This document shows, piece after piece, positions 1 to 64,000 of a stretch of 64,000 bases of DNA. A program made the position numbers and the translations under genes. Numbering within the stretch: position 1 is the first letter of the stretch; each line of letters starts with the position of its first letter. The notes under the pieces are model-generated. The model had not been told where the DNA came from. It saw only the letters and a list, made by a program, of their open reading frames with translations, and ran no database searches. Origin of the DNA: Hoylesella nanceiensis DSM 19126 = JCM 15639 (lineage in GTDB: Bacteria > Bacteroidota > Bacteroidia > Bacteroidales > Bacteroidaceae); contig NZ_KB904328.1 in the NCBI RefSeq assembly GCF_000379965.1, positions 585,529-649,528 of the forward strand, written 5' to 3'.

Positions 1-158
1 ATTTCTACATGAGCGTTGCTTATGGTATTGCAAAGATAGGCAACTTTAGTCAAATGGCAACACCATAATACATTTTTATTATTCTAATGAACCATTGCGA
101 GATATGAGGGTGCAAGATGAATGTAAAGCCTTTGTAGGGCAGTGTTTGTGTTTTTCCT

Positions 159-246
159 GTCTAAAACCATTACAATTACAGACTAAAATCATTGCTTTTG
201 CGCTCCAATTTCATTGCTTTTATTGTCCAAAAGCAGTGAGTTTACA
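159..246 (+). repeat. 22-bp tandem array A (4 units)
   Basis: Four consecutive 22-bp units start at 159, 181, 203 and 225. Each follows the frame of four variable bases, AAAA or a variant, one base, CAWTGC or a variant, TTTT or a variant, then three variable bases. The array lies in the noncoding stretch 1-374 downstream of feoB. An open frame crossing it (95-325) looks incidental. Apart from this array and the feoB terminator I see nothing else in 1-429. Confidence 0.85.
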
Positions 247-369
247 AAGTGGAATGAATGGCGATGAAAAAGAACTCAATAGGAGAGAAAAGCGAGTGGG
301 GTATATTGAAGCCGTGAAAGGGTAGGTTTGTGGAGTGATTAACTCTGTAACGTGTGAGATGATAGCATG

Positions 370-405
370 AAAAAGCTCTCTAACGATCTGAAATCATTAG
401 AGAGC
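370..405 (-). terminator. Intrinsic terminator of feoB
   Basis: GCTCTCTAA (375-383) pairs perfectly with TTAGAGAGC (397-405). Read on the minus strand, the hairpin is followed by a run of five T. It lies about 25 bp beyond the feoB stop codon. Confidence 0.85.
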
Positions 406-429
406 AATTTATTTATATGATGTAACTTT

Positions 430-2580
430 CTATGCCACCAGACGCCAAATAAAGGCGATAAGCATCGTAACGATGATACCTAAGGCGAGCGGAAGCAAGG
501 TTGCAAGAGCCGTCCACTTCACACTTCTCGTCTCTTTATATATCGTATAGATCGTTGTACTACATGGGTGATGCAACAAACAGAACACCATCACACACAC
601 AGCAGTGAGCAAGTTCCAACCACCTTTCAATAAAATCATCTTCGTTTGCTCGTCTGTTCCTTCCATTAACACGCCAGATGAGGCGAAATCTGCAGGGCCT
701 AACACCAGCATAGTGAGCATTAATATCGTTGGGATCACAATCTCATTGGCAGGAATAGCTAAGATATAAGCTAAAAGAATAACGCCATTTAAGCCCATTA
801 GCCAGCCAGGAGTGTCTAAGAATGATATCAAGTGCTGAGCAATACTAACGTCGCCCACTGTGATATTACAGGATAACCAAATCAAAGCACCTGCTGGAGC
901 AGCGAAAACAACAGCACGCCAAAGTACGATAAGCGTTCGGTCTATGACCGAGGTGTAGAGCGTTTGCCAGAATTGAGGTGGACGATAAGGAGGTAATTCG
1001 AGGTGGAAGGTAGACACTTCGCCACGCAATACCGTTCTCGAAAGCACCCACGAGCTACCAAACATAAAGCCTACTCCCGCCAAAACAACCGCCATCACCG
1101 CCAAAAGAGCCACCACATTACTATATTGCGAAGGCACTGCTGCACCTATAAAGAGCGTTGCAAGGAGGATTTGAGTGGGCCAACGACCATTGCAAAGCGA
1201 AAAGTTATTGGTGATAATCGCAATGAGTCGCTCTCTACTACTGTCGATAATACGAGTAGAAACCACGCCTGCTGCATTACAGCCAAAACCCATACTCATT
1301 GTAAGAGCTTGCTTTCCGTGTGCTCCCGAACGACGAAATAGCTCGTCAAGGTTAAATGCAACACGTGGAAGATAGCCGAAATCCTCGAGTAAAGTGAATA
1401 GAGGAAAGAAGATAGCCATAGGTGGAAGCATCACAGACACAACCCAAGCCGTAGCCAAATACACGCCATCTACCATTAAACCCGTGAACCATTCAGGCGA
1501 ATGCATCGACACAAACAACTCTCTAAGATGTGGATGTGCAAAGCCAATCAAAATCTCATTGAGCCAAGTAGAAGGGTAGTTAGAACCTATTATCGTGAGC
1601 CAAAACACGCAACAGAGCAGTGCCACCATGATAGGAAAGCCCCAAATGCGGTGCGTTAGAATGCGGTCGAGCTTGATATCGAATGGAAGTCTACCCCTTT
1701 CGTTGCCTTGTTGCACCACTTCTCGGCATATTTCTTCGGCTTGTGCATAGATATCTTCCATCCATTGGTCGTGAAAGTTATTGCCAATTTGCAAGTGAAT
1801 ACGTTCTGCAAGGGCGTTTAATTCAGCGTTACTAAAGCGTTCTTGCACGCTCACATCGCCTTCAATCAGTCTAAAAGCAATCCATTCGGCATTGTGAATG
1901 TCAGGAAAATGCTCCTTCACCTTATCCGATAGTTCTTGAATAAGAGTGCTTGTTTGAGCAGGAAGGTTGATGCTTCGATGAGGCTTGCACACATATTCGC
2001 CCTTCACCACAGCCCTTGTCATTGCCAAAAGCTGGTCTATTCCTTGTCCAGAGCGTGCCGATGCACCCACAACAGGAATGCCTAAGCGACGTGAAAGCGC
2101 ATTGAGATTCACCTCAATCTTATTTCTTTTCGCTTCGTCTAACAAGTTAACGCACAGAACTGCTTTGTTGGTGATTTGCAACACCTGCAAAATCATGTTC
2201 ATATTGCGCTCTAATCGGGTAGCATCTGCCACCATTACCGTTACATCAGGATTGCCAAAGAGAATAAAGTCACGTGCAATTTCTTCGTCTTCACTCGTAG
2301 ATGATAATGAATAAGTACCAGGAAGGTCCACAATTCGATATGCATCATCTTGATAAACAAAGAACCCTTCGGCCTTACCAACAGTCTTTCCGGGCCAGTT
2401 TCCCGTGTGTTGTTTCAAGCCAGTAAGACTGTTAAACACCGTACTTTTACCCGTATTGGGGTTGCCCGCCAGTGCAATTACATATTTAGATTGTATTCCT
2501 TGCGTTCCTTTTCGCTGCAAAGTGTGCAGGTTTGCTTGTGCGCAATTGGCGCAAGGACTATTGTTTGTTATTTTGTTCAT
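430..2580 (-). CDS. feoB: Ferrous iron transport protein B (FeoB)
   Basis: This 716-residue protein is a Fe(II) transporter of the inner membrane with an N-terminal GTPase domain. The G-protein motifs are visible: P-loop GNPNTGKST at residues 39-47, DLPG at 85-88, NLLD at 145-148 and a G5-like GASARSG near 172. The C-terminal half contains many hydrophobic segments and the Gate-type sequence region typical of FeoB. A short Cys-containing N-terminal extension (CANC, residues 10-13) precedes the G domain; this could bind metal, which is inference. No separate feoA or feoC lies next to it. FeoA-like domains are instead fused to the regulator encoded 85 bp upstream, so the two genes probably form one iron-responsive operon. 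The length is normal for the family and the identification is firm. Confidence 0.97.
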
Positions 2581-2665
2581 AGATGAAATTCTTTAGAGTT
2601 GTAATTCTTTCGTAAGGTGAGAACTGAATTGGTGCGATAGAAAAACAGAGCTGTTGAGGCCTGTT

Positions 2666-3670
2666 CTATTGCACATCGTTGGCCACCTTTCTTACGTTTT
2701 GAATCAAAATGTATTGTGCTTGGTCGTGTCGAAGGGCAATTGCAGTGCCTCTAACCACGTAAGCTACAGGATTACCCATCGGACTTTTCATGTCAATGGC
2801 AATTCTACTGCCTTTCACAAAGCCCAAATCCATGAGCCTACGGCGCAGTGCTCCACGACAAGAAGGCGACAAACCCACAATGGTTGCCTGCTCGTTTGCC
2901 TGAATAGTGGTTAGTCGTTGCGCCCTTGTCTCAGGCATCCTCTCGGCTTCTTCCTTCGTTACTTCCACCCTGTTCATCGCCTCTAGTGCAACAAGAGGTA
3001 GGCACATCTGCTCGCCTTCGTATTTAAACGAGAACGAGGTGCTATTGATTTCGGTGATATAAATAATCGAGTCCTTGGTTAGTCCCAAATCTGTAATCTG
3101 CTTAAACAATTTCTTGTCGTCGTCTTCCACATGCGTAATGCGCCACCAAGTATGCTCTTTCAAAGGCAATTCGCAAGTGTCGTGAGGCATCATTGCAAGC
3201 GATTGGGTAGGAATGGGGTCGCCATGAGGGTCGAAAAGAGGGTTGCCTAAAAGAGAGGCAATGCGACTTTGCTCCTCATCTGATATAAGGTGCTCCATAC
3301 GATGCGCCCTTTCGTGCCATTCTGTGGGTGCATATCCAGAGTGTTCAGCAAGATATTGCTCGTAAATGCGGTGCGCTCTAATCAATTTAAGGGCGTTTCG
3401 CTTACCCTTTTCAGTAAGCTCTAACTGCGCACCTGCAGTGATTTCTTTTGTTAAAACAACAGCTCCTATCACCTTTTCCAGTTCTTCTTGAGTAACGTTC
3501 AAAATGCTTTTCTGCTTCAAAGCATCTTCAAACGAAAGCGAACCGCCAAGGTTATAAAGTTGTTTTATAAAGTCTTCTTGTAGTTCCTTCTGTCTTTTCT
3601 GAGCGTGTTCGTTCAACGAATAGTTCTTGAAAGGCAGTAAAGTAACAAGTTTTTCTATATATTTATTCAT
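2666..3670 (-). CDS. DtxR-family metalloregulator fused to FeoA-like domains
   Basis: The 334-residue protein combines a DtxR/MntR-type repressor with two FeoA-like SH3 domains. Residues about 25-95 form the winged helix. Residues about 98-155 form the metal-binding and dimerisation region, with the family-typical HRIYEQYL, WHERAHRMEH and NPLFDPHGDPIP. A first FeoA/SH3-like segment spans about 160-238 and a second, better conserved one about 253-328 (RRRLMDLGF, then a hydrophobic strand region). DtxR proteins often carry one SH3 domain; a second FeoA-type one next to feoB suggests that metal sensing and FeoB interaction are coupled in one polypeptide. That coupling is inference. The gene is the first of a probable operon with feoB, and a minus-strand promoter motif TACCTTTG sits 24 bp upstream. 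Confidence 0.88.
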   Translation of the reverse strand: MNKYIEKLVTLLPFKNYSLNEHAQKRQKELQEDFIKQLYNLGGSLSFEDALKQKSILNVTQEELEKVIGAVVLTKEITAGAQLELTEKGKRNALKLIRAHRIYEQYLAEHSGYAPTEWHERAHRMEHLISDEEQSRIASLLGNPLFDPHGDPIPTQSLAMMPHDTCELPLKEHTWWRITHVEDDDKKLFKQITDLGLTKDSIIYITEINSTSFSFKYEGEQMCLPLVALEAMNRVEVTKEEAERMPETRAQRLTTIQANEQATIVGLSPSCRGALRRRLMDLGFVKGSRIAIDMKSPMGNPVAYVVRGTAIALRHDQAQYILIQNVRKVANDVQ

Positions 3671-3693
3671 CTGTTTCGTTTACTGTTATGATG

Positions 3694-3701
3694 CAAAGGT
3701 A
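3694..3701 (-). promoter_or_regulatory. Bacteroidetes -7 promoter motif for the dtxR-feoB operon
   Basis: On the minus strand this octamer reads TACCTTTG, an exact match to TAnnTTTG, 24 bp before the start codon of the regulator gene. I see no convincing -33 TTTG at the expected spacing. Confidence 0.6.
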
Positions 3702-3755
3702 CAAATAATATATATAGTGCTTTTATCTTACGAACTCTTTTTTATTATAATGTAT

Positions 3756-3843
3756 AAATAAAAGCAGTGCTTTTGCCGTGTAATGTCAGTGCTTTTGAGG
3801 CGTAAAAGCATTGCAATTGCTTGGTAATTAGATAGATATTGCA
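3756..3843 (+). repeat. 22-bp tandem array B (4 units)
   Basis: Units start at 3756, 3778, 3800 and 3822. The first three are good matches to the AAAA-N-CAWTGC-TTTT frame and the fourth is degenerate. The array lies between the divergent dtxR-feoA fusion gene and nrfH. Confidence 0.85.
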
Positions 3844-3971
3844 AATAAAGTGGTAGGCGATTGGCTCTCAATGACTTTGAAAGAGCAATCCAGAAAAAAG
3901 GGAAATACACCTTATCCTCATAAATGAGGAAAAAAATCTTCAAATTTTATACAACATTAAAATTAAAATAT

Positions 3972-3979
3972 TATATTTG
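3972..3979 (+). promoter_or_regulatory. -7 promoter motif upstream of nrfH
   Basis: TATATTTG matches TAnnTTTG and lies 24 bp before the nrfH start codon. The upstream region is very AT-rich and no clear -33 element is present. Confidence 0.55.
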
Positions 3980-4003
3980 CCCCATAAACATATTAATTAG
4001 CCT

Positions 4004-4606
4004 ATGGATATACGTAAGCTGATAAAAGTGAATACTTTGTTCACCTATCGTCAAAAGGTTGTTGGATTGATAATGTGTGGTACTATTGTAGGTTTGGTTC
4101 TGGTGTTTGCCTATTACTTGCGTTTGCATACTTATTTAATAGGAGATGATCCAGGAGCTTGCGTCAATTGTCACATCATGACACCTTATTATTCAACATG
4201 GGCACACTCTTCTCACGGAAGAAATGCAACGTGTAACGATTGCCATGTGCCACATCAAAACATCGCAATGAAATACTTTTTCAAAGGAAAAGACGGAATG
4301 AAACACGTCGCTTACTTTGTTACTAATTCTGAACGTCAAGCCATTAGAGCCGAAGAAGCATCTTCGGAAGTGATAATGGACAATTGTATTAGATGTCACT
4401 CAGATTTAAATCAAGCTGCAGTTAAAACGGGACGAATAGATTATATGGCTGCTAAAAGAGGCGAGGGAATGGCTTGTTGGGATTGTCATCGTGATGTTCC
4501 ACATGGCGGAATGAACTCTCTTACTAAGACACCGAATGCAGAATCGCAGGTACCTTTGCCTCCAAATCCTGTTCCCGAGTGGTTACAAAAAGCTTTAAAA
4601 CGATAA
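4004..4606 (+). CDS. nrfH: Cytochrome c nitrite reductase small subunit NrfH
   Basis: This is a tetrahaem quinol dehydrogenase of the NapC/NirT family that passes electrons from menaquinol to NrfA at the periplasmic face. Four CxxCH haem sites are visible at residues 53-57, 77-81, 128-132 and 158-162. They follow a single N-terminal membrane anchor at about residues 20-41. The length (200 residues) fits NrfH rather than the longer NapC. It is followed 117 bp later by nrfA, so the two form the standard nrfHA unit for dissimilatory nitrite reduction to ammonium. It begins with ATG at the first possible position after the TATATTTG promoter. Confidence 0.95.
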   Translation: MDIRKLIKVNTLFTYRQKVVGLIMCGTIVGLVLVFAYYLRLHTYLIGDDPGACVNCHIMTPYYSTWAHSSHGRNATCNDCHVPHQNIAMKYFFKGKDGMKHVAYFVTNSERQAIRAEEASSEVIMDNCIRCHSDLNQAAVKTGRIDYMAAKRGEGMACWDCHRDVPHGGMNSLTKTPNAESQVPLPPNPVPEWLQKALKR

Positions 4607-4723
4607 ACTTAATTCCTAATTAATAACTCAATAGAAAAGAATAGAATTTCAGCTTCTTTTGAATTAAAAAGAAAATAAAGCGAACAATCATTATAATAAC
4701 TTGAAATCTAAAACTAAAAGAAT

Positions 4724-6220
4724 ATGGCAAAGCAATTGAAGAAATGGAAAGGATGGATGCTTTTTGGTGGTTCCATGCTAGTTGTATTTGTGTTAGGACT
4801 TATCTGTTTCTCTCTATTAGAGCGCAGAGCAGAGGTTGCAAGCATTTTTAATAATCGCCGAGTAGCGATGACTGACTCTATTGTTTCACAGAATGAGAAG
4901 TTCAAAGAGGACTTTCCTAGAGAGTATGAAACATGGGCAATGACCGAAGATACAACGTTTCAAAGTAAGTATAACGGCTCACAAGAGCGAGATATTCTCA
5001 AAGCTTATCCCGATATTGTAATTATTTGGGCTGGCTATGCCTTCTCAAAACAATACAATACTCCACGTGGTCACCGACATGCTATTGAAGATATGCGTAA
5101 GATTTTGCGTACAGGTAACCCCGGAGTAGATAATGATACCGACATACAACCAGGTACTTGTTGGACTTGTAAGGGCCCAGATGTGCCACGTTTGATGCGT
5201 GAAAAGGGTGTAGCAGCATTCTATGGGGCTAAATGGAGCGAGTGGGGAGATGAGAATATGAACACAGTTGGATGCTCAGATTGCCACGATGCACGCACAA
5301 TGGAATTGAAACCAGCTCGTCCAGCCTTATATGAAGCATGGCAAAGATCAGGTAAAGACGTTAAAAAAGCAAGTCATCAAGAAATGAGATCACTTGTTTG
5401 TGCGCAGTGTCATACCGAATATTACTTCGAAAAAGAGAACCATCAGTACCTTAAGTTCCCACAAGATAAGGGCTTAACATGCGAAGATGCTGAGGCTTAT
5501 TACGATAGTATTGGATTCTATGATTATATTCATCCATTGTCAAAGGCTAAGATCTTAAAGGCTCAACACCCTGGATATGAAATGTTCAAACAAGGTATTC
5601 ACGGACAAAGAGGTCTGAGTTGTGCAGACTGCCACATGCCTTATATGCAACAAGGTGGTATTAAATTCACCGATCACCACGTGCAAAGTCCTCTTGCAAA
5701 GATTGATAGAACATGCCAAACATGCCACAGACAAGATGCAGAAGTGCTTCGTCAGAACGTTTATGATCGTCAAAAGAAGGTGTATGACTTCGCTGTTAAG
5801 GTGAATAAAGAACTTGCAACCACTCACTTAGAAGCAGAATTTGCTTGGAAGAAGGGTGCAACTGAAAATGAAATGGCTACTGCTCTTAACGATATTCGCA
5901 AGAGTCAATGGCGTTGGGACTATTCTTTAGCAAGTCATGGTGCTGCATTCCACGCTCCACAAGAGGTGATGCGACTCCTTGCAGAATCAATGTCGTATGC
6001 TAAGAGCGCTCGTATCGAGATCGCAAGAGTACTTGCTAAGCATGGATTCACAGGTCAAGTGCCTCTCCCAGACATCTCAACTAAGGCGAAAGCACAAGCT
6101 TATATCGGTTTAGATATGAAGAGCTTGAACCAAAAGAAGACTAAGTTCCTTAACACCATCGTTCCAAAGTGGATTGAGAGAGCTAAGCAAAAGAAAAGAT
6201 TTATCACTCAACCTCTTTAA
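4724..6220 (+). CDS. nrfA: Ammonia-forming cytochrome c nitrite reductase NrfA
   Basis: This periplasmic pentahaem enzyme reduces nitrite to ammonium with six electrons. The active-site haem motif CxxCK (CWTCK, residues 146-150) is present, which is diagnostic of NrfA. Four CxxCH sites follow at 184-188, 226-230, 300-304 and 331-335. An N-terminal hydrophobic segment at about residues 11-31 acts as a signal or anchor. The length of 498 residues is normal. It is preceded by nrfH and followed, after a 466-bp gap, by genes for a cytochrome c synthase pair that would attach its haems. Confidence 0.97.
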   Translation: MAKQLKKWKGWMLFGGSMLVVFVLGLICFSLLERRAEVASIFNNRRVAMTDSIVSQNEKFKEDFPREYETWAMTEDTTFQSKYNGSQERDILKAYPDIVIIWAGYAFSKQYNTPRGHRHAIEDMRKILRTGNPGVDNDTDIQPGTCWTCKGPDVPRLMREKGVAAFYGAKWSEWGDENMNTVGCSDCHDARTMELKPARPALYEAWQRSGKDVKKASHQEMRSLVCAQCHTEYYFEKENHQYLKFPQDKGLTCEDAEAYYDSIGFYDYIHPLSKAKILKAQHPGYEMFKQGIHGQRGLSCADCHMPYMQQGGIKFTDHHVQSPLAKIDRTCQTCHRQDAEVLRQNVYDRQKKVYDFAVKVNKELATTHLEAEFAWKKGATENEMATALNDIRKSQWRWDYSLASHGAAFHAPQEVMRLLAESMSYAKSARIEIARVLAKHGFTGQVPLPDISTKAKAQAYIGLDMKSLNQKKTKFLNTIVPKWIERAKQKKRFITQPL

Positions 6221-6353
6221 TAACAGCGCATCTGTTGCGACCTAAGAGCTCATCCATTGCCCTTCAACGGCACACGTTCTAATCGCAATAGAAACGAAAG
6301 AGGAAAAGAAATAATAAGATTACAGAACTCAAACAAATAGATAGTTAACAATG

Positions 6354-6436
6354 ATAGATGTCAGATTGCTTTTCAAAAACCGTGTACAGCAACTGCTATA
6401 AAGGTGTTGTTCATTTGAAAGCAGTTTGACATCTAT
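6354..6436 (+). other. Long imperfect inverted repeat downstream of nrfA
   Basis: ATAGATGTCA (6354-6363) pairs with TGACATCTAT (6427-6436). Pairing continues inward with TTGCTTTTCAAA against TTTGAAAGCA with a bulge, giving a stem of about 20 bp around a loop of roughly 38 nt. There is no T-run after it, so it is not an ordinary terminator. It could be an RNA structure, a transcript-end stabiliser or a small mobile remnant. Confidence 0.6.
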
Positions 6437-6502
6437 TTCATATTGTGTTCTCAAGAGCTAATAAAAAGAAAAGACGAGCCGCACAAAGATCATCTTTGTG
6501 AA

Positions 6503-6590
6503 AAACAAAAGAGGTGCTATTGCTTTGCAAAACCATTGCTTTTAGTCTGCAAAGTCAATGCAATTAAAGCATAAAAGCAATGCCATTTCA
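6503..6590 (+). repeat. 22-bp tandem array C (4 units)
   Basis: Units start at 6503, 6525, 6547 and 6569. Units 2-4 match the frame well and unit 1 is degenerate. The array lies between nrfA and the resB-like gene, within a 466-bp gap that otherwise holds the inverted repeat at 6354-6436. Confidence 0.83.
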
Positions 6591-6686
6591 ACCCCACCTC
6601 AAAACCCTTTGTAGATAAAGGTTGTTCGCCTTGAAAGCACCTGAGCCGTAACTACTCTTGACAAGTTTAATAATAACGAAAAAAGA

Positions 6687-7658
6687 ATGTGGCAAAAACC
6701 TTGGAAATTGCGTGAAGGAATCGCCATTGGGTGCGGACTTCTTGTGATAGGAGCAATCCTTCAGTTCATCACAGGAGGAATACTTTGGCAGCTTTTTGCC
6801 TTCCCAGCCAATGCACTTGCATTGCTCATCTACCTTTTATTGATAGGAACCGCCTATTGGATGCGTGAGAAAGTCTACTTTATTCGCTATCTCATGAGCA
6901 CCAAGTCGGCAGCTACCTCTATGCTTTTCGTGGTAGGTCTCACCTTTATCATGGGCTTAACACGTCAGGTTCCCAGTGGAAATAAAGCCGTAGACCCTAT
7001 CGGTTTAACCAATATGTTGTCGTTTTGGCCCTTCGTTCTCATCTATTTATGGATGACAACCACCGTTGGTTTGGCAACACTTCAACGCCTTGTGCATTTC
7101 AAAAAGCAACGTTTTGCCAGCGTTATATCACACTTAGGACTCTTTATTGTTATCGTTTGTGGAACCTTAGGCTCTGCAGATATCCAGAAACTAAAGATGT
7201 ATTGTATGGCAGGAGAAGCTGAATGGCGTGCAATGGACGAGCATGGACATCTTAAAGAACTGCCTATTGCCATCGAACTGAATCGTTTTATCCTCGAAAA
7301 ATACCCTGCCGAACTGCAAAAAGTGCGTGCAGATAAGGGTAAAACAACAATGATGAAGATTCCAACTCCAAAGCGATATGCTAGCGATGTGGAGATTTAT
7401 ACCGAAGAAGGAGGCTACTATAAAACCACAATTGAGGTGAACAAGCCCTTCTCAGTCAATGGTTGGAAGATCTATCAGTTTAGCTATGACGAGCGTTTTG
7501 GAAAGAACAACACCGTTAGTATCTTTGAGTTAATAACCGATCCATGGCTTCCTTTTGTTTATATTGGTATCGGAATGATGCTCTTGGGCGCTCTATTAAT
7601 GTTCTTTAGGTTTGGCAAAGAGACCCTAAAAGATAGAAAGGAGAACGATTATTTATGA
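6687..7658 (+). CDS. ResB/CcsB-like cytochrome c biogenesis protein
   Basis: This 323-residue membrane protein resembles the ResB/CcsB subunit of system II cytochrome c maturation. That subunit works with CcsA to move haem across the membrane and attach it to CxxCH apocytochromes. Hydrophobic segments at about residues 11-30, 36-53, 74-92 and 107-125 are followed by a large soluble region with the short ResB-like segment FSVNGWKIYQFSYDE. A last membrane helix lies near residue 290. The stop codon overlaps the start of the downstream ccsA-like gene (ATGA), so the two are translationally coupled. In some epsilonproteobacteria the two are fused as NrfI next to nrfHA; here they are separate genes. 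The family assignment rests mainly on context and topology. Confidence 0.85.
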   Translation: MWQKPWKLREGIAIGCGLLVIGAILQFITGGILWQLFAFPANALALLIYLLLIGTAYWMREKVYFIRYLMSTKSAATSMLFVVGLTFIMGLTRQVPSGNKAVDPIGLTNMLSFWPFVLIYLWMTTTVGLATLQRLVHFKKQRFASVISHLGLFIVIVCGTLGSADIQKLKMYCMAGEAEWRAMDEHGHLKELPIAIELNRFILEKYPAELQKVRADKGKTTMMKIPTPKRYASDVEIYTEEGGYYKTTIEVNKPFSVNGWKIYQFSYDERFGKNNTVSIFELITDPWLPFVYIGIGMMLLGALLMFFRFGKETLKDRKENDYL

Positions 7659-8527
7659 TTTGGGACTATTTTATATACTTCGCTTTAGTTGCTGCTTTGT
7701 TATGGATTGCGGGCGCATATCTTGCTTGGCGCAATCGTTTAACACAATCGGTAATAGCTACAAGCATTGGTCTTGTGGTGTTCTTCGCCTACATTTTGAT
7801 TATGTGGATAACGCTCGAACGTCCTCCAATGCGTACAATGGGAGAGACACGACTATGGTATTCGTTCTTTCTTCCATTGATAGGAATCTTCGTTTACAGT
7901 CGTTGTAAATACCATTGGATTCTCTCTTTCTCAACAATTCTTGCGCTTGTGTTCATCGGAGTGAACCTCTTTAAGCCCGAAATACACACCAAAGCCATGA
8001 TGCCAGCATTGCAAAGTCCTTGGTTTGCGCCTCATGTCATTGTGTATATGTTTGCTTATGCGCTCTTTGGAGCATCTACTCTTATGGCACTTTACATTCT
8101 TTTCAAAGCGCATCGACATTATAAAAAGGTGCAAAGCCTTAGTAGTTCTGATGTAGAAACAGCCCCTTTGAACCCCGAAAATGCCGAAACGCCCTGCAAT
8201 CGCTTTGATGCTTCAGTAGAGTTTGGCATCATCGACGGAATGGTTTGCGTGGGTTGGGCATTCTTAACCATAGGAATGCTCTTCGGATCGCTATGGGCAA
8301 AGGATGCATGGGGGCACTATTGGGCATGGGATCCCAAAGAAACTTGGGCGGCAATAACATGGTTTGCCTACCTGCTTTATATGCACTATCGCCTCGTTCC
8401 TACGCATAATAGAAAGTATTCGCTTTACATTCTCGTCGTAGGATTCTTACTGTTACAAATGTGTTGGTGGGGAATTAACTACCTTCCATCGGCTCAAGGC
8501 ACCAGTATTCACACCTATAACAGTTAG
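7655..8527 (+). CDS. ccsA: CcsA/ResC-like cytochrome c synthase subunit
   Basis: This 290-residue polytopic protein belongs to the haem-handling superfamily of CcsA, CcmC and CcmF. The tryptophan-rich WWD signature is clear at residues 219-229 (WGHYWAWDPKE). Conserved-type histidines flank it, for example His127, and another lies in the last helices. It would present haem on the periplasmic side for attachment to NrfH and NrfA. It overlaps the upstream resB-like gene by four bases. A terminator follows 52 bp after the stop codon. Confidence 0.93.
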   Translation: MIWDYFIYFALVAALLWIAGAYLAWRNRLTQSVIATSIGLVVFFAYILIMWITLERPPMRTMGETRLWYSFFLPLIGIFVYSRCKYHWILSFSTILALVFIGVNLFKPEIHTKAMMPALQSPWFAPHVIVYMFAYALFGASTLMALYILFKAHRHYKKVQSLSSSDVETAPLNPENAETPCNRFDASVEFGIIDGMVCVGWAFLTIGMLFGSLWAKDAWGHYWAWDPKETWAAITWFAYLLYMHYRLVPTHNRKYSLYILVVGFLLLQMCWWGINYLPSAQGTSIHTYNS

Positions 8528-8578
8528 AAAAACAACACAGAAACCAATAAACATAAATAATACTCTAATCTATTTTCT

Positions 8579-8620
8579 CACCCCTTGCCTGGTAATAAGG
8601 TAGGGGGTGCCTTGTTTTTG
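8579..8620 (+). terminator. Intrinsic terminator of the ccs genes
   Basis: CACCCCTTGCC (from 8579) pairs with GGTAGGGGGTG (8599-8609), with one G-T pair. It is followed by CTTGTTTTTG. Confidence 0.7.
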
Positions 8621-8633
8621 TAGGGTAGATAGC

Positions 8634-8677
8634 TTGCAAAGCACTTGCAGATGCGATGCAAACAGAGGTGAGATGCA
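8634..8677 (+). repeat. Possible degenerate 22-bp array units
   Basis: Two adjacent 22-bp segments (8634 and 8656) begin TTGCAAAG and ATGCAAAC, as the arrays elsewhere do, but the cores are diverged. This may be a decayed array; the match is weak. Confidence 0.3.
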
Positions 8678-8749
8678 GATGCAAGAGTGTGAGATTAGGT
8701 AGAAAAACAAAAACAAGAGCATAACAATAGGCATTTCGATAGAAAGCAT

Positions 8750-8757
8750 TAACTTTG
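8750..8757 (+). promoter_or_regulatory. -7 promoter motif upstream of the SAM methyltransferase
   Basis: TAACTTTG matches TAnnTTTG. It lies 32 bp before the ATG at 8790 and overlaps the in-frame GTG at 8760. This argues that 8790 is the real start codon. Confidence 0.6.
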
Positions 8758-8789
8758 TAGTGGTGATAACGAAGAACCCCCATTTAAAC

Positions 8790-10070
8790 ATGAAGATAAA
8801 CGAAATATCGAGCGAAACAGCGGCTTTTATAGAGCAAAACCTAAAGAGTGATGTGCAAACATTGGCTTTGAAAGGTGCTAAAACCAAAGGTGTTGACATG
8901 ACTTTTGCCCTTAGTCAGATCAAAGGACACCAAACATCGTGCGCCAAACTGCCTCTTTGGGCAAGTACAGAAGGTATCGTTTTCCCCGTAACACTATCGC
9001 TCGAGCAATGCTCTTCGCAACAAACAGCAGAGTATAAAGCGCAACTTCTCAATCGTTTATCAAAGGGGTTAGATGTAGAAAAAATGCCCATTTCATCGCA
9101 AAAAGAGGGCGAAAAAGCAACAAAAATACTCAGTTTGACCGATTTAACGGGCGGTTTCGGGGTCGATTTCACGCTCATGGCAAAACAAGTAAACAATTCT
9201 TACTATGTAGAACAGCAACAAGTATTGTGTGATATAGCAGAAAACAACTTGCCACTGCTTGGAGTTCGCAACTTTAAAGTGATGTGTTGCGATGGCGAAA
9301 AGTATCTAAAAGAAATGAACGGCACATCTTTTATCTTCTTAGACCCTGCTCGTCGTGACGCAAGTGGGGCAAAAACGGTCGAAATAGAGCAGTGCACGCC
9401 CAATGTTTTGGCATTGAAAGAAACGCTATTGCAAAAGTGTTGTGTGGCTATTGTGAAGCTTTCGCCTATGTTAGACTGGCATAAAGCACTGAAAAGTCTG
9501 AACGAAGGTGCCCCAATAGTGAGCGAAATACACATTGTTTCGGTGCAAAACGAGTGCAAAGAGCTGCTCTTTGTGTTGCAAAAAAACGCTCCACAGCAAC
9601 CCCAAATATATTGTGTTAACGACCAACAGGTGATGAGTTACAGTCCAACGGATAACGAAGTGGCTCTGCAAACCATTTCTTCTGAAATAGAAGAGCATAG
9701 CGAAATGCTCCAAAACCAATATCTCTACGAGCCTAACGCTTCGCAAATGAAGGCGGGTTGTTTTGCTTTTTTGTCACAAAAATATGGTGTTAAGGCACTT
9801 TCTGCTAATAGTCACCTCTTTGTTTCGCTCCATTTCATCGAGAATTGGCATGGTAGAAAGTTCAAGATACAAGCTGTTTCAAGTCTAAATAAAAAGGAAC
9901 TGAAAACCAAATTCGCTGCCTTTACACACGCCAACGTTGCTGTTCGCAACTTTCCGTTGAGTGCTAACGAGCTAAGAAAACGTTTAAAGCTGAAAGAAGG
10001 CGGTTCGTTTCTGTTTGGAACAACGCTCGGTTGCAATACGCATATCTTGTTGATGTGTAGCAAAGAATAA
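8790..10070 (+). CDS. Class I SAM-dependent methyltransferase, THUMP-like
   Basis: About 426 residues, taking ATG 8790 as start because a promoter motif overlaps the earlier in-frame GTG. The central part has a Rossmann SAM-binding segment (LTDLTGGFGVDF) followed by a catalytic-type FLDPARRD motif, as in RNA and RsmD-like methyltransferases. The C-terminal section resembles the THUMP-like domain of conserved Bacteroidetes proteins such as the P. gingivalis PG1098 type. The substrate is unknown; RNA is the most likely guess. It appears monocistronic, with a terminator upstream and a repeat array downstream. Confidence 0.82.
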   Translation: MKINEISSETAAFIEQNLKSDVQTLALKGAKTKGVDMTFALSQIKGHQTSCAKLPLWASTEGIVFPVTLSLEQCSSQQTAEYKAQLLNRLSKGLDVEKMPISSQKEGEKATKILSLTDLTGGFGVDFTLMAKQVNNSYYVEQQQVLCDIAENNLPLLGVRNFKVMCCDGEKYLKEMNGTSFIFLDPARRDASGAKTVEIEQCTPNVLALKETLLQKCCVAIVKLSPMLDWHKALKSLNEGAPIVSEIHIVSVQNECKELLFVLQKNAPQQPQIYCVNDQQVMSYSPTDNEVALQTISSEIEEHSEMLQNQYLYEPNASQMKAGCFAFLSQKYGVKALSANSHLFVSLHFIENWHGRKFKIQAVSSLNKKELKTKFAAFTHANVAVRNFPLSANELRKRLKLKEGGSFLFGTTLGCNTHILLMCSKE

Positions 10071-10165
10071 ACGAAAATCAGCCATTTTATCGGTCTTTTC
10101 CTCTCATTTCAAAGTACTTCAAACATTGTTACATCACCAATGTTTTGCCCCTTATTTTTATTGCT

Positions 10166-10253
10166 TTGCAAACTCAATGCAATTACCAGCCAAAAGCATC
10201 GACTTTGCATTCTAAAAGCAATGCTATTGCCAACCAATAACAATGCCTTTGTT
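10166..10253 (+). repeat. 22-bp tandem array D (4 units)
   Basis: Units start at 10166, 10188, 10210 and 10232 and fit the common frame; the first carries the recurrent AAACTCAATGC. The array lies between the methyltransferase gene and the IS remnants. Confidence 0.85.
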
Positions 10254-10289
10254 GTGTAGGAGGAAAGAACCTCTCTTCAATTGTATTTC

Positions 10290-10325
10290 TTTCATACCAT
10301 AAAGGTACAAAAAATATTTAAGAAA
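10290..10325 (-). repeat. 36-bp copy of the 5' part of the IS5-type element
   Basis: On the minus strand these 36 bases are identical to 17066-17101, the region just before and including the transposase start codon of the IS at 17034-18285. Identity stops abruptly on both sides. It abuts the IS982-type remnant and is in inverted orientation relative to the intact IS. It may be a fragment of a second IS copy. Confidence 0.75.
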
Positions 10326-10342
10326 ACGTGAGTTCGACGAAT

Positions 10343-10693
10343 TCAGAACAAAGCAAGTTGTGTGTCAAAGTTCCTTTGTACATTGATGCGCGGCTTCTTT
10401 GGAAACAGACAATAGGCAGCAATAGCCCCTAATAAGTTGACGATGAAATTGTCAAAGCATCTATGTCTGGAGTGTTCCACTTGGACAATGTTTTTAAGTT
10501 CATCATTCACCGTTTCTACAATAGCTCTTTTTCTGAGTAATAGTCTGTCAGAAACGTTCATCAAAGCCCCCTTTCTATCGTGAGAAGGGACGATACCGAC
10601 AATGTATTCGGCAGAGAAATCAACTGAGATGATGCCATATAAGCAATGATAACGTTTTATAGAAACAAACTTTTTGTCTCGTTCTTAAATACA
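10343..10693 (-). pseudogene. IS982-family transposase remnant (C-terminal part)
   Basis: The last 70 or so codons read as the conserved C-terminus of IS982-family transposases: LLRKRAIVETVNDELKNI, then EHSRHR, then FDNFIVNLLGAIAAY and FPKKP. In frame upstream the reading continues through KGALMNVSDR and about 40 further codons to roughly 10693 without an ATG, and this part fits the family poorly. The N-terminal two thirds, including most of the catalytic domain, are missing. It is clearly a decayed insertion sequence on the left flank of the efflux operon. Confidence 0.8.
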
Positions 10694-11098
10694 AAGATAA
10701 ATGAAAAATGTCATAACTTATTTACAAAATCCTGCATTATTTTTGTAAAAAAGCAAACAAATCATCTTGTTCTCTCAAAGGAGTTATAGGGATGCTTCTG
10801 TTGTATGATGCCACACATTGTGTTTTATTTCAGCACACTGAAAGCCAAAGGATAACCCACGCCAAATCCAAAGACAAGGGGAGTAAAGTTGGATTAAAAA
10901 ACACAATAAGTGAGATGCGCTCACAATTCCTATGATTTTGTAGCGTAATCTGAGGCAAAACGCACGACGAAATGAGGCAGATTGCGAGATGATTAACCTC
11001 ACTTTACATTATATAAAAATAGAGTTAAAGAAGCAATTAATTTCTATCTATTAAGTCTTTTTAATGATAGATTTACGGCAACCTACTTAAAAAATCTA
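10694..11098. other. Noncoding stretch between IS remnant and efflux operon
   Basis: About 400 bp with no gene I can support. A minus-strand open frame (10784-11002) has no recognisable features. The DNA may be old IS debris, but I see no clear motif. Confidence 0.5.
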
Positions 11099-11106
11099 TA
11101 AATTTG
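11099..11106 (+). promoter_or_regulatory. -7 promoter motif of the RND operon
   Basis: TAAATTTG matches TAnnTTTG and lies 54 bp before the adaptor start codon. No regulator gene is adjacent. Confidence 0.5.
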
Positions 11107-11160
11107 TACCTTATTCTTGAATCATTAGTAAAAGATAATCGGATAACCCATTAGTTAGGT

Positions 11161-12240
11161 ATGAAGAAAGAGATGCTGTTGATGGCTATCATCACGTTGA
11201 TTGTAGTCACAGGATGCCGCAAAAACAAGGAAAAAAGCGACCAAACGGTCTATGCAGTAACGTCTCCTTGGGTAACCAATACACAAGTTTCAAAAGACTA
11301 TGTGGCCAATATTGAATCGCGAAAAAACATAGAAGTATGCGCACAGCAGGAGGGAATTCTGCAGCAAGTCTATGTCACAGAAGGGCAACAGGTGCGAGCC
11401 GGTCAGCCTCTTTTCCGCATTTCGATTGTTGGAGCGCAACAGAATGTGGCGCGGACAAAGGCAGAAGCCGAGCAAGCACGCATTGAACTGCAAAACACAA
11501 CAACGCTAACGAGGGGGCAAATTGTTTCGCCCAATGCACAGAAAATGGCTAAAGCGAAGCTCAATGCAGCCTTGGCAGATTATAAATTGGCACAGATTCA
11601 AGCACGGTTATGCTTAATCAGCGCCCCATTTACAGGCGTTATAGGGAATCTTCCGAAAAAGATTGGAAGCTTAGTGCAGGGAGGTGACTTGCTCACTACA
11701 CTATCCGACAACTCGTCACTCAACGTATATTTCAACATCTCTGAACCCGAATATATAGACTATCAGCAACATTCTGCCGAGCGAAACAAACTTCCTTTGA
11801 CGCTGATTCTTGCCAATGGAAGTGCCTTCTCAGCTAAAGGCTACATCCAAAATATAGCTGGTGAGTTTGACAGTAGCTCTGGAAATATTGCTCTTCGTGC
11901 TCGCTTTGCCAATCCGAAAGGCTTGCTTCGAAATGGTGAAACAGGCACAGTGCGCATCAATATGCCTTTACACAATGTGTTGGTAATCCCACAACAGGCC
12001 ACGTATGAAGAGGAAGACCGCCGTTATGTGTTTGTTGTTGATGGCGCGGGCTATGCACATTCACGTGAGATTAAAGTGGCTTTTGAACAACCAGAGGTGT
12101 TTATTATCGCCGAAGGAGTAACTGCCAACGACAAGATTCTATTGAGTGGAGTGCAGAAAGTGCATGATGGTCAACACGTAAAGACGCGTTATTACACACC
12201 GAGTGAAGCCATGAAGCGTGTTCAACTGAATGCCGACTAA
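11161..12240 (+). CDS. RND efflux periplasmic adaptor lipoprotein
   Basis: This 359-residue protein belongs to the membrane fusion protein family (AcrA/MexA type) that bridges an RND pump and an outer-membrane channel. The N-terminus is a lipoprotein signal with Cys19 (VTGC). It is followed by a first beta-barrel/lipoyl half (about 45-90), a helical hairpin rich in Ala, Gln and Lys (about 95-145), the second lipoyl half (about 148-180), and a beta-barrel and membrane-proximal domain to the end. It heads a three-gene operon with the pump and outer-membrane factor. The block is bounded on the left by an IS982-type remnant and on the right by an intact IS, which suggests horizontal acquisition. 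Confidence 0.93.
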   Translation: MKKEMLLMAIITLIVVTGCRKNKEKSDQTVYAVTSPWVTNTQVSKDYVANIESRKNIEVCAQQEGILQQVYVTEGQQVRAGQPLFRISIVGAQQNVARTKAEAEQARIELQNTTTLTRGQIVSPNAQKMAKAKLNAALADYKLAQIQARLCLISAPFTGVIGNLPKKIGSLVQGGDLLTTLSDNSSLNVYFNISEPEYIDYQQHSAERNKLPLTLILANGSAFSAKGYIQNIAGEFDSSSGNIALRARFANPKGLLRNGETGTVRINMPLHNVLVIPQQATYEEEDRRYVFVVDGAGYAHSREIKVAFEQPEVFIIAEGVTANDKILLSGVQKVHDGQHVKTRYYTPSEAMKRVQLNAD

Positions 12241-12355
12241 GGCTTTCAGGTGGCTTTTCATCACACTTTACAACAGAAAAAGGTTCTCACACCATATTAT
12301 TTCATGATGAGAACAACCATTTATAAGAAAAAAAAGACGCTAATAAACAGTCAAT

Positions 12356-15300
12356 ATGTTTCAAAAGTTTATTCGAAGACCAGTACTTGCCATCGTTGTT
12401 TCATTGGTAATCGTCTTCATTGGCATTCTTTCGCTGTTCAATTTACCCATTACTCAGTTCCCATCTATATCCCCTCCAAAGGTTAATGTGGTAGCCGATT
12501 ATCCGGGAGCCAACAATGAACTGATGATTAAGTCAGTGCTTATTCCTCTTGAACAGGCACTGAATGGTGTGCCGGGAATGAAGTATATTGAGTCGAATGC
12601 AGGCAATGACGGCGAAGGAGAGATAAACATTGTCTTCAAACTTGGTACAGATCCCAACGTCGATGCTATCAATGTGCAAAACCGAGTGTCGGCAGCGACC
12701 AACAAACTACCGCCAGCTGTTGTGCGCGAAGGTGTGAAAATATCTCGTGAGGAGCCTAATATCCTCATGTATATCAACCTATATAGCGATGATCCTAAAG
12801 TCGATCAGAACTTCCTTTTCAATTATGCGGACATCAATATCTCACCAGAACTCGCCCGCGTTGATGGCGTTGGAGATCTTGATATCCTTGGAACGAGGAG
12901 CTTTGCCATGCGTGTTTGGCTCAAACCTGATAAGCTTACAGCCTATGGTTTGTCTGCAACCGACATCACAGATGCCTTACAACAGCAGAGCATTGAAGCC
13001 TCTCCAGGCAAGCTTGGGGAAAGTTCGGGCAAGCATGCACAAAGCTTTGAGTATGTGTTGAAGTATCCGGGACGCTATACAACGCCTGAAGAGTATAGCA
13101 ATATTGTCGTGAAATCAACTCCTGATGGGCAATTTATTAGACTCAAAGATGTAGCAGATGTGAGCCTCGGGAGTGAGGTTTATGACATATATTCTACGTT
13201 GAATAATCACCCATCCGCAGCCATAACACTGAAACAAGCCTATGGATCGAACGCGCGACAAGTTATCCAGAACGTCAAGAAAACAATGGCTCATCTTCAA
13301 AAAGACATGCCAAAGGGCATGCATTATGAGTTGAGTTACGACATCAGTAGATTCCTTGATGCCTCTATAGAAAAGGTAATTCACACGCTGTTTGAAGCCT
13401 TTATACTCGTTGGTTTCGTTGTATTATTGTTCCTTGGAGACTGGCGTTCTGCCCTCATTCCATGCCTTGCAGTCCCTGTTTCGTTAATAGGTAGCTTCGC
13501 AGTCATGAATGCTTTCGGTATAACGCTTAACATGATATCGCTCTTTGCCTTAGTAATGGCGATTGGAATCGTGGTCGATGATGCCATTGTGGTAATCGAA
13601 GCGGTCAATGTAAAGATAGCCAAAGAGGGCTTAGAACCTTTGGAAGCCACGCAAAAGGCAATGAAAGAAATCAGTGGAGCCATAGTAGCCGTGACATTGG
13701 TTATGGCATCTGTATTCATACCTGTAGCCTTTATGGGTGGGCCAGAAGGCATGTTTTATCGGCAGTTTTCAATCACAATAGCTTCTGGTATCGTGCTTTC
13801 GGGCTTCACAGCCCTAACACTTACGCCCTCGCTTTGTGCGCTAATATTGACTCGAGAGCGTGATAACCACATCAAAAAGACGTGGCTTAATCGTGTACTT
13901 GATAAGTTTAATGCGAGTTTTGACAAAGGAATCGGCGGCTATCGCAACGTGCTTCAACGCACTGTTTCGAGGAAGATTATCACGCTTCCGCTATTACTTT
14001 TGTTCTGCATTGGAGCCTTCTTTATCAACAATTCGTTACCTTCGGGCTTTATTCCTCAAGAAGATCAGGGCATGATTTACGCTGTAATTGAGACACCACC
14101 AGGTGCTACTATTGAGCGAACGAATAAGGTTGCACATCAACTTGCGAGTATAATTGCAAAGGAAGATGGCATAGAAAGTGTGTCTTCTTTGGCTGGATAT
14201 GAGATCCTTTCTGAAGGAACCAGTGCCAACTCGGGTTCGTGTTTGATTAATCTTAAGCCTTGGAAGGAACGCAGTCGGACGGCAAAAGAGATTATCAATG
14301 ACCTTGAAAACAAGTGTAAACAGATAACAGATGCCAACATAGAATTCTTCGAACCACCTTCTATTCCAGGCTATGGTGCGGCGTCAGGTTTCGAGCTTCG
14401 ACTCCTTGATAAGACTGGAAGTAACGACTATCATGCTATGGAAAAGGTCAGCAAGAGCTTCGTTTCAGCTCTTAATAAGCGTCCAGAGATAGGCTCAGCC
14501 TTTACCTTTTACTCGGCCAGTTTCCCTCAATACATGCTTCGAGTAGATAATAATATCGCCGCACAAAAAGGCATTACACTTGGTACAGCCATGGATAATC
14601 TCTCCACATTGATTGGTTCTGACTACGAAACGGGCTTCGTTCGATTTGGTAAGCCCTATAAGGTCATCGTGCAAGCCGACCCAAAATATCGTGCTTTTCC
14701 ACAAGACTTGATGCAGTTAAATGTTAAGAACAACCAAGGTGAAATGGTGCCTTATGCCGACTTTTTACACATGGAAAAGGTATATGGAATGAGTGAGATG
14801 ACGCGTCATAATCTATATAATTCTGCTGAAGTTACAGGCTCAGCAGCAGCTGGATACAGTAGTGGTCAGGCCATCAAAGCTATCGAAGAGGTGGCTACTT
14901 CGACGCTACCTCACGGCTATGATTACGACTTTGCCGGCATCACTAAAGACGAAGTAGACCAAGGAAACCAAGCGTTGATCATCTTTATTGTATGTTTAAC
15001 GTTCGTCTATCTCATCCTTTCAGCACAATATGAGAACTTCCTTTTGCCACTTCCAATTATTACTTGTCTGCCCGCAGGCATCTGTGGAACGTTCATTTTC
15101 CTAAAACTCACGGGATTGGAAAACAACATCTACGCCCAAGTTGCTATGGTCATGCTGATTGGTTTGCTTGGAAAGAATGCCGTGTTAATGGTTGAATATG
15201 CCGTGCAACGCCACAATTTAGGCAGGAGTATACGTGCAGCGGCCATCGAAGGTGCGGCAGCTCGCTTCCGTCCTATACTCATGACATCGTTCGCTTTCAT

Positions 15301-15544
15301 AGCCGGCTTGCTGCCGTTGGTATTTGCTCACGGTGCAGGGGCTATTGGAAACCGAACCATTGGCACGGCAGCTGCGGGTGGAATGCTATTCGGAACATGC
15401 TTCGGACTCATTCTTGTTCCAGGCTTATATTATATCTTTGGACGCATGGCCGACCATGTAAAGATGGTTCGTTACCAACGAAACAAGCCATTGACTGAAG
15501 AGAAAGACAAACGATATAAACTTGAAAATGATGAAAAGAAATAA
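12356..15544 (+). CDS. RND multidrug efflux permease (HAE-1 type)
   Basis: At 1062 residues this matches AcrB/MexF-type proton-driven pumps of the inner membrane. The N-terminus MFQKFIRRPVLAIVVSLVIV is characteristic. Two repeats are visible, each with one membrane helix, a large periplasmic porter loop and further helices. The transmembrane motif GIVVDDAIVVIEAV contains the paired aspartates of the proton relay in TM4. It probably exports toxic amphiphiles, but substrates cannot be read from sequence. It follows the adaptor after 115 bp, and its 3' end overlaps the start of the outer-membrane factor gene. Confidence 0.96.
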   Translation: MFQKFIRRPVLAIVVSLVIVFIGILSLFNLPITQFPSISPPKVNVVADYPGANNELMIKSVLIPLEQALNGVPGMKYIESNAGNDGEGEINIVFKLGTDPNVDAINVQNRVSAATNKLPPAVVREGVKISREEPNILMYINLYSDDPKVDQNFLFNYADINISPELARVDGVGDLDILGTRSFAMRVWLKPDKLTAYGLSATDITDALQQQSIEASPGKLGESSGKHAQSFEYVLKYPGRYTTPEEYSNIVVKSTPDGQFIRLKDVADVSLGSEVYDIYSTLNNHPSAAITLKQAYGSNARQVIQNVKKTMAHLQKDMPKGMHYELSYDISRFLDASIEKVIHTLFEAFILVGFVVLLFLGDWRSALIPCLAVPVSLIGSFAVMNAFGITLNMISLFALVMAIGIVVDDAIVVIEAVNVKIAKEGLEPLEATQKAMKEISGAIVAVTLVMASVFIPVAFMGGPEGMFYRQFSITIASGIVLSGFTALTLTPSLCALILTRERDNHIKKTWLNRVLDKFNASFDKGIGGYRNVLQRTVSRKIITLPLLLLFCIGAFFINNSLPSGFIPQEDQGMIYAVIETPPGATIERTNKVAHQLASIIAKEDGIESVSSLAGYEILSEGTSANSGSCLINLKPWKERSRTAKEIINDLENKCKQITDANIEFFEPPSIPGYGAASGFELRLLDKTGSNDYHAMEKVSKSFVSALNKRPEIGSAFTFYSASFPQYMLRVDNNIAAQKGITLGTAMDNLSTLIGSDYETGFVRFGKPYKVIVQADPKYRAFPQDLMQLNVKNNQGEMVPYADFLHMEKVYGMSEMTRHNLYNSAEVTGSAAAGYSSGQAIKAIEEVATSTLPHGYDYDFAGITKDEVDQGNQALIIFIVCLTFVYLILSAQYENFLLPLPIITCLPAGICGTFIFLKLTGLENNIYAQVAMVMLIGLLGKNAVLMVEYAVQRHNLGRSIRAAAIEGAAARFRPILMTSFAFIAGLLPLVFAHGAGAIGNRTIGTAAAGGMLFGTCFGLILVPGLYYIFGRMADHVKMVRYQRNKPLTEEKDKRYKLENDEKK

Positions 15545-16952
15545 TATTTTCCTTCTTATTCTGCTTGCCATCGGAGTGTCATCTTGCAAGACGCCCCAAG
15601 CGACGCAAGTCAATAGCCGCACACGTTTGCAGCTACCCACGCAATATAATGGTGATACGCTGACGGCGAAGACTACGCCTACGTCATGGAAAATGTTTTT
15701 CACCGACCCACAACTCAAGGCACTTATCGACTCCGCTTTAGTCAATAATCAAGACTTAAAGATAACATTGCAGCAAATAGCTGTAGCAAAAAGTGGAATG
15801 ATTGCAGCCAAAGGAGCCATGCTTCCATCGCTTTCCGTGGGGGCAGAAGTAGGAGTTAGCAAGGCCGGACGATACACAAGTGAGGGTGCCGGTAATGCTT
15901 CCACCGAGATGACTCCAGGAAAACTCATCCCCGATCCACTCATGAACTACCACCCGGGCTTTGCCTTTGACTGGGAACTCGACCTCTTTGGCAAGTTGAA
16001 GTCAAGCAAAAAAGCGGCTGTCGAGCGTTATTTGGCAACCTTAGAAGGCCAGAATGCCGTGCGCGCTTCACTAATTTCACAAGTCGCAAGCAATTATTAT
16101 ACCTTATTGGCTCTAGATAATAAGCTCACACTTATACGCAAATACATCGATCTTCAGCGTCAGGCGGAAAAGATAGCAGAGATACAAAAGGAGGCCGATA
16201 GCGACACAGAACTGGCTGTTGAGAAGTTCAAAGCAGAGCTTGCAAAGGCGCGTTCACAGGAGTTTGTATTGAAACAAGAGATTACTGAATGTGAAAATGC
16301 ACTCAACTTACTGCTCGGTCGTTACCCAACGCCTATTCAACGAGATGCCAAACAGTTGTTGAATGAAGACGTGAAAATGGTCGTTATAGGACTTCCTTCC
16401 AATCTCCTGAGCCATCGACCCGATATCCGTCAGGCTGAACATGAACTCGCTGCAGCTCATTGGGACGTAGAAACGGCGCGCAAAGCCTTCTTGCCTTCGG
16501 TAAACATTAGTGCCACTTTGGGACTTGAAGCCTTTAATCCTACCTACCTAACGCGTATGCCAAAGTCGCTCGCTTACAGTGTCGTGGGAGGACTAACTGC
16601 ACCACTTATCAACCGAAAAGCTATCGAAGCTAACTTCCAACAGGCTGACGCCGCACAGCTACAAGCCTTATATGAATATGACAAAATACTGCTTACAGCC
16701 TATTCTGAGGTATGTACGCTGCTGTCAAAGCATAAGAATCTCGTCGCCTATTATGCGCTAAAAGAGGAAGAAGTGAAGACTTTGGAACACTCGGTTGAGG
16801 TATCTCGTCAACTCTATATGAACGGACGAGCTACTTATCTCGATGTACTTGGGGCCGAACGCGATGCGCTTGATGCCCAAATGGAACTGCTTGAAACACG
16901 CCAACAGCAGCTTTCCTGTGTCGTAGACCTATATAGAAGTCTCGGAGAATAA
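15528..16952 (+). CDS. Outer-membrane efflux lipoprotein (TolC/NodT family)
   Basis: This is the outer-membrane channel of the tripartite RND system. The N-terminal lipobox (GVSSC, Cys about 20) follows a hydrophobic signal. Two repeats of the outer-membrane efflux domain follow, with LLSHRPDIRQAEHEL in the centre, a hallmark of the NodT group. ATG 15528 or 15531 is preferred over the in-frame TTG at 15522. The gene overlaps the pump gene by about 17 bp, implying coupled translation. No terminator hairpin is evident before the IS begins at 17034. Confidence 0.93.
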   Translation: MMKRNNIFLLILLAIGVSSCKTPQATQVNSRTRLQLPTQYNGDTLTAKTTPTSWKMFFTDPQLKALIDSALVNNQDLKITLQQIAVAKSGMIAAKGAMLPSLSVGAEVGVSKAGRYTSEGAGNASTEMTPGKLIPDPLMNYHPGFAFDWELDLFGKLKSSKKAAVERYLATLEGQNAVRASLISQVASNYYTLLALDNKLTLIRKYIDLQRQAEKIAEIQKEADSDTELAVEKFKAELAKARSQEFVLKQEITECENALNLLLGRYPTPIQRDAKQLLNEDVKMVVIGLPSNLLSHRPDIRQAEHELAAAHWDVETARKAFLPSVNISATLGLEAFNPTYLTRMPKSLAYSVVGGLTAPLINRKAIEANFQQADAAQLQALYEYDKILLTAYSEVCTLLSKHKNLVAYYALKEEEVKTLEHSVEVSRQLYMNGRATYLDVLGAERDALDAQMELLETRQQQLSCVVDLYRSLGE

Positions 16953-17033
16953 GGCTCATCAGGTATAAAAGCAAATGATTTTTTTGGAATGATTTATTCG
17001 TAATCACTAATTTTCTCAGAGGCAAACATATTA

Positions 17034-18285
17034 AGACCTCTGCAAAACTCCTCCTATAATTTGTCTTTCTTAAATATTTTTTGTACCTTTATGGTATGAA
17101 ACAGAAGTTATCCTCTCCCAGTTTTGCTGATCTATTCCTTGGTGAAAGAAAGGTCAAGCAGACATTCTTTTCACAAATAAATACAGTCATTGATTGGGCA
17201 CCTATTCGTGCTATAATAGAGGTGGCTTATACAAAAGGCTATAAGTCTACCGGCCGGCCCAGCTATGACAGCCTTGTTTTATTCAAGATTGAATTACTCC
17301 GCACTTGGTATGGTCTGAGTGACGGAGAAGTTGAAGATCAGGTTAACGACCGCCAGTCTTTTAGCCGCTTTGCAGGTATTGGCATGGAGGATATTGTTCC
17401 TGATAGTATTACCGTGTGCCGCTTTCGCAACATTCTTGTTGAAGCAGATTTGTATGATACGCTTCTTGCGGAGTTTAATCGGCAATTGGAAGCTAAAGGA
17501 ATCATTGTTAAGCGTGGTGCCATTATTGATGCCGGCATTACGAATACTCCCCGCCGCCCCCACGGACGTAAGAGCTATGAGGTCGTTGAGGATAGAAAAG
17601 AGGATGAGAACATAGAGGCTTCTGAGAAAGCCATGCTCAAAGAAGTTGTCAGGCCTAACGTAGATACAGAAGCCCGTTGGGTAAAGAAGATGGGAAAGCT
17701 CCACTTCGGTTACAAGCGTCACACGGTAACGGATGAAAACGGAATGGTGCTTGCCGAGGAAACGACAGCTGCCAATGAAAGTGATATGAAACACTTAGAA
17801 ACACCTCTGAAGAAAGCCAAGCTACCACGGAAAGCACTTGTTTATGCCGATAAAGGATATGACTCGATGGAGAACAAAGAAACCCTCAAACGTATGAAAC
17901 TTAAATGCCGTATCATGCATAAGGGAACAAGAGGACATGAAATTACTGAAAGGCAGCAGCGTATCAACGTTGCGAGAAGTAAGATACGCTACAAAGTAGA
18001 ACGTTCCTTTGGTTCTATGCATAGATGGTTTGGTGCTGGAATAGCAAGATACGTCGGACTTTCAAAAACACATGCGCAGCATATTATGGAATCCATTGCC
18101 TACAACTTATACCGAACGCCTGGGATTATTGTGTCAAATTCTATCAGATAATATGAAAATACACCGATAAAAGATTGTTATCTACTCAAAAAGTAACTTT
18201 CAACGGCATCTTTTGGTCAAAAATATTCATTCTTCTAAGAGTATATGGGTGAAAATTGAGAGGATAGTAGGTTTTGCAGAGGTCT
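17034..18285 (+). mobile_element. IS5-type insertion sequence, apparently complete
   Basis: Terminal inverted repeats AGACCTCTGCAAAAC occur at 17034-17048 and, inverted, at 18271-18285. Weaker similarity extends a few bases further inward. The 1252-bp element carries one transposase gene. A target duplication is not evident: the flanks read CATATTA on the left and CATAATAA on the right. It lies directly after the RND operon and 98 bp before the promoter motif of the degenerate mraZ. Confidence 0.9.
17096..18151 (+). CDS. IS5-family transposase (DDE)
   Basis: About 351 residues from ATG 17096; the earlier in-frame TTG at 17081 lies in the likely promoter. The N-terminal DUF772-type region (SYDSLVLFKIELLRTWYGLSD) is followed by the DDE catalytic domain. 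The first Asp is in IIDAGITNT, the second in YADKGYDS, and the Glu in YKVERSFG. No frameshift or stop interrupts it, so the element may still be active. Confidence 0.93.
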   Translation: MKQKLSSPSFADLFLGERKVKQTFFSQINTVIDWAPIRAIIEVAYTKGYKSTGRPSYDSLVLFKIELLRTWYGLSDGEVEDQVNDRQSFSRFAGIGMEDIVPDSITVCRFRNILVEADLYDTLLAEFNRQLEAKGIIVKRGAIIDAGITNTPRRPHGRKSYEVVEDRKEDENIEASEKAMLKEVVRPNVDTEARWVKKMGKLHFGYKRHTVTDENGMVLAEETTAANESDMKHLETPLKKAKLPRKALVYADKGYDSMENKETLKRMKLKCRIMHKGTRGHEITERQQRINVARSKIRYKVERSFGSMHRWFGAGIARYVGLSKTHAQHIMESIAYNLYRTPGIIVSNSIR

Positions 18286-18382
18286 CATAATAATTTTTCA
18301 ATGTAATTTATAGAAATCAATATTCTGTAAAGAAAATGATAATAATACCATCTTAAAGTAGAGAAATGTAGGGAAAAAGCAG

Positions 18383-18390
18383 TAACTTTG
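18383..18390 (+). promoter_or_regulatory. -7 promoter motif of the mraZ/rsmH cluster
   Basis: TAACTTTG matches TAnnTTTG and lies 34 bp before the mraZ remnant start. It is likely the promoter of the cell division and cell wall cluster, still present although mraZ itself is broken. Confidence 0.6.
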
Positions 18391-18423
18391 AAACCCAAAT
18401 ACAAGTATGTGTAAGACAATAAT

Positions 18424-18570
18424 ATGTTTCTTAGGAAGCATAAAAGCTCGATGAAACATTATAAGGCGGAGTTTTGGAGTTGTATTATTCAGAATGTTAT
18501 TTCCTAGTGATGCAACAATACAACCAAGTTACGCACAACAATCTTGTGTAAACAAAAGAAACGAATGGTA
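18424..18570 (+). pseudogene. mraZ: Degenerate mraZ remnant
   Basis: Immediately upstream of rsmH, where mraZ normally sits, the frame starting at 18425 reads CFLGSIKAR, a stop, then RRSFGVVLFRMLF. This aligns with the MraZ N-terminus (RFLGxIEAKxDxKGRxFLPAxFRK): the FLG-I-A-R/K, R-x-F and FR positions are preserved. A two-base loss after the ATG at 18424 (compared with ATGCGTTTC), an internal TGA (18452-18454), and the short remaining length (about 50 codons against about 150) show it is inactive. The remnant frame ends at TAA 18568-18570, across the rsmH start codon. MraZ is a transcriptional regulator of its own cluster in other bacteria, so its loss would remove that control. The alignment was made by eye. 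Confidence 0.7.
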
Positions 18571-19503
18571 AAGACGGCAGAAACATATCATATACCAGTG
18601 CTTTTGAACGAAAGTATTGATGGATTAAATATTCAACCGGGTGGCATTTATGTTGATGTTACAATGGGTGGAGGCGGACACTCGCATGAAATTCTAAAGC
18701 GATTAGACGCTAATGCACACCTTTATAGCTTCGATCAAGATGCCGATGCCGAAGCCAATCTTAAACAAAATCATGGCGACGACCTGTTGAATGATGAGCG
18801 TTTCACCTTCGTTCGTTCTAACTTTAGATACTTAAAGAATTGGATGCGCTATCATGGTGTAGAGCAAATAGACGGCTTGTTGGCAGATCTTGGGGTGTCG
18901 AGTCATCACTTCGACGATGAAAGTCGTGGTTTCTCGTTTCGCTTTGAGTCGCCTCTTGATATGCGAATGAATAAACGTTCGTCTAAAACTGCTGCCGACA
19001 TCGTGAACAACTACACCGAAGAAGCATTGGCAGACATCTTCTATCTCTATGGAGAACTAAAGAATTCACGCAAAATAGCATCGCTTTTGGTGAAGGCAAG
19101 ACAAGAAAAAAAGATTGAAACAACGGGCGATTTTATTGCTGTTGTAGAGCCTTTGTTTAAAAGAGAACGTGAAAAGAAAGACCTTGCAAAGCTGTTTCAG
19201 GCTCTAAGGATTGAGGTAAATGGTGAGATGTCGGCTCTAAAAGAATTGCTAACAAGCGTTGTTGATATTCTAAAACCAGGCGGTAGACTGAGCGTTATCA
19301 CTTATCATTCGCTCGAAGACCGCATCGTTAAGAACATAATGAAAGCAGGAAATATAGAGGGAAAGATTGAACAAGACTTCTTTGGACGCATCAACACGCC
19401 GTTTAAACTCATCAATAACAAAGTGATTGTGCCCACAGATGAAGAGCAAGAGCAAAACCCTCGCAGTAGAAGTGCAAAACTAAGAATTGCAGAAAAGAAA
19501 TGA
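18565..19503 (+). CDS. rsmH: 16S rRNA (cytosine(1402)-N(4))-methyltransferase RsmH
   Basis: RsmH (MraW) methylates C1402 of 16S rRNA. The N-terminus HIPVLLNESIDGL and the SAM motif VDVTMGGGGHS are diagnostic, as are LLADLGVSSHHFD and the end segment NPRSRSAKLRIAEK. The start is taken as ATG 18565 (312 residues), not the in-frame TTG 21 bp earlier. It is the first intact gene of the cluster, directly after the mraZ remnant, and overlaps the next gene by four bases. Confidence 0.97.
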   Translation: MVKTAETYHIPVLLNESIDGLNIQPGGIYVDVTMGGGGHSHEILKRLDANAHLYSFDQDADAEANLKQNHGDDLLNDERFTFVRSNFRYLKNWMRYHGVEQIDGLLADLGVSSHHFDDESRGFSFRFESPLDMRMNKRSSKTAADIVNNYTEEALADIFYLYGELKNSRKIASLLVKARQEKKIETTGDFIAVVEPLFKREREKKDLAKLFQALRIEVNGEMSALKELLTSVVDILKPGGRLSVITYHSLEDRIVKNIMKAGNIEGKIEQDFFGRINTPFKLINNKVIVPTDEEQEQNPRSRSAKLRIAEKK

Positions 19504-20024
19504 AAGAGACAGAAACAAATAAGCCTTTGGAAGTGATCGACGTGGTGGAAATACCACAAGAAGCACTTGATGAGGCGGCAAAGAAACAACAAACAGCGAA
19601 CAATAACGCTGCTAACGACACCCAAGAGCCCAGCGAAGAGCTACCTACTCTAAAGGAAATCATAGAGAATAGGGCCATTGAAGGCGAACGCCCAATGAGC
19701 AAAAACTTTACGCTTCAAACGGTATTGGGTGGCGATATCCTTACTGCTGCCATTCTTCGACGCCAAATTTGGCTCATAGTGCTTATCACTTTCTTCGTCT
19801 TTCTATACATTGCCAATCGTTATAGATATCAACAACAAATGATTGAGTATGACAAATTGAAGAAAGAACTGCAAGATGCAAAGTATAAAGCCTTGTCGAG
19901 TAGTAGCGAATTGACCGAGAAAAGCCGTGAAAGTAACGTGCTCGAGATGCTTAAAAGCTATAATGATAGTACGATAAAGATAGCAAGTGAACCCCCATAT
20001 ATCATAACAATTCCAGAAGAATGA
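19500..20024 (+). CDS. ftsL: FtsL-like cell division protein
   Basis: The 174-residue product sits in the FtsL position between rsmH and ftsI. It has a hydrophilic N-terminal tail of about 85 residues, one membrane helix at about 88-106, and a short periplasmic region predicted to be coiled coil (about 110-150). This is the topology of FtsL, which with FtsB and FtsQ activates septal peptidoglycan synthesis. Sequence conservation is low in this family, so the call relies on position and topology. It overlaps both neighbours by four bases. Confidence 0.8.
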   Translation: MKETETNKPLEVIDVVEIPQEALDEAAKKQQTANNNAANDTQEPSEELPTLKEIIENRAIEGERPMSKNFTLQTVLGGDILTAAILRRQIWLIVLITFFVFLYIANRYRYQQQMIEYDKLKKELQDAKYKALSSSSELTEKSRESNVLEMLKSYNDSTIKIASEPPYIITIPEE

Positions 20025-22177
20025 GCAAGTTTAATTATAAAAAAGTAATCCCAAGATACAAAGCTTTTGTGTGGGTTATGGTGCTGTTGTGCATTAGTGT
20101 ACTTGTGAAAGCAATGTATATTATGACTGCTCAGCGTGGATATTGGATGCAAGTGGCCGACCGTGTGAAACGCGATAGCGTGCCAGTGAAGCCTACAAGA
20201 GGTAATATTTTGAGCAGTGATGGCCGTTTAATGGCGAGTTCTCTGCCCGAATATAAGATATATATGGACTTTAAAGCTGTGAAAGAGGCTAAAAATGACT
20301 CGCTATGGCATGTAAAGCTCGATTCTATCTCAAAGGGATTGAATCAAATCTTCCCTTCTAAATCAGCTCAAGAGTTTAAGGCTTATCTTCAAGAAGGATA
20401 TAAAAAGGAAAGCCGTCACTGGCCTATTTGGCCCTCAAGAGTAAACTATAACGTGTTTACCGATGTGAAAGCGCTTCCTATTTTTCGCTTAGCTCAATAT
20501 AAAGGAGGATTCCATTTCGAGGAATTTAACGCCCGTCAGCGTCCTTATGGCTCGTTAGCTGGTCGCACAATAGGTGAGATGTATGGTGCAAAAGACACCG
20601 CTCGCTTTGGTTTAGAGCTGTCTTATGACTCTATTTTGCGTGGAACTGATGGTATTAACCACCGTAGAAAGGTGCTAAATAAATTCTTAGACATTCCTGT
20701 AAAGGCTCCTATCGACGGCTTAGACATCGTTACTACGATCGATGTTGGTATGCAAGACTTAGCCGAACGCTCTGTTATCAACGAGCTAAAGGAAATCAAT
20801 GGTAACGTAGGAGTGGCCATAGTGATGGAGGTTAAGACTGGAGATATCAAGGCAATAGTGAACATGGAGCGTTGTGGTGATGGTCAATATCGAGAAAGAA
20901 AGAATCATGCTGTGAGCGATTTGCTTGAACCTGGCTCGGTATTTAAGGTTGCTTCGATGCTAGTTGCATTGGATGATGGACATGTAGACACCTCTTATGT
21001 GGTCGAAACAGGCGGAGGTGTGTGGCCAATGTATGGTAGAGAGATGAAAGATCACAACTGGAGACGTGGCGGTTACGGCACAATTAACTTCACAAAGTCC
21101 CTTATGGTGAGCTCAAACATTGGAGTTAGCCGTATAGTTGATAAGTTTTATCACGACGATCCCGTACGTTTTGTGAAAGGAATATATAGAACTGGTCTTG
21201 CAGATGATTTGCATATCCCTCTCTTAGGTGCTTCTCCTGCCCGAATAAGAATGCCTAAAAAGGCTGCAAATGGACAGTGGTTGAACTGGAGTAACACCGC
21301 ATTGCCATGGATGAGTATTGGTTATGAAACACAGATACCACCTATTTCAACACTAACTTTCTACAATGCGATAGCCAATGGCGGTAAGATGATGCAGCCA
21401 AGGTTCGTTAAACAAGTAGTAAAGAATGGCGAAGTGATTCAGGAATACCCACCTAAAGTATTGCGAGAGCAGATTGCAAAGCCTCAAAGTATTAGTAAAA
21501 TGCGAGACGTTTTAGAGTATGTTGTGACCTATGGATTAGGAAGAAAGGCCGGAAGTAAGTCCTTTAAGGTTGCAGGTAAGACGGGAACGGCTCAGATGTC
21601 CAAAGGAATTGCGGGCTATAAGTCTGGAATGGTAGACTATTTGCTTAGCTTTGCGGGCTTTTTCCCAGCCGATAACCCCCGCTATAGTTGCATTGTTTGT
21701 ATCCAAAAGTCGGGTCTTCCAGCTTCAGGAGGTGGTATGTGCGGTCCTGTTTTCCATCATATTTCAGAGGGAATCATGGCTCAAGACATCAAATTAGATA
21801 TCAAAGATGCTCGAGACTCATCGTCAGTTCTTATCCCAGAGGTAAAGATTGGCAATGTATTATCAAGCACTTATGTTTTAGATAAGTTAGGCATTAAAAC
21901 GCAATCGCCATGGAGCAGCGTGCCAACCAATAGCAAACCCGTTTGGGGAAAGGCACAGAAAGCAGGTCAAACAGCCCTTCGTTTAGAGCGAATAAAGCAG
22001 TTTGGAAGCGCATTTGTACCCGATGTAATCGGCATGGGTGCACGAGATGCAGTGTATTTGTTAGAGAGTAGAGGCGTGAAAACACGCATCATAGGACGAG
22101 GAAAGGTAGTGAAACAGAGCCTATCAGCAGGACATCGCATTGTGAAAGGCTCTATTTGCGAACTCACTTTAGACTAA
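20021..22177 (+). CDS. ftsI: Division-specific transpeptidase FtsI (class B PBP)
   Basis: This 718-residue penicillin-binding protein crosslinks septal peptidoglycan. One N-terminal membrane helix (about 13-34) is followed by the pedestal domain (FTSI-typical GNILSSDGRLMASS near 61-74). The transpeptidase domain has the SxxK serine in SVFK (residues 306-309), SSN at 364-366 and KTGTAQ near 525. A C-terminal PASTA domain (about 660-716, FVPDVIGMGARDAVYLLE) is present, as in Spo VD/FtsI-type proteins of Bacteroidetes. It is translationally coupled to ftsL. Confidence 0.95.
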   Translation: MSKFNYKKVIPRYKAFVWVMVLLCISVLVKAMYIMTAQRGYWMQVADRVKRDSVPVKPTRGNILSSDGRLMASSLPEYKIYMDFKAVKEAKNDSLWHVKLDSISKGLNQIFPSKSAQEFKAYLQEGYKKESRHWPIWPSRVNYNVFTDVKALPIFRLAQYKGGFHFEEFNARQRPYGSLAGRTIGEMYGAKDTARFGLELSYDSILRGTDGINHRRKVLNKFLDIPVKAPIDGLDIVTTIDVGMQDLAERSVINELKEINGNVGVAIVMEVKTGDIKAIVNMERCGDGQYRERKNHAVSDLLEPGSVFKVASMLVALDDGHVDTSYVVETGGGVWPMYGREMKDHNWRRGGYGTINFTKSLMVSSNIGVSRIVDKFYHDDPVRFVKGIYRTGLADDLHIPLLGASPARIRMPKKAANGQWLNWSNTALPWMSIGYETQIPPISTLTFYNAIANGGKMMQPRFVKQVVKNGEVIQEYPPKVLREQIAKPQSISKMRDVLEYVVTYGLGRKAGSKSFKVAGKTGTAQMSKGIAGYKSGMVDYLLSFAGFFPADNPRYSCIVCIQKSGLPASGGGMCGPVFHHISEGIMAQDIKLDIKDARDSSSVLIPEVKIGNVLSSTYVLDKLGIKTQSPWSSVPTNSKPVWGKAQKAGQTALRLERIKQFGSAFVPDVIGMGARDAVYLLESRGVKTRIIGRGKVVKQSLSAGHRIVKGSICELTLD

Positions 22178-22280
22178 ACCAGCAATCAAATCAACGCCCA
22201 TTCGTTTGCAGAGGCTTATCCTTCTAAATACAGAAGGGCGTTAAGAAGAAATAAAAAAGGAATCAAGTAAAATACGAAAT

Positions 22281-23735
22281 ATGATAATAAGTAAGCTTAT
22301 TTCAGGCATTAAACCAATCAATATCATTGGTGATGTCAACAAAGAGATAGTCGGTGTAAACATCGATTCACGCAAAATAGAAGCTAATCACTTATTTATT
22401 GCCGTGAAAGGAACACAAGTTGATGGACATCGTTACATCGAAACAGCCATTGAAAAAGGCGCTGTCGCAGTGTTATGTGAGGACCTTCCTGAAGAAAAAG
22501 CAGCCCATGTAACCTACATTCAAGTACAAGATACCACCCAAGCAGCAGGCGTTGTTGCCACAGTTTTCTATGGAGAACCCTCTAAAAAGGTGCAGTTAGT
22601 AGGCGTAACAGGCACCAATGGCAAAACAACAATCGCCACATTATTATATAACTTGTTTAGAAAATTAGGCTACAAGTGCGGTCTATTGTCAACCGTTTGC
22701 AATTATATTGAAGACGAAGCAGTGCCTGCCGACCACACAACTCCAGACCCTATCGCACTCAATTACTTATTATCTCGAATGGTAGAAGCAGGCTGTGAGT
22801 ATGTATTTATGGAGTGTTCGTCTCACGCAATCGCCCAAAAACGCATCGCAGGACTACACTTTGCAGGCGGAATCTTCACCAATCTCACCCGTGATCACTT
22901 AGATTATCATAAGACCTTCGAGAACTATCGAGATGCAAAGAAAGCCTTCTTCGATAGCTTACCCAAAACTTCTTTCGCCATAACTAATGCAGATGACAAG
23001 AATGGAATGTACATGGTGCAGAACACAAAGGCGACAGTTAAGACCTATAGTACACGCTCTTTGGCCGATTTTAAGGCACGAATCATTGAGTGTCACTTTG
23101 AAGGTATGTACCTAGAAATCGACGGAAGAGAAGTAGGCGTGCGCTTTATCGGTAAGTTTAACGTAAGTAATCTGCTCGCAGTGTATGGTGCTTCGGTGAT
23201 GCTTAAGCAACAACCAGAAGATGTTCTCCTTGCACTTAGCACCCTACATAGCGTTAGTGGTCGTTTAGAACCTATCTATTCGCCCGAAGGATTCACCTGT
23301 ATTGTAGATTATGCACATACTCCCGATGCCCTCGAAAACGTGCTTTTGGCTATTCACGACGTGCTAAATGGCAAAGGAAAGGTGATAACTGTGTGCGGAG
23401 CAGGCGGAAATCGAGACAAAGGAAAGCGTCCTTTAATGGCTCAAGAAGCTATTAAACAAAGCGATAAGGTGATTTTAACCAGCGACAACCCACGTTTTGA
23501 AGACCCACAAGACATTCTAAACGATATGAAAGAAGGCTTGAACAACGCTCAGTTGAAGAAGACTTTAACCATAGTAGACCGCAAAGAGGCTATCAGAACC
23601 GCTTGCTCTTTGGCGCAAAAGGGCGATGTTGTGTTGGTAGCAGGAAAGGGACACGAAGACTATCAAGAGATAAATGGAGTGAAACATCACTTTAACGATA
23701 AAGAAGTTCTATACGAAATATTTCAGAACGACTAA
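22281..23735 (+). CDS. murE: UDP-MurNAc-tripeptide ligase MurE
   Basis: MurE adds the third amino acid to UDP-MurNAc-L-Ala-D-Glu in the cytoplasm. The ATP-binding motif GTNGKTT is at residues 111-117. The C-terminal DNPR motif (in SDNPRFEDP) marks the group that uses meso-diaminopimelate, so the wall is expected to be of the DAP type. The 103-bp gap after ftsI contains a possible hairpin (AACGCC with GGCGTT) but no T-run, so transcription probably continues. Confidence 0.97.
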
Positions 23736-23832
23736 TCGTTTTCGTGGCAGTTGATACCTTGCTCCGTCGCAGTGTTTATCGCATCAGAGCATCATATCCT
23801 ATCTCTCGCCAAAACACCTTTTAATCGTTGGC

Positions 23833-23920
23833 TTGCAAACTCATTGCTATTGGCGTGTAATTGCATAGCTATTGAGGTGTAAAAGCAATGCAATTGGGGT
23901 GCAAACTCAATGCAATTAGA
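23833..23920 (+). repeat. 22-bp tandem array E (4 units)
   Basis: Units start at 23833, 23855, 23877 and 23899; all four are strong matches, two with AAACTCA. The array lies inside the cell wall cluster, between murE and mraY, so it does not simply mark operon ends. Confidence 0.9.
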
Positions 23921-23978
23921 AACTGCCCACCAATCATTTATCGAACGAAAGAAATACAAGTAGTAAAATAAAGACAAC

Positions 23979-25247
23979 ATGTTATACTATCTTTTCAGAT
24001 TTTTAGAGCAATACGGAATATCTGGTTCGCACCTTTGGGGATACATTTCGTTCCGTGCTTTATTAGCAATGATTTTATCATTAGTTATCTCTTCGTGGTT
24101 TGGAGAGCGTTTTATTAAGTATTTAAAGCGTAAACAAATCACCGAAACTCAGCGTAGTGCAGAGATAGATCCATTCGGAGTGAACAAAGTTGGCGTTCCT
24201 TCTATGGGTGGAATCATTATCATTTTGGCAATACTTCTACCCGTATTGCTCCTCGGACGCTTGCGTAATATCTACCTTATCCTAATGATTATCACCACAG
24301 TTTGGTTGGGTTTCTTAGGCGGAATGGACGACTTTATCAAGATTTTCAAGAAGAATAAAGACGGACTTAGCGGTAGATATAAGATCATTGGACAAATAGG
24401 TATAGGCTTAATTGTGGGCATTGTGCTTTGGTCTTCACCCGATGTGAAAGTGAATGAGAACATTGCTGTGAAACGAGAGGGTAGTGAATTGGTGATAAAA
24501 CACCGCACAGAAGCTCGTAAATCGTTGAAAACAACGATCCCATTTGTGAAGGGACACAACTTAGATTATTCGAGATTAACCGCTGTTTTCGGTAAATATA
24601 AGACGGCAGCAGGCTGGATTTTGTTTGTTGTTATGACCATTTTGGTGGTAACAGCAGTGAGTAACGGAGCCAATCTCAACGATGGTATGGACGGAATGTG
24701 CGCTGGAAACTCCGCCATTATAGGTGTTGTACTGGGTATTTTGGCTTATGTCAGCTCGCACATCGAATTTGCGTCCTATCTGAATATTATGTACATACCT
24801 GGTTCGCAAGAGCTAGTTGTGTTCTTTTGTGCCTTCATTGGTGCGCTAATAGGATTCTTATGGTATAACGCTTACCCTGCTCAAGTGTTCATGGGAGATA
24901 CTGGTTCGCTCACAATTGGCGGTATTATAGCTGTGGGAGCCATCATCATTCATAAAGAATTGTTGCTTCCTATCCTCTGTGGAGTATTCTTTGTAGAGAG
25001 CTTAAGCGTGATAATGCAAGTGTGGTACTATAAGTTAGGAAAGCGAAAGGGCATTAAACAACGTATATTTAAGCGTACACCGATTCACGATAACTTCAGA
25101 ACTCAAGACGCACAGCTTGATCCTGACTGCAAATATCTATTGAAAAAGCCTCACGGAGTGTATCATGAATCAAAGATAACCATACGTTTTTGGATTGTAA
25201 CCATCATCTTGGCTGCTCTCACCATCATCACATTAAAGATACGATAA
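23979..25247 (+). CDS. mraY: Phospho-MurNAc-pentapeptide transferase MraY
   Basis: MraY makes lipid I by transferring phospho-MurNAc-pentapeptide to undecaprenyl phosphate in the inner membrane. It has many hydrophobic helices and the family motifs GVPSMGG, the DD-containing FLGGMDDFIK, the NLNDGMDGM loop and FMGDTGSLTIGG. The catalytic-loop histidine region TPIHDNF is near the C-terminus. At 422 residues it is longer than the E. coli enzyme. An inserted segment of about 60 residues after the first DD loop (KVNENIAVKREGSELVIKHR and following) appears typical of Bacteroidetes MraY. Confidence 0.96.
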   Translation: MLYYLFRFLEQYGISGSHLWGYISFRALLAMILSLVISSWFGERFIKYLKRKQITETQRSAEIDPFGVNKVGVPSMGGIIIILAILLPVLLLGRLRNIYLILMIITTVWLGFLGGMDDFIKIFKKNKDGLSGRYKIIGQIGIGLIVGIVLWSSPDVKVNENIAVKREGSELVIKHRTEARKSLKTTIPFVKGHNLDYSRLTAVFGKYKTAAGWILFVVMTILVVTAVSNGANLNDGMDGMCAGNSAIIGVVLGILAYVSSHIEFASYLNIMYIPGSQELVVFFCAFIGALIGFLWYNAYPAQVFMGDTGSLTIGGIIAVGAIIIHKELLLPILCGVFFVESLSVIMQVWYYKLGKRKGIKQRIFKRTPIHDNFRTQDAQLDPDCKYLLKKPHGVYHESKITIRFWIVTIILAALTIITLKIR

Positions 25248-25259
25248 AATAGTATTTTC

Positions 25260-25303
25260 GTTCAAAAAGCGTGGAAGGCTCTTGCAATGGCATTGCTAAT
25301 AGA
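25260..25303 (+). repeat. Two degenerate 22-bp array units
   Basis: Between mraY and murD, 25282-25303 fits the unit frame well (TTGC, AATG, G, CATTGC, TAAT). The preceding 22 bp (25260-25281) fits loosely. This may be a decayed array. Confidence 0.4.
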
Positions 25304-25345
25304 GACGACATGCACCATGAAAAGAATTAGAAGAAATAATAAATT

Positions 25346-26677
25346 ATGGCAAGAATAGTAATTTTAGGGGCTGCAGAGAGTGGTATTGGAGCTGCAGTAT
25401 TGGCGCAAAAGCAAGGTTTCGACGTTTTTGTTTCTGATAAATCACCTATAAAAGACAAATATAAAGAGCAGCTAAACAAGCGCAATATACCCTGGGAAGA
25501 GGGACAACACACTGCAGAATTGATTTTAAATGCAGACGAAGTGATTAAGAGTCCGGGCATTCCTAAAGAGGTTCCGATGGTAAAAGAGATTGTAAAACAC
25601 AACATTCCTATTATCAGCGAGATAGAGTTTGCAGGCCGATACACCAACTCTAAGATGATATGTATCACAGGAAGTAACGGTAAAACCACTACCACTTCGT
25701 TGATATACCATATCTTTAAAGAAGCAGGTTATGATGTTTCGCTTGCAGGAAACATAGGAAAAAGCCTCGCATTGCAGGTTGCTGAGGCCCCACATGCATA
25801 CTATATCATCGAGATTAGCTCGTTTCAGCTCGACGATATGTATGACTTCCGTGCCAACACAGCCGTTCTTTTGAACATCACTCCAGATCATTTAGATCGC
25901 TATGAGTATAAAATGCAACTCTATACCGATGCAAAGATGCGTATAATTCAAAATCAAACGAAAGACGATAGCTTTGTTTATTGGGCCGATGATGAAGTAG
26001 TTGCAGCCGAATTGCATAAGTATAACATCGAAGCACAACAGCTTACATTCTCTGAATACGCATCAAATAGCGTGGCAGCATGCGTAGATAATGGTGAGAT
26101 TGTGGTGAAAAAGCCAGTAGAATTCACCATGCCACGAGCAGAACTCTCTCTTCTTGGTCGCCATAACCTCTACAATTCGTTGGCAGCAGCATTGGCAGCG
26201 GCAGCTAATGGCGTTGATGTGGAGGCCATAAAGCATGGCTTACGCACCTTTGCAGGCGTGGAACATCGTTTAGAATACGTCACTACCGCCAACGGAGTGC
26301 GTTATATTAACGACTCAAAAGCAACCAATGTAGACGCATGTAGATGGGCTTTAGAGAGCATGACCACCCCAACTATCCTCATTTTAGGTGGATTAGACAA
26401 GGGAAATGACTACAATGAGATAAAGCAATTGGTGTTAGATAAGTGCAAAGCGCTTGTGTTTATGGGCGCAGATAACAGCGTGTTGCATCAGTTCTTCGAT
26501 GGACTTGGAATTGAAATTGCCGACACTCACAGCATGGAAGAGTGCATGAAAGAATGTAAAAAGCGTGCCGTTGAGGGCGATACCATTCTTTTAAGTCCCT
26601 GTTGTGCCAGCTTCGACCTCTTTAAAAACATGGAAGACCGAGGCGAACAGTTTAAAACTTGGGCACGAAAAGCGTAA
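25346..26677 (+). CDS. murD: UDP-MurNAc-L-alanine:D-glutamate ligase MurD
   Basis: MurD adds D-glutamate to UDP-MurNAc-L-Ala. The Rossmann-like N-terminal domain begins ARIVILGAAESG. The Mur ligase ATP motif GSNGKTTT is at residues 109-116. The central domain includes LNITPDHLDRY, and the C-terminal domain has the YINDSKATN motif and the final LLSPCCASFDLFKNMEDRG. The length of 443 residues is normal. Confidence 0.97.
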   Translation: MARIVILGAAESGIGAAVLAQKQGFDVFVSDKSPIKDKYKEQLNKRNIPWEEGQHTAELILNADEVIKSPGIPKEVPMVKEIVKHNIPIISEIEFAGRYTNSKMICITGSNGKTTTTSLIYHIFKEAGYDVSLAGNIGKSLALQVAEAPHAYYIIEISSFQLDDMYDFRANTAVLLNITPDHLDRYEYKMQLYTDAKMRIIQNQTKDDSFVYWADDEVVAAELHKYNIEAQQLTFSEYASNSVAACVDNGEIVVKKPVEFTMPRAELSLLGRHNLYNSLAAALAAAANGVDVEAIKHGLRTFAGVEHRLEYVTTANGVRYINDSKATNVDACRWALESMTTPTILILGGLDKGNDYNEIKQLVLDKCKALVFMGADNSVLHQFFDGLGIEIADTHSMEECMKECKKRAVEGDTILLSPCCASFDLFKNMEDRGEQFKTWARKA

Positions 26678-26752
26678 TAATAGCTTTTAATAGCAGTAAC
26701 AATAAAACAGAAAGTCACATCGAGCAACAATAAAAGGGCATATAACAAAACG

Positions 26753-28033
26753 ATGAATACGAATAAATTAGGAAATATTTTCAAAGGAGATAAAGTGATT
26801 TGGATGGCTTTTTTCTTCCTTTGTGTCATCAGTATTATTGAGGTTTTCTCTGCTTCTTCGGGCTTAACTTATAAAAGTGGTAGCTATTTAGCACCCGTTT
26901 TTAAGCACATGTTTTTGTTAAGTTTAGGTGCAATCGCTATGATTTTCACCCTAAACATACCCTGTCGATACTTCAAAACGCCCACTCTTATCCTCTATTT
27001 TGGGTCTATTCTCGGCTTGTTGTGGGCAGTAATAGCAGGCGAAGCCACTAATAATGCTCAGCGATGGATAAGTTTTTTAGGAATACAATTTCAGCCTTCA
27101 GAGATTGCAAAGGGTACTATTATATTGCTAACTGCGCAAATTTTGAGTGCTCTTCAAACCGAAAACGGAGCCGATAAGCGTGCTGTTAAATGGATTTTAG
27201 GACTTTCTGCACCCCTTATTCTGTTGATATTCAAAGAGAACTTCTCAACGGCTGCCCTTATTTCGTTGGTTGTTTTCATGATGTTTGTACTGGGTAGAGT
27301 GCCTAAAAAGCTGTTAGGTTATATGGTAGCGTGCGTTGGTGGACTTGCTGTTGTGGGCTTTTTACTAATTATGACCATTGGTAAGGTAGAAGAACAACCC
27401 GACAACAAGAAGCTACTTACAGAGCAAGTAGAGCCTAAAAAGGAAGAAAAAGGCGGTATAGGATCGTACTTAAAGCGTTTAGATACATGGAAATCACGTA
27501 TCAATAAGTTTACTTCAGGAAAAGATTTAGCCCCTAATGAGGTCGATTTAGATAAGGATGCGCAGGTGGCACACGCTAATATTGCCATTGCATCGTCGAA
27601 CATTGTGGGACGAGGTCCAGGTAATTCAGTAGAAAGAGACTTCCTTTCTCAAGCCTTTTCAGACTTTATTTACGCCATAATTATAGAGGAAATGGGTATC
27701 GGAGGAGCCTTCTTTGTGGCTCTACTTTATATGGTTATCTTGTTCAGAACAGGAACTATCGCCCGACGATGTGAGAACAATTTCCCTGCATTTTTGGCCA
27801 TGGGATATGCGCTTTTGTTAGCAACTCAGGCCGTATTCAATATGTGTGTGGCTGTAGGACTTGCGCCTGTAACAGGTCAACCCTTACCACTTGTAAGTAA
27901 AGGAGGTACTTCTACCATCATCAACTGTGTTTTCTTAGGAGTGATTTTAAGTGTAAGTCGTTCGGCAAAGGTAAGAGACGAGTCGGCAACTACACCTACA
28001 CCAGTGGCAGAAAATGACACAGAATCGAACTAA
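26753..28033 (+). CDS. ftsW: Septal peptidoglycan polymerase FtsW (SEDS family)
   Basis: FtsW is the division-specific glycosyltransferase that works with FtsI. This 426-residue polytopic protein shows SEDS features such as GIQFQPSEIAKG, IIIEEMGIGGAF and the C-terminal GLAPVTGQPLPLVSKGGTS. A long soluble loop of about 75 residues, rich in Lys and Glu, lies between the central helices. It ends in a Thr/Glu-rich tail. A strong terminator lies 20 bp after its stop codon, so it is the last gene of the cluster here. Confidence 0.95.
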   Translation: MNTNKLGNIFKGDKVIWMAFFFLCVISIIEVFSASSGLTYKSGSYLAPVFKHMFLLSLGAIAMIFTLNIPCRYFKTPTLILYFGSILGLLWAVIAGEATNNAQRWISFLGIQFQPSEIAKGTIILLTAQILSALQTENGADKRAVKWILGLSAPLILLIFKENFSTAALISLVVFMMFVLGRVPKKLLGYMVACVGGLAVVGFLLIMTIGKVEEQPDNKKLLTEQVEPKKEEKGGIGSYLKRLDTWKSRINKFTSGKDLAPNEVDLDKDAQVAHANIAIASSNIVGRGPGNSVERDFLSQAFSDFIYAIIIEEMGIGGAFFVALLYMVILFRTGTIARRCENNFPAFLAMGYALLLATQAVFNMCVAVGLAPVTGQPLPLVSKGGTSTIINCVFLGVILSVSRSAKVRDESATTPTPVAENDTESN

Positions 28034-28053
28034 TATCTAAAATTCTATATACC

Positions 28054-28096
28054 GAACCGCTCTAAGTTATCTATTTAGGGCGGTTCATTCTTTTTA
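28054..28096 (+). terminator. Intrinsic terminator after ftsW
   Basis: GAACCGC (28054-28060) pairs with GCGGTTC (28080-28086). The inner bases TCTAA and TTAGG extend the stem. ATTCTTTTTATAT follows. Confidence 0.85.
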
Positions 28097-28181
28097 TATC
28101 TTTCATCATTTCTCACCCTCATTCTTTTGTCGTTTGATGTGGGACGCATCGCATTGAATAGAGAACAAAAATGGTAATGTG

Positions 28182-28269
28182 GGGGAATAGCATTGCTTTT
28201 AGACTGCAAACTCAATCCTTTTGCATCATAATCTCACTGCTTTTGATAGGTAAAAGCGTTGCTTTTGAA
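28182..28269 (+). repeat. 22-bp tandem array F (4 units)
   Basis: Units start at 28182, 28204, 28226 and 28248, all good matches. The array sits between the ftsW terminator and the TonB receptor promoter, in a roughly 450-bp noncoding gap. The last unit is nearly the same as the last unit of array G. Confidence 0.9.
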
Positions 28270-28482
28270 AACAGGGAAAAGAGTCTTTGAAGAATGAGTG
28301 CAATTCAATCTCTTTTTATTTACAACAACTAAGTTGGGAAAAGAGCAAACAACCACCCTGTAATCTCTTTTTTATAGACAAAGCACAGATGCTTTTTAGT
28401 TGTGCAATTAAAGGCAATAAACCTACCCATAATTAATTATATCAGCTACTTATGCAATACTTCCCTTCATAATTTTTAGGTA

Positions 28483-28513
28483 TTGTTTCGTTTTGATAAT
28501 GTGTGTAACTTTG
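28483..28513 (+). promoter_or_regulatory. Promoter of the TonB-receptor operon
   Basis: The -7 motif TAACTTTG is at 28506-28513, with TTG at 28483-28485 exactly 20 bp upstream as a -33 element. The start of transcription would fall near 28520, just before the ATGs at 28522 and 28534. Confidence 0.7.
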
Positions 28514-28533
28514 CAAACGAAATGCGAATCAGG

Positions 28534-31269
28534 ATGAAGTACGCAAAATTTTTATTTATATTACTGTTGTTACAGATCTCTAATAATGTCTTTTCGCAAA
28601 CAATATGTAGAGGTGTTGTGCTCGATAAGCTAACTAACGAGCCAATAATAGGAGCGTTTGTGGTTTCGAAATTGACTACAAACGAACATACAACTACCAA
28701 TAAAGATGGAGTATTTGTGTTGAAAGTGGCTCCTAAAACAGCTATAGTCATTTCGTATTTAGGCTATAAATCCCTCTTAACTCACACTGATAGCACTGCA
28801 GTTTATTATCTTCAAGCCGATGTTAAGGCACTTGGTGAAGTGATTGTAACGGCACAAGAAGGACGAAAACTATCCACTTCGTCTACCATTAAACGACAGG
28901 CTATGGACCATCTGCAACCCTCTTCTTTCGTAGATATATTAGAATTGCTTCCAGGCGGACGTGCTTCTAACGGCACACTCACCACACCTAACGTTATATC
29001 TTTGCGTGAAGTGCCCATCTCTGGCAGCGATTATGCCACCTCATCTCTTGGTACTCAGTTCGTAGTTGATGGCGCACCGATAAGTATGCACGCCAACATT
29101 CAACGCCTTTCAGGGGCTTTAGACCGCACATCTAACGTGCGCAACTTCACCAATATGGGTGTAGATATGCGCTCAATAGCCACCGACGACATTCAAGAAG
29201 TAGAGATTGTGCGAGGCATTCCCTCTGTGAAATATGGCGATTTAACCAGTGGATTGGTGAAAATAACCCGTAGAAAAGGAGGCAATAACTTGTCGGCACG
29301 CTTCAAAGCCGATATGAATAGTAAGCTGTTTTATGTGGGAAAAGGATTTGAAAACACCGCCAAACGCCTATCATTTAACTTCAGTGGCGACTATCTTGAT
29401 AGTCAATCAGACCCTCGAAACATTCTCGAAAACTATAAACGAATCACCCTTTCTGCCCGAATGAATAAGGTGTTCGAAACCCGTTCGCATCAAATAAGCA
29501 CCACACTCAACATCGATTATGGAGGATCTTTCGACGAAGATAAGGTGGATGAGGAGCTAAATTATGGCGGAGTGGATAAATATAGCTCCAAATATCAACG
29601 CTATGCCGCAATGTTCGATATCGAGTTGAAACCCAAGAATACCCAAAGTTGGTTGCGATCACTTGATTTTTCTACCTCGGCAAGCTACGAAAACGACCGC
29701 TTAGAACGCACTCGTTTGGTGCAACTCACCAGCGACACGCCTGCAGCTCTTAACAATGTTACGGGTGAGAGCGATGCTGTTTTTATCTATCCCTACACTT
29801 ACACGGGCTCACAAACAGTAGATGGCAAGCCAGTTAACGTGTTTATGCGAGCAAATGGCACCTTTTCTTTCCCCTTAAAAGACCTAACCAATGAGCTTTT
29901 GATAGGTGCAGACTTTCAAGTTGATAAGAATTTAGGACAAGGACAGATGTTTGATGTGCTCTATCCGCTATACCCTGGCACGCTACATCGACCTCGAAAA
30001 TATAGTGATATACCTGCTTCGCACACCCTTTCGTTTTATGTTGAAGAAACAATGAGCAAGCAATTAGGACGTTATAATATCGATCTTTCGGCTGGAATAC
30101 GTGCCCAAACAGCATTAAACCTACCTAATAGCTATGCTTTACATAACAAATACTATCTCGATCCACGTGTTAATGCCTCGCTAACGCTGCCTTCTTTCAA
30201 CGTGTTAGGACACCCTTTCACCTTCAGTTTGTCGGCAGGTGTGGGCTTACACACTATGTTTCCAACCATAGATCAGCTCTATCCCGAAAACGAATACATG
30301 GATTTTGTGGAGTTTAGTTACTATCATGAGCAACGAGAAAACCGCAGAATGCGTCTTCAAACCTATGTGGTAGACCCTCGAAATCCCTCTTTAACGGCTG
30401 CACGCAATGTGAAAAAGGAGATTAGAGGCGATGTGTCTTGGGCAGGAAATCGACTCACTTTGACCTATTTCCATGAGGATATGACCTCGGGTTTCAGGTC
30501 TATGGCAGTGTTTCAGCCCTACCAATATAAACTCTACTCACTGGCTTCGCTCAGCGGTTCGGCTTTAATCACACCTCCAAATATCGATGATTTGCCCTTT
30601 ACAATGCGCAGTAGACTTCAAAGTTACAATGTATGGGCTAACGGAAGCAGAACTTTTAAACGAGGATTAGAATTTACTTTCGCTTCGGCTCGTGTGCCTT
30701 TGTTCAACACTCGTTTAACAATTACGGGTGCATGGTTTAAAACTCACTATCAAAATGCATTGCCTGTGCAAGAGAAACCCTCAAAGATTGTGAATGGAAA
30801 GGCACTGAATGCTGTTGGAATATATAAAGACGACGAGGGCTATATACGTGAAATGGTGAACACAAACTTTACCTTTGATAGTAGTATTCCACAAATAAAA
30901 CTGGGCGTTTCGCTCTCTTTTCAATGCTTATGGCAAACTGCAAGCCAGTCGATGAGAAAGGAAACGATTCCTCAAAGCTATATGAATGAGAACGGAGAGA
31001 TATTGCCTTATACTGCAACAGAGCAACAAGACAATGCGCTTCGATATCTTGTAAGGGTGCAAAACGAACGTGCGTTCGAGCGTCAAACAGTGCCTTTTAG
31101 TATGAATATCAATCTGAAAGCCACTAAAAAGCTTTGGAACGACCAGCTAATGGTTGCCCTCTTTGTTAATAAGCTGTGGGATGCTCACCCCGATTATGAG
31201 CGCAATAACATGGTGGTTCGACGTTTCGTTGTGCCTTATTTTGGATTAGAAATGAGTGTGAAACTATGA
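28534..31269 (+). CDS. TonB-dependent outer-membrane receptor
   Basis: About 911 residues from ATG 28534 (ATG 28522 also possible; the earliest in-frame start lies upstream of the promoter motif). A signal peptide ends near FSQ. It is followed by a CarboxypepD_reg-like beta-sandwich domain (about 20-95, GVVLDKLTNEPIIGAFV), a plug domain (about 100-230, with the segment DDIQEVEIVRGIPSVKYGDLTSG), and a large beta-barrel ending in ...GLEMSVKL. It lacks the paired SusD-like gene of glycan loci. Instead it starts an operon with a small lipoprotein, a second barrel and a DUF4876-like lipoprotein, followed by an M16 peptidase. The ligand is unknown; a peptide, protein or metal complex seems more likely than a glycan. 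Confidence 0.92.
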   Translation: MKYAKFLFILLLLQISNNVFSQTICRGVVLDKLTNEPIIGAFVVSKLTTNEHTTTNKDGVFVLKVAPKTAIVISYLGYKSLLTHTDSTAVYYLQADVKALGEVIVTAQEGRKLSTSSTIKRQAMDHLQPSSFVDILELLPGGRASNGTLTTPNVISLREVPISGSDYATSSLGTQFVVDGAPISMHANIQRLSGALDRTSNVRNFTNMGVDMRSIATDDIQEVEIVRGIPSVKYGDLTSGLVKITRRKGGNNLSARFKADMNSKLFYVGKGFENTAKRLSFNFSGDYLDSQSDPRNILENYKRITLSARMNKVFETRSHQISTTLNIDYGGSFDEDKVDEELNYGGVDKYSSKYQRYAAMFDIELKPKNTQSWLRSLDFSTSASYENDRLERTRLVQLTSDTPAALNNVTGESDAVFIYPYTYTGSQTVDGKPVNVFMRANGTFSFPLKDLTNELLIGADFQVDKNLGQGQMFDVLYPLYPGTLHRPRKYSDIPASHTLSFYVEETMSKQLGRYNIDLSAGIRAQTALNLPNSYALHNKYYLDPRVNASLTLPSFNVLGHPFTFSLSAGVGLHTMFPTIDQLYPENEYMDFVEFSYYHEQRENRRMRLQTYVVDPRNPSLTAARNVKKEIRGDVSWAGNRLTLTYFHEDMTSGFRSMAVFQPYQYKLYSLASLSGSALITPPNIDDLPFTMRSRLQSYNVWANGSRTFKRGLEFTFASARVPLFNTRLTITGAWFKTHYQNALPVQEKPSKIVNGKALNAVGIYKDDEGYIREMVNTNFTFDSSIPQIKLGVSLSFQCLWQTASQSMRKETIPQSYMNENGEILPYTATEQQDNALRYLVRVQNERAFERQTVPFSMNINLKATKKLWNDQLMVALFVNKLWDAHPDYERNNMVVRRFVVPYFGLEMSVKL

Positions 31270-31643
31270 TAAAGCAATTATATATCATTTGTTTGGTGTT
31301 GGTGTTGATGGCTTTTTCGAGCTGTGAAAAAGAGGAAACCAATTATTATACCACTGCAATTACCCGCTTAGAGCTATCAGAAGGCGAGGAATTGATGCAG
31401 ATTCAAGGTACAATAACACTGCTCAATATCACCAATCAACAAGCCTATTCCACTTCAACATTTAGCAATTCGCAAACAACAATGCAGGTGTTGCGAGGTG
31501 TTTATTCGTTGCAAGGAGAGGGAACAGTGCGTGTTAAGATGGCAGATGGAAGCGTCTCGGTGCGCTACTTCCGTGTGTCTGAAAGCTATGTAGAGGTACT
31601 TAACAATTCAACAACAATTGTATTACATCCTATTTGGTTATGA
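31266..31643 (+). CDS. Small lipoprotein of the TonB-receptor operon
   Basis: This 125-residue protein has a signal peptide with lipobox AFSSC (Cys20) followed by acidic residues, so it is likely a surface or periplasmic lipoprotein. The rest reads as a short beta-rich domain (TRLELSEGEELMQIQGTITL). I do not recognise a family. It overlaps the receptor gene by four bases and the next gene by four bases (ATGA at 31640). Such tight coupling argues that it is a working part of the same system. Confidence 0.8.
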   Translation: MIKQLYIICLVLVLMAFSSCEKEETNYYTTAITRLELSEGEELMQIQGTITLLNITNQQAYSTSTFSNSQTTMQVLRGVYSLQGEGTVRVKMADGSVSVRYFRVSESYVEVLNNSTTIVLHPIWL

Positions 31644-33157
31644 AAAGAAAAACAATAGCAATACTTTTGGTTCTTTGGTTGGGTGCTTTCAATGCGTTAT
31701 ATGCCTCTTCGTTAGACTCAATAGCTATATTAGAGCACAACGCTTTGTGGACTCGTGTTCTGCAAAAGCATGCCGACAATCCAGCAGCGGCTCCCACTTT
31801 ATATTCCACTTCGTTATCAAGTGGAAGCGTTTCGTTCGATTATCAGCATTCAAACAAGCCTTTCTTATATCAAAAAGGCACAGGACATAAGGTGGGAAAG
31901 ATAGACATTCAGTCGTATCTTTTGTTACCTTCGAACCTTTGTTTGTGGGGAAGTGCGGGCTATAAAAGGGGTAAAATAGAGCGCATAAGCTTTAATTCTG
32001 CTGCCGACTTCGATATACTTTATCCTTATGTTTTGGGCGATACATTGCAAACAAGTCCTACTATTGAGCAGTATTCGTTTAGTGGTGGGGCAGCAACCAC
32101 AATGAAACAGTGGACCATTGGGGCTGTAATTGACTTTAGAGCGATGCAACAATTTAGTAGAAAAGACCCACGAACACGCAGTATTGCCACCGACTTAGTG
32201 TTGAAAGTAGGGGCAAAATATGCCTTTACAACATACGACTTGGGTTTGGATATGGGTGGAATTTTCTACAAACAAACCAACGATGTGGCCTTTTTTCGTG
32301 AGGAAGGAACCAGCAAAGAATATCTTTATACAGGCTTAGGAACCAACTATGCACGCTTTTCGGGCAACAACTTATCTGCCTATTACAAAGCTACAGGATT
32401 GCTGTTCGATATTCATTTGAATCCAAAAACAAAGCAAGGAGCCTTTATTTCGGCAGGTTATCGATTCGTTCCATATAACCAAATCCTTCCCAAACTCAAC
32501 GCTTTACCCCTCACAACCTTATATAATACAACGTGGAAAGCCCACTTTGGGTGGAAAGCAGAACAGCAATTGGGTTGGAGTGTATATGCTTCTGTGGTGC
32601 ATAACCGCCGTTTAGGCAACGAAAATGTCGTTGGAAACGCTGCAGGAGGAGAGTATCGAAAGCTCATAAGTATGTCGATGTATAAGAATAGGCAATGGGA
32701 TTATGCGGTAGGAGCACTACTTAAAGCAGGCGATAAACACGTGTTTACAGCCCATGTGCAAGGCGGTTACAAAACAAATAAAATGCAATATGTAGAGCCT
32801 TTGCGTGTTATGGAGGCGAACTTTATATATGTTAATACTCAAATGCAATATCAACAGGCAGTGAATAGTCGATCAACACTCACCTTAGATGTTAGCTCTA
32901 CGGTGATGAATAACGTGAAAAAGCAGTTGATTATGCCCTTTGCTGTGATGGATAAGAATATCACTGAGATGATAAACTTAAGCTATGAGCATCTTAAAGC
33001 CAATGCTTTTCAGTTAGAAGGAAGCGTGCTTTTCACTTATAAACCGGCATGTTGGAAAAGCAATAAAACCCTATTTGCTCGCTTAAATGGTGGTTTTGTA
33101 GGATTAAAAGGATACCAACAAACCAATATGAGCGTTGCTTTGGGAGTCTATTTCTAA
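31640..33157 (+). CDS. Outer-membrane beta-barrel protein, DUF6850-like
   Basis: About 505 residues from ATG 31640 (overlapping the preceding stop codon). It has a signal peptide (cleavage near LYAS) and then alternating aromatic/polar strands throughout, ending in NMSVALGVYF. The terminal aromatic residue is typical of outer-membrane barrels. The sequence resembles the Bacteroidetes DUF6850 family, which I recall being found beside TonB receptors and DUF4876 proteins; that name is from memory. It may act as a porin or accessory channel for the same substrate as the receptor. Confidence 0.75.
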   Translation: MKRKTIAILLVLWLGAFNALYASSLDSIAILEHNALWTRVLQKHADNPAAAPTLYSTSLSSGSVSFDYQHSNKPFLYQKGTGHKVGKIDIQSYLLLPSNLCLWGSAGYKRGKIERISFNSAADFDILYPYVLGDTLQTSPTIEQYSFSGGAATTMKQWTIGAVIDFRAMQQFSRKDPRTRSIATDLVLKVGAKYAFTTYDLGLDMGGIFYKQTNDVAFFREEGTSKEYLYTGLGTNYARFSGNNLSAYYKATGLLFDIHLNPKTKQGAFISAGYRFVPYNQILPKLNALPLTTLYNTTWKAHFGWKAEQQLGWSVYASVVHNRRLGNENVVGNAAGGEYRKLISMSMYKNRQWDYAVGALLKAGDKHVFTAHVQGGYKTNKMQYVEPLRVMEANFIYVNTQMQYQQAVNSRSTLTLDVSSTVMNNVKKQLIMPFAVMDKNITEMINLSYEHLKANAFQLEGSVLFTYKPACWKSNKTLFARLNGGFVGLKGYQQTNMSVALGVYF

Positions 33158-33203
33158 TGCAATAAGAAGATAAAATAATCAATAACAGAAAATAAAAGAT
33201 AGT

Positions 33204-34475
33204 ATGAAAAGAAACATTTTTATGTTAGTTGCAGCACTATTTGCTGTATGTTTCGTGTTTACTTCATGTAAAGACGATAATGAACCCGCTACTGTTGAAA
33301 AGGTAGAGTATGGTCTAAGCCTTAATGTTCCATTGGATGTAGAAGGCGGAAGCTTGCAAAATGCAACCGCAGTGTTTACCAATGTGCTCGATAAAACAAC
33401 CTATTCGTTCTCTAACTTCAAAGAGAAAGATGGTAAATACAATGCAGTTTTATCGCTTCCTGCAGGCACTTACAATGTTGAAGTGAATGGTACTTTGGCG
33501 TATAAGGTAAACAATCAGCCGCTAACATCGGCTGTTCGTGCCACAAAGAGCAATGTATCTGTAACTAAAAGTGGTGTAGAAGGTATTCCAAACTCAACCG
33601 AAATAGCCCTCAATACCTATAATGCTGCGGCTGGATTGGTGATTACTGAGATCTATTTCTCATTCTCAAAGACTCCTGAAGGCAAAGACTATAGCGACGA
33701 TCAATATATCAAAATTGCCAATAATAGCGACTCTTTGATGTATGCCGACGGGCTTGCTATCGTGCAATCTCAATTCCAAACCAATGCAAAGAACGACTAT
33801 AAGCCCAACGTTATGCTTCAAGGTATGACCGTAGAAGATATCTTTGTAATTCCAGGAACAGGCAAACAATATCCTATTAAGCCAGGAGAAGAGATCGTAA
33901 TTGCATTCAATGCCCGCAATCATAAAGAGTTTAATGCTAACTCTATCGATCTAAGTAAAGCCAACTTCCAATTCTATTCTTCTATGTTTATAGAGGGAGT
34001 AGACGCTGATGGTGAAGAGATTGACATCGAAAAGCAAAACAACAATGTTCCAGTTCTTAAGCATGTGTATGGTGATAGCGAAGGAAGAGTAACCCCAAAC
34101 CGCAATGGTGTGAAGGCATATGCGCTTGTTCGCATCGAAGGTGATGTGGAAACATTTAAGAAGAACTATGAATATAAAGTGAAATACGTTGAAGCTGACG
34201 ACCCATATAACCTCGAAAACGAAGAGAACTACTTAATGGTTCCTAACAAATGGGTGATTGATGCAGTGAATCTTGCAGTGAAGTCAGATCACCAATGGAA
34301 CGTGGTTGCACCTTCATTAGATGCTGGTTTCACTTATTGGGCAGAGCAAATGAACGATGCAAGCAGCTATAGAAAGGCTGTATTGCGTAAGAAAAACGGT
34401 ACAAAATGGCTCGATACCAATAACTCAACCAATGACTTTGAAGCCGCTGCAAAGCCTTCTTATTTTGTATATTAA
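33204..34475 (+). CDS. DUF4876-like lipoprotein
   Basis: This 423-residue protein has a lipoprotein signal (VFTSC, Cys about 22) followed by an acidic stretch of the kind that can direct lipoproteins to the surface in Bacteroidetes (inference). The segment GLSLNVPLDVEGGSLQNATA begins an Ig-like or beta-sandwich domain. The segment GLVITEIYFSFSKTPEGKDY starts a lamin-tail-like region with YIKIANNSDS. This pattern fits the DUF4876 family as I recall it. It follows the barrel gene by 46 bp. A hairpin just after its stop codon may reduce transcription into the M16 peptidase gene. Confidence 0.75.
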   Translation: MKRNIFMLVAALFAVCFVFTSCKDDNEPATVEKVEYGLSLNVPLDVEGGSLQNATAVFTNVLDKTTYSFSNFKEKDGKYNAVLSLPAGTYNVEVNGTLAYKVNNQPLTSAVRATKSNVSVTKSGVEGIPNSTEIALNTYNAAAGLVITEIYFSFSKTPEGKDYSDDQYIKIANNSDSLMYADGLAIVQSQFQTNAKNDYKPNVMLQGMTVEDIFVIPGTGKQYPIKPGEEIVIAFNARNHKEFNANSIDLSKANFQFYSSMFIEGVDADGEEIDIEKQNNNVPVLKHVYGDSEGRVTPNRNGVKAYALVRIEGDVETFKKNYEYKVKYVEADDPYNLENEENYLMVPNKWVIDAVNLAVKSDHQWNVVAPSLDAGFTYWAEQMNDASSYRKAVLRKKNGTKWLDTNNSTNDFEAAAKPSYFVY

Positions 34476-34490
34476 TTAGAATTAGATAAT

Positions 34491-34526
34491 AATCTCCCTT
34501 CTTTCTAATGCAGAAGAGGGGAGATT
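34491..34526 (+). terminator. Hairpin between the DUF4876-like gene and the M16 peptidase gene
   Basis: AATCTCCC (34491-34498) pairs with GGGAGATT (34519-34526), with extra inner pairing of TTCTT and AAGA. The downstream arm ends exactly at the ATG at 34527. The T content after it (GCCTTTT) is weak. It may be a terminator or attenuator, and it favours ATG 34542 as the peptidase start. Confidence 0.6.
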
Positions 34527-34541
34527 ATGCCTTTTAAAGCG

Positions 34542-37361
34542 ATGAAATATAATCGTATTCTTTTGTTTATTGCTTTGTGCATGATGTCGTTTAACGCCTT
34601 TGCACAACGCATGTTGCAAGATAATAGCGTAAGAATTGGAAAGCTATCTAATGGACTTACCTATTATATTAAACACAATTCGTTTGTTAAAAACGAAGCC
34701 GATTTCTATCTTGCACAGCGAGTTGGTTCTATATTAGAAACGTCTAATCAACGTGGTTTGGCTCACTTTTTAGAGCACATGGCATTTAATGGCACCGTAA
34801 ACTTTCCACAAACAGATAACAAACCAGGCGTTGTTCAGTGGTGTGAAAGCGTTGGAATTAAGTTTGGAGCAAACCTAAATGCCTATACAAGCGTTGACCA
34901 AACGGTGTATAACATATCTGCTGCGCCCGTAACTCGTGAAGGAATAGTAGACTCTTGCTTACTGGTTCTGCACGATTGGAGCTGTGGTTTATTGCTCACT
35001 GATAAGGAGATAGACAAGGAAAGGGGAGTTATTGAAGAAGAATGGCGCACCCGTAGGTCGGCAATGGCAATGCAACGCCTTTTAGAACAATCAACTCCTA
35101 TCATTTATAAGGGTACGAAATACGAAGATTGTTTGCCCATTGGATCGATGGATATCGTGCGTTCTTTCGCCTATAAGCATTTGAAAGACTATTATAAACG
35201 ATGGTATCGCCCCGACTTGCAAGCTGTTATTGTGGTGGGAGATGTTGATGTTGATAAGGTAGAAGCAAAGATTAAGGCGTGCTTTGGAGCCATTCCTCAA
35301 CCTAAAAACGCAGAAAAACGTGTGTATTATCCTGTGAGTGACAACAAAGAGATGATTGTTTTTTGTGCTAAAGATGCAGAACAACCCGTTCCAAGTTTTA
35401 GTCTTTACATGAAAAGAGACGTCACTCCGTGGGCAGAACGACAAACCGTTGAGGCGTATAAGGATAATTATCTCACCAATTTGGTTATCTCTATGCTCAA
35501 CAATCGCTTTGATGTTTTGCAAAAGAAGCATAGTAAAGAAATCCTTGCAGCATCGGTTCAAGATGGAAACTTCTTCATATCGAACACCAAAGACGCCTTT
35601 ATGCTAACGGCAACGCTGGTGAAAGAACGTGTGAAAGAGGGTATTTCGTTGGTTGTTGGCGAGCTGGAAAGAGCTCGAAAGCATGGCTTTACCGAAACAG
35701 AACTATTGAGAGCGAAAGACGAAGCGTTGAATGATGCACAGAATTCGTATAACGATCGCAACAAAGTTCGCAATAGTATGTATGTGGAAATGTGCGTGAA
35801 CAACTTCCTAAATAATAGTAATATACTTACTCCTGAAGTGGAATTGCAAGAAACAAAGCGTTTGAATGGCTCGGTTTCTTTGGCAGATGTGAACGCAATG
35901 CTTGCAGAACTGGTGCACAACACCAATGAGGTGGCAACCTTGTTTGTGCCCGATTCGAAGGGAGCAGAAGAGCTTTCGGAACAACAGTTGAAGCAAACTA
36001 TTGTGTTGGCGCAGCAAAAAGACTATCCAAAATACGAGGATATGAAAACCGAATCTTCTTTTATTTCAGTCCTACCACAAAGTGGAACGATTGTGAAAGA
36101 AGAGAAAACGATATATGGTTATACCCACTTCACCTTGTCGAATGGCATGAATGTGTATGTAAAACCAACCTCTTTTGAAGATGATGAAATCAACTTGCGA
36201 GCGTTTAGCATTGGAGGTAAGAGTTTATATAGCACAAAAGATGCTCATAACTTAACCTATCTCATAGCAGGAATCACGTCGGGTGGACTGTCGAAGTTCG
36301 ACGAATTGACTCTAAATAGAATGCTTTCTGGTAAAACCGTGAATGTTTCGCCTTTTATTGGTGAAGATATCGAAGGTATAAAGGGTAACAGTGTGGTTCG
36401 AAATGCAAAGGAATTGTTCGAGTTGGTGCATCTTTATTTCACCTCGCCTCGTGTAGATTCGGTAGCATTTAAGCAGATGATAGACGAGCAGAAGAGCTTT
36501 ACAGAATTGCAAAATCAGAAACCTGGTGTGGTGTATAACGATAGTTTGATGCGTGTTGTTTATGGAAATAATCCACAAGTGCTATCTCTTTCGGCTTCCG
36601 ACTTAGACAAAGTGAACTATAAAAGAATTATAGAGATCTACAAAGAACGCTTTGCCAATGCTTCAGATTTTAATGTTATCATAACAGGAAGCGTTGATGT
36701 TGAGCAGTTAAAGCCCTTCCTTTGTCAGTATTTAGCATCGCTTCCATCGGCAAAAGGTAGAGAGATGCGAGGCAAGAATATTCCAGAAATACAAGAAAAG
36801 AATATCACTCGCCTCATGGTTCATCCACAAGCTACACCCGTTGTGCGCACAAGTGTGCTCTATTCTGCACGTATTCCATATAGTGTAGAGAACGAAATAA
36901 AACTCGATATCCTTGCTTCTCTCTTGCGAAGTGACTATCTTCAGTCGATTAGAGAAGACAAAGGAGGAGCTTATAACATCAAAGTTACAAGTACATTGGC
37001 GCAATATCCCTATAGTCAAATGGTGCTAAAAGTGGCATTTAGTACTGCTCCTGAGAAGTATAAAGAGCTTATTCCGCTGGTAGATGCAGGGCTTTTGAAA
37101 CTTGCAAACAATGGAGTTGATGCGCAAGAGTTAGACAAAATAAAGACCTATTTGCTTAAAACTTACAAGTCGGTAGTGAACACTAACGAGTATTGGGAAG
37201 AGCTTTTGTTTAACTATCTCTATAATAATGTAGACGCAGATGCGGGCTATCAGCGTTTTGTTGAACAGCTAACACCCCAAGATATGCAGCGTTTTGCTAA
37301 GCTGGTTGTAGAGAATAAGAAGCGAATTGAAGTGACAATGAGTTCTGAAAAGATACAATAA
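34542..37361 (+). CDS. Secreted M16 (pitrilysin/PqqL-like) metallopeptidase
   Basis: About 939 residues from ATG 34542, which gives a clean signal peptide ending near FAQ; ATG 34527 would add five residues. The zinc-binding HxxEH motif is intact (HFLEH, residues 75-79), and the distal acidic region ERGVIEEEW (about 160-168) supplies the third ligand. A second, inactive half begins about residue 510 (YGYTHFTLSNGMNVYVKP). The size and layout match PqqL- and FusC-type periplasmic peptidases. These are known beside TonB receptors, where FusC cuts imported ferredoxin. By analogy this enzyme may process a peptide or protein brought in by the upstream receptor; this is inference. A strong terminator follows. 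Confidence 0.9.
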   Translation: MKYNRILLFIALCMMSFNAFAQRMLQDNSVRIGKLSNGLTYYIKHNSFVKNEADFYLAQRVGSILETSNQRGLAHFLEHMAFNGTVNFPQTDNKPGVVQWCESVGIKFGANLNAYTSVDQTVYNISAAPVTREGIVDSCLLVLHDWSCGLLLTDKEIDKERGVIEEEWRTRRSAMAMQRLLEQSTPIIYKGTKYEDCLPIGSMDIVRSFAYKHLKDYYKRWYRPDLQAVIVVGDVDVDKVEAKIKACFGAIPQPKNAEKRVYYPVSDNKEMIVFCAKDAEQPVPSFSLYMKRDVTPWAERQTVEAYKDNYLTNLVISMLNNRFDVLQKKHSKEILAASVQDGNFFISNTKDAFMLTATLVKERVKEGISLVVGELERARKHGFTETELLRAKDEALNDAQNSYNDRNKVRNSMYVEMCVNNFLNNSNILTPEVELQETKRLNGSVSLADVNAMLAELVHNTNEVATLFVPDSKGAEELSEQQLKQTIVLAQQKDYPKYEDMKTESSFISVLPQSGTIVKEEKTIYGYTHFTLSNGMNVYVKPTSFEDDEINLRAFSIGGKSLYSTKDAHNLTYLIAGITSGGLSKFDELTLNRMLSGKTVNVSPFIGEDIEGIKGNSVVRNAKELFELVHLYFTSPRVDSVAFKQMIDEQKSFTELQNQKPGVVYNDSLMRVVYGNNPQVLSLSASDLDKVNYKRIIEIYKERFANASDFNVIITGSVDVEQLKPFLCQYLASLPSAKGREMRGKNIPEIQEKNITRLMVHPQATPVVRTSVLYSARIPYSVENEIKLDILASLLRSDYLQSIREDKGGAYNIKVTSTLAQYPYSQMVLKVAFSTAPEKYKELIPLVDAGLLKLANNGVDAQELDKIKTYLLKTYKSVVNTNEYWEELLFNYLYNNVDADAGYQRFVEQLTPQDMQRFAKLVVENKKRIEVTMSSEKIQ

Positions 37362-37384
37362 CGCAGAGAAGAGCGTATTTTTTT

Positions 37385-37451
37385 AGAGATATTGCAGGGT
37401 TTGTTGATTGCCAATTGAGGTGAGATGACAAGTTGCAATATCTCTTTTTTA
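37385..37451 (+). terminator. Intrinsic terminator after the M16 peptidase gene
   Basis: A perfect 12-bp stem, AGAGATATTGCA (37385-37396) with TGCAATATCTCT (37434-37445), encloses a 37-nt loop and is followed by TTTTT. Confidence 0.85.
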
Positions 37452-37494
37452 TTGGGTTCGCTTCACTTTGAGAAAGTATAGCTCGGCACTTCGT

Positions 37495-37582
37495 TTCTAA
37501 ACCCATTGCTTTTAGGGCGCAATCTCATTGCTTTTACACCTCAATCTCACTGCTTTTGAAAGGTAAAAGCGTTGCTTTTGGG
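37495..37582 (+). repeat. 22-bp tandem array G (4 units)
   Basis: Units start at 37495, 37517, 37539 and 37561, all excellent matches with AATCTCATTGC or AATCTCACTGC cores. The array lies between the convergent M16 gene and recO. Confidence 0.92.
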
Positions 37583-37674
37583 ACGTGAAGGCTCAATCCC
37601 TGGAATGAAAGGGGAGTGGAGGAGGAAAAGAAAGGTAAACGGGGTGCGGTGCAAAGGCAACTCGGGTGGGTGGT

Positions 37675-38400
37675 TTATCGCATGATGTCTTTCAACACTT
37701 GTAGCGATTTAAGCTCTGCAAAGGTGGGGAGGTGCAACTTATAATAATTCAAAATGATGTCTGTACAGCGGTTTCTTTGCTCGTGCGACATCTCGAATAA
37801 GTGCATAGTGTTATAGTTCGAGCGGAGCAATTGATACATGGCAATAGAGTCGGTGGGCGTTAGATAGTCAGTGTGTATGGGCGAATAATCTTCAAAACAG
37901 CCCGTTCTCAAATTGAAAATACAGCCTTCCTCGAATCCATCGGTATTGGGATAGAAACCGATGAAACGTGTGAGTTTGATCATAAACACGAGGTGGAAGT
38001 TGGCAAAAGAGCCTGTGCTGCTGTCTAACCACAAAAGTCCTGCCTCAATATAATTGTGCAAAAGGGCGGTTTGTGCTTCGCTTTTGGTGGCGTGATACAA
38101 GAATTCTGCCACGAAAAGAGCGATACTACACTTGAAAGGATCGAAGAAAATCGAATTAAAAGGATGCGCAATTTTGATGTCGTTCAACTTCTGTAAGCCC
38201 ACGTTCTCACGATAATCGAAAGCGAGTTCGAGTAAGGTTAGGGGCTGAAAAAACTGTCTCTTGGTGGCTGCAGAGCCCTTTTTGCCCACTCGAACAATAA
38301 AACTAATGCGTCCTAATTGCTCTGTTAGCATGTCGACAATCATTTGATTCTCTTTGTATTTGAATGAGTGTAGAACAATAGCAGATGTGTTTACGAGCAT
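37675..38400 (-). CDS. recO: DNA repair protein RecO
   Basis: RecO helps load RecA in the RecFOR recombination pathway. The 241-residue protein begins with the OB-fold segment SAIVLHSFKYKENQMIVDMLTE and contains the helical C-terminal domain. The typical Cys-type zinc motif is reduced to single cysteines (GCIFNLRTGCFED), as is usual in Bacteroidetes. It is transcribed alone on the minus strand, convergent with the M16 gene. Confidence 0.9.
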   Translation of the reverse strand: MLVNTSAIVLHSFKYKENQMIVDMLTEQLGRISFIVRVGKKGSAATKRQFFQPLTLLELAFDYRENVGLQKLNDIKIAHPFNSIFFDPFKCSIALFVAEFLYHATKSEAQTALLHNYIEAGLLWLDSSTGSFANFHLVFMIKLTRFIGFYPNTDGFEEGCIFNLRTGCFEDYSPIHTDYLTPTDSIAMYQLLRSNYNTMHLFEMSHEQRNRCTDIILNYYKLHLPTFAELKSLQVLKDIMR

Positions 38401-38735
38401 AAAAATGGGGTGTTTTGTTGTGATGAGTGGACTTTTTGAATGTTGTTTCGCCCTTTTTATGGGGTGATGTATGGGTAAGTGATGAGAATTGCGTGCGTTG
38501 CTTGTATCTACATACGTGCGTATATTATTATAAGTACATGCGTGCGTGCGAAAGAGATGGGTGTCTTTTAAAACCCGTTCGTGCGTTTTTGAGGTGTATT
38601 TTTGCTTCTGTTGTGTCGTACAACTGCTACTTCTTTGTCTGCTTTTCTTCTTTCTCGCATCAAATGGGCTTGCTTTTGTATAGCATTTTCACCTATTTTG
38701 TATCCCCAAAGGGGTGAAATCATGATTTTTTGTCG
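38401..38735. other. Noncoding region upstream of recO
   Basis: No convincing gene is present. The stretch contains several TGCG-rich words (38490-38585), including ATACG-TG-CGTAT and repeated GTGCG. An open frame at 38427-38717 has a low-complexity, hydrophobic translation and no supporting features. Confidence 0.5.
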
Positions 38736-38801
38736 CTGCAATTCAAATTTAATTGAAATGCAAAAACAATGCAATTTCAGTCTAAATGAATAGAAATTGA
38801 C
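38736..38801 (+). repeat. 22-bp tandem array J (3 units, divergent)
   Basis: Units start at 38736, 38758 and 38780. The middle one (ATGC, AAAA, A, CAATGC, AATT) is a clear match and the others are weaker. The array lies between recO and tRNA-Glu. Confidence 0.6.
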
Positions 38802-38861
38802 CCGTTTTTACCACAAAAGTATAAAAAATTAAGCTCTTAAGAAAAAATATTTCGCAAAAGA

Positions 38862-38892
38862 TTTGGTAATTAAATAAATTGTTGTACCTTTG
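38862..38892 (+). promoter_or_regulatory. Promoter of the tRNA-Glu-rpsT transcript
   Basis: The -33 element TTTG (38862-38865), a 19-bp spacer and TACCTTTG (38885-38892) match the Bacteroidetes housekeeping promoter closely. tRNA-Glu begins 22 bp later. Confidence 0.85.
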
Positions 38893-38913
38893 CAACCGCA
38901 AACAAAAACTTAT

Positions 38914-38985
38914 GGTCCCTTCGTCTATCGGTTAGGACGAGAGATTTTCATTCTCTAAAGAGGAGTTCGACTCTCCTAGGGACTA
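38914..38985 (+). tRNA. tRNA-Glu (anticodon TTC)
   Basis: The cloverleaf folds fully. The acceptor stem is GGTCCCT with AGGGACT, the anticodon stem AGAGA with TCTCT, and the loop TTTTCAT has anticodon TTC at 38947-38949. The T arm is GAGGAGTTCGACTCTCC-like. The CCA end is not encoded. It lies 29 bp upstream of rpsT and is likely cotranscribed. Confidence 0.95.
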
Positions 38986-39014
38986 CAATAATAAAATAAA
39001 AGCAACAAACAAAG

Positions 39015-39269
39015 ATGGCAAATCATAAATCGGCGTTAAAGAGAATCCGTCAAACTAAAACTCGCACATTGCATAATCGTTATTATGCAAAGACAATGCG
39101 CAACGCTGTGCGTAAATTGCGTGCACTAACAGATAAAGAAGAAGCTCTAAAGCTTTATCCTACTGTTCAAGCAATGTTGGATAAGCTTGCTAAAACAAAT
39201 ATCATACACAAGAATAAAGCTTCAAACATTAAGTCAAGTTTGGCTGCTCACGTTGCAAGCCTTGCTTAA
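39015..39269 (+). CDS. rpsT: 30S ribosomal protein S20
   Basis: The 84-residue basic protein begins [16 protein letters not shown] and ends in the Ala-rich helix typical of S20, which binds 16S rRNA early in 30S assembly. It follows tRNA-Glu in one transcript, and a terminator lies 28 bp after the stop codon. Confidence 0.97.
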
Positions 39270-39296
39270 TTAGCTGTTATGTATGAATAATATAGG

Positions 39297-39337
39297 GAGT
39301 CACAAGCATATTGCTTGCGGCTCTTTTATTTTTTATT
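39297..39337 (+). terminator. Intrinsic terminator after rpsT
   Basis: GAGTC-A-CAAGCA (from 39297) pairs with TGCTTG-C-GGCTC (to 39323), followed by TTTTATTTTTTATT. Confidence 0.88.
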
Positions 39338-39340
39338 ACA

Positions 39341-39428
39341 TTTCAAACTGAAGTAAGTTGTATTTCAAACTGAAGTGACTTATATTCCAATCTGAAGAGA
39401 GTTGCATTTCAAGGAATTACCACTTTAA
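39341..39428 (+). repeat. Variant 22-bp tandem array K (4 units)
   Basis: Units start at 39341, 39363, 39385 and 39407. The first three share TTTCAAACTGAAG or TTCCAATCTGAAG; the fourth is degraded. The period, copy number and AAACT position match the other arrays, but the CAWTGC core is replaced by GAAGTx. The array lies between the rpsT terminator and ung. Confidence 0.75.
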
Positions 39429-39467
39429 AGGCGAAAGAAGCTTATACAGAATAAAAAGATAGAGAAC

Positions 39468-40136
39468 ATGGTTGACGTAAAGATGGAACCCAGTTGGAAA
39501 GAGGTGCTCAAAGACGAGTTAGCGGCACCTTATTTTGAGCGTTTAACCAATGCGGTAAAGCTCGAATATAAGACAAATCGTTGTTTCCCAGAAGGTCGAA
39601 ATATATTCAGAGCCTTTGACTTATGTCCGTTTAACGATGTAAAAGTGGTGATATTAGGGCAAGATCCTTACCATGAAATAGGACAAGCTCACGGACTAAG
39701 TTTCTCAGTTCAAGAAGGAATAGCCATGCCTCCATCACTCATCAATATATTCAAAGAGTTGAAGAACGATATCGGAAAGGAGCTACCCGCTAACGGAGAC
39801 CTAACCCATTGGGCAGAGCAAGGCGTGTTATTGCTCAACTCCACCCTCACCGTTCGTGCGCATCAGGCAGCGAGCCATCAAAATATTGGTTGGGAACCCT
39901 TCACCGATGCGGCTATCAAAGCATTGAGTACACACCGCAACCACCTCGTTTTTATTCTTTGGGGAGGCTTTGCTCGTCGCAAGAAAGTCTTTATCGACAC
40001 CACCAAACACTTGGTATTAGAGAGCGTTCACCCATCCCCTTTGTCGGCAAATCGTGGAGGTTGGTTCGGAAATCACCATTTTTCGCAAGCCAACAACTAC
40101 CTCATTAGTAACGGAATAGAACCCATAAGCTGGTAA
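39468..40136 (+). CDS. ung: Uracil-DNA glycosylase
   Basis: This family 1 enzyme removes uracil from DNA. The water-activating motif GQDPYH (residues 64-69, Asp66 catalytic) and the C-terminal HPSPLSANRGG motif are intact. The length of 222 residues is normal. It probably shares a transcript with the DUF3109 gene 59 bp downstream. Confidence 0.97.
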   Translation: MVDVKMEPSWKEVLKDELAAPYFERLTNAVKLEYKTNRCFPEGRNIFRAFDLCPFNDVKVVILGQDPYHEIGQAHGLSFSVQEGIAMPPSLINIFKELKNDIGKELPANGDLTHWAEQGVLLLNSTLTVRAHQAASHQNIGWEPFTDAAIKALSTHRNHLVFILWGGFARRKKVFIDTTKHLVLESVHPSPLSANRGGWFGNHHFSQANNYLISNGIEPISW

Positions 40137-40198
40137 AACACCCGCTGTCGCCCTCTACAAGCCACCATTTATTATACAAAAAGCCACAACACATTATG

Positions 40199-40789
40199 AT
40201 GTCTATTATACAAGTAGGAAACGTTTTATTATCATCAGATATAATAACAGAGTGCTTTTGCTGCGATTTAGACGCCTGCAAAGGAATTTGTTGTATAGAA
40301 GGTGATGCCGGAGCACCCGTGCTTTTTGAAGAGATAGCGCCCCTCGAAGAAGTCACCGAGATAGCTTGGAGCGAGCTTTCGGCACAGGCTCAGGCGCAAA
40401 TAGACAAGCAAGGCGTTGTTTATACCGACAGAGATGGCGACCTTGTAACCTCTATTGTGAACAACAAAGATTGCGTGTTTACCTGCTATGAAAACGGAAC
40501 TTGTTTGTGTGCCCTCGAGCGTTTGTATCGAAAAGGCAAGACCTCGTTTTGCAAACCCATATCATGTAGCTTGTATCCCATTCGAGAAAAGCGTTTCAGT
40601 AACGACCTTGTAGGGTTGAACTATCATCGTTGGGACGTGTGTAAAGACGCCGTGAAGAAAGGAAAAGAGTTGCAGTTGCCCATCTATAAGTTTTTAAAAG
40701 ATCCGCTCATACGTCGCTTTGGCGAGCAGTGGTATAGCGAATTAGAAGAAGTGGCGAATGAAGTTTTAAAAGAAAAGAATAATCCCTAG
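40199..40789 (+). CDS. DUF3109 family cysteine-rich protein
   Basis: About 196 residues. The N-terminal cluster CFCCDLDACKGICC and later cysteines (CVFTCYENGTCLCALE, then CKPISCSLYPIR) suggest a bound metal or iron-sulfur cluster. This arrangement matches the DUF3109 family common in Bacteroidetes and resembles YkgJ-like proteins. The function is unknown. Either of two adjacent ATGs (40196, 40199) could start it. Its stop codon lies inside a terminator stem. Confidence 0.82.
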   Translation: MSIIQVGNVLLSSDIITECFCCDLDACKGICCIEGDAGAPVLFEEIAPLEEVTEIAWSELSAQAQAQIDKQGVVYTDRDGDLVTSIVNNKDCVFTCYENGTCLCALERLYRKGKTSFCKPISCSLYPIREKRFSNDLVGLNYHRWDVCKDAVKKGKELQLPIYKFLKDPLIRRFGEQWYSELEEVANEVLKEKNNP

Positions 40790-40820
40790 TAAACAATGGT
40801 CTACTAGGGACTTTTTATTT
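40783..40820 (+). terminator. Intrinsic terminator after the DUF3109 gene
   Basis: TCCCTAGTA (40783-40791) pairs perfectly with TACTAGGGA (40802-40810) and is followed by CTTTTTATTTT. The stem includes the stop codon. Confidence 0.87.
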
Positions 40821-40834
40821 TCTATACTTTTACA

Positions 40835-40900
40835 CTCCAATAGCATTGCTTTTGGCATATAAACTCAATGCTTTGGCAGTGCAATGTCAATGCTTTTGAA
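40835..40900 (+). repeat. 22-bp tandem array H (3 clear units)
   Basis: Units start at 40835, 40857 and 40879, all good matches. A fourth on either side is too diverged to call. The array lies between convergent genes (DUF3109 and NUDIX). Confidence 0.85.
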
Positions 40901-40977
40901 AAACGATAACACAACAATCCAAATCAGTATGTTATCTTAGGGGAAAGAAGAGAGTGTCCTATCGACACCTCAAACCA

Positions 40978-41526
40978 TTATTTCAACAAGTCGCAACCTT
41001 GTTCCAATAACATCGAAAGTGCCTTTCTAATAGAGCGAAGGGCAAACTGTTCGGTGTGAATCTCGGTCAAAGGAAGCCAAAAACACTCGTCGGCATCGTC
41101 GTCTGCACTAAGTGTTGTGGTGTCTTTAGCGGTGCAGATAAAGAAAGCATCGAGTGTAGGAATGTCGAAATTGCTGTAAGTGTATTTATTAGGAATGCTG
41201 AATAAGTAGCGAGAAGTGGTGATTTCGAGAGCTGTTTCCTCTTTAATCTCTCGCTTAATAGTCTCTTCTATCGATTCATGCATATCGGCAAAGCCTCCAG
41301 GAAGGTCTAACATTCCCTTGCCAGGGTTGTGCTTTCTGCGCAAAACCAATAGCTCTTTTTTGTCGTTAAAGATAAATGCTGCGGCTGCACTACTTGGGTT
41401 TAAGTAGTATTCAAAACCACAATCAGCACATTTTTTACTTTTCTTATCCTGCTCTTCAAAATGATTTTTGCCACAAACGGGGCAATAATTAAATTTCTCT
41501 AATGGGTGCATCTTTATTCGCTTCAT
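40978..41526 (-). CDS. NUDIX hydrolase with N-terminal zinc ribbon
   Basis: About 182 residues from the ATG at 41526; other in-frame starts lie near by. An N-terminal zinc-ribbon-like pair (YCPVCG and KCADCGF) is followed by the NUDIX box GGFADMHESIEETIKREIKEE, which fits Gx5Ex7REUxEE. This layout resembles NudC-like or NADH-pyrophosphatase-related hydrolases of nucleoside diphosphate derivatives; the exact substrate is unknown. It is divergent from the esterase gene downstream. Confidence 0.88.
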   Translation of the reverse strand: MKRIKMHPLEKFNYCPVCGKNHFEEQDKKSKKCADCGFEYYLNPSSAAAAFIFNDKKELLVLRRKHNPGKGMLDLPGGFADMHESIEETIKREIKEETALEITTSRYLFSIPNKYTYSNFDIPTLDAFFICTAKDTTTLSADDDADECFWLPLTEIHTEQFALRSIRKALSMLLEQGCDLLK

Positions 41527-41560
41527 TAAATAATACAATGCAATATTACGAAAAATATAC

Positions 41561-41568
41561 TATCTTTG
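41561..41568 (+). promoter_or_regulatory. -7 promoter motif of the secreted esterase gene
   Basis: TATCTTTG matches TAnnTTTG and lies 31 bp before the start codon. The -33 region is weak. Confidence 0.6.
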
Positions 41569-41599
41569 CAAAAGAATAAGCTAATAAAACAATTAAAAG

Positions 41600-42424
41600 A
41601 TGAAAGTTAGAAAACTGATTTTAAGTTGCGCAATGCTCTTTGTTTGTTGTGCAATGAATGCTCAAAAAACCTTTGAATATAACCTTTGGAATGGCACTGC
41701 GCCTAATAGTAACGGACTTGCAAACGACACTGCAAAGGTGAAGGTGTTTCTTCCTGATGCGAAAAAGGCTACAGGACGTGCCGTTTTGATTATGCCTGGA
41801 GGTGGATACGAATATCTTTCAATGGAACCAGAGGGTACAGATTGGGCTCCATTCTTTAACCACATGGGTGTGGCAGCAATCGTTTTGAAATATCGTTTGC
41901 CCAAAGGTAACCCCGATATTCCTGTTTCTGACGCCGAAGAGGCAATGAAATTGATTAGAAAGAACGCTGTACAATGGCACATTAATCCTAATAATGTGGG
42001 TGTAGTTGGATTCTCAGCGGGTGGTCACTTGGCATCTGTCATTGCTACAAAAGCCAGTGTTGCGGCTCGACCTAACTTTCAAATACTTTTCTATCCCGTT
42101 ATCACTATGATCCCAGGTTACACACATCAGGGTTCACACGATAACTTCTTGGGTAGCTCTGCACGTAAAAAAGACGAGCGAGATTATAGCACCGACATGC
42201 AAGTAAGCCGCAACACTCCTCGTGGATTGGTTATTCTTAGTGACGACGACGGCACAGTTGCGCCTGCAAATGGTGTGAACTACTATAACGAACTCTATCG
42301 TCACGACGTGCCAGCATCGCTCTTTGTGTTCCCCGATGGAGGTCATGGTTGGGGCATGCGACCACGTTTTAAATACCAACCAGAAATGCTATTGCTCATC
42401 AAGTCGTGGCTTTCAAGTTTCTAA
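41600..42424 (+). CDS. Secreted alpha/beta hydrolase (esterase-like)
   Basis: This 274-residue protein has a signal peptide ending near MNAQ. An oxyanion-type PGGGY is at about 66-70, and the nucleophile elbow GFSAGG has Ser139. A later Asp region (SDDDGTVAP) and His in GGHGWG complete a likely triad. It resembles Bacteroidetes carbohydrate or feruloyl esterases of the BD-FAE/Axe kind. The specific substrate cannot be read. It stands alone between its promoter and a terminator. Confidence 0.85.
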   Translation: MKVRKLILSCAMLFVCCAMNAQKTFEYNLWNGTAPNSNGLANDTAKVKVFLPDAKKATGRAVLIMPGGGYEYLSMEPEGTDWAPFFNHMGVAAIVLKYRLPKGNPDIPVSDAEEAMKLIRKNAVQWHINPNNVGVVGFSAGGHLASVIATKASVAARPNFQILFYPVITMIPGYTHQGSHDNFLGSSARKKDERDYSTDMQVSRNTPRGLVILSDDDGTVAPANGVNYYNELYRHDVPASLFVFPDGGHGWGMRPRFKYQPEMLLLIKSWLSSF

Positions 42425-42437
42425 AGAAATTCTTTTT

Positions 42438-42480
42438 AATAGCAGTCTTGCTTCCCTGCGAGACTGTTATTTTGCTTTTA
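42438..42480 (+). terminator. Intrinsic terminator after the esterase gene
   Basis: AATAGCAGTCTTGC pairs with GCGAGACTGTTATT with small mismatches and is followed by TTGCTTTT. Confidence 0.75.
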
Positions 42481-42874
42481 GGATAGCATAAGCATGAAAG
42501 CCGATTGTAAAAGAAAGGTGTTTGTGCCTTGTTGGGCGTATTTCGTATGAAAATATGACATAAAAGTGTGCAAAAAAGATATAAATACACCCTACCTAAA
42601 AGCTAAAAAACAAGTATATATGCATTAGAAATTTAAAGAATTAAGTGTATTTTCTCCCTTTTACTTATAGTGGTGAAATGAGTCGAATAAGCTGAAATAG
42701 AAAGGGGGAAAAGGCATCTTTTGGAGTAAATAAAGACATAAAATGTTCTCTTTTAGGAAAGAATATTTCACAAAAGGCAGAATTTTCTACTGCAATGTTT
42801 TTCAATAAAAGTCGTTTTTTCAATAGAGAGAGTAAAAATTTAGTAACCAGAACAACTATGATTAAACATAAACA
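42481..42874. other. AT-rich noncoding region upstream of the GH16-type gene
   Basis: Roughly 390 bp, very AT-rich. No gene, array or clear TAnnTTTG promoter is seen, although it must contain the promoter for the gene at 42875. Confidence 0.5.
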
Positions 42875-44866
42875 ATGAAAAAGATGAAAAACATTTTACT
42901 AATGACGGTTGTCCTTGGATTGAGCACAACCAATGCCAATGCGCAGTTTGTAGATTCTACTATTCCCTCATTACCAGGTTGGAGAAGTATACCTGGTGAT
43001 GAATTTAATGGTTCTTCTATTGATAAAAACAATTGGGGGCTGTATGGTGATCCTGCAAAGTACTATTCAAATGAATTCTATGGCAATAATGAAAAGCAAG
43101 GAATGGCGCAAATTTATCGTGACAAAATGGTGACGGTAAAAGATGGAGTTGCTACCATTCGTGCCACTCGTGATGCGATAGAAACAGGACTTAATACGAA
43201 TTACGCACAGAAGAAAAATCTAAATCCTGGCGTAATGTCTCGTACCCCTTTGCATCCTGAACACAATTTCTCTGACATTGGCTGGTGGTCTGGCTTCATG
43301 TCGAGCCGAGATGCAAAGAAGTATTATCCCTTTTATTCTCGTATAGAAGTAAAAGCAAAGGTGCCTTACGAGTTTGGTACATGGATGGCTTTATGGCTTC
43401 GTCACCGAATGGGTGCAAGTAAGTTTGAAATAGACTTGCTCGAATTCTTCGTAAACGATGATGATAAGGACTGGACAAACTGGCAAAATCACACCTTTAA
43501 ATTTGCAGGTAAGAAAGTGTTACACCAATCTATTCATGGATTAAGACGCACTTTAGACCAGAATAATAAGGTAGTGGTAGACAACAGCTACAATTATAAT
43601 CCATATTCAGAACGTGTTAGAGAGGTATCGTTTGATCCTTCAGCCGATTTTCACGTCTATGGTGCGCAAATAGATCCGCTACCTGGCGACTCTGCCGTGC
43701 ATTTTGCAGTAAGTTTCTTATTAGATGGTAGGGTGAGATCGGTGTTCTCTACAAAAGATTATAAGATAAAAAACACTTCGATCTATCAATATAACGAAGT
43801 TTTAAAAAACGAATACTTTGTTAATGGCGACTTAGAACATGTATGGGACGTGGCTATTAACGGAGGAATTGGAGGTAAGCCCGATGGCAAGGGCGGTGGA
43901 GTTTTATACCCACATCAAAATCCTAAATATGGAGGAGATATCAATAAAACCCCTCATAACTATGATATGAATGTCGATTGGTTGCGTGTTTATAAACGTA
44001 CTAATAAACCTTTGTGGTTGGGTTCGGTGCCTGTAAGCTGGGATTGGCGCAGCACTACGGCTGAAGTGGCGGTGCCAGCAGTGAGATTTGCCGATCTACA
44101 AGTAGGCGATCAACTGGTGATTGATATAGATACTTTGAGTGCATCTGAGTTTAGACAGTCTGGTAAAATAAAACTCGATATATATGATAAGCAAGGCAAA
44201 TCTCTCACCACTTTGAAACCAGGACTTTCGCAACAAGATGCGCAAGTGACCTTTATTGTAGATACAGAAGACTTTTGCAATAAGCTAAAAAGCGAAGGCT
44301 GTGTGTTAAAAGGCGAGAATGTTCGTTTGTTCTCAGTGTGTCGTTCTTCTAAGAATAGTGCAAAATGGGTGGGCTTTAAACAAATGAAATGGGGCGAAAC
44401 GATTGTCCCAGCAGAGCAGTTTAAAGATCTAAGATATGGCCAAAAAATAGAGATTATGGTGCGAGATGTTGAGCCTAATGCAAAGGTTTACTTGCAACAA
44501 TATAGAAAACCAGAGCCAGGTAATCGCAGTAGACCATCTCTTTCTTCTGATAAACAATATGGACATATTTTGAAATTAACGGAGGGAAGCGATGAGAAAG
44601 TTTACACCTTTGTGCCCAATGAACAAGCCGTTAAAGAGTTGAAAACCTATGGATTGGGCGTAACAGGTAAGGGCTTTTTCTTAAGAAGTGTGCGTGTTGT
44701 AGACGGACAAATGCTCACTTCGTCTGTTTCAAAAATGGAAATTGCACCCAAAAATCCAGGAGCGGTATATACCATTAGCGGTATTAAGGTGGCAGACTCT
44801 TATAAAGAGGGAACCCTTCCCAAAGGAGTTTATATTGTAGACGGCAAAAAAATAGTTGTAAAATAA
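42875..44866 (+). CDS. Secreted glycoside hydrolase family 16-type protein
   Basis: This 663-residue protein has a signal peptide ending at NAQ. Its catalytic domain (about 30-375) contains the GH16 active-site pattern ExDxxE as EIDLLE at residues 185-190, with the surrounding aromatic residues (WMALWLRHRM and WDVAINGGIGG). GH16 enzymes cut beta-1,3/1,4-glucans or galactans; the substrate is unknown. The region 375-620 appears to hold two repeated beta domains with similar phrases (VPAVRFADLQVGDQL and VPAEQFKDLRYGQKI). The last 30 or so residues (VYTISGIKV, LPKGVYIVDGKK, ending IVVK) look like a type IX secretion C-terminal signal, shared with the LRR protein at 58622. Confidence 0.85.
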   Translation: MKKMKNILLMTVVLGLSTTNANAQFVDSTIPSLPGWRSIPGDEFNGSSIDKNNWGLYGDPAKYYSNEFYGNNEKQGMAQIYRDKMVTVKDGVATIRATRDAIETGLNTNYAQKKNLNPGVMSRTPLHPEHNFSDIGWWSGFMSSRDAKKYYPFYSRIEVKAKVPYEFGTWMALWLRHRMGASKFEIDLLEFFVNDDDKDWTNWQNHTFKFAGKKVLHQSIHGLRRTLDQNNKVVVDNSYNYNPYSERVREVSFDPSADFHVYGAQIDPLPGDSAVHFAVSFLLDGRVRSVFSTKDYKIKNTSIYQYNEVLKNEYFVNGDLEHVWDVAINGGIGGKPDGKGGGVLYPHQNPKYGGDINKTPHNYDMNVDWLRVYKRTNKPLWLGSVPVSWDWRSTTAEVAVPAVRFADLQVGDQLVIDIDTLSASEFRQSGKIKLDIYDKQGKSLTTLKPGLSQQDAQVTFIVDTEDFCNKLKSEGCVLKGENVRLFSVCRSSKNSAKWVGFKQMKWGETIVPAEQFKDLRYGQKIEIMVRDVEPNAKVYLQQYRKPEPGNRSRPSLSSDKQYGHILKLTEGSDEKVYTFVPNEQAVKELKTYGLGVTGKGFFLRSVRVVDGQMLTSSVSKMEIAPKNPGAVYTISGIKVADSYKEGTLPKGVYIVDGKKIVVK

Positions 44867-44880
44867 TGATTATTCAATAG

Positions 44881-44939
44881 GTCTCTCCTCATTTTCTATG
44901 GGCAATATCTCGTAGAAAGGGGAGAGATCTCTTTTTTTT
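44881..44939 (+). terminator. Intrinsic terminator after the GH16-type gene
   Basis: GTCTCTCC...TTTCTATG (44881-44900) pairs with CGTAGAAAGGGGAGAGATC (44911-44929) with small mismatches, followed by CTCTTTTTTTTA. Confidence 0.85.
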
Positions 44940-45288
44940 ATCTATACGTCGGTAGGTCTTTTACGTTTTCAAAATAAAAGAACTTATTGAACTTCTCATT
45001 TAGTTGGTAGTAAGAATACCAATGTTGTACCATCTCATTATTGAAATATTCTTGAAGAAAAGGAGTGCTTTTCTGTGATTTTATTCGTATTTTTGCCCTA
45101 TGTGTGGCAAGAAATGGATTTCTGCAAGTTACGTTGTTAGCAAAAGAAAGCACAACAAAAGTAGTTTGTTCTTTTGGTAGGTGTTTGTTTATCTGATACT
45201 TATAAGCCGAATAAAGGACGAAGTTGTAGAGAAAAATGAGTCTGCACAACCAATAAAGAAATATTTTATTATTATCTATTCTAAACAT
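44938..45288 (-). CDS. Hypothetical protein, doubtful
   Basis: A 116-codon frame fills the gap between two + strand genes on the opposite strand. The translation has an N-terminal hydrophobic stretch (about 8-28) and then a polar region, and could be a small membrane-anchored protein. I recognise no family, see no ribosome-binding or promoter motif for it, and the promoter of the phosphatase gene must lie inside it. It could well be spurious. Confidence 0.3.
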   Translation of the reverse strand: MFRIDNNKIFLYWLCRLIFLYNFVLYSAYKYQINKHLPKEQTTFVVLSFANNVTCRNPFLATHRAKIRIKSQKSTPFLQEYFNNEMVQHWYSYYQLNEKFNKFFYFENVKDLPTYR

Positions 45289-45296
45289 ATTTCAGT

Positions 45297-46586
45297 ATGA
45301 AGAAAATACTTTTAGTTGCCGTTGCCTCGCTTTTTGTGAGCAAAATGCTCTTGGCTCAAGACGTGAAAAGCGAGATTATTGCCAACAAAAACCTGAGTGC
45401 AAGTAACTATTTGGCTTATCCTATGCCCCAAAACACCAAGGATACGCCAGCACCAAAAGGTTATAAACCTTGTTATCTTAGTCATTATGGCCGTCATGGC
45501 TCACGTTTTTTGATCGACAAAAACGATTATCTTAAGCCCCTTGCACTCTTCTTAAAAGCCGATGCACAACACCTTTTGACACAAAAAGGTTGCGAAGTGC
45601 TCGAGAAATTGAAAAAGATAGAGTCGGAGAGTCATAATCGTTATGGAGAACTAACCGACTTAGGAGCTCGTCAGCATCAAGAAATTGCAGAACGTATGTA
45701 TCATCGTTTCCCTGTGATATTTAGCGATTCTAATTGCGTTGAGGCAAAAAGTACGGTTGTGATTCGTTGTATCTTGTCGATGGAAAACGAACTTTTGAAG
45801 TTCGCAACGCTTAATCCTCGTCTTAAAATGAAGCACGATGCAAGTCATCACGACATGTATTATATGAACTTAAACGATAGCGTTTTGTTCTCGAAAAGAA
45901 GACCTAAAGAGGTGACAGACCTTATCAATAACTGGGAAAACAGCAACATTCACCCACAACGTTGCATTCAGCAACTATTCACCGACACCACTTTTGTGGC
46001 GAAAGAAATGGGTGTGCGCAAGTTATATCTCACCCTTTTTAGAGTGGCAACCATTCTTCAAAACTCAGAAATTGGTAATCATCTCACTCTGTTCGACCTC
46101 TTTACCAACGACGAACTATATGCTCTTTGGCAACGAAACAACATACATTGGTATATCTCAAGTGGTCCAGCACCTCAGAATGGCGGTATGCAACCCTTCT
46201 CACAACGCAATCTTTTAAAGAACATTATGCACCAAGCCGACAGCTGTTTGCAGTTGAAACGCCCAGGAGCAACCCTTCGTTTTGGACACGAAACAATTGT
46301 GTTGCCACTTGTTTGCCTACTTGGTATCAATGGACACGATAAACAAATTAGTTCTATCGACAAGTTAGAACAAGAGGGTTGGGTAAATTATCGAATCTTC
46401 CCAATGGCTGCTAATGTGCAATTGGTGTTCTATCGCCGTTCAGAAAACGATAAAGATGTGTTGGTGAAAGTGCTGCTCAATGAGCAAGAAGCAATCCTTC
46501 CATTGCCCACAAAACATGCTCCTTATTATCGTTGGAGCGACTTTAAAAACTATTACAACGCAAAGTTACAGAGCTTTAAGCCCTAA
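45297..46586 (+). CDS. Histidine-type phosphatase (MINPP-like)
   Basis: This 429-residue protein has a signal peptide ending near LLAQ. The catalytic histidine motif RHGSR is at residues 66-70. A distal FGHETIVLPL segment (about 325-335) matches the HAE-type proton donor of MINPP-like enzymes, although the central alanine is absent (HET). MINPP homologues in Bacteroides dephosphorylate inositol polyphosphates such as phytate; that role is likely here but not certain. It appears to be a single-gene unit. Confidence 0.85.
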   Translation: MKKILLVAVASLFVSKMLLAQDVKSEIIANKNLSASNYLAYPMPQNTKDTPAPKGYKPCYLSHYGRHGSRFLIDKNDYLKPLALFLKADAQHLLTQKGCEVLEKLKKIESESHNRYGELTDLGARQHQEIAERMYHRFPVIFSDSNCVEAKSTVVIRCILSMENELLKFATLNPRLKMKHDASHHDMYYMNLNDSVLFSKRRPKEVTDLINNWENSNIHPQRCIQQLFTDTTFVAKEMGVRKLYLTLFRVATILQNSEIGNHLTLFDLFTNDELYALWQRNNIHWYISSGPAPQNGGMQPFSQRNLLKNIMHQADSCLQLKRPGATLRFGHETIVLPLVCLLGINGHDKQISSIDKLEQEGWVNYRIFPMAANVQLVFYRRSENDKDVLVKVLLNEQEAILPLPTKHAPYYRWSDFKNYYNAKLQSFKP

Positions 46587-46657
46587 AATGGTATAGAATG
46601 TAGAGTTATGAGATAGGATTTCTTATGAAGAAAAGAATGAAATAAGTAACAAAAAAG

Positions 46658-46688
46658 TTGTATAACTCATTTCTTTTCACTAACTTTG
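46658..46688 (+). promoter_or_regulatory. Promoter of the rimP-nusA-infB operon
   Basis: GTTG ending at 46660, a 20-bp spacer and TAACTTTG (46681-46688) form a good promoter. A terminator-like hairpin begins 12 bp after it. Confidence 0.75.
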
Positions 46689-46700
46689 CATCGTTCAGTG

Positions 46701-46740
46701 GAATGAGAGGCTCACATATTGAGCTTCTCATTCTTGTTTT
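46701..46740 (+). terminator. Terminator-like hairpin in the rimP leader
   Basis: GAATGAGAGGCTCA (46701-46714) pairs with TGAGCTTCTCATTC (46720-46733) with one mismatch, followed by TTGTTTT. It lies between the operon promoter and the rimP start codon (46777), so it would end the transcript after about 45 nt unless overridden. Confidence 0.75.
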
Positions 46741-46776
46741 AAAATATAAAGGAAAGAACGAATTAACAACAAATTT

Positions 46777-47244
46777 ATGATCGATAAAAATGTCGTAAAG
46801 CAGCTAGTAGAACAGTGGTTGCAAGATAAAGACTACTTCTTGGTAGGCATTGAAGTGAGTAATGATGACCGAGTAGTGGTTGAGATAGATCATTCTGAAG
46901 GTGTTTGGATTGAAGACTGTGTAGCACTTAGTAAGTTTATAGAAGATCACATGAGCAAAGATGAGATCGACTATGAACTTGAAGTAGGCTCTGCAGGATT
47001 GGGTCAGCCTTTTAAAGTGCCACAACAATACATCAACTTCATTGGTAAAGAAGTGGAAGTGTTAGATGCTGACGGCAGAAAAGTAAAAGGTTTGCTTAAA
47101 AGTGTTGATGGAACTACATTCGTGGTGACCGTTAAAGAAAAGGTGAAAGTCGATGGAAAGAAACGTCCTGTGTTGCAAGATGTGGATCATACCTACGACA
47201 TGAATAAAGTGAAATATACAAAATACTTAATAAGTTTCAAATAA
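46777..47244 (+). CDS. rimP: Ribosome maturation factor RimP
   Basis: RimP assists 30S subunit maturation. The 155-residue protein shows the two-domain layout, with VVVEIDHSEGVWIEDCVALSKFIE in the N-terminal domain and YELEVGSAGLGQPFK at the junction, where the family has EVSSPGLDRPL. The SH3-like C-terminal domain follows. It is the first gene of the conserved rimP-nusA-infB operon. Confidence 0.95.
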   Translation: MIDKNVVKQLVEQWLQDKDYFLVGIEVSNDDRVVVEIDHSEGVWIEDCVALSKFIEDHMSKDEIDYELEVGSAGLGQPFKVPQQYINFIGKEVEVLDADGRKVKGLLKSVDGTTFVVTVKEKVKVDGKKRPVLQDVDHTYDMNKVKYTKYLISFK

Positions 47245-47249
47245 AAGCT

Positions 47250-48515
47250 ATGGTAGCAAGAAAGAAAGAAGACGAGTCGATGAGCATGATCGACACCTTT
47301 AAAGAGTTTAAAGATACCAAAAATATCGATCGTGCAACCCTTGTTAGCGTTCTAGAAGAAAGCTTCCGCAATGTACTTGCAAAGCTGTTCGGTAGCGATG
47401 AGAACTTCGATGTTATCGTGAATCCAGATAAAGGCGATTTTGAAATCTATCGAAATCGTGTAGTTGTGGCTGATGGAGAGGTGAGCGACGAGAACAAAGA
47501 AATTGCTTTGAGCGATGCAATCAAGATTGAACCCGACTATGAAGTGGGCGAAGAAGTATCTGAAAGAGTAAATTTCGCAGGTTTCGGGCGTCGTGCCATC
47601 TTGAACTTACGTCAAACATTAGCATCAAAAGTGTTAGAACTTGAACACGATGCCTTGTATAATAAGTATAAAGACCGTGTGGGTCAAATTATTTCTGCAG
47701 AGGTTTATCAAGTTTGGAAGCGTGAAGTACTTTTGGTAGACGATGAAAACAACGAATTGAAACTACCTAAAACAGAGCAAATTCCTGCTGACGTTTACCG
47801 CAAAGGCGAAACTGTTCGTGCCGTAATTGCTCGTGTAGACAACGAAAATAACAATCCAAAAATATTCTTGTCTCGTACAAGTCCAATGTTCCTTGAGCGT
47901 CTTTTAGAAGCTGAAGTTCCTGAAATTAACGACGGATTAATCGCTATAAAGAAGATTGCTCGTATGCCAGGAGAACGTGCTAAGATTGCTGTTGAAAGCT
48001 ATGACGAGCGCATCGATCCAGTAGGAGCATGTGTGGGAGTGAAAGGAAACCGTATTCATGGTATCGTAAGAGAGCTTTGCAACGAGAATATCGACGTGGT
48101 GAACTATACTTCTAACATTAAGTTGTTCATTCAACGTGCGTTGAGTCCTGCTATAATCAATAGCATCAACATCGATGAAGAGGCTCATAAAGCAGAGGTA
48201 TTCTTACAACCAGAGCAAGTAAGTTTGGCTATTGGACGTAGTGGTTTGAACATTAAACTTGCATCAATGCTTACAGAATACACAATTGATGTATTCCGTG
48301 AGATCAATGAAAATGAAGCAGATGAAGACATCTACTTAGACGAATTTGCTGATGAAATCGAACAATGGATTATCGATTCAATTAAAGCAATAGGCTTAGA
48401 TACAGCTAAGAGCGTGCTAAGTGCGCCAAGAGAAATGCTTGTAGAGAAAGCCGATCTTGAAGAGGAAACAGTTGATCATGTTTTAAATGTACTTCGTGCA
48501 GAGTTTGAAGGATAA
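47250..48515 (+). CDS. nusA: Transcription termination/antitermination factor NusA
   Basis: NusA binds RNA polymerase and nascent RNA to control pausing and termination. The 421-residue protein has the N-terminal polymerase-binding domain (about 15-125), an S1 domain (about 130-200, DRVGQIISAEVYQVWKREVL), two KH domains (about 225-375, with VGACVGVKGNRIHGIV and LAIGRSGLNIKLA) and a short C-terminal helix-hairpin region. It starts 5 bp after rimP. Confidence 0.97.
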   Translation: MVARKKEDESMSMIDTFKEFKDTKNIDRATLVSVLEESFRNVLAKLFGSDENFDVIVNPDKGDFEIYRNRVVVADGEVSDENKEIALSDAIKIEPDYEVGEEVSERVNFAGFGRRAILNLRQTLASKVLELEHDALYNKYKDRVGQIISAEVYQVWKREVLLVDDENNELKLPKTEQIPADVYRKGETVRAVIARVDNENNNPKIFLSRTSPMFLERLLEAEVPEINDGLIAIKKIARMPGERAKIAVESYDERIDPVGACVGVKGNRIHGIVRELCNENIDVVNYTSNIKLFIQRALSPAIINSINIDEEAHKAEVFLQPEQVSLAIGRSGLNIKLASMLTEYTIDVFREINENEADEDIYLDEFADEIEQWIIDSIKAIGLDTAKSVLSAPREMLVEKADLEEETVDHVLNVLRAEFEG

Positions 48516-48603
48516 TCACTTCAAACTCACTAAAACAGATGAGGGACTGCAATTTCCTTGATATATTACAAAAAGAAAATTAAAATAGAGTTTTAAGAAA
48601 AGA

Positions 48604-51465
48604 ATGAGTATCAGATTAAACAAAGCAATACGTGAATTAAATATAGGAATGCAAACGGCAGTTGAATTCCTAGAAAAACGAAAAGACTTGGGAGAAGTGC
48701 CTAAGGATAACGCCAACTTTAAATTAAACGATGCACAATATAATGCATTGGTAGAAGCCTTTAAGCACGAAGCTGATGTGAAAAGTCAAGCGGAAAAGAT
48801 CTTCCCAAAGAAACAAAAAGAAAAGAAACGTGCTGCAGTAAGCGAGGACACCCGTGGTGAAGACTTGTTGCAATCAACCAACCAACAAAAGTTTACACCA
48901 TTAGGTAAAATCGATCTTGATGGCGTTGAAAAGAAAACATCATCTAAGAAGTCTGTAGCTCAAACTGAAAAGACTGATAGTAACTCTAAGGCTACTGCCG
49001 AAAGCCAAGAAAAACAACCTGCTGTTGTGAAAGAGGTAAAACCAAAGTCTGAAGCAAAGGCGCACGCAAAGGAACATAGCAAAGAGTCGCACAAGACTCA
49101 TAAAGAGGCTAAGGCTCCTGTTGCTGCTGTAGAAGCTGGACCTAAAAAGCCAGCTGCAGAAGCTCCAAAGGCGGTGATCTCTGAAGAGCCAAAAGCAAAA
49201 GAAGAAGATAAGAAAGTGGAAACAGAAGACAAAAAAGATGATATTTTCCAGCTCAATAGTGAGAAGAAAATACTTAATGGTCCGAATGTATTAGGCAAAA
49301 TCGATCTTGCAACACTCAATCAAAGCACTCGTCCTAAGAAGAAAACAAAGGAAGAGCGCAAGAAAGAGCGTGAAGAAAAGGCTCAACAACAAGCAGGAGA
49401 GCGCAAAAAACGTGTGCGTATTAATAAGGAACGTGTTGATATCAATGCAGAGGTGAGTCAAAATGCAAACCGCAATCGCAACAATAACAACACACCTAAT
49501 AACAACGCAGGCAACAAAAACAAGAAAAAGAAAAACAAACCCGTTAAATCTGTTGAGGTAAATGATGAGGATGTAGCAAGACAAGTGAAAGAAACCTTGG
49601 CTCGACTAACCAACAAGCAGAACCAAAACAAGAAGGGTGCGAAGTATAGAAAGGAAAAACGTGAGGCCGTTCAAGAGAAGATGAACGCTGAAGCAAATGC
49701 CGAACGTAAAGACAGCAAGACACTAAAACTAACAGAATTCGTAACTGTTAGCGAGCTTGCAACAATGATGGACGTTTCAGTTAACAAAGTAATTGGAACA
49801 TTGATGAGCGTCGGAATCATGGTTTCTATCAACCAACGTCTAGATGCAGAGACCATTAATCTTGTTGCAGAAGAATGTGGATTCAAGACAGAATACGTGA
49901 GTGCAGAAGTGCAAGAGGCTGTAAGTGAGGAGGAAGATGATGAAAACGATCTTGTTCCACGTTCACCAATTGTAACTGTAATGGGTCACGTTGACCATGG
50001 TAAAACAAGTCTTCTCGACTATATTCGCAACACCAATGTCATCGCAGGTGAGGCTGGTGGAATCACACAACATATCGGAGCGTACAACGTTCAGCTAGAA
50101 GATGGACGTCGTATCACATTCCTTGATACTCCAGGTCACGAAGCTTTTACAGCGATGCGTGCACGTGGAGCACAGGTAACCGACATCGCAATCATCATTA
50201 TCTCAGCCGATGACTCTGTGATGCCTACAACAAAAGAGGCTATTGCACACGCTCAAGCAGCAAACGTTCCAATGGTATTCGCTTTGAATAAAATCGATAA
50301 GCCAGGAGCAAACCCTGACAAGATTCGTGAAGACCTATCTCAAATGAATCTATTAGTAGAGGAATGGGGTGGTAAATACCAATCACAAGAGATCAGTGCG
50401 AAGAAGGGAATCGGTGTAGGAGAATTGTTAGAGAAAGTTCTTTTGGAAGCAGAAATGCTCGACCTAAAGGCTAATCCAAACAGAAGAGCAACAGGTTCAA
50501 TCATCGAATCATCATTAGATAAAGGACGTGGATACGTTTCTACCGTCTTAGTTAGCAACGGTACACTTAAAGTGGGCGATAACATTATCGCTGGAACACA
50601 CTGGGGTCGTATCAAAGCTATGTTCAATGAGCGTAACCAACGCATACAATCTGCTGGTCCATCAGAGCCTGCAATCATCCTAGGACTTAACGGAGCGCCT
50701 ACCGCTGGTGACTCTTTCCACGTGTTAGAGACTGAACAAGAGGTTCGAGATATTGCTAATAAGCGTGAACAACTACAACGTGAACAAGGCTTACGTACAC
50801 AAAAACGTTTGACCTTGAGCGACATCTCTCACCGTATCGCATTGGGATCATTCAAGGAATTGAATATCCTTGTGAAGGGAGATACCGACGGTTCTGTTGA
50901 AGCATTGAGCGATTCGTTCTTGAAGATGTCTACCGAAAAGATTAAGGTAAACGTGATCTACAAGGCAGTAGGACAGATTTCAGAGAGCGATGTGACTCTT
51001 GCAGACGCTAGTGATGCTATTATTGTTGGATTCCAAGTGCGTCCTTCAGCAGCAGCACGCCGTCAAGCAGAGAACGCAGGCGTTGAAATCAACACTTATT
51101 CAGTTATCTATGACGCTATCGACGATGTGAAGAAGGCGATGGAAGGTATGTTGGATAAGGTGAAGAAAGAAGTCGTTACAGGACAAGTTGAAGTGCGTGA
51201 GGTTTACAAGATATCTAAGGTTGGAACCGTTGCAGGTGCTCTTGTTACCGAAGGAAAAGTGCATCGCACCGACAAAGCACGTGTTGTTCGTGACGGAATC
51301 GTTATCCACACTGCTCCAATCAATGCGCTAAAACGATATAAAGATGATGTGAAAGACGTTGCAGCAAACTTCGAATGTGGTATAAGTCTAACCAACTTTA
51401 ACGACATTCAGGTAGGTGATGTTCTTGAAACATTCATGGAAATAGAGGTACAACAAACCTTATAG
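48604..51465 (+). CDS. infB: Translation initiation factor IF-2
   Basis: IF-2 is the GTPase that places initiator tRNA on the ribosome. The 953-residue protein has a short IF2-N motif at the start. A long charged Lys/Glu/Ala-rich linker (about 75-370), with an Asn-rich patch, probably unstructured, follows. A second IF2-N domain precedes the G domain with GHVDHGKTS near 461, DTPGHE and NKID. Domains II, III and IV follow to the end. The long linker accounts for its size. Confidence 0.97.
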
Positions 51466-51478
51466 TAACATTTGTTAC
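51465..51478 (+). promoter_or_regulatory. Palindrome upstream of sufB
   Basis: GTAACA (51465-51470) and TGTTAC (51473-51478) form an inverted repeat with a 2-bp centre that starts at the last base of the infB stop codon, about 95 bp before sufB. It could be an operator for the suf genes or a weak RNA hairpin. No regulator is identified. Confidence 0.4.
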
Positions 51479-51524
51479 CATATAGTATTGTGGTATGCAA
51501 TTTGTTATAAAAAAAAAGAAAAGG

Positions 51525-51545
51525 GGCGATCTTCGGGTCGTCCCT
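51525..51545. other. Hairpin in the infB-sufB gap
   Basis: GGGGCGA (about 51523-51529) pairs with TCGTCCC (about 51538-51544) around an 8-base loop. The A-run just upstream would make it a terminator only if read on the minus strand, where no gene is convergent. It may instead be a leader structure for sufB. Confidence 0.4.
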
Positions 51546-51572
51546 CTAACGGATAACACAATATATAATTGT

Positions 51573-53027
51573 ATGGAAGGACAAGAAAAACAGAAAAATG
51601 AATACGTTAGGAGTGTCGCCGAGCGCAAATATGAGTTCGGCTTTACTACTGATGTACACACAGATATCATTCCAACGGGCTTAAACGAAGACGTAGTTCG
51701 TTTGATTTCGCAAAAGAAAAACGAACCCGAATGGCTCTTGGAATTTCGTCTTAAGGCTTTCGAACACTGGAAAACAATGAAGCAACCAACGTGGGCGCAT
51801 CTTGATTTACCAGAGATCGATTATCAAGCCATATCATATTATGCCGATCCAATGGCGAAGAAGCCTGCAGGAGATGGTAAAATAGACCCAGAACTAGAGA
51901 AAACATTCGACAAACTAGGTATTCCTTTAGAAGAAAGGCTTGTACTTAGTGGAGTTGCTGTAGATGCAATTATGGACTCAGTCTCTGTTAAAACAACCTT
52001 CAAAGAGAAGCTTGCAGAGAAAGGAGTCATCTTTTCGTCTATAGGAGAGGCTGTTCAAGAGCACCCAGAGCTCATCAAAGAATATCTCGGAACAGTAGTT
52101 CCTTATCGTGATAACTTCTTTGCAGCGTTGAACAGTGCAGTCTTTAGTGATGGATCTTTTGTGTATATACCCAAAGGAGTGCGCTGTCCTATGGAGCTAA
52201 GTAGCTACTTTAGAATCAATGCCCGCAACACAGGACAGTTCGAAAGAACCCTCATCGTGGCAGAAGACGATAGTTATGTAAGTTATTTGGAAGGCTGTAC
52301 AGCACCTATGCGAGATGAAAATCAGCTTCATGCAGCTATTGTTGAGATTATTATTAAAGACAATGCAGAGGTGAAATATTCAACCGTTCAGAACTGGTAT
52401 CCAGGCGATGAGAATGGTAAAGGTGGTGTGTTTAACCTCGTAACCAAACGTGGTGACCTTCGAGGAGTAAACTCTAAGCTCTCTTGGACACAAGTAGAAA
52501 CAGGTAGTGCCATCACTTGGAAGTATCCATCTTGCATACTTAGAGGAGACAACTCACAAGCAGAATTCTACAGTGTGGCAGTTACTAACAACTATCAACA
52601 AGCCGATACGGGTACAAAGATGACACACATGGGTAAGAACACCAAGAGTACTATCATCTCAAAAGGAATCAGTGCAGGACACAGCCAGAACTCTTATCGA
52701 GGCTTAGTGCGTGCAACTCCCAATGCAGATAACGCCCGCAACTATAGCTCTTGCGATAGTTTATTGCTCGGAGACAAGTGTGGAGCGCACACATTCCCAT
52801 ATATGGACATTCATAACGACTCTGCAGTTATTGAGCACGAGGCTACAACAAGTAAGATTGGAGAAGACCAATTGCTTTATTGTAATCAACGAGGAATCCC
52901 CACAGAGCAGGCTATTGGCTTGATAGTTAACGGCTATGCGAAAGAAGTTTTGAATAAACTTCCAATGGAATTTGCTGTTGAGGCTCAGAAACTCTTGTCG
53001 GTATCATTAGAAGGAACAGTAGGATAA
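51573..53027 (+). CDS. sufB: Fe-S cluster assembly protein SufB
   Basis: SufB is the scaffold part of the SufBCD complex that builds iron-sulfur clusters. The ATG at 51573 gives a usual N-terminus ([20 protein letters not shown]) and 484 residues; an earlier frame start would add an unlikely basic leader. Family motifs include the [19 protein letters not shown] region, the [21 protein letters not shown] region with the conserved Cys, and the closing HEATTSKI plus NQRGI. An outer-membrane protein gene is inserted before sufC. Confidence 0.96.
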
Positions 53028-53055
53028 ACAGATAAAAAGAACATTCAGTAAGATT

Positions 53056-53829
53056 ATGTCAGCACGTCTTTCTCGTCTCATCGCTTTCTTCTTCATGCTG
53101 TTCAGCAGTTCAATAGCTTTGGCAGAAGATTACAATAACCCCTACAATTTCTCGGTAGAGGTAGGTGGAGGAATTCTTTTCGCACCTCGATTGCAGGCAG
53201 ATAATGGCACGAAAGACGTTTGGACCAATCATAACTTCAGTGGTTATGTAAAGGGAATGTCCTTTAAGTTACGTGGAGAATATTACATTCCATCGACTAA
53301 CTTTTCTATCAAAGGAGGAATAGAGAACGAGAGTTTTCAGATACAAGATAGCTATGTCAGCGAGCCTTTAAAACAAATTATGTTAGGAGGTCGCTACTAT
53401 CCCATAGGAATGTTAAAGGTTTTTCGACCTTATGTGGGTTTCGACACCTATTACAACATAGGAAGAAAGAGAACCGAAGATTTCGTTTCTCAGTCAGAAG
53501 GAGCCTATTTGCCAGGATATTCGCAACATAGCATTATTCAATATCCTCGTTTCAGCGTCTCACCCGTGTTGGGAACCGACATCGCAATGACAAAAAGTAT
53601 CTCGGTAGGTTTGGAATATGGCTATCGATTAGGCTTGAGTTCAAAAGTGCAAACCAATGTTCAAGCAAAGAAGACAGTACCCCCAACGGTCTTTAGTGCA
53701 CCTTTGCATCGACACTCTATTGCCCTAACATTAAAAGTCTCATTCCCATTCACTTTCGAAGATGTAGACTTATTTACATTGTTTGGGCTATTAGATTATA
53801 AGAGAGTAAAAGAAAAAATAAGATATTAA
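53056..53829 (+). CDS. Outer-membrane beta-barrel protein inside the suf operon
   Basis: This 257-residue protein has a signal peptide (cleavage near ALA) and then alternating strands with Gly and aromatic residues, as in small outer-membrane barrels (FSVEVGGGILFAPR, MLGGRYYPIGM, YVGFDTYYNIG). No family name can be given. It lies 28 bp after sufB and 12 bp before sufC in the same direction, so it must be cotranscribed with cytoplasmic Fe-S assembly genes. This is unusual and may reflect an insertion of a gene into the operon. Confidence 0.8.
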   Translation: MSARLSRLIAFFFMLFSSSIALAEDYNNPYNFSVEVGGGILFAPRLQADNGTKDVWTNHNFSGYVKGMSFKLRGEYYIPSTNFSIKGGIENESFQIQDSYVSEPLKQIMLGGRYYPIGMLKVFRPYVGFDTYYNIGRKRTEDFVSQSEGAYLPGYSQHSIIQYPRFSVSPVLGTDIAMTKSISVGLEYGYRLGLSSKVQTNVQAKKTVPPTVFSAPLHRHSIALTLKVSFPFTFEDVDLFTLFGLLDYKRVKEKIRY

Positions 53830-53841
53830 ACACAACAATAT

Positions 53842-54597
53842 ATGTTAGAAGTAAAGAATCTTCATGCCAATATCGGCGAAAAAGAAATATTAAGAGGCAT
53901 CAACCTCACAGTAAAAGATGGCGAAACACACGCCATTATGGGTCCTAATGGATCAGGAAAGAGTACCCTTAGTGCCGTTTTAGTGGGCAATCCTTTGTTC
54001 GAAGTAACCGAAGGTTCAGCTACCTATAATGGCAAAGACCTTCTTGAAATGAAGCCCGAAGATCGTGCAAACGAAGGTATCTTCCTTTCATTTCAATATC
54101 CAGTAGAGATTCCAGGCGTATCAATGACCAACTTCATGCGTGCTGCTATCAACGAAAAACGTAAGTATCAAGGCAAAGAACCCTTGAATGCTGCCGACTT
54201 CTTGAAGTTGATGCGTGAGAAAAGAGCAATCGTTGAGCTCGACTCTAAGCTCTCTAACCGAAGCGTGAACGAAGGCTTTAGCGGTGGAGAAAAGAAGCGC
54301 AACGAGATCTTTCAAATGGCAATGCTCGAGCCAACTCTACGCATCTTAGACGAAACCGACTCTGGTTTGGACGTTGATGCTTTGCGTATTGTGGCAGAAG
54401 GTGTGAATAAGTTGAAGACACCAGAAACCAGTACGATTGTCATTACACACTATGATCGATTGCTCGACATCATCAAACCCGACGTTATTCACGTGCTTTA
54501 CAAAGGTCGTATCGTGAAAACAGCAGGACCAGAGCTTGCTAAACAGATTGAAGAAAGAGGTTACGATTGGATTAAAGCTGAAATAGGAGAGGAGTAA
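53842..54597 (+). CDS. sufC: Fe-S cluster assembly ATPase SufC
   Basis: SufC is the ABC-type ATPase of SufBCD. Walker A GPNGSGKST is at residues 34-42, the Q-loop segment FLSFQYPVEIPGV is typical of SufC, and the signature FSGGEKKRNEI and Walker B-like RILDETDSGLDVDA are present. The length of 251 residues is normal. sufD starts 5 bp downstream. Confidence 0.97.
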   Translation: MLEVKNLHANIGEKEILRGINLTVKDGETHAIMGPNGSGKSTLSAVLVGNPLFEVTEGSATYNGKDLLEMKPEDRANEGIFLSFQYPVEIPGVSMTNFMRAAINEKRKYQGKEPLNAADFLKLMREKRAIVELDSKLSNRSVNEGFSGGEKKRNEIFQMAMLEPTLRILDETDSGLDVDALRIVAEGVNKLKTPETSTIVITHYDRLLDIIKPDVIHVLYKGRIVKTAGPELAKQIEERGYDWIKAEIGEE

Positions 54598-54602
54598 TTG
54601 AT

Positions 54603-55988
54603 ATGGCATTACAACAAAGTCAATCAACTTCTGTAACAGCAAAGCAAAACAGCAGCGAGCAATATATTCAGCTTTTCGAGGCAGAACAAAATCTGCTTTG
54701 TCAGAATAGTGCCCCTGCCATGAATGCAAAGCGAGCAGAAGCATTGCAACATTTCAAGCAGTTAGGTATTCCACAACGCAAGGACGAGCGTTATAGATAT
54801 ACCGATATGCAGGCAATTTTTGCCCCCGATTATGGCTTAAACCTTCATCGTATGCCCTTTTCGTTCCGTCCAGAAGAGGTGTTCTCGTGCGATGTGCCCA
54901 ATTTAAGCACTTCAGTTTATTTCTTAATGAACGACGTCTTCGATGTTAACTCATTGCCAAAGGGTAAGCTACCCGAAGGAGTTGTGGTTGATTCATTAAA
55001 GGAATATGCCCTAAAAAATCCCGATCTCATCGAGAAATACTATGCTAAGTTAGCCGCAACCGATAAAGATGGCATTGCAGCTTTAAACACAATGCTTGCA
55101 CAAGACGGCTTGGTTGTTTATGTACCAAAGAACACAAAGGTAGAAAAAACAATACAAGTGATCAACATCATGCGCTCTGATGTAGACTTAATGCTCAACA
55201 GACGTGTCTTGATAGTTGTAGAACCAGGAGCCGAAGTAAAGATGTTGTTCTGCGATCACACTGCTAACGACCGCAATTATCTTGCTACACAGGTGATAGA
55301 AGCATACGTAGGCGAGAATGCATCGCTCGATCTTTATTGCATGGAAGAAACCAGTTACAACAACAAACGTGTAAGTAACGCTTATTTCGACCAAGCATCT
55401 AACAGTCGACTCACACACCATGTCATCACACTTCATAACGGAGTAACTCGCAACACCACCTCTCTTCGATTCAGTGGAGAAGGTGCAGAGTGCAATCTTT
55501 ATGGCTGTGTCATTGCCGATAAGCAACAACATGTAGATAATAACACCCTCATCGACCATGCAGTTCCTCATTGCACCAGCAACGAATTGTATAAGTATGT
55601 GTTAGACGGACACAGCACAGGAGCTTTTGCAGGCCGTGTATTGGTTCAGAAAGATGCACAAAAAACATCGTCAGAAGAGCGCAACCAAAATATATGTGTC
55701 ACCAAAGAAGCTCGCATGTATTCACAACCCGAGTTAGAAATATATGCCGACGACGTGAAATGTGCGCATGGTTCAACCGTAGGACAGCTCAATGATGCAG
55801 CGCTATTCTATATGCGTCAGCGAGGAATCAGCGAGAAAGAGGCTAAGTTCTTGTTAGAGTTTGCCTTCATCAATGAGGTAGTAGACCAAATAAAGCTTGA
55901 GCCTTTAAGAGAGCGTTTGCATCATCTTGTAGAGAAAAGGTTCAGAGGCGAGCTTGGAACTTGCGGTAATTGTAACCTTTGTGTCTAA
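54603..55988 (+). CDS. sufD: Fe-S cluster assembly protein SufD
   Basis: SufD is the SufB paralogue in the SufBC2D complex. The 461-residue protein shows the C-terminal beta-helix core with GHSTGAFAGRVLVQKDAQKT, then NQNICVT and PELEIYADDVKCAHGSTVGQ, the hallmark segment for SufD/SufB. Its conserved His is in VKCAHG. It ends with a Cys-rich CGNCNLCV. A strong hairpin separates it from sufS. Confidence 0.95.
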   Translation: MALQQSQSTSVTAKQNSSEQYIQLFEAEQNLLCQNSAPAMNAKRAEALQHFKQLGIPQRKDERYRYTDMQAIFAPDYGLNLHRMPFSFRPEEVFSCDVPNLSTSVYFLMNDVFDVNSLPKGKLPEGVVVDSLKEYALKNPDLIEKYYAKLAATDKDGIAALNTMLAQDGLVVYVPKNTKVEKTIQVINIMRSDVDLMLNRRVLIVVEPGAEVKMLFCDHTANDRNYLATQVIEAYVGENASLDLYCMEETSYNNKRVSNAYFDQASNSRLTHHVITLHNGVTRNTTSLRFSGEGAECNLYGCVIADKQQHVDNNTLIDHAVPHCTSNELYKYVLDGHSTGAFAGRVLVQKDAQKTSSEERNQNICVTKEARMYSQPELEIYADDVKCAHGSTVGQLNDAALFYMRQRGISEKEAKFLLEFAFINEVVDQIKLEPLRERLHHLVEKRFRGELGTCGNCNLCV

Positions 55989-56003
55989 GTAGATATAACC
56001 CAT

Positions 56004-56070
56004 AAAGAGTTTGTTCAAATGGCAATAGCCTTGTGCTCAAAAAGCCATTAACAAACTCTTTCTCTCTTTC
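56004..56070 (+). terminator. Hairpin terminator between sufD and sufS
   Basis: AAAGAGTTTGTT (56004-56015) pairs perfectly with AACAAACTCTTT (56050-56061). An inner AATGGC with GCCATT extends the stem. CTCTCTTTCT follows, a modest U-run. It may limit transcription into sufS. Confidence 0.7.
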
Positions 56071-56126
56071 TATTTGCCCATTCAGGTGCAAAATAGATTT
56101 TATTCACCTTTTATTTATAGTTAGGT

Positions 56127-57341
56127 ATGTATCAAATAGAGGACGTTAGAAAAGATTTCCCCATTCTTTCTAAAACCATTTACAATAAGCCTTTGGTGTA
56201 TTTAGATAATGCAGCCACCACCCAAAAGCCTCTATCGGTGATAGAAGCCATGAACAATGAGTATTTAAATGTCAACTCCAATGTTCATAGAGGCGTGCAT
56301 TGGTTGTCGCAACAGGCTACCGAATTACACGAAAGTGCTCGAGAAACATTGCGCAAGTTTATCAATGCCAAGTCTACCAACGAAATTATTTTCACCCGAG
56401 GCACCACCGAAAGCATCAATCTTGTAGCCTCTTCGTTTGTCGAAGGCTTTATGAATGCAGGCGATGAGGTGATTGTTTCAGAGATGGAACACCATTCCAA
56501 CATTGTTCCTTGGCAGTTGCAAATGGCACGAAAGGGCATTGCTTTGAAGGTTGCTCCTATCGACGACGAAGGCAATTTAGATATGGAAGCCTTTAAAAAG
56601 CTGTTCAGCGAGCGTACCAAGTTGGTGAGTATCGCCCACGTTAGCAATGTGCTCGGAACAGTTAATCCTATCGATGAAATCATACAATTTGCCCATTCGC
56701 AAGGCGTTCCCGTGTTAGTTGATGGCGCACAGAGTGCTCCTCACTTTGCAATAGATGTGCAAGCGATGGATTGCGACTTCTTTGCGTTGAGCGGACACAA
56801 GATGTATGGACCCACAGGAATAGGCGTTTTGTATGGAAAAGAAGAGTGGTTAGACCGCATGCCACCCTATCAAGGAGGCGGAGAGATGATCGAAACAGTT
56901 TCGTTCGATAAGGTAACGTTCGAAAAACCACCTTTGAAATTCGAGGCAGGAACACCCGATTACGTTGCAACTCACGGCTTAGCCACAGCTGTAGACTATC
57001 TGCTCGACTTGGGAATGGACAATATTCAAAAGCACGAAGCCATGCTCACAAAATACGCAATGGAGCAATTGTCAACGATAAAAGATATCCGTTTCATCGG
57101 AACACCACGTCAAAAAGATGCAGTGGTGAGCTTCTTAGTGGGCGACATTCATCCTTTCGATTTAGGAACACTGCTCGATCGTCTTGGCATAGCATTGCGC
57201 ACAGGTCACCATTGCGCTCAACCGCTTATGCAACGCTTGAGCATTCAAGGCACCGTTCGTGCAAGTTTTGGCTTGTATAACACCAAAGAAGAGATCGATG
57301 TGTTGGTTAAAGGCATCGAACGAGTGGCTGCCATGTTCTAA
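56127..57341 (+). CDS. sufS: Cysteine desulfurase SufS
   Basis: SufS is a PLP enzyme that removes sulfur from cysteine for Fe-S cluster assembly. The PLP lysine is in LSGHKMYGPTGIG (about residue 226) and the catalytic cysteine in RTGHHCAQP (about 365). VYLDNAATTQKP near the start and the HRGVHWLSQ motif are typical of group II desulfurases. It has 404 residues. It lies 138 bp after sufD. Confidence 0.97.
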   Translation: MYQIEDVRKDFPILSKTIYNKPLVYLDNAATTQKPLSVIEAMNNEYLNVNSNVHRGVHWLSQQATELHESARETLRKFINAKSTNEIIFTRGTTESINLVASSFVEGFMNAGDEVIVSEMEHHSNIVPWQLQMARKGIALKVAPIDDEGNLDMEAFKKLFSERTKLVSIAHVSNVLGTVNPIDEIIQFAHSQGVPVLVDGAQSAPHFAIDVQAMDCDFFALSGHKMYGPTGIGVLYGKEEWLDRMPPYQGGGEMIETVSFDKVTFEKPPLKFEAGTPDYVATHGLATAVDYLLDLGMDNIQKHEAMLTKYAMEQLSTIKDIRFIGTPRQKDAVVSFLVGDIHPFDLGTLLDRLGIALRTGHHCAQPLMQRLSIQGTVRASFGLYNTKEEIDVLVKGIERVAAMF

Positions 57342-57403
57342 AATGCGCCTAAAGTGCGTTTTAAAGCAAGTTTAGTAGCATTGGCATAAACTAATGGTAA
57401 TAG

Positions 57404-58048
57404 ATGAAAAAAGGCGATTCTAAGGAAAAGAAACCCATCCATTTGCTTCAATCACATTATTATGATGGATTGATTGAGGCAGGTTGCGACGAGGCAGGAC
57501 GTGGTTGTTTGGCTGGAAGTGTGTATGCTGCGGCGGTCATTCTACCGCAAAACTATTCGCATCCTTATCTAAACGACTCGAAACAGCTCACCGAAAAGCG
57601 CAGAATGATATTGCGAAAGGACATCGAAAAAGATGCCATTGCATGGGCAGTAGGTGTGGTTTCGCCCGAAGAAATCGACGAAATCAATATCCTTAAAGCG
57701 AGCTTTTTGGCCATGCACAGAGCCATAGATCAACTCAAAGTGCGCCCCGAAGCCCTCATTATCGATGGCAACCGCTTCACTCCTTATCAGAACTTGCCCT
57801 ACACGCCTATTGTAAAAGGCGATGCAAAGTATTTATCTATTGCCGCAGCAAGTATTCTTGCGAAGACTTATCGAGATGAGTATATGGAAGAACTCCACAG
57901 TCAATATCCGCAATACGAATGGAGTAAGAACAAAGGTTATCCCACCGTTGCGCACCGAGAGGCGATAAAAAAATATGGAACAACGCCATTTCATCGAATG
58001 TCGTTCAATCTTTTAGGCGAAGAAAAACAGCTTTCTTTCGATTTCTAA
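57404..58048 (+). CDS. rnhB: Ribonuclease HII
   Basis: RNase HII cuts RNA in RNA-DNA hybrids and removes misincorporated ribonucleotides. The active-site motif [12 protein letters not shown] (with the Asp-Glu pair) and LIIDGNRF and [15 protein letters not shown] are conserved. The C-terminus QLSFDF is typical of Bacteroidetes proteins. It has 214 residues and follows sufS by 62 bp. Confidence 0.96.
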
Positions 58049-58113
58049 GACCCCAAAAAGGCGGATAAACAACGCTAAAAGCGGTTCTTTTGATTAAAAA
58101 TTACGGGCAGATA

Positions 58114-58145
58114 TTTGGTTGTTTGTTTAAAATATACTACCTTTG
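58114..58145 (+). promoter_or_regulatory. Promoter of the CAT-anticodon tRNA
   Basis: TTTG (58114-58117), a 20-bp spacer and TACCTTTG (58138-58145) match the housekeeping promoter pattern, about 32 bp before the tRNA. Confidence 0.8.
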
Positions 58146-58177
58146 CACGTGTAATTCTGTGTAGAATTATATTATTA

Positions 58178-58251
58178 GGGCTTTTAGCTCAGTTGGTTAG
58201 AGCAACAGACTCATAATCTGGAGGTCCTTGGTTCAAGCCCAAGATGGCCCA
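58178..58251 (+). tRNA. tRNA with anticodon CAT (Met or Ile2)
   Basis: The cloverleaf folds with D stem GCTC/GAGC, anticodon loop CTCATAA (CAT at 58212-58214) and T stem CTTGG/CCAAG. Sequence alone does not separate elongator tRNA-Met from lysidine-modified tRNA-Ile2; the former seems more likely. The acceptor stem has a T-T mismatch (58183 with 58245) and the first anticodon-stem pair is A-G (58205 with 58221). CCA is not encoded. Confidence 0.88.
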
Positions 58252-58252
58252 C

Positions 58253-58294
58253 AAGCAGTTCGCAAAACTTATCTTGCGAACTGCTTTTTTTATG
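58253..58294 (+). terminator. Terminator of the CAT-anticodon tRNA
   Basis: AGCAGTTCGCAA (58254-58265) pairs perfectly with TTGCGAACTGCT (58274-58285) and is followed by seven T. A near-copy of this hairpin lies at 59578-59620. Confidence 0.9.
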
Positions 58295-58487
58295 TTTGTT
58301 TGATATGGATTTCTATAAAATGACGATGCAATAATGGTATTTATAACAGCTATCATCTTTTTATATACGGCATTCATAAAATGTTATTGTTCACCAATTT
58401 ATAAAGAATAACGCTCTTTTAATTTAAAAAATATCATCTTTTTATATCTTTTTGCAAGAAAAGAACATTTGATAATATGTTTTTATT
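58295..58487. other. AT-rich noncoding region before the LRR gene
   Basis: About 190 bp of AT-rich sequence with no gene. With the following promoter and hairpin region it makes up the 370-bp gap before the LRR protein. Confidence 0.5.
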
Positions 58488-58529
58488 TATCTTTGAAATA
58501 CTTTTATAACGTATCTGCTCGTTATAAAA
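58488..58529 (+). promoter_or_regulatory. Promoter motif and inverted repeat upstream of the LRR gene
   Basis: TATCTTTG (58488-58495) matches the -7 motif. A perfect 10-bp inverted repeat follows, TTTTATAACG (58502-58511) with CGTTATAAAA (58520-58529), around an 8-base loop. It would sit at the very 5' end of the transcript, so it could be an operator or an RNA hairpin controlling the gene. Confidence 0.5.
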
Positions 58530-58621
58530 ATCTCCTTTGTTAGGATCAAATTTATAAAGGTTTGAGAAATTAAAAGCAATCAATAAACAAAAAATATTAT
58601 TCATTTAATTAAAGAACTTAT

Positions 58622-59473
58622 ATGAAACAACTTTATCTTTTGCTGATAACCCTGCTCGTAAGTTTATCAGCTTATGCCGAAAAATCTGGAACTTGTGGTG
58701 ATAATCTACAATGGAAACTCACAGATGAAGGCGTGTTAACCATTACAGGAACAGGAGAAATGCAAGATTGGAATGATTATAGTAGCCCATGGTACGAAAA
58801 CGAAAGTGTTAAACAAGTTATCATAGGTGATGGTGTAACAACAATTGGGGATTGGGCTTTCTCTTATTGCCGTGCTCTTACTTCGATTACCATACCAAAT
58901 AGTGTAACAACAATTGGGGATAATGCTTTCGAGAGTTGCTCTTCTCTTACTTCGATTACCATACCCAATAGTGTAACAACAATTGGGGATTATGCTTTCT
59001 CTTATTGCCGTGCTCTTACTTCCGTAATCATTTCTAATAGTGTAACAACAATTGGGGAGAGGACTTTCGCTAATTGCTATTCTCTTACTTCTGTAACCAT
59101 TCCTAGTAGTGTAACAAGAATTGAGGATGGGGCTTTCTCTGATTGTGGGAATGTAAAACAGATTACAAGTGAGGCAGTAACTCCACCATATTGTTCTAGA
59201 TATGCTTTTGATGGGGTTAACAGAAACGAATGTAAACTTTTTGTACCAAAGAATAGTATAGATGCTTATAAAAGAGCATATGTTTGGTGGCATTTTTTCC
59301 TTATTGAGGGTACCACTACTGGCATTAAAAACAACATCTACAATAAAATAGATAATGTAGATGTTTACACAATAGATGGAATAAAACGTTTAAGCAAAGC
59401 CAATGTTAACGAAATAAATGCTTTGCCTAAGGGCGTTTATATAATCAATGGTAAAAAGATAGTTATCAAATAA
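58622..59473 (+). CDS. BspA-type leucine-rich repeat surface protein
   Basis: This 283-residue protein has a signal peptide ending near AYAE, then the GTCGDNLQWKL region that often opens BspA-like proteins. About five 23-residue LRR_5 repeats follow (core SLTSITIPNSVTTIGDNAF, residues about 65-180). A final domain ends in about 30 residues like a type IX sorting tag (VYTIDGIKRL, LPKGVYIINGKK, ending IVIK). The repeats are nearly identical at the DNA level (69-bp period, 58820-59130), so copy number can vary by recombination. BspA proteins mediate adhesion in related oral bacteria. It is flanked by duplicated terminator sequences. Confidence 0.88.
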   Translation: MKQLYLLLITLLVSLSAYAEKSGTCGDNLQWKLTDEGVLTITGTGEMQDWNDYSSPWYENESVKQVIIGDGVTTIGDWAFSYCRALTSITIPNSVTTIGDNAFESCSSLTSITIPNSVTTIGDYAFSYCRALTSVIISNSVTTIGERTFANCYSLTSVTIPSSVTRIEDGAFSDCGNVKQITSEAVTPPYCSRYAFDGVNRNECKLFVPKNSIDAYKRAYVWWHFFLIEGTTTGIKNNIYNKIDNVDVYTIDGIKRLSKANVNEINALPKGVYIINGKKIVIK

Positions 59474-59577
59474 TAAAATAAAAGACTAATTGCACTGGAT
59501 CTCATTGTATGTTCTTTTTGCATGAAAAAGCCTAATAATGAGGACAGAACATGTAAAAAGAAACATTGATACAAACA

Positions 59578-59620
59578 AAGCTGTTCGCAAAACATCTCTT
59601 GCGAACTGCTTTTTTTATGT
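59578..59620 (+). terminator. Near-copy of the tRNA terminator, after the LRR gene
   Basis: Aligned with 58253-58295, 40 of 43 bases agree by eye. One of the changes breaks a pair in the stem, so this copy appears derived. Seven T follow the hairpin. Confidence 0.8.
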
Positions 59621-59686
59621 GCGTTTGTTTCCTCTTGTCGAGCTTTTGCTCCGCTTTGTCAATAAAAAAAGAATATCAATAAAAAA

Positions 59687-59713
59687 GGAGATGCCTCGCA
59701 ATGAGGCACCTCC
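59687..59713 (-). terminator. Terminator of the DUF389 gene
   Basis: GGAG-A-TGCCTC pairs with GAGGCA-C-CTCC around a short loop. On the minus strand it is followed by TTTTTTATT. Confidence 0.8.
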
Positions 59714-59774
59714 TTTTGGTTTTGTTGTATGTCTTTCCCCTTTAAAAGCAGGGATTTTATTTCAAAAAATACTT

Positions 59775-61121
59775 TTACTTGCCTGTGGTAGGTTGCAAGA
59801 CAAGGCGCAAGCTATCGGCTTTTGAACGAGTCTTTAGCCAGCGTTGAAGCTGTTGCTGTTCTGCTGTTGATAGCGCATTTTTATATCCCACCAATGCCAA
59901 AACATAGTTTTTGGTAGCCAAAGTGTCGGTTCTTTCCTCAGATACTAACGACAAACTGATGGTATTTACTTGCGGACAAATAGCCTTAATCTCTTTAGAA
60001 AGCTCCTTACCTAATGTCTCATAGCTCCAATATTTTTTCAGTTGCTTTTCTAAGTTGCTCAGTTGTTCGCTTTGTGTAATAAGCTGTTCCTTGGTGTCGG
60101 CTAATGAGTTGCCCGACAAATCTTCTTTTCGTAGAGTATTATTACCTTGACTTCCTTGAATAATCACCAGTTTATAACCCTCAAGACTATATTCCTTTAG
60201 GTTTTCTTGAGCCTTTTTAATGGTATCTTCTCCAATGGGTTCGCCCACCGCTACAATACGAATAGTCTTGCTTTCGTCGTTTCTTTTGTTCGAAATAATA
60301 TATGTTCCTTTCAACGTTAGCTCATTCTTAACAAATTGTTGAGTGTTGTTGTCTTGAATACTTTCACGAATAATTTGAGTGGTCATATATGTTGCTGGAA
60401 TCATTGTGATAACAACAATGGCAAAGATATATTTTCTAACGCGTTGCAAAGCGGCTGCATCTGCAAAGGTTCTACGTTGAAAACGAAGCATTCTAACGCC
60501 TATAAAGGTAGAAAGCGCAATGAAGACGGTATTGATGAAGAAGAGATAAAACGCCCCAAAGAAGAACGAAATTTCTCCAACTGCAAGTCCATAACCAGCA
60601 GTACACAATGGTGGCATCAAGGCTGTAGCGATAGCAACGCCTGGAATTACATTACCTTTGCCTTTTGTGCATAAAGCAAGAATACCCGCAGCACCACCAA
60701 ATATGGCGATGAGCACGTCGTATAACGTGGGCGAGGTGCGTGCCAATAGCTCTGATTGAGCCTCGCTAATCGGACTGATAATAAAGTATATCATTGCAGT
60801 GATAACACTTATTACCGTGGCAACAAGATAATTTTTCACCGAGCGTTTTAGCAAATTGAAGTCGTCTATGCCCACTGCTAAACCCATTCCGCTGATTGGT
60901 CCCATCAAAGGAGAGATGAGCATGGCACCTATAATCACTGCTGTTGAATTGACATTTAAACCTAATGAAGCGATGAAAACAGCGAAAATAAGTACCCAAA
61001 GGTTCGCTCCGTGGAAGGTTACTCCACTGCTTATCTGTTTAATAATCTCTGTTTCGTTCTCTTTATCGGGTAATGCATTGAAGTATCCCCTAATGTTTTT
61101 CCAAAATGAGTCGTTATTCAT
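59775..61121 (-). CDS. DUF389 family membrane protein
   Basis: About 448 residues from the ATG at 61121; an upstream extension is ruled out by a promoter motif at 61141-61148. The N-terminal half is polytopic, with the DUF389 (TIGR00341-like) hallmarks: GLNVNSTAVIIGAMLISPLMGPI, then GVAIATALMPPLCTAGYGLA. The C-terminal half (about 250-448) is soluble and partly coiled (SLADTKEQLITQSEQLSNLEKQLKKY). The function of the family is unknown. It is transcribed alone. Confidence 0.85.
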   Translation of the reverse strand: MNNDSFWKNIRGYFNALPDKENETEIIKQISSGVTFHGANLWVLIFAVFIASLGLNVNSTAVIIGAMLISPLMGPISGMGLAVGIDDFNLLKRSVKNYLVATVISVITAMIYFIISPISEAQSELLARTSPTLYDVLIAIFGGAAGILALCTKGKGNVIPGVAIATALMPPLCTAGYGLAVGEISFFFGAFYLFFINTVFIALSTFIGVRMLRFQRRTFADAAALQRVRKYIFAIVVITMIPATYMTTQIIRESIQDNNTQQFVKNELTLKGTYIISNKRNDESKTIRIVAVGEPIGEDTIKKAQENLKEYSLEGYKLVIIQGSQGNNTLRKEDLSGNSLADTKEQLITQSEQLSNLEKQLKKYWSYETLGKELSKEIKAICPQVNTISLSLVSEERTDTLATKNYVLALVGYKNALSTAEQQQLQRWLKTRSKADSLRLVLQPTTGK

Positions 61122-61140
61122 TGTCGTCCTTTTTTGACGA

Positions 61141-61148
61141 CAAATATA
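61141..61148 (-). promoter_or_regulatory. -7 promoter motif of the DUF389 gene
   Basis: On the minus strand this reads TATATTTG, an exact TAnnTTTG match, 19 bp before the start codon. It supports the shorter protein. Confidence 0.65.
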
Positions 61149-61235
61149 CGAATAAAAATGCAAACTTGATCCTCTTGTATGTAGAAAAGCCGAGAGCTTG
61201 CAATGCCTTTGTGCTAAAGTCTTTGTAAGGTAACG

Positions 61236-61323
61236 TGGCAATAACATTGCTTTTAGGCCATAATAGCAATGGAATTAGAGCCTAAAAAGAATGACTTTGC
61301 AAGACAAAAGCATTGATATTGAA
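61236..61323 (+). repeat. 22-bp tandem array I (4 units)
   Basis: Units start at 61236, 61258, 61280 and 61302. Units 1, 2 and 4 match well; unit 3 is degenerate. The array lies between two minus-strand genes (DUF389 and nrdG), but is still in the + orientation. Confidence 0.83.
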
Positions 61324-61414
61324 AGAGAAGAAGAAGGAGATGAAAGTGGAAAGCCTTTTTGTGTGAATTAAAAAGTGTAGAGAAAGGGTGAAAATGGGGA
61401 AGAAGTGGGCAGAC

Positions 61415-61918
61415 TTACTCAATGCCGATGTTGGGTGTCCACAACACCACTTTGTTTTGTTGGAGCGATTGTTGCACGTCGATGAGGCGTTGGTTGCTAC
61501 TTCCTCGGAACAATAATGAAAGGTCTTTCTTGCTGTTTATAAACGGACCATCAACCAAAACGTCAATCCATTGCAATAGTTCTCGTTGCTCCTTCATCTT
61601 TAAAAGCGACTCGAACACAAAGCCCGTGTAGCACCAAATGTTCTTGTTTGTCTGCTGTTTAATGGTCTTTGCCAATTCAGTAAAGCCCTTTGCCTGATAC
61701 ATAGGGTCGCCTCCTGAGAAGGTAACATGGGCAAAAGGGTCGGCAGTAACAATCTTCATGATGTCGTTAGTGCTCATCATTGTGCCGTTGTTGATGTCCC
61801 ATGACTGGGGATTATGGCACTCTATGCAAGCATGAGGACAGCCTGCACAATAGATAGAGGTGCGAAATCCGGGTCCATCAACAGTGGTATCTTCGAGTAT
61901 GTTCAATATAGAAAGCAT
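61415..61918 (-). CDS. nrdG: Anaerobic ribonucleotide reductase activating protein NrdG
   Basis: NrdG is the radical SAM enzyme that makes the glycyl radical on NrdD. About 167 residues from the ATG at 61918; an upstream extension is unlikely because it crosses a hairpin. The Cx3Cx2C cluster motif is CPHACIEC within YCAGCPHACIECHNP, and the GGDPM motif (FSGGDPMYQ) binds SAM. It lies downstream of nrdD with a terminator-like hairpin between them. Confidence 0.93.
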   Translation of the reverse strand: MLSILNILEDTTVDGPGFRTSIYCAGCPHACIECHNPQSWDINNGTMMSTNDIMKIVTADPFAHVTFSGGDPMYQAKGFTELAKTIKQQTNKNIWCYTGFVFESLLKMKEQRELLQWIDVLVDGPFINSKKDLSLLFRGSSNQRLIDVQQSLQQNKVVLWTPNIGIE

Positions 61919-61942
61919 GTATATAGGCTGATTAGAGGGTCT

Positions 61943-61963
61943 AAAAGGACTGTTTGTCCTTTT
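61943..61963 (-). other. Small inverted repeat upstream of nrdG
   Basis: AAAAGGAC (61943-61950) and GTCCTTTT (61956-61963) form a perfect 8-bp stem with a 5-base loop, 25 bp before the nrdG start codon. It could be a regulatory hairpin or an operator. Confidence 0.4.
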
Positions 61964-61969
61964 CAAAAG

Positions 61970-62003
61970 CAAAAAAAGAAGGAGCAGTTGAGGCTACTCC
62001 TTC
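61970..62003 (-). terminator. Terminator-like hairpin between nrdD and nrdG
   Basis: GAAGGAG (61978-61984) pairs with CTCCTTC (61997-62003). On the minus strand a run of T follows the hairpin. It probably ends or attenuates the nrdD transcript before nrdG. Confidence 0.7.
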
Positions 62004-62071
62004 AGTCTTTTGTGGTTATTCTTACAATTTACTATTATCGTTGTTTGTTTGAAAGAGAGGTCTGTCGAGAC

Positions 62072-64000
62072 TTAAATATCGTGGCGTACACGATCGTTTA
62101 GCTCTGCCAGTTTACCGTTATTCCAACGGTCGGTTGTGCCAACAAGATAACCAGTGATGCGTTGAAGGCGGTCGATATGATGTCCACCGCAATGAGGACA
62201 GGTCTCAAGAGTGTTGTCGGCATTCTCAAATCCACATGTCATACATCTGTTTCGGTTGTGATTCACGCTTCCATAGCCAATGTTATAGTGGTCCATCATA
62301 TCCACAACATTCATAATAACTTGTGGGTTATGGGTTGCATCACCATCAATTTCCACATAGAAAATGTGTCCTGCACGGGTCAAATCGTGGTAAGGTGCTT
62401 CCACTTCAGCCTTGTGTTTTGCACTGCATTTGTAGTACACTGGCACGTGATTTGAATTGGTGTAATAGTCTCTATCGGTAATACCTTCGAGCTCACCAAA
62501 CTCCTTTCGGTCCTTCAAAGTAAACTTACCCGATAGTCCTTCCGCTGGAGTTGCAAGCACACTAAAGTTATGTTGGTACATTTTAGTGAAGTCGTTGGCG
62601 CGGTCTCTCATGTAAGTTACGATCTTTAAGCCCAGTTCTTGCGCCTCATTATCTTCTCCATGGTGCTTACCTAACAAGGCTTTGAGGCACTCAGCCAATC
62701 CAATAAAGCCGATAGAGAGCGTTCCTTGGTTGATAACCGACTCGATAGTGTCGTCTGCTTTCAGCTTATCAGCACCTAACCACAGGCTTCTCATCACCAT
62801 AGGGAACTGCTTTGCGTAGGCAGTCTTTTGGAAATTGTAGCGTTCTACCAATTGTTTTGCGGTTAAATCCAATACCTTGTCCAATTTAGCAAAGAACGAA
62901 TTGATGCGCTCTTCCTTGTCTTTTATCTCCATACATTCAATGGCAAGGCGCACAATATTAACGGTAGTGAAAGAGATATTACCTCTTCCTATTGAGGTTT
63001 TAGGACCGAAATAGTTCTCGAATACACGAGTTCGGCAGCCCATTGTAGCCACTTCGTGAACATAACGCTTTGGATCTTCAGCCTTCCAGTCCTCACTTTG
63101 ATTGAAAGTAGCATCTAAGTTGAGGAAATTAGGGAAGAAACGACGTGCTGTAACCTTACAAGCTAACTCGTATAAGTCGTAGTTCTTGTCTTGAGGAAGA
63201 TAGTTAACGCCACGTTTCTTTTTCCATATCTGAATAGGGAAGATAGCAGTTTCGCCGTTACCCACACCGCTATAAGTGCTTTTGAGCAATTCTCTTATAA
63301 CGCATCTACCCTCTGCAGAAGTGTCGGTTCCATAGTTGATAGACGAGAACACCACTTGGTTTCCACCACGAGAGTGTATCGTATTCATATTATGTATAAA
63401 GGCTTCCATAGCTTGATGCACACGAGCTACAGTTTTATTGATAGCGTGTTGCTTGATACGTTCTTTGCCTTTTAGACCATCGAGGGGCAGTTTTAGGTAG
63501 TCGTTAATCTCCGATTCGTATAGATCCGAGCAGTCTTCGCCCATCAAAGCCTCTAAGTTTTTCACCTCTTCAACGTAACTCATTCTTACATAAGGAGCGA
63601 GATAGAAGTCGAAAGCGGGTATAGCTTGACCGCCATGCATTTCGTTTTGCGCTGTTTCTAATGAGATACAAGCAATGACACTCGCTGTTTCTATGCGCTT
63701 TGCAGGGCGAGATGAGCCATGACCAGCACTGAAACCGTGTTCCAAAATGTTATCTAATGGATGTTGGCAGCAGGTGAGTGACTTAGTGGGATAATAGTCT
63801 TTATCGTGAATATGAATGTAGTTATGCGCCACAGCATCACGCACATCTTCGCTTAAAAGATAGTCGTCGACGAATGGTTTGGTTGTTTCGCTCGAGAACT
63901 TCATCATCATTCCAGCAGGAGTGTCAGCGTTCATATTAGCGTTTTCACGTGTAATATCATTCGATTTCACGTTGATTATTTCGAGGAAGATATCCCTTGT
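62072..64000 (-). CDS. nrdD: Anaerobic ribonucleoside-triphosphate reductase NrdD (5' end cut)
   Basis: NrdD makes deoxyribonucleotides without oxygen, using a glycyl radical. The frame runs off the right end of the window; 642 codons are visible, starting in TRDIFLEIIN, which precedes the usual NxxAGxMMKFSSE region. The missing part is the N-terminal ATP-cone domain. The catalytic region includes CISLETAQNEMHGGQA, and the C-terminal part has a Cys4 zinc site (CMTCGFENADN, CPHCGG) and the radical-glycine motif RITGYLVGTTDRWNNGK. It is upstream of nrdG. Confidence 0.96.
   Translation of the reverse strand, partial: TRDIFLEIINVKSNDITRENANMNADTPAGMMMKFSSETTKPFVDDYLLSEDVRDAVAHNYIHIHDKDYYPTKSLTCCQHPLDNILEHGFSAGHGSSRPAKRIETASVIACISLETAQNEMHGGQAIPAFDFYLAPYVRMSYVEEVKNLEALMGEDCSDLYESEINDYLKLPLDGLKGKERIKQHAINKTVARVHQAMEAFIHNMNTIHSRGGNQVVFSSINYGTDTSAEGRCVIRELLKSTYSGVGNGETAIFPIQIWKKKRGVNYLPQDKNYDLYELACKVTARRFFPNFLNLDATFNQSEDWKAEDPKRYVHEVATMGCRTRVFENYFGPKTSIGRGNISFTTVNIVRLAIECMEIKDKEERINSFFAKLDKVLDLTAKQLVERYNFQKTAYAKQFPMVMRSLWLGADKLKADDTIESVINQGTLSIGFIGLAECLKALLGKHHGEDNEAQELGLKIVTYMRDRANDFTKMYQHNFSVLATPAEGLSGKFTLKDRKEFGELEGITDRDYYTNSNHVPVYYKCSAKHKAEVEAPYHDLTRAGHIFYVEIDGDATHNPQVIMNVVDMMDHYNIGYGSVNHNRNRCMTCGFENADNTLETCPHCGGHHIDRLQRITGYLVGTTDRWNNGKLAELNDRVRHDI

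Follow-up and report, generated by a model that had tools for sequence, protein, structure and literature searches.

What are the tandem 22-bp units that recur between the genes of Hoylesella nanceiensis DSM 19126, and what might read them? The window (the whole stretch of 64,000 nucleotides of contig NZ_KB904328.1 that was analysed) had been described in a preliminary inspection as containing at least nine clear arrays with a period of exactly 22 bp, eight of these nine with four units. All nine were present, and the period was 22 in each; eight had four units, and in the ninth, at 40835, three units were clear and a fourth, at 40813, was weak. These arrays, with two further ones, are as follows:

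159..246, plus strand: four-unit array adjoining a feoB-like gene (430-2580, minus strand; named by Pfam); it lacks a left flank and so was not anchored in the sister species.
3756..3843, plus strand: four-unit array in the divergent gap between an iron-dependent repressor/FeoA gene (2666-3670, minus strand) and a NapC/NirT-type cytochrome gene (4004); ortholog in the sister species.
6503..6590, plus strand: four-unit array between a cytochrome c552 gene (4724-6220) and a ResB-like gene (6687); ortholog in the sister species.
10166..10253, minus strand (which scores better, phase 10167): four-unit array 3' of an ORF (8760-10070, plus strand); the sister ortholog is nearly unchanged.
23833..23920, plus strand: four-unit array between a Mur ligase gene (22281-23735) and a glycosyltransferase-4 (MraY-type) gene (23979); ortholog in the sister species.
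28182..28269, plus strand: four-unit array 3' of an FtsW/RodA-family gene, with units 3-4 resembling those of 37495; ortholog in the sister species.
37495..37582, plus strand: four-unit array in the convergent gap between an M16 peptidase gene and recO; ortholog in the sister species.
38758..38801, plus strand: weak two-unit array, not scored in the sister species.
39344..39409, plus strand: divergent three-unit array in which the YAA-N11-TTR frame is kept and the inner word is different; the sister copy is strongly diverged.
40835..40900, plus strand: three clear units in the convergent gap between a DUF3109 gene and a NUDIX gene; ortholog in the sister species.
61236..61323, minus strand: four-unit array at the start of a DUF389 gene (59775-61247, minus strand); exactly one unit is left in the sister species.

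An excess over shuffled sequence, on which the preliminary description had staked its case, was evident: a three-unit profile, trained on the nine sites themselves, scored 52.3-67.6 bits at these sites (plus strand), compared to a best score of 3.4 bits in 40 first-order Markov sequences of equal length. A strict two-unit pattern yielded 114 forward and 129 reverse matches (243 rows) in the whole 2.65-Mb genome, and none when read backwards; on contig C1 together with the initial 348 kb of C2 these places merge, among the matches listed, to at least 58 distinct sites (DnaA is located on contig C7). The unit frame first proposed had to be corrected to an odd-centred palindrome, YAAWnnCAnTGnnWTTR, followed by a 5-bp spacer of free bases.

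In 384 kb of the genome 60 arrays were found, 46 of them with exactly four 22-bp units, a density that is biased upward because the first stretches were chosen partly at known strict-pattern matches. The first 304 kb held 53 arrays, 45 with four units; in four further 20-kb stretches (80 kb) arrays were sparser and shorter (7 arrays, one with four units), so that the copy number proposed as fixed is a mode rather than a law. The claim that arrays lie only between genes stands with few exceptions: at 61236 the array shares 12 bp with the called start of its ORF, and for 3 of the 53 arrays of the 304 kb the overlap with a called ORF is longer than 20 bp (genes were called with a simple codon-score script, and names of flanking genes such as PckA, murD and mraY were partly assigned by eye). 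Gaps with two arrays were rare (2 vs 10.2 expected, P 0.0002) and convergent gaps enriched (14 arrays vs 7.1 expected, P 0.006). Array direction showed no link with gene direction in co-directional gaps (14 same, 11 opposite, counted by hand), and the arrays of this genome had no preferred distance to start codons or gene ends.

The two halves of a unit are not equivalent. Exactly one half was strong in 133 of 180 units, compared to 90 expected, while units with two strong halves were avoided (26/180 vs 47.5 expected); in the sister species, 100 of 148 units had exactly one strong half (74 expected). Polarity along the array was more coherent than expected in both species (1.89 vs 1.38 +/- 0.15; sister species, 1.78 vs 1.31 +/- 0.16). 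Unit-like sites of at least 14 bits were concentrated in arrays, with 324 inside them and 30 elsewhere on both strands of the 304 kb. Similarity among the units of one array scarcely exceeded that between arrays (z -0.2 to 2.2). Some arrays have stretches of some 40-60 bp in common (judged by eye: units 3-4 of 28182 and 37495, and L049:2014 and L049:6935), and copying between arrays thus does occur. Constant ends were absent from the flanks of 44 aligned arrays, in which only a weak 22-phased AA/TT signal extended beyond the array.

Fifteen of the 18 anchored arrays occupy identical places in the sister species. The remaining three are 61236, where three units have been lost there and no element inserted, and 38758 and the six-unit site L049:14354, with no scored array at the sister positions. 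Across the 15 orthologous arrays (59 units), the AA/CA/TG/TT core was substituted at 21 of 472 positions (4.4%), compared to 81/295 (27%) in the spacer and 514/2393 (21%) in 80-bp flanks, a six-fold conservation of the core over the spacer (core vs flank, P = 1e-22); intermediate classes were the half-site bases (50/354), Y4/R20 (25/117) and the centre (15/59). As judged by this comparison of sequences, the contrast between the core and the spacer and flanks indicates that the arrays are under base-specific selection, with a constraint that falls symmetrically on the unit and spares the spacer.

At the RNA level, complementarity between units did not exceed that of shuffles (z -1.9 to -0.1), and the halves within a unit paired worse than shuffled ones (z -2.7 to -5.2), with no compensatory pairing; positions 4 and 20 combined freely (CA 45, TA 44, TG 38 and CG 26 of 180 units). 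In 90 folds, the arrays had a greater folding potential than sequences shuffled by mononucleotide (mean z of -3.5), which is what any palindromic array would show. The symmetric, base-specific constraint, the free spacer and the lack of RNA-like covariation all argue for the DNA-binding or nucleoid protein that the preliminary description had put forward as one of its two explanations.

Arrays with a similar architecture were found in relatives. With runs of N removed from the lag-22 matches, period 22 was prominent in 14 of the 17 further congeners that were sampled and at 35 of 80 named loci, in both cases with differing words, while 20 genomes of other families were at background level (1 lag-22 array in 273 kb). 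No filtered lag-22 array was found in G069 (100 kb), G066 (100 kb) or G029 (20 kb); G066 had one unfiltered, A/T-rich array. In the words derived de novo, the odd dyad was mostly stronger than the even one by raw dyad score, and one shuffle per genome gave no array; the words from G026, G030, G024 and G066 were poor. Four units were commonest in most genomes profiled, with five in G016 and three in G010; the de novo profile of H. nanceiensis itself fell in a half-shifted phase (29 four-unit and 16 five-unit arrays), and in-phase counts were taken instead. Several relatives' words have no A-tracts, and phased A-tract curvature was therefore set aside as a general rule. Lag-22 arrays with other words precede mraY at four loci (L061, L073, L074 and L091); the L014 array is, in our reading, on the far side of mraY, toward murD, and not upstream of mraY.

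Among the matches listed in a search of the open-licence full-text literature, no paper describing these arrays was seen by title and start of abstract. Among the closest described systems is the BrickBuilt MITE of Porphyromonas gingivalis, also of the order Bacteroidales, which has a 23-nt unit AGAYCATARTATCCTCTCRTRTG in up to 22.8 copies, with leader and tail segments and terminal inverted repeats resembling those of insertion sequences (PMC4596501). The same paper mentions that 22-nt tandem repeats had been reported, with no locations given, for strain W83 (PMC4596501). BrickBuilt elements are likewise intergenic tandem repeats, but their unit differs in length from that of the present arrays and is unrelated in sequence; a match to a described family, named beforehand as grounds for abandoning a new one, was thus not found in this comparison, and a BrickBuilt/MITE identity is ruled out by unit sequence, by the lack of constant ends and by the positions common to the sister species.

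Other known systems share single traits with the arrays. The REP/BIME and REPIN elements of enterobacteria and pseudomonads are dispersed extragenic palindromes of species-specific sequence and constant architecture, and resemble the arrays in all these respects; the present units, in contrast, are contiguous, hold positions common to the sister species and lack hairpin covariation. A REP/BIME system with a RAYT was rejected, as the genome (99.93% complete) has no Y1 transposase (PF01797) and hairpins show no compensatory changes. Plasmid iterons (reportedly four 22-bp repeats in pPS10 and seven in R6K) are also direct repeats of 22 bp that adjoin one another and serve a single protein at intervals of two helical turns, whereas the arrays are palindromic and dispersed over the chromosome; this candidate was dismissed, as the Rep3 initiator (PF01051), present in 6 of 36 genomes searched, is absent from H. 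nanceiensis. The sites of Noc, SlmA and MatP, which serve nucleoid occlusion or macrodomain organisation and are mostly single, are likewise dispersed palindromes for a nucleoid protein, but here the units are in tandem, normally with one block per occupied gap, and the word changes between congeners. CRISPR arrays, with unique spacers of about 30 bp, do not fit contiguous units with 5-bp gaps.

We consider it somewhat probable that each array is a landing platform, i.e. tandem sites for a dimeric, sequence-specific DNA-binding protein whose word changes between species, punctuating the chromosome; the binding itself, its cooperativity and the punctuating role are all inferred. One 22-bp unit would be the site of one protein dimer, usually with four per array, and the spacing of two helical turns would place the dimers on one face of the DNA and allow cooperative binding. 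Within the unit the protein would read YAA...CA-N-TG...TTR, usually through one strong half-site (AAAAGCA) joined to a weaker one; the strong halves tend to share a direction along the array. An occupied gap normally keeps a single array, with convergent gaps the most frequent setting, and this placement makes punctuation likelier than promoter control; the likeliest task would be that of an insulator, a transcription roadblock or a nucleoid anchor, rather than control of a single promoter. Punctuation as the role is a guess, since the arrays take no constant position with respect to starts and stops. From species to species the word varies, but the period of 22 bp, the odd centre of symmetry and, mostly, the number of four units persist; the specificity of the protein would then have had to change in concert with its sites.

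One alternative, which we regard as doubtful, is that the arrays play no architectural part and are promoter operators for a global transcription regulator of the ordinary kind. Selection on a binding-site pattern agrees with this, as do the main-family units just upstream of the start of the genome's own HU-HIG gene, which are kept in the sister species (two scored, four by eye); however, the strongest enrichment is in convergent gaps, in which none of the called genes requires a promoter, and neither start-codon distance nor gene orientation is preferred. The other suggestion of the preliminary description, an 88-bp mobile element, belongs with a broader scenario in which a dispersed MITE or REP-like repeat was spread by a transposase. 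Such spread could account for the many similar copies (the 243 strict match rows), the words differing between species, the stretches common to some arrays and the ends of an apparent G003/G026 inversion at or near arrays. It is largely refuted, and has very little chance of being right, in view of the 15 of 18 positions common to the sister species, the unit loss at 61236, the lack of conserved ends and of a Y1_Tnp protein, and a position-specific constraint on units hardly more alike within arrays than between them.

About equally improbable is an RNA-level element, in which hairpins of adjacent units would terminate transcription in both directions or stabilise 3' ends: palindromic units, better folding than shuffled sequence and the excess in convergent gaps are as expected, but compensatory pairing is absent within and between units, C-A is as common as T-A at positions 4/20, and there is no strand preference relative to genes or fixed distance to gene ends. 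Least credible is that slippage or recombination maintains the arrays as a neutral minisatellite of 22-bp units. The three-unit loss at 61236 and the 22-bp differences at one G003/G026 locus are of the kind that slippage leaves, yet units are about equally diverged within and between arrays, four units are commonest in most genomes profiled (not in G016 and G010), and the six-fold conservation of the core over the spacer refutes this reading unless a mutation bias mimics position-specific constraint.

With the landing platform as the preferred reading, two protein families were considered as its binder. Octameric Lrp/AsnC proteins bind odd palindromes of 15-17 bp in phased tandem, with four dimers per octamer, and four dimers would fit four units. 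The genome has one such protein, but its recognition helix, SGAAIHQR, is the same as in congeners with other words, being identical in 15 readable orthologues (including its own and those of G003, G004, G010, G016 and G017; the G015 row was left out of the comparison); three rows of a second paralogue have SRAAIHQR. As the helix is invariant while the words differ, Lrp/AsnC was rejected.

An HU-HIG protein (PF18291) as binder is weakly supported. Matches of at least 67 bits were found in 13 of 15 genus genomes, among them H. nanceiensis, whereas in 9 genomes of other families no match exceeded 45 bits; G069 and G066, in which filtered lag-22 arrays were absent from 100 kb each, nevertheless have more than 20 matches each. 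Of two genomes without a strong match, G011 (86% complete) had 3 lag-22 matches in 29 kb and G009 none in 29 kb. Arrays lay within 400 bp upstream of 10 of 33 HIG genes (33 of 34 called by HMM), compared to 7 of 60 controls (one-sided P 0.028) or, when the 10 AsnC loci of other families included in that set are left out, to 6 of 50 genus-only controls (P 0.038), some of the HIG loci in both comparisons being orthologous and not independent. A bolder version, which we hold to be possible but unlikely, is that Bacteroidaceae chromosomes are punctuated by a nucleoprotein code that is private to them and switches fast. Blocks of about four 22-bp sites, in the gaps that separate transcription units, would be read by an HU/IHF-like (HU-HIG) protein specific to the lineage, whose specificity shifts together with at least a hundred sites, and whose paralogues carry own-word arrays at their own promoters.

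If the landing-platform reading is true, bacteria of a major group from gut and mouth carry multi-site DNA elements throughout their genomes, easy to miss in sequence searches because shape and period are conserved while the letters vary. The reader of these elements would be a nucleoid or insulator protein that has yet to be connected with its sites, and the way in which DNA-binding specificity and many targets change together could then be studied. The arrays also supply markers of genome dynamics, such as unit loss and rearrangement ends, in Prevotella and Bacteroides. Between G003 and G026, one locus differs by 22-bp units, and an apparent inversion has its ends at or near arrays.

To verify the nine arrays of tandem 22-bp units reported in the window by the preliminary description, a 22-column profile was built from their own units, so that the training set itself was scored. 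All nine were confirmed at exactly the coordinates it had listed, and the excess over random sequence held as well: the sites reached 52.3-67.6 bits over three units, as compared to a maximum of 3.4 bits in 40 equally long sequences from a first-order Markov model. A strict two-unit pattern matched the whole 2.65-Mb genome 114 times on the forward and 129 times on the reverse strand, and 0 times when read backwards. With an iterated profile, 53 arrays were found in 304 kb (the window and twelve stretches), 45 of them with four units, four with two, three with three and one with six. Four additional stretches (80 kb) yielded seven arrays, of 2, 2, 2, 3, 3, 3 and 4 units, indicating that neither array density nor completeness is uniform across the genome. 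The unit consensus is nnnYAAWnnCAnTGCnWTTRnn, a 17-bp odd-centred palindrome followed by a 5-bp spacer. No constant end was seen in 44 aligned arrays, and the only signal left outside the array is a weak 22-phased AA and TT. One further array carries a different word:

Window 39344-39409: divergent three-unit 22-bp array, inner word CAAACTGAAGTAAGTTG, with the YAA-N11-TTR frame shared with the others

Its sister-species copy (locus L273, near 10800) is strongly diverged. Also in the window, a BspA-type leucine-rich repeat ORF occupies 58622-59473 and contains tandem repeats of 69/138 bp at 58833-59145.

The arrays were then compared with those of the sister species (genome G276), in which mraY is 98% and a second protein (PckA, named by eye) 99% identical, and aligned DNA 91-93%. 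The aligned scope, the window plus part of contig C2, contains 42 arrays, 18 of which could be anchored by their flanks; the other 24 fall beyond the sister stretches compared or were unanchorable. A sister array was present at the same place in 15 of the 18. In these 15 (59 units), substitutions affect 21 of 472 AA/CA/TG/TT positions, 25/117 outer Y/R positions, 15/59 unit centres and 81/295 positions of the 5-bp spacer, as compared to 514/2393 in the 80-bp flanks. The difference between core and flanks (P = 1e-22) shows that the arrays are under base-specific selection; the spacers evolve slightly faster than the flanks (P = 0.02). The three anchored arrays without a scored sister array are the weak two-unit site at 38758, the six-unit site of locus L049 and 61236, at the start of a DUF389 gene. 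At 61236 the sister retains exactly one unit, in which the left part of unit 1 is joined to the right part of unit 4, and units can thus be lost in place.

The RNA folding of the arrays was better than that of mononucleotide shuffles (mean z -3.5), as would be expected of any palindromic array. Within-unit pairing was worse than in shuffled controls (z -2.7 to -5.2), the outer Y and R are independent (C/A is as frequent as T/A), and inter-unit pairing was no better (z -1.9 to -0.1) than when partners were swapped from one array to another. The arrays act as DNA, not RNA. Exactly one strong half (AAAAGCA) is present in 133 of 180 units (90 expected) and in 100 of 148 sister units (74 expected), and strong halves are co-oriented within an array above chance (1.89 vs 1.38 +/- 0.15). 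Units of one array are barely more similar to each other (z -0.2 to 2.2) than to units from elsewhere in the array set, and the arrays are hence not fresh tandem duplications; a few array pairs have approximately 40-60 bp in common (by eye). Taken together, the arrays are real and selected, and form multi-site platforms at the DNA level. The preliminary description had suggested either a DNA-binding or nucleoid protein or an 88-bp mobile element. Base-specific selection at the DNA level favors the former, and binding by a putative dimeric protein is the straightforward reading; against the latter, no insertion of an array was seen at the anchored sites, and 15 of 18 arrays are in place.

Among relatives, the strict pattern was present in 16 of 298 other congeners, as a full set in G276 only (87/70) and as smaller sets in G198, G199, G215 and G070. 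Self-similarity at a 22-bp offset (lag 22; at least 36 matches in a 66-bp comparison, after removal of low-complexity runs) was present in 14 of the 17 further congeners sampled, at most 11 times per genome; for other lags, multiples of three excluded, the averages were 0-0.23. None passed this filter in G069 (100 kb), G066 (100 kb, with one A/T-rich array removed as low-complexity) or G029 (20 kb). Twenty other-family genomes of the same order (stretches of 0.4-20 kb) gave one lag-22 match in 273 kb (other lags, mean 0.8), and there was no match in 50 kb of E. coli. De novo profiles were made for 19 genomes, including our own and G276; G069 gave no seed, words were poor for G026, G030, G024 and G066, and those of G014 and G198 each came from one array. 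The odd dyad was stronger than the even in 15 of 18 words, which often show a YAA...TTR frame spanning 17 bp (by eye), and one shuffle per genome produced no array of at least three units. Four units are commonest in most profiled genomes (37 of 44 arrays in G276, 12/14 in G070, 9/11 in G004), but G016 most often has five and G010 three. A lag-22 array is present at mraY in 35 of 80 named records (four for lag 20, six for lag 23), and 30 of 50 lag-22 matches lie outside long open frames vs 11 of 200 random positions. Seven of the 11 cultured species listed were positive (Hoylesella marshii, Hallella seregens, Prevotella multiformis, Bacteroides bouchesdurhonensis, B. ndongoniae, B. heparinolyticus and Phocaeicola coprophilus); none was seen in 21 kb from the other four (Hallella colorans, Segatella albensis, Hoylesella oralis and B. 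cellulosilyticus). The gap before mraY, which holds array 23833 in the window, contains lag-22 arrays with other words in loci L061, L073, L074 and L091. Across relatives, the shape stays and the letters change.

REP families likewise keep their architecture while the letters change, and we accordingly place the arrays with the dispersed extragenic palindromic repeats or binding sites, as a variant unlike REP families in their tandem 22-bp period, usual four units and position-specific selection. With both strands counted, strongly scoring unit-like sites number 324 inside arrays vs 30 elsewhere. Gaps could be assigned to 48 arrays: co-directional gaps to 25, convergent gaps to 14 (7.1 expected, P 0.006) and divergent gaps to nine; three others overlap called ORFs and two lie at stretch edges. 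Each of the seven convergent gaps that measure 500-800 bp has an array, and only two gaps hold two arrays vs 10.2 expected by gap length (P 0.0002). Distances to start or stop codons are scattered, none being fixed, and array direction in co-directional gaps shows no link with gene direction (14 same, 11 opposite; hand count). A single array per occupied gap, together with the convergent bias, would fit a role as chromosome punctuation (insulator, transcription roadblock or nucleoid anchor).

Neither a Y1 transposase nor a Rep3 initiator was found in the genome. Lrp/AsnC was rejected as the binder, as its sole match shares the recognition helix with orthologues from species with other words. 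An HU-HIG protein (PF18291) is a tentative, rather doubtful candidate. One strong match is present in each of the two sister genomes, and at 88% identity (mraY, 98%) it is the faster-evolving protein; 13 of 15 genus genomes have a match of at least 67 bits, and in nine other-family genomes every score stays below 45 bits. A lag-22 array lies within 400 bp upstream of 10 of 33 HIG genes (downstream of two), compared to 7 of 60 mraY and AsnC controls (one-sided P 0.028) and 6 of 50 genus-only controls (P 0.038), some HIG loci being orthologues and hence not independent, and main-family units conserved in the sister stand just upstream of the HIG start in our genome (two scored, four by eye). Counted against it, G066 and G069 each have more than 20 matches yet no filtered array in 100 kb; G011 (86% complete) lacks a strong match yet has three lag-22 matches in 29 kb; and main-family units precede only 7 of 23 HIG genes checked (species profiles, permissive cut-offs). 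G009, also without a strong match, has no lag-22 array in 29 kb. Several of the arrays near HIG genes look different from the main word of their genome (by eye). PF18291 matches, ordinary HU included, number 22-30 each in G003, G026, G066 and G069; our genome and the sister have four each, of which one is strong. HU-HIG genes of G069 (L310, 1184) and G066 (L311, 2089) have a common upstream 22-bp array, CAAGGAAGCAATTATGACGATG, nearly perfect in G069, although few arrays occur elsewhere in the stretches examined from these two genomes.

Between the closely related G003 and G026, a difference of exactly one unit separates the two copies of one orthologous array. These genomes also show an apparent inversion, with its ends inside arrays or at most ~300 bp away:

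G003, contig C11, near 119047 and 176197: apparent inversion ends in or near 22-bp arrays
G026, contig C6, near 32834: apparent inversion end in or near a 22-bp array

The arrays may therefore be recombination sites. As a separate observation by eye, locus L170 of G003 shows, around 10084, a four-unit array between oppositely oriented copies of another 22-bp repeat, in a large inverted layout.
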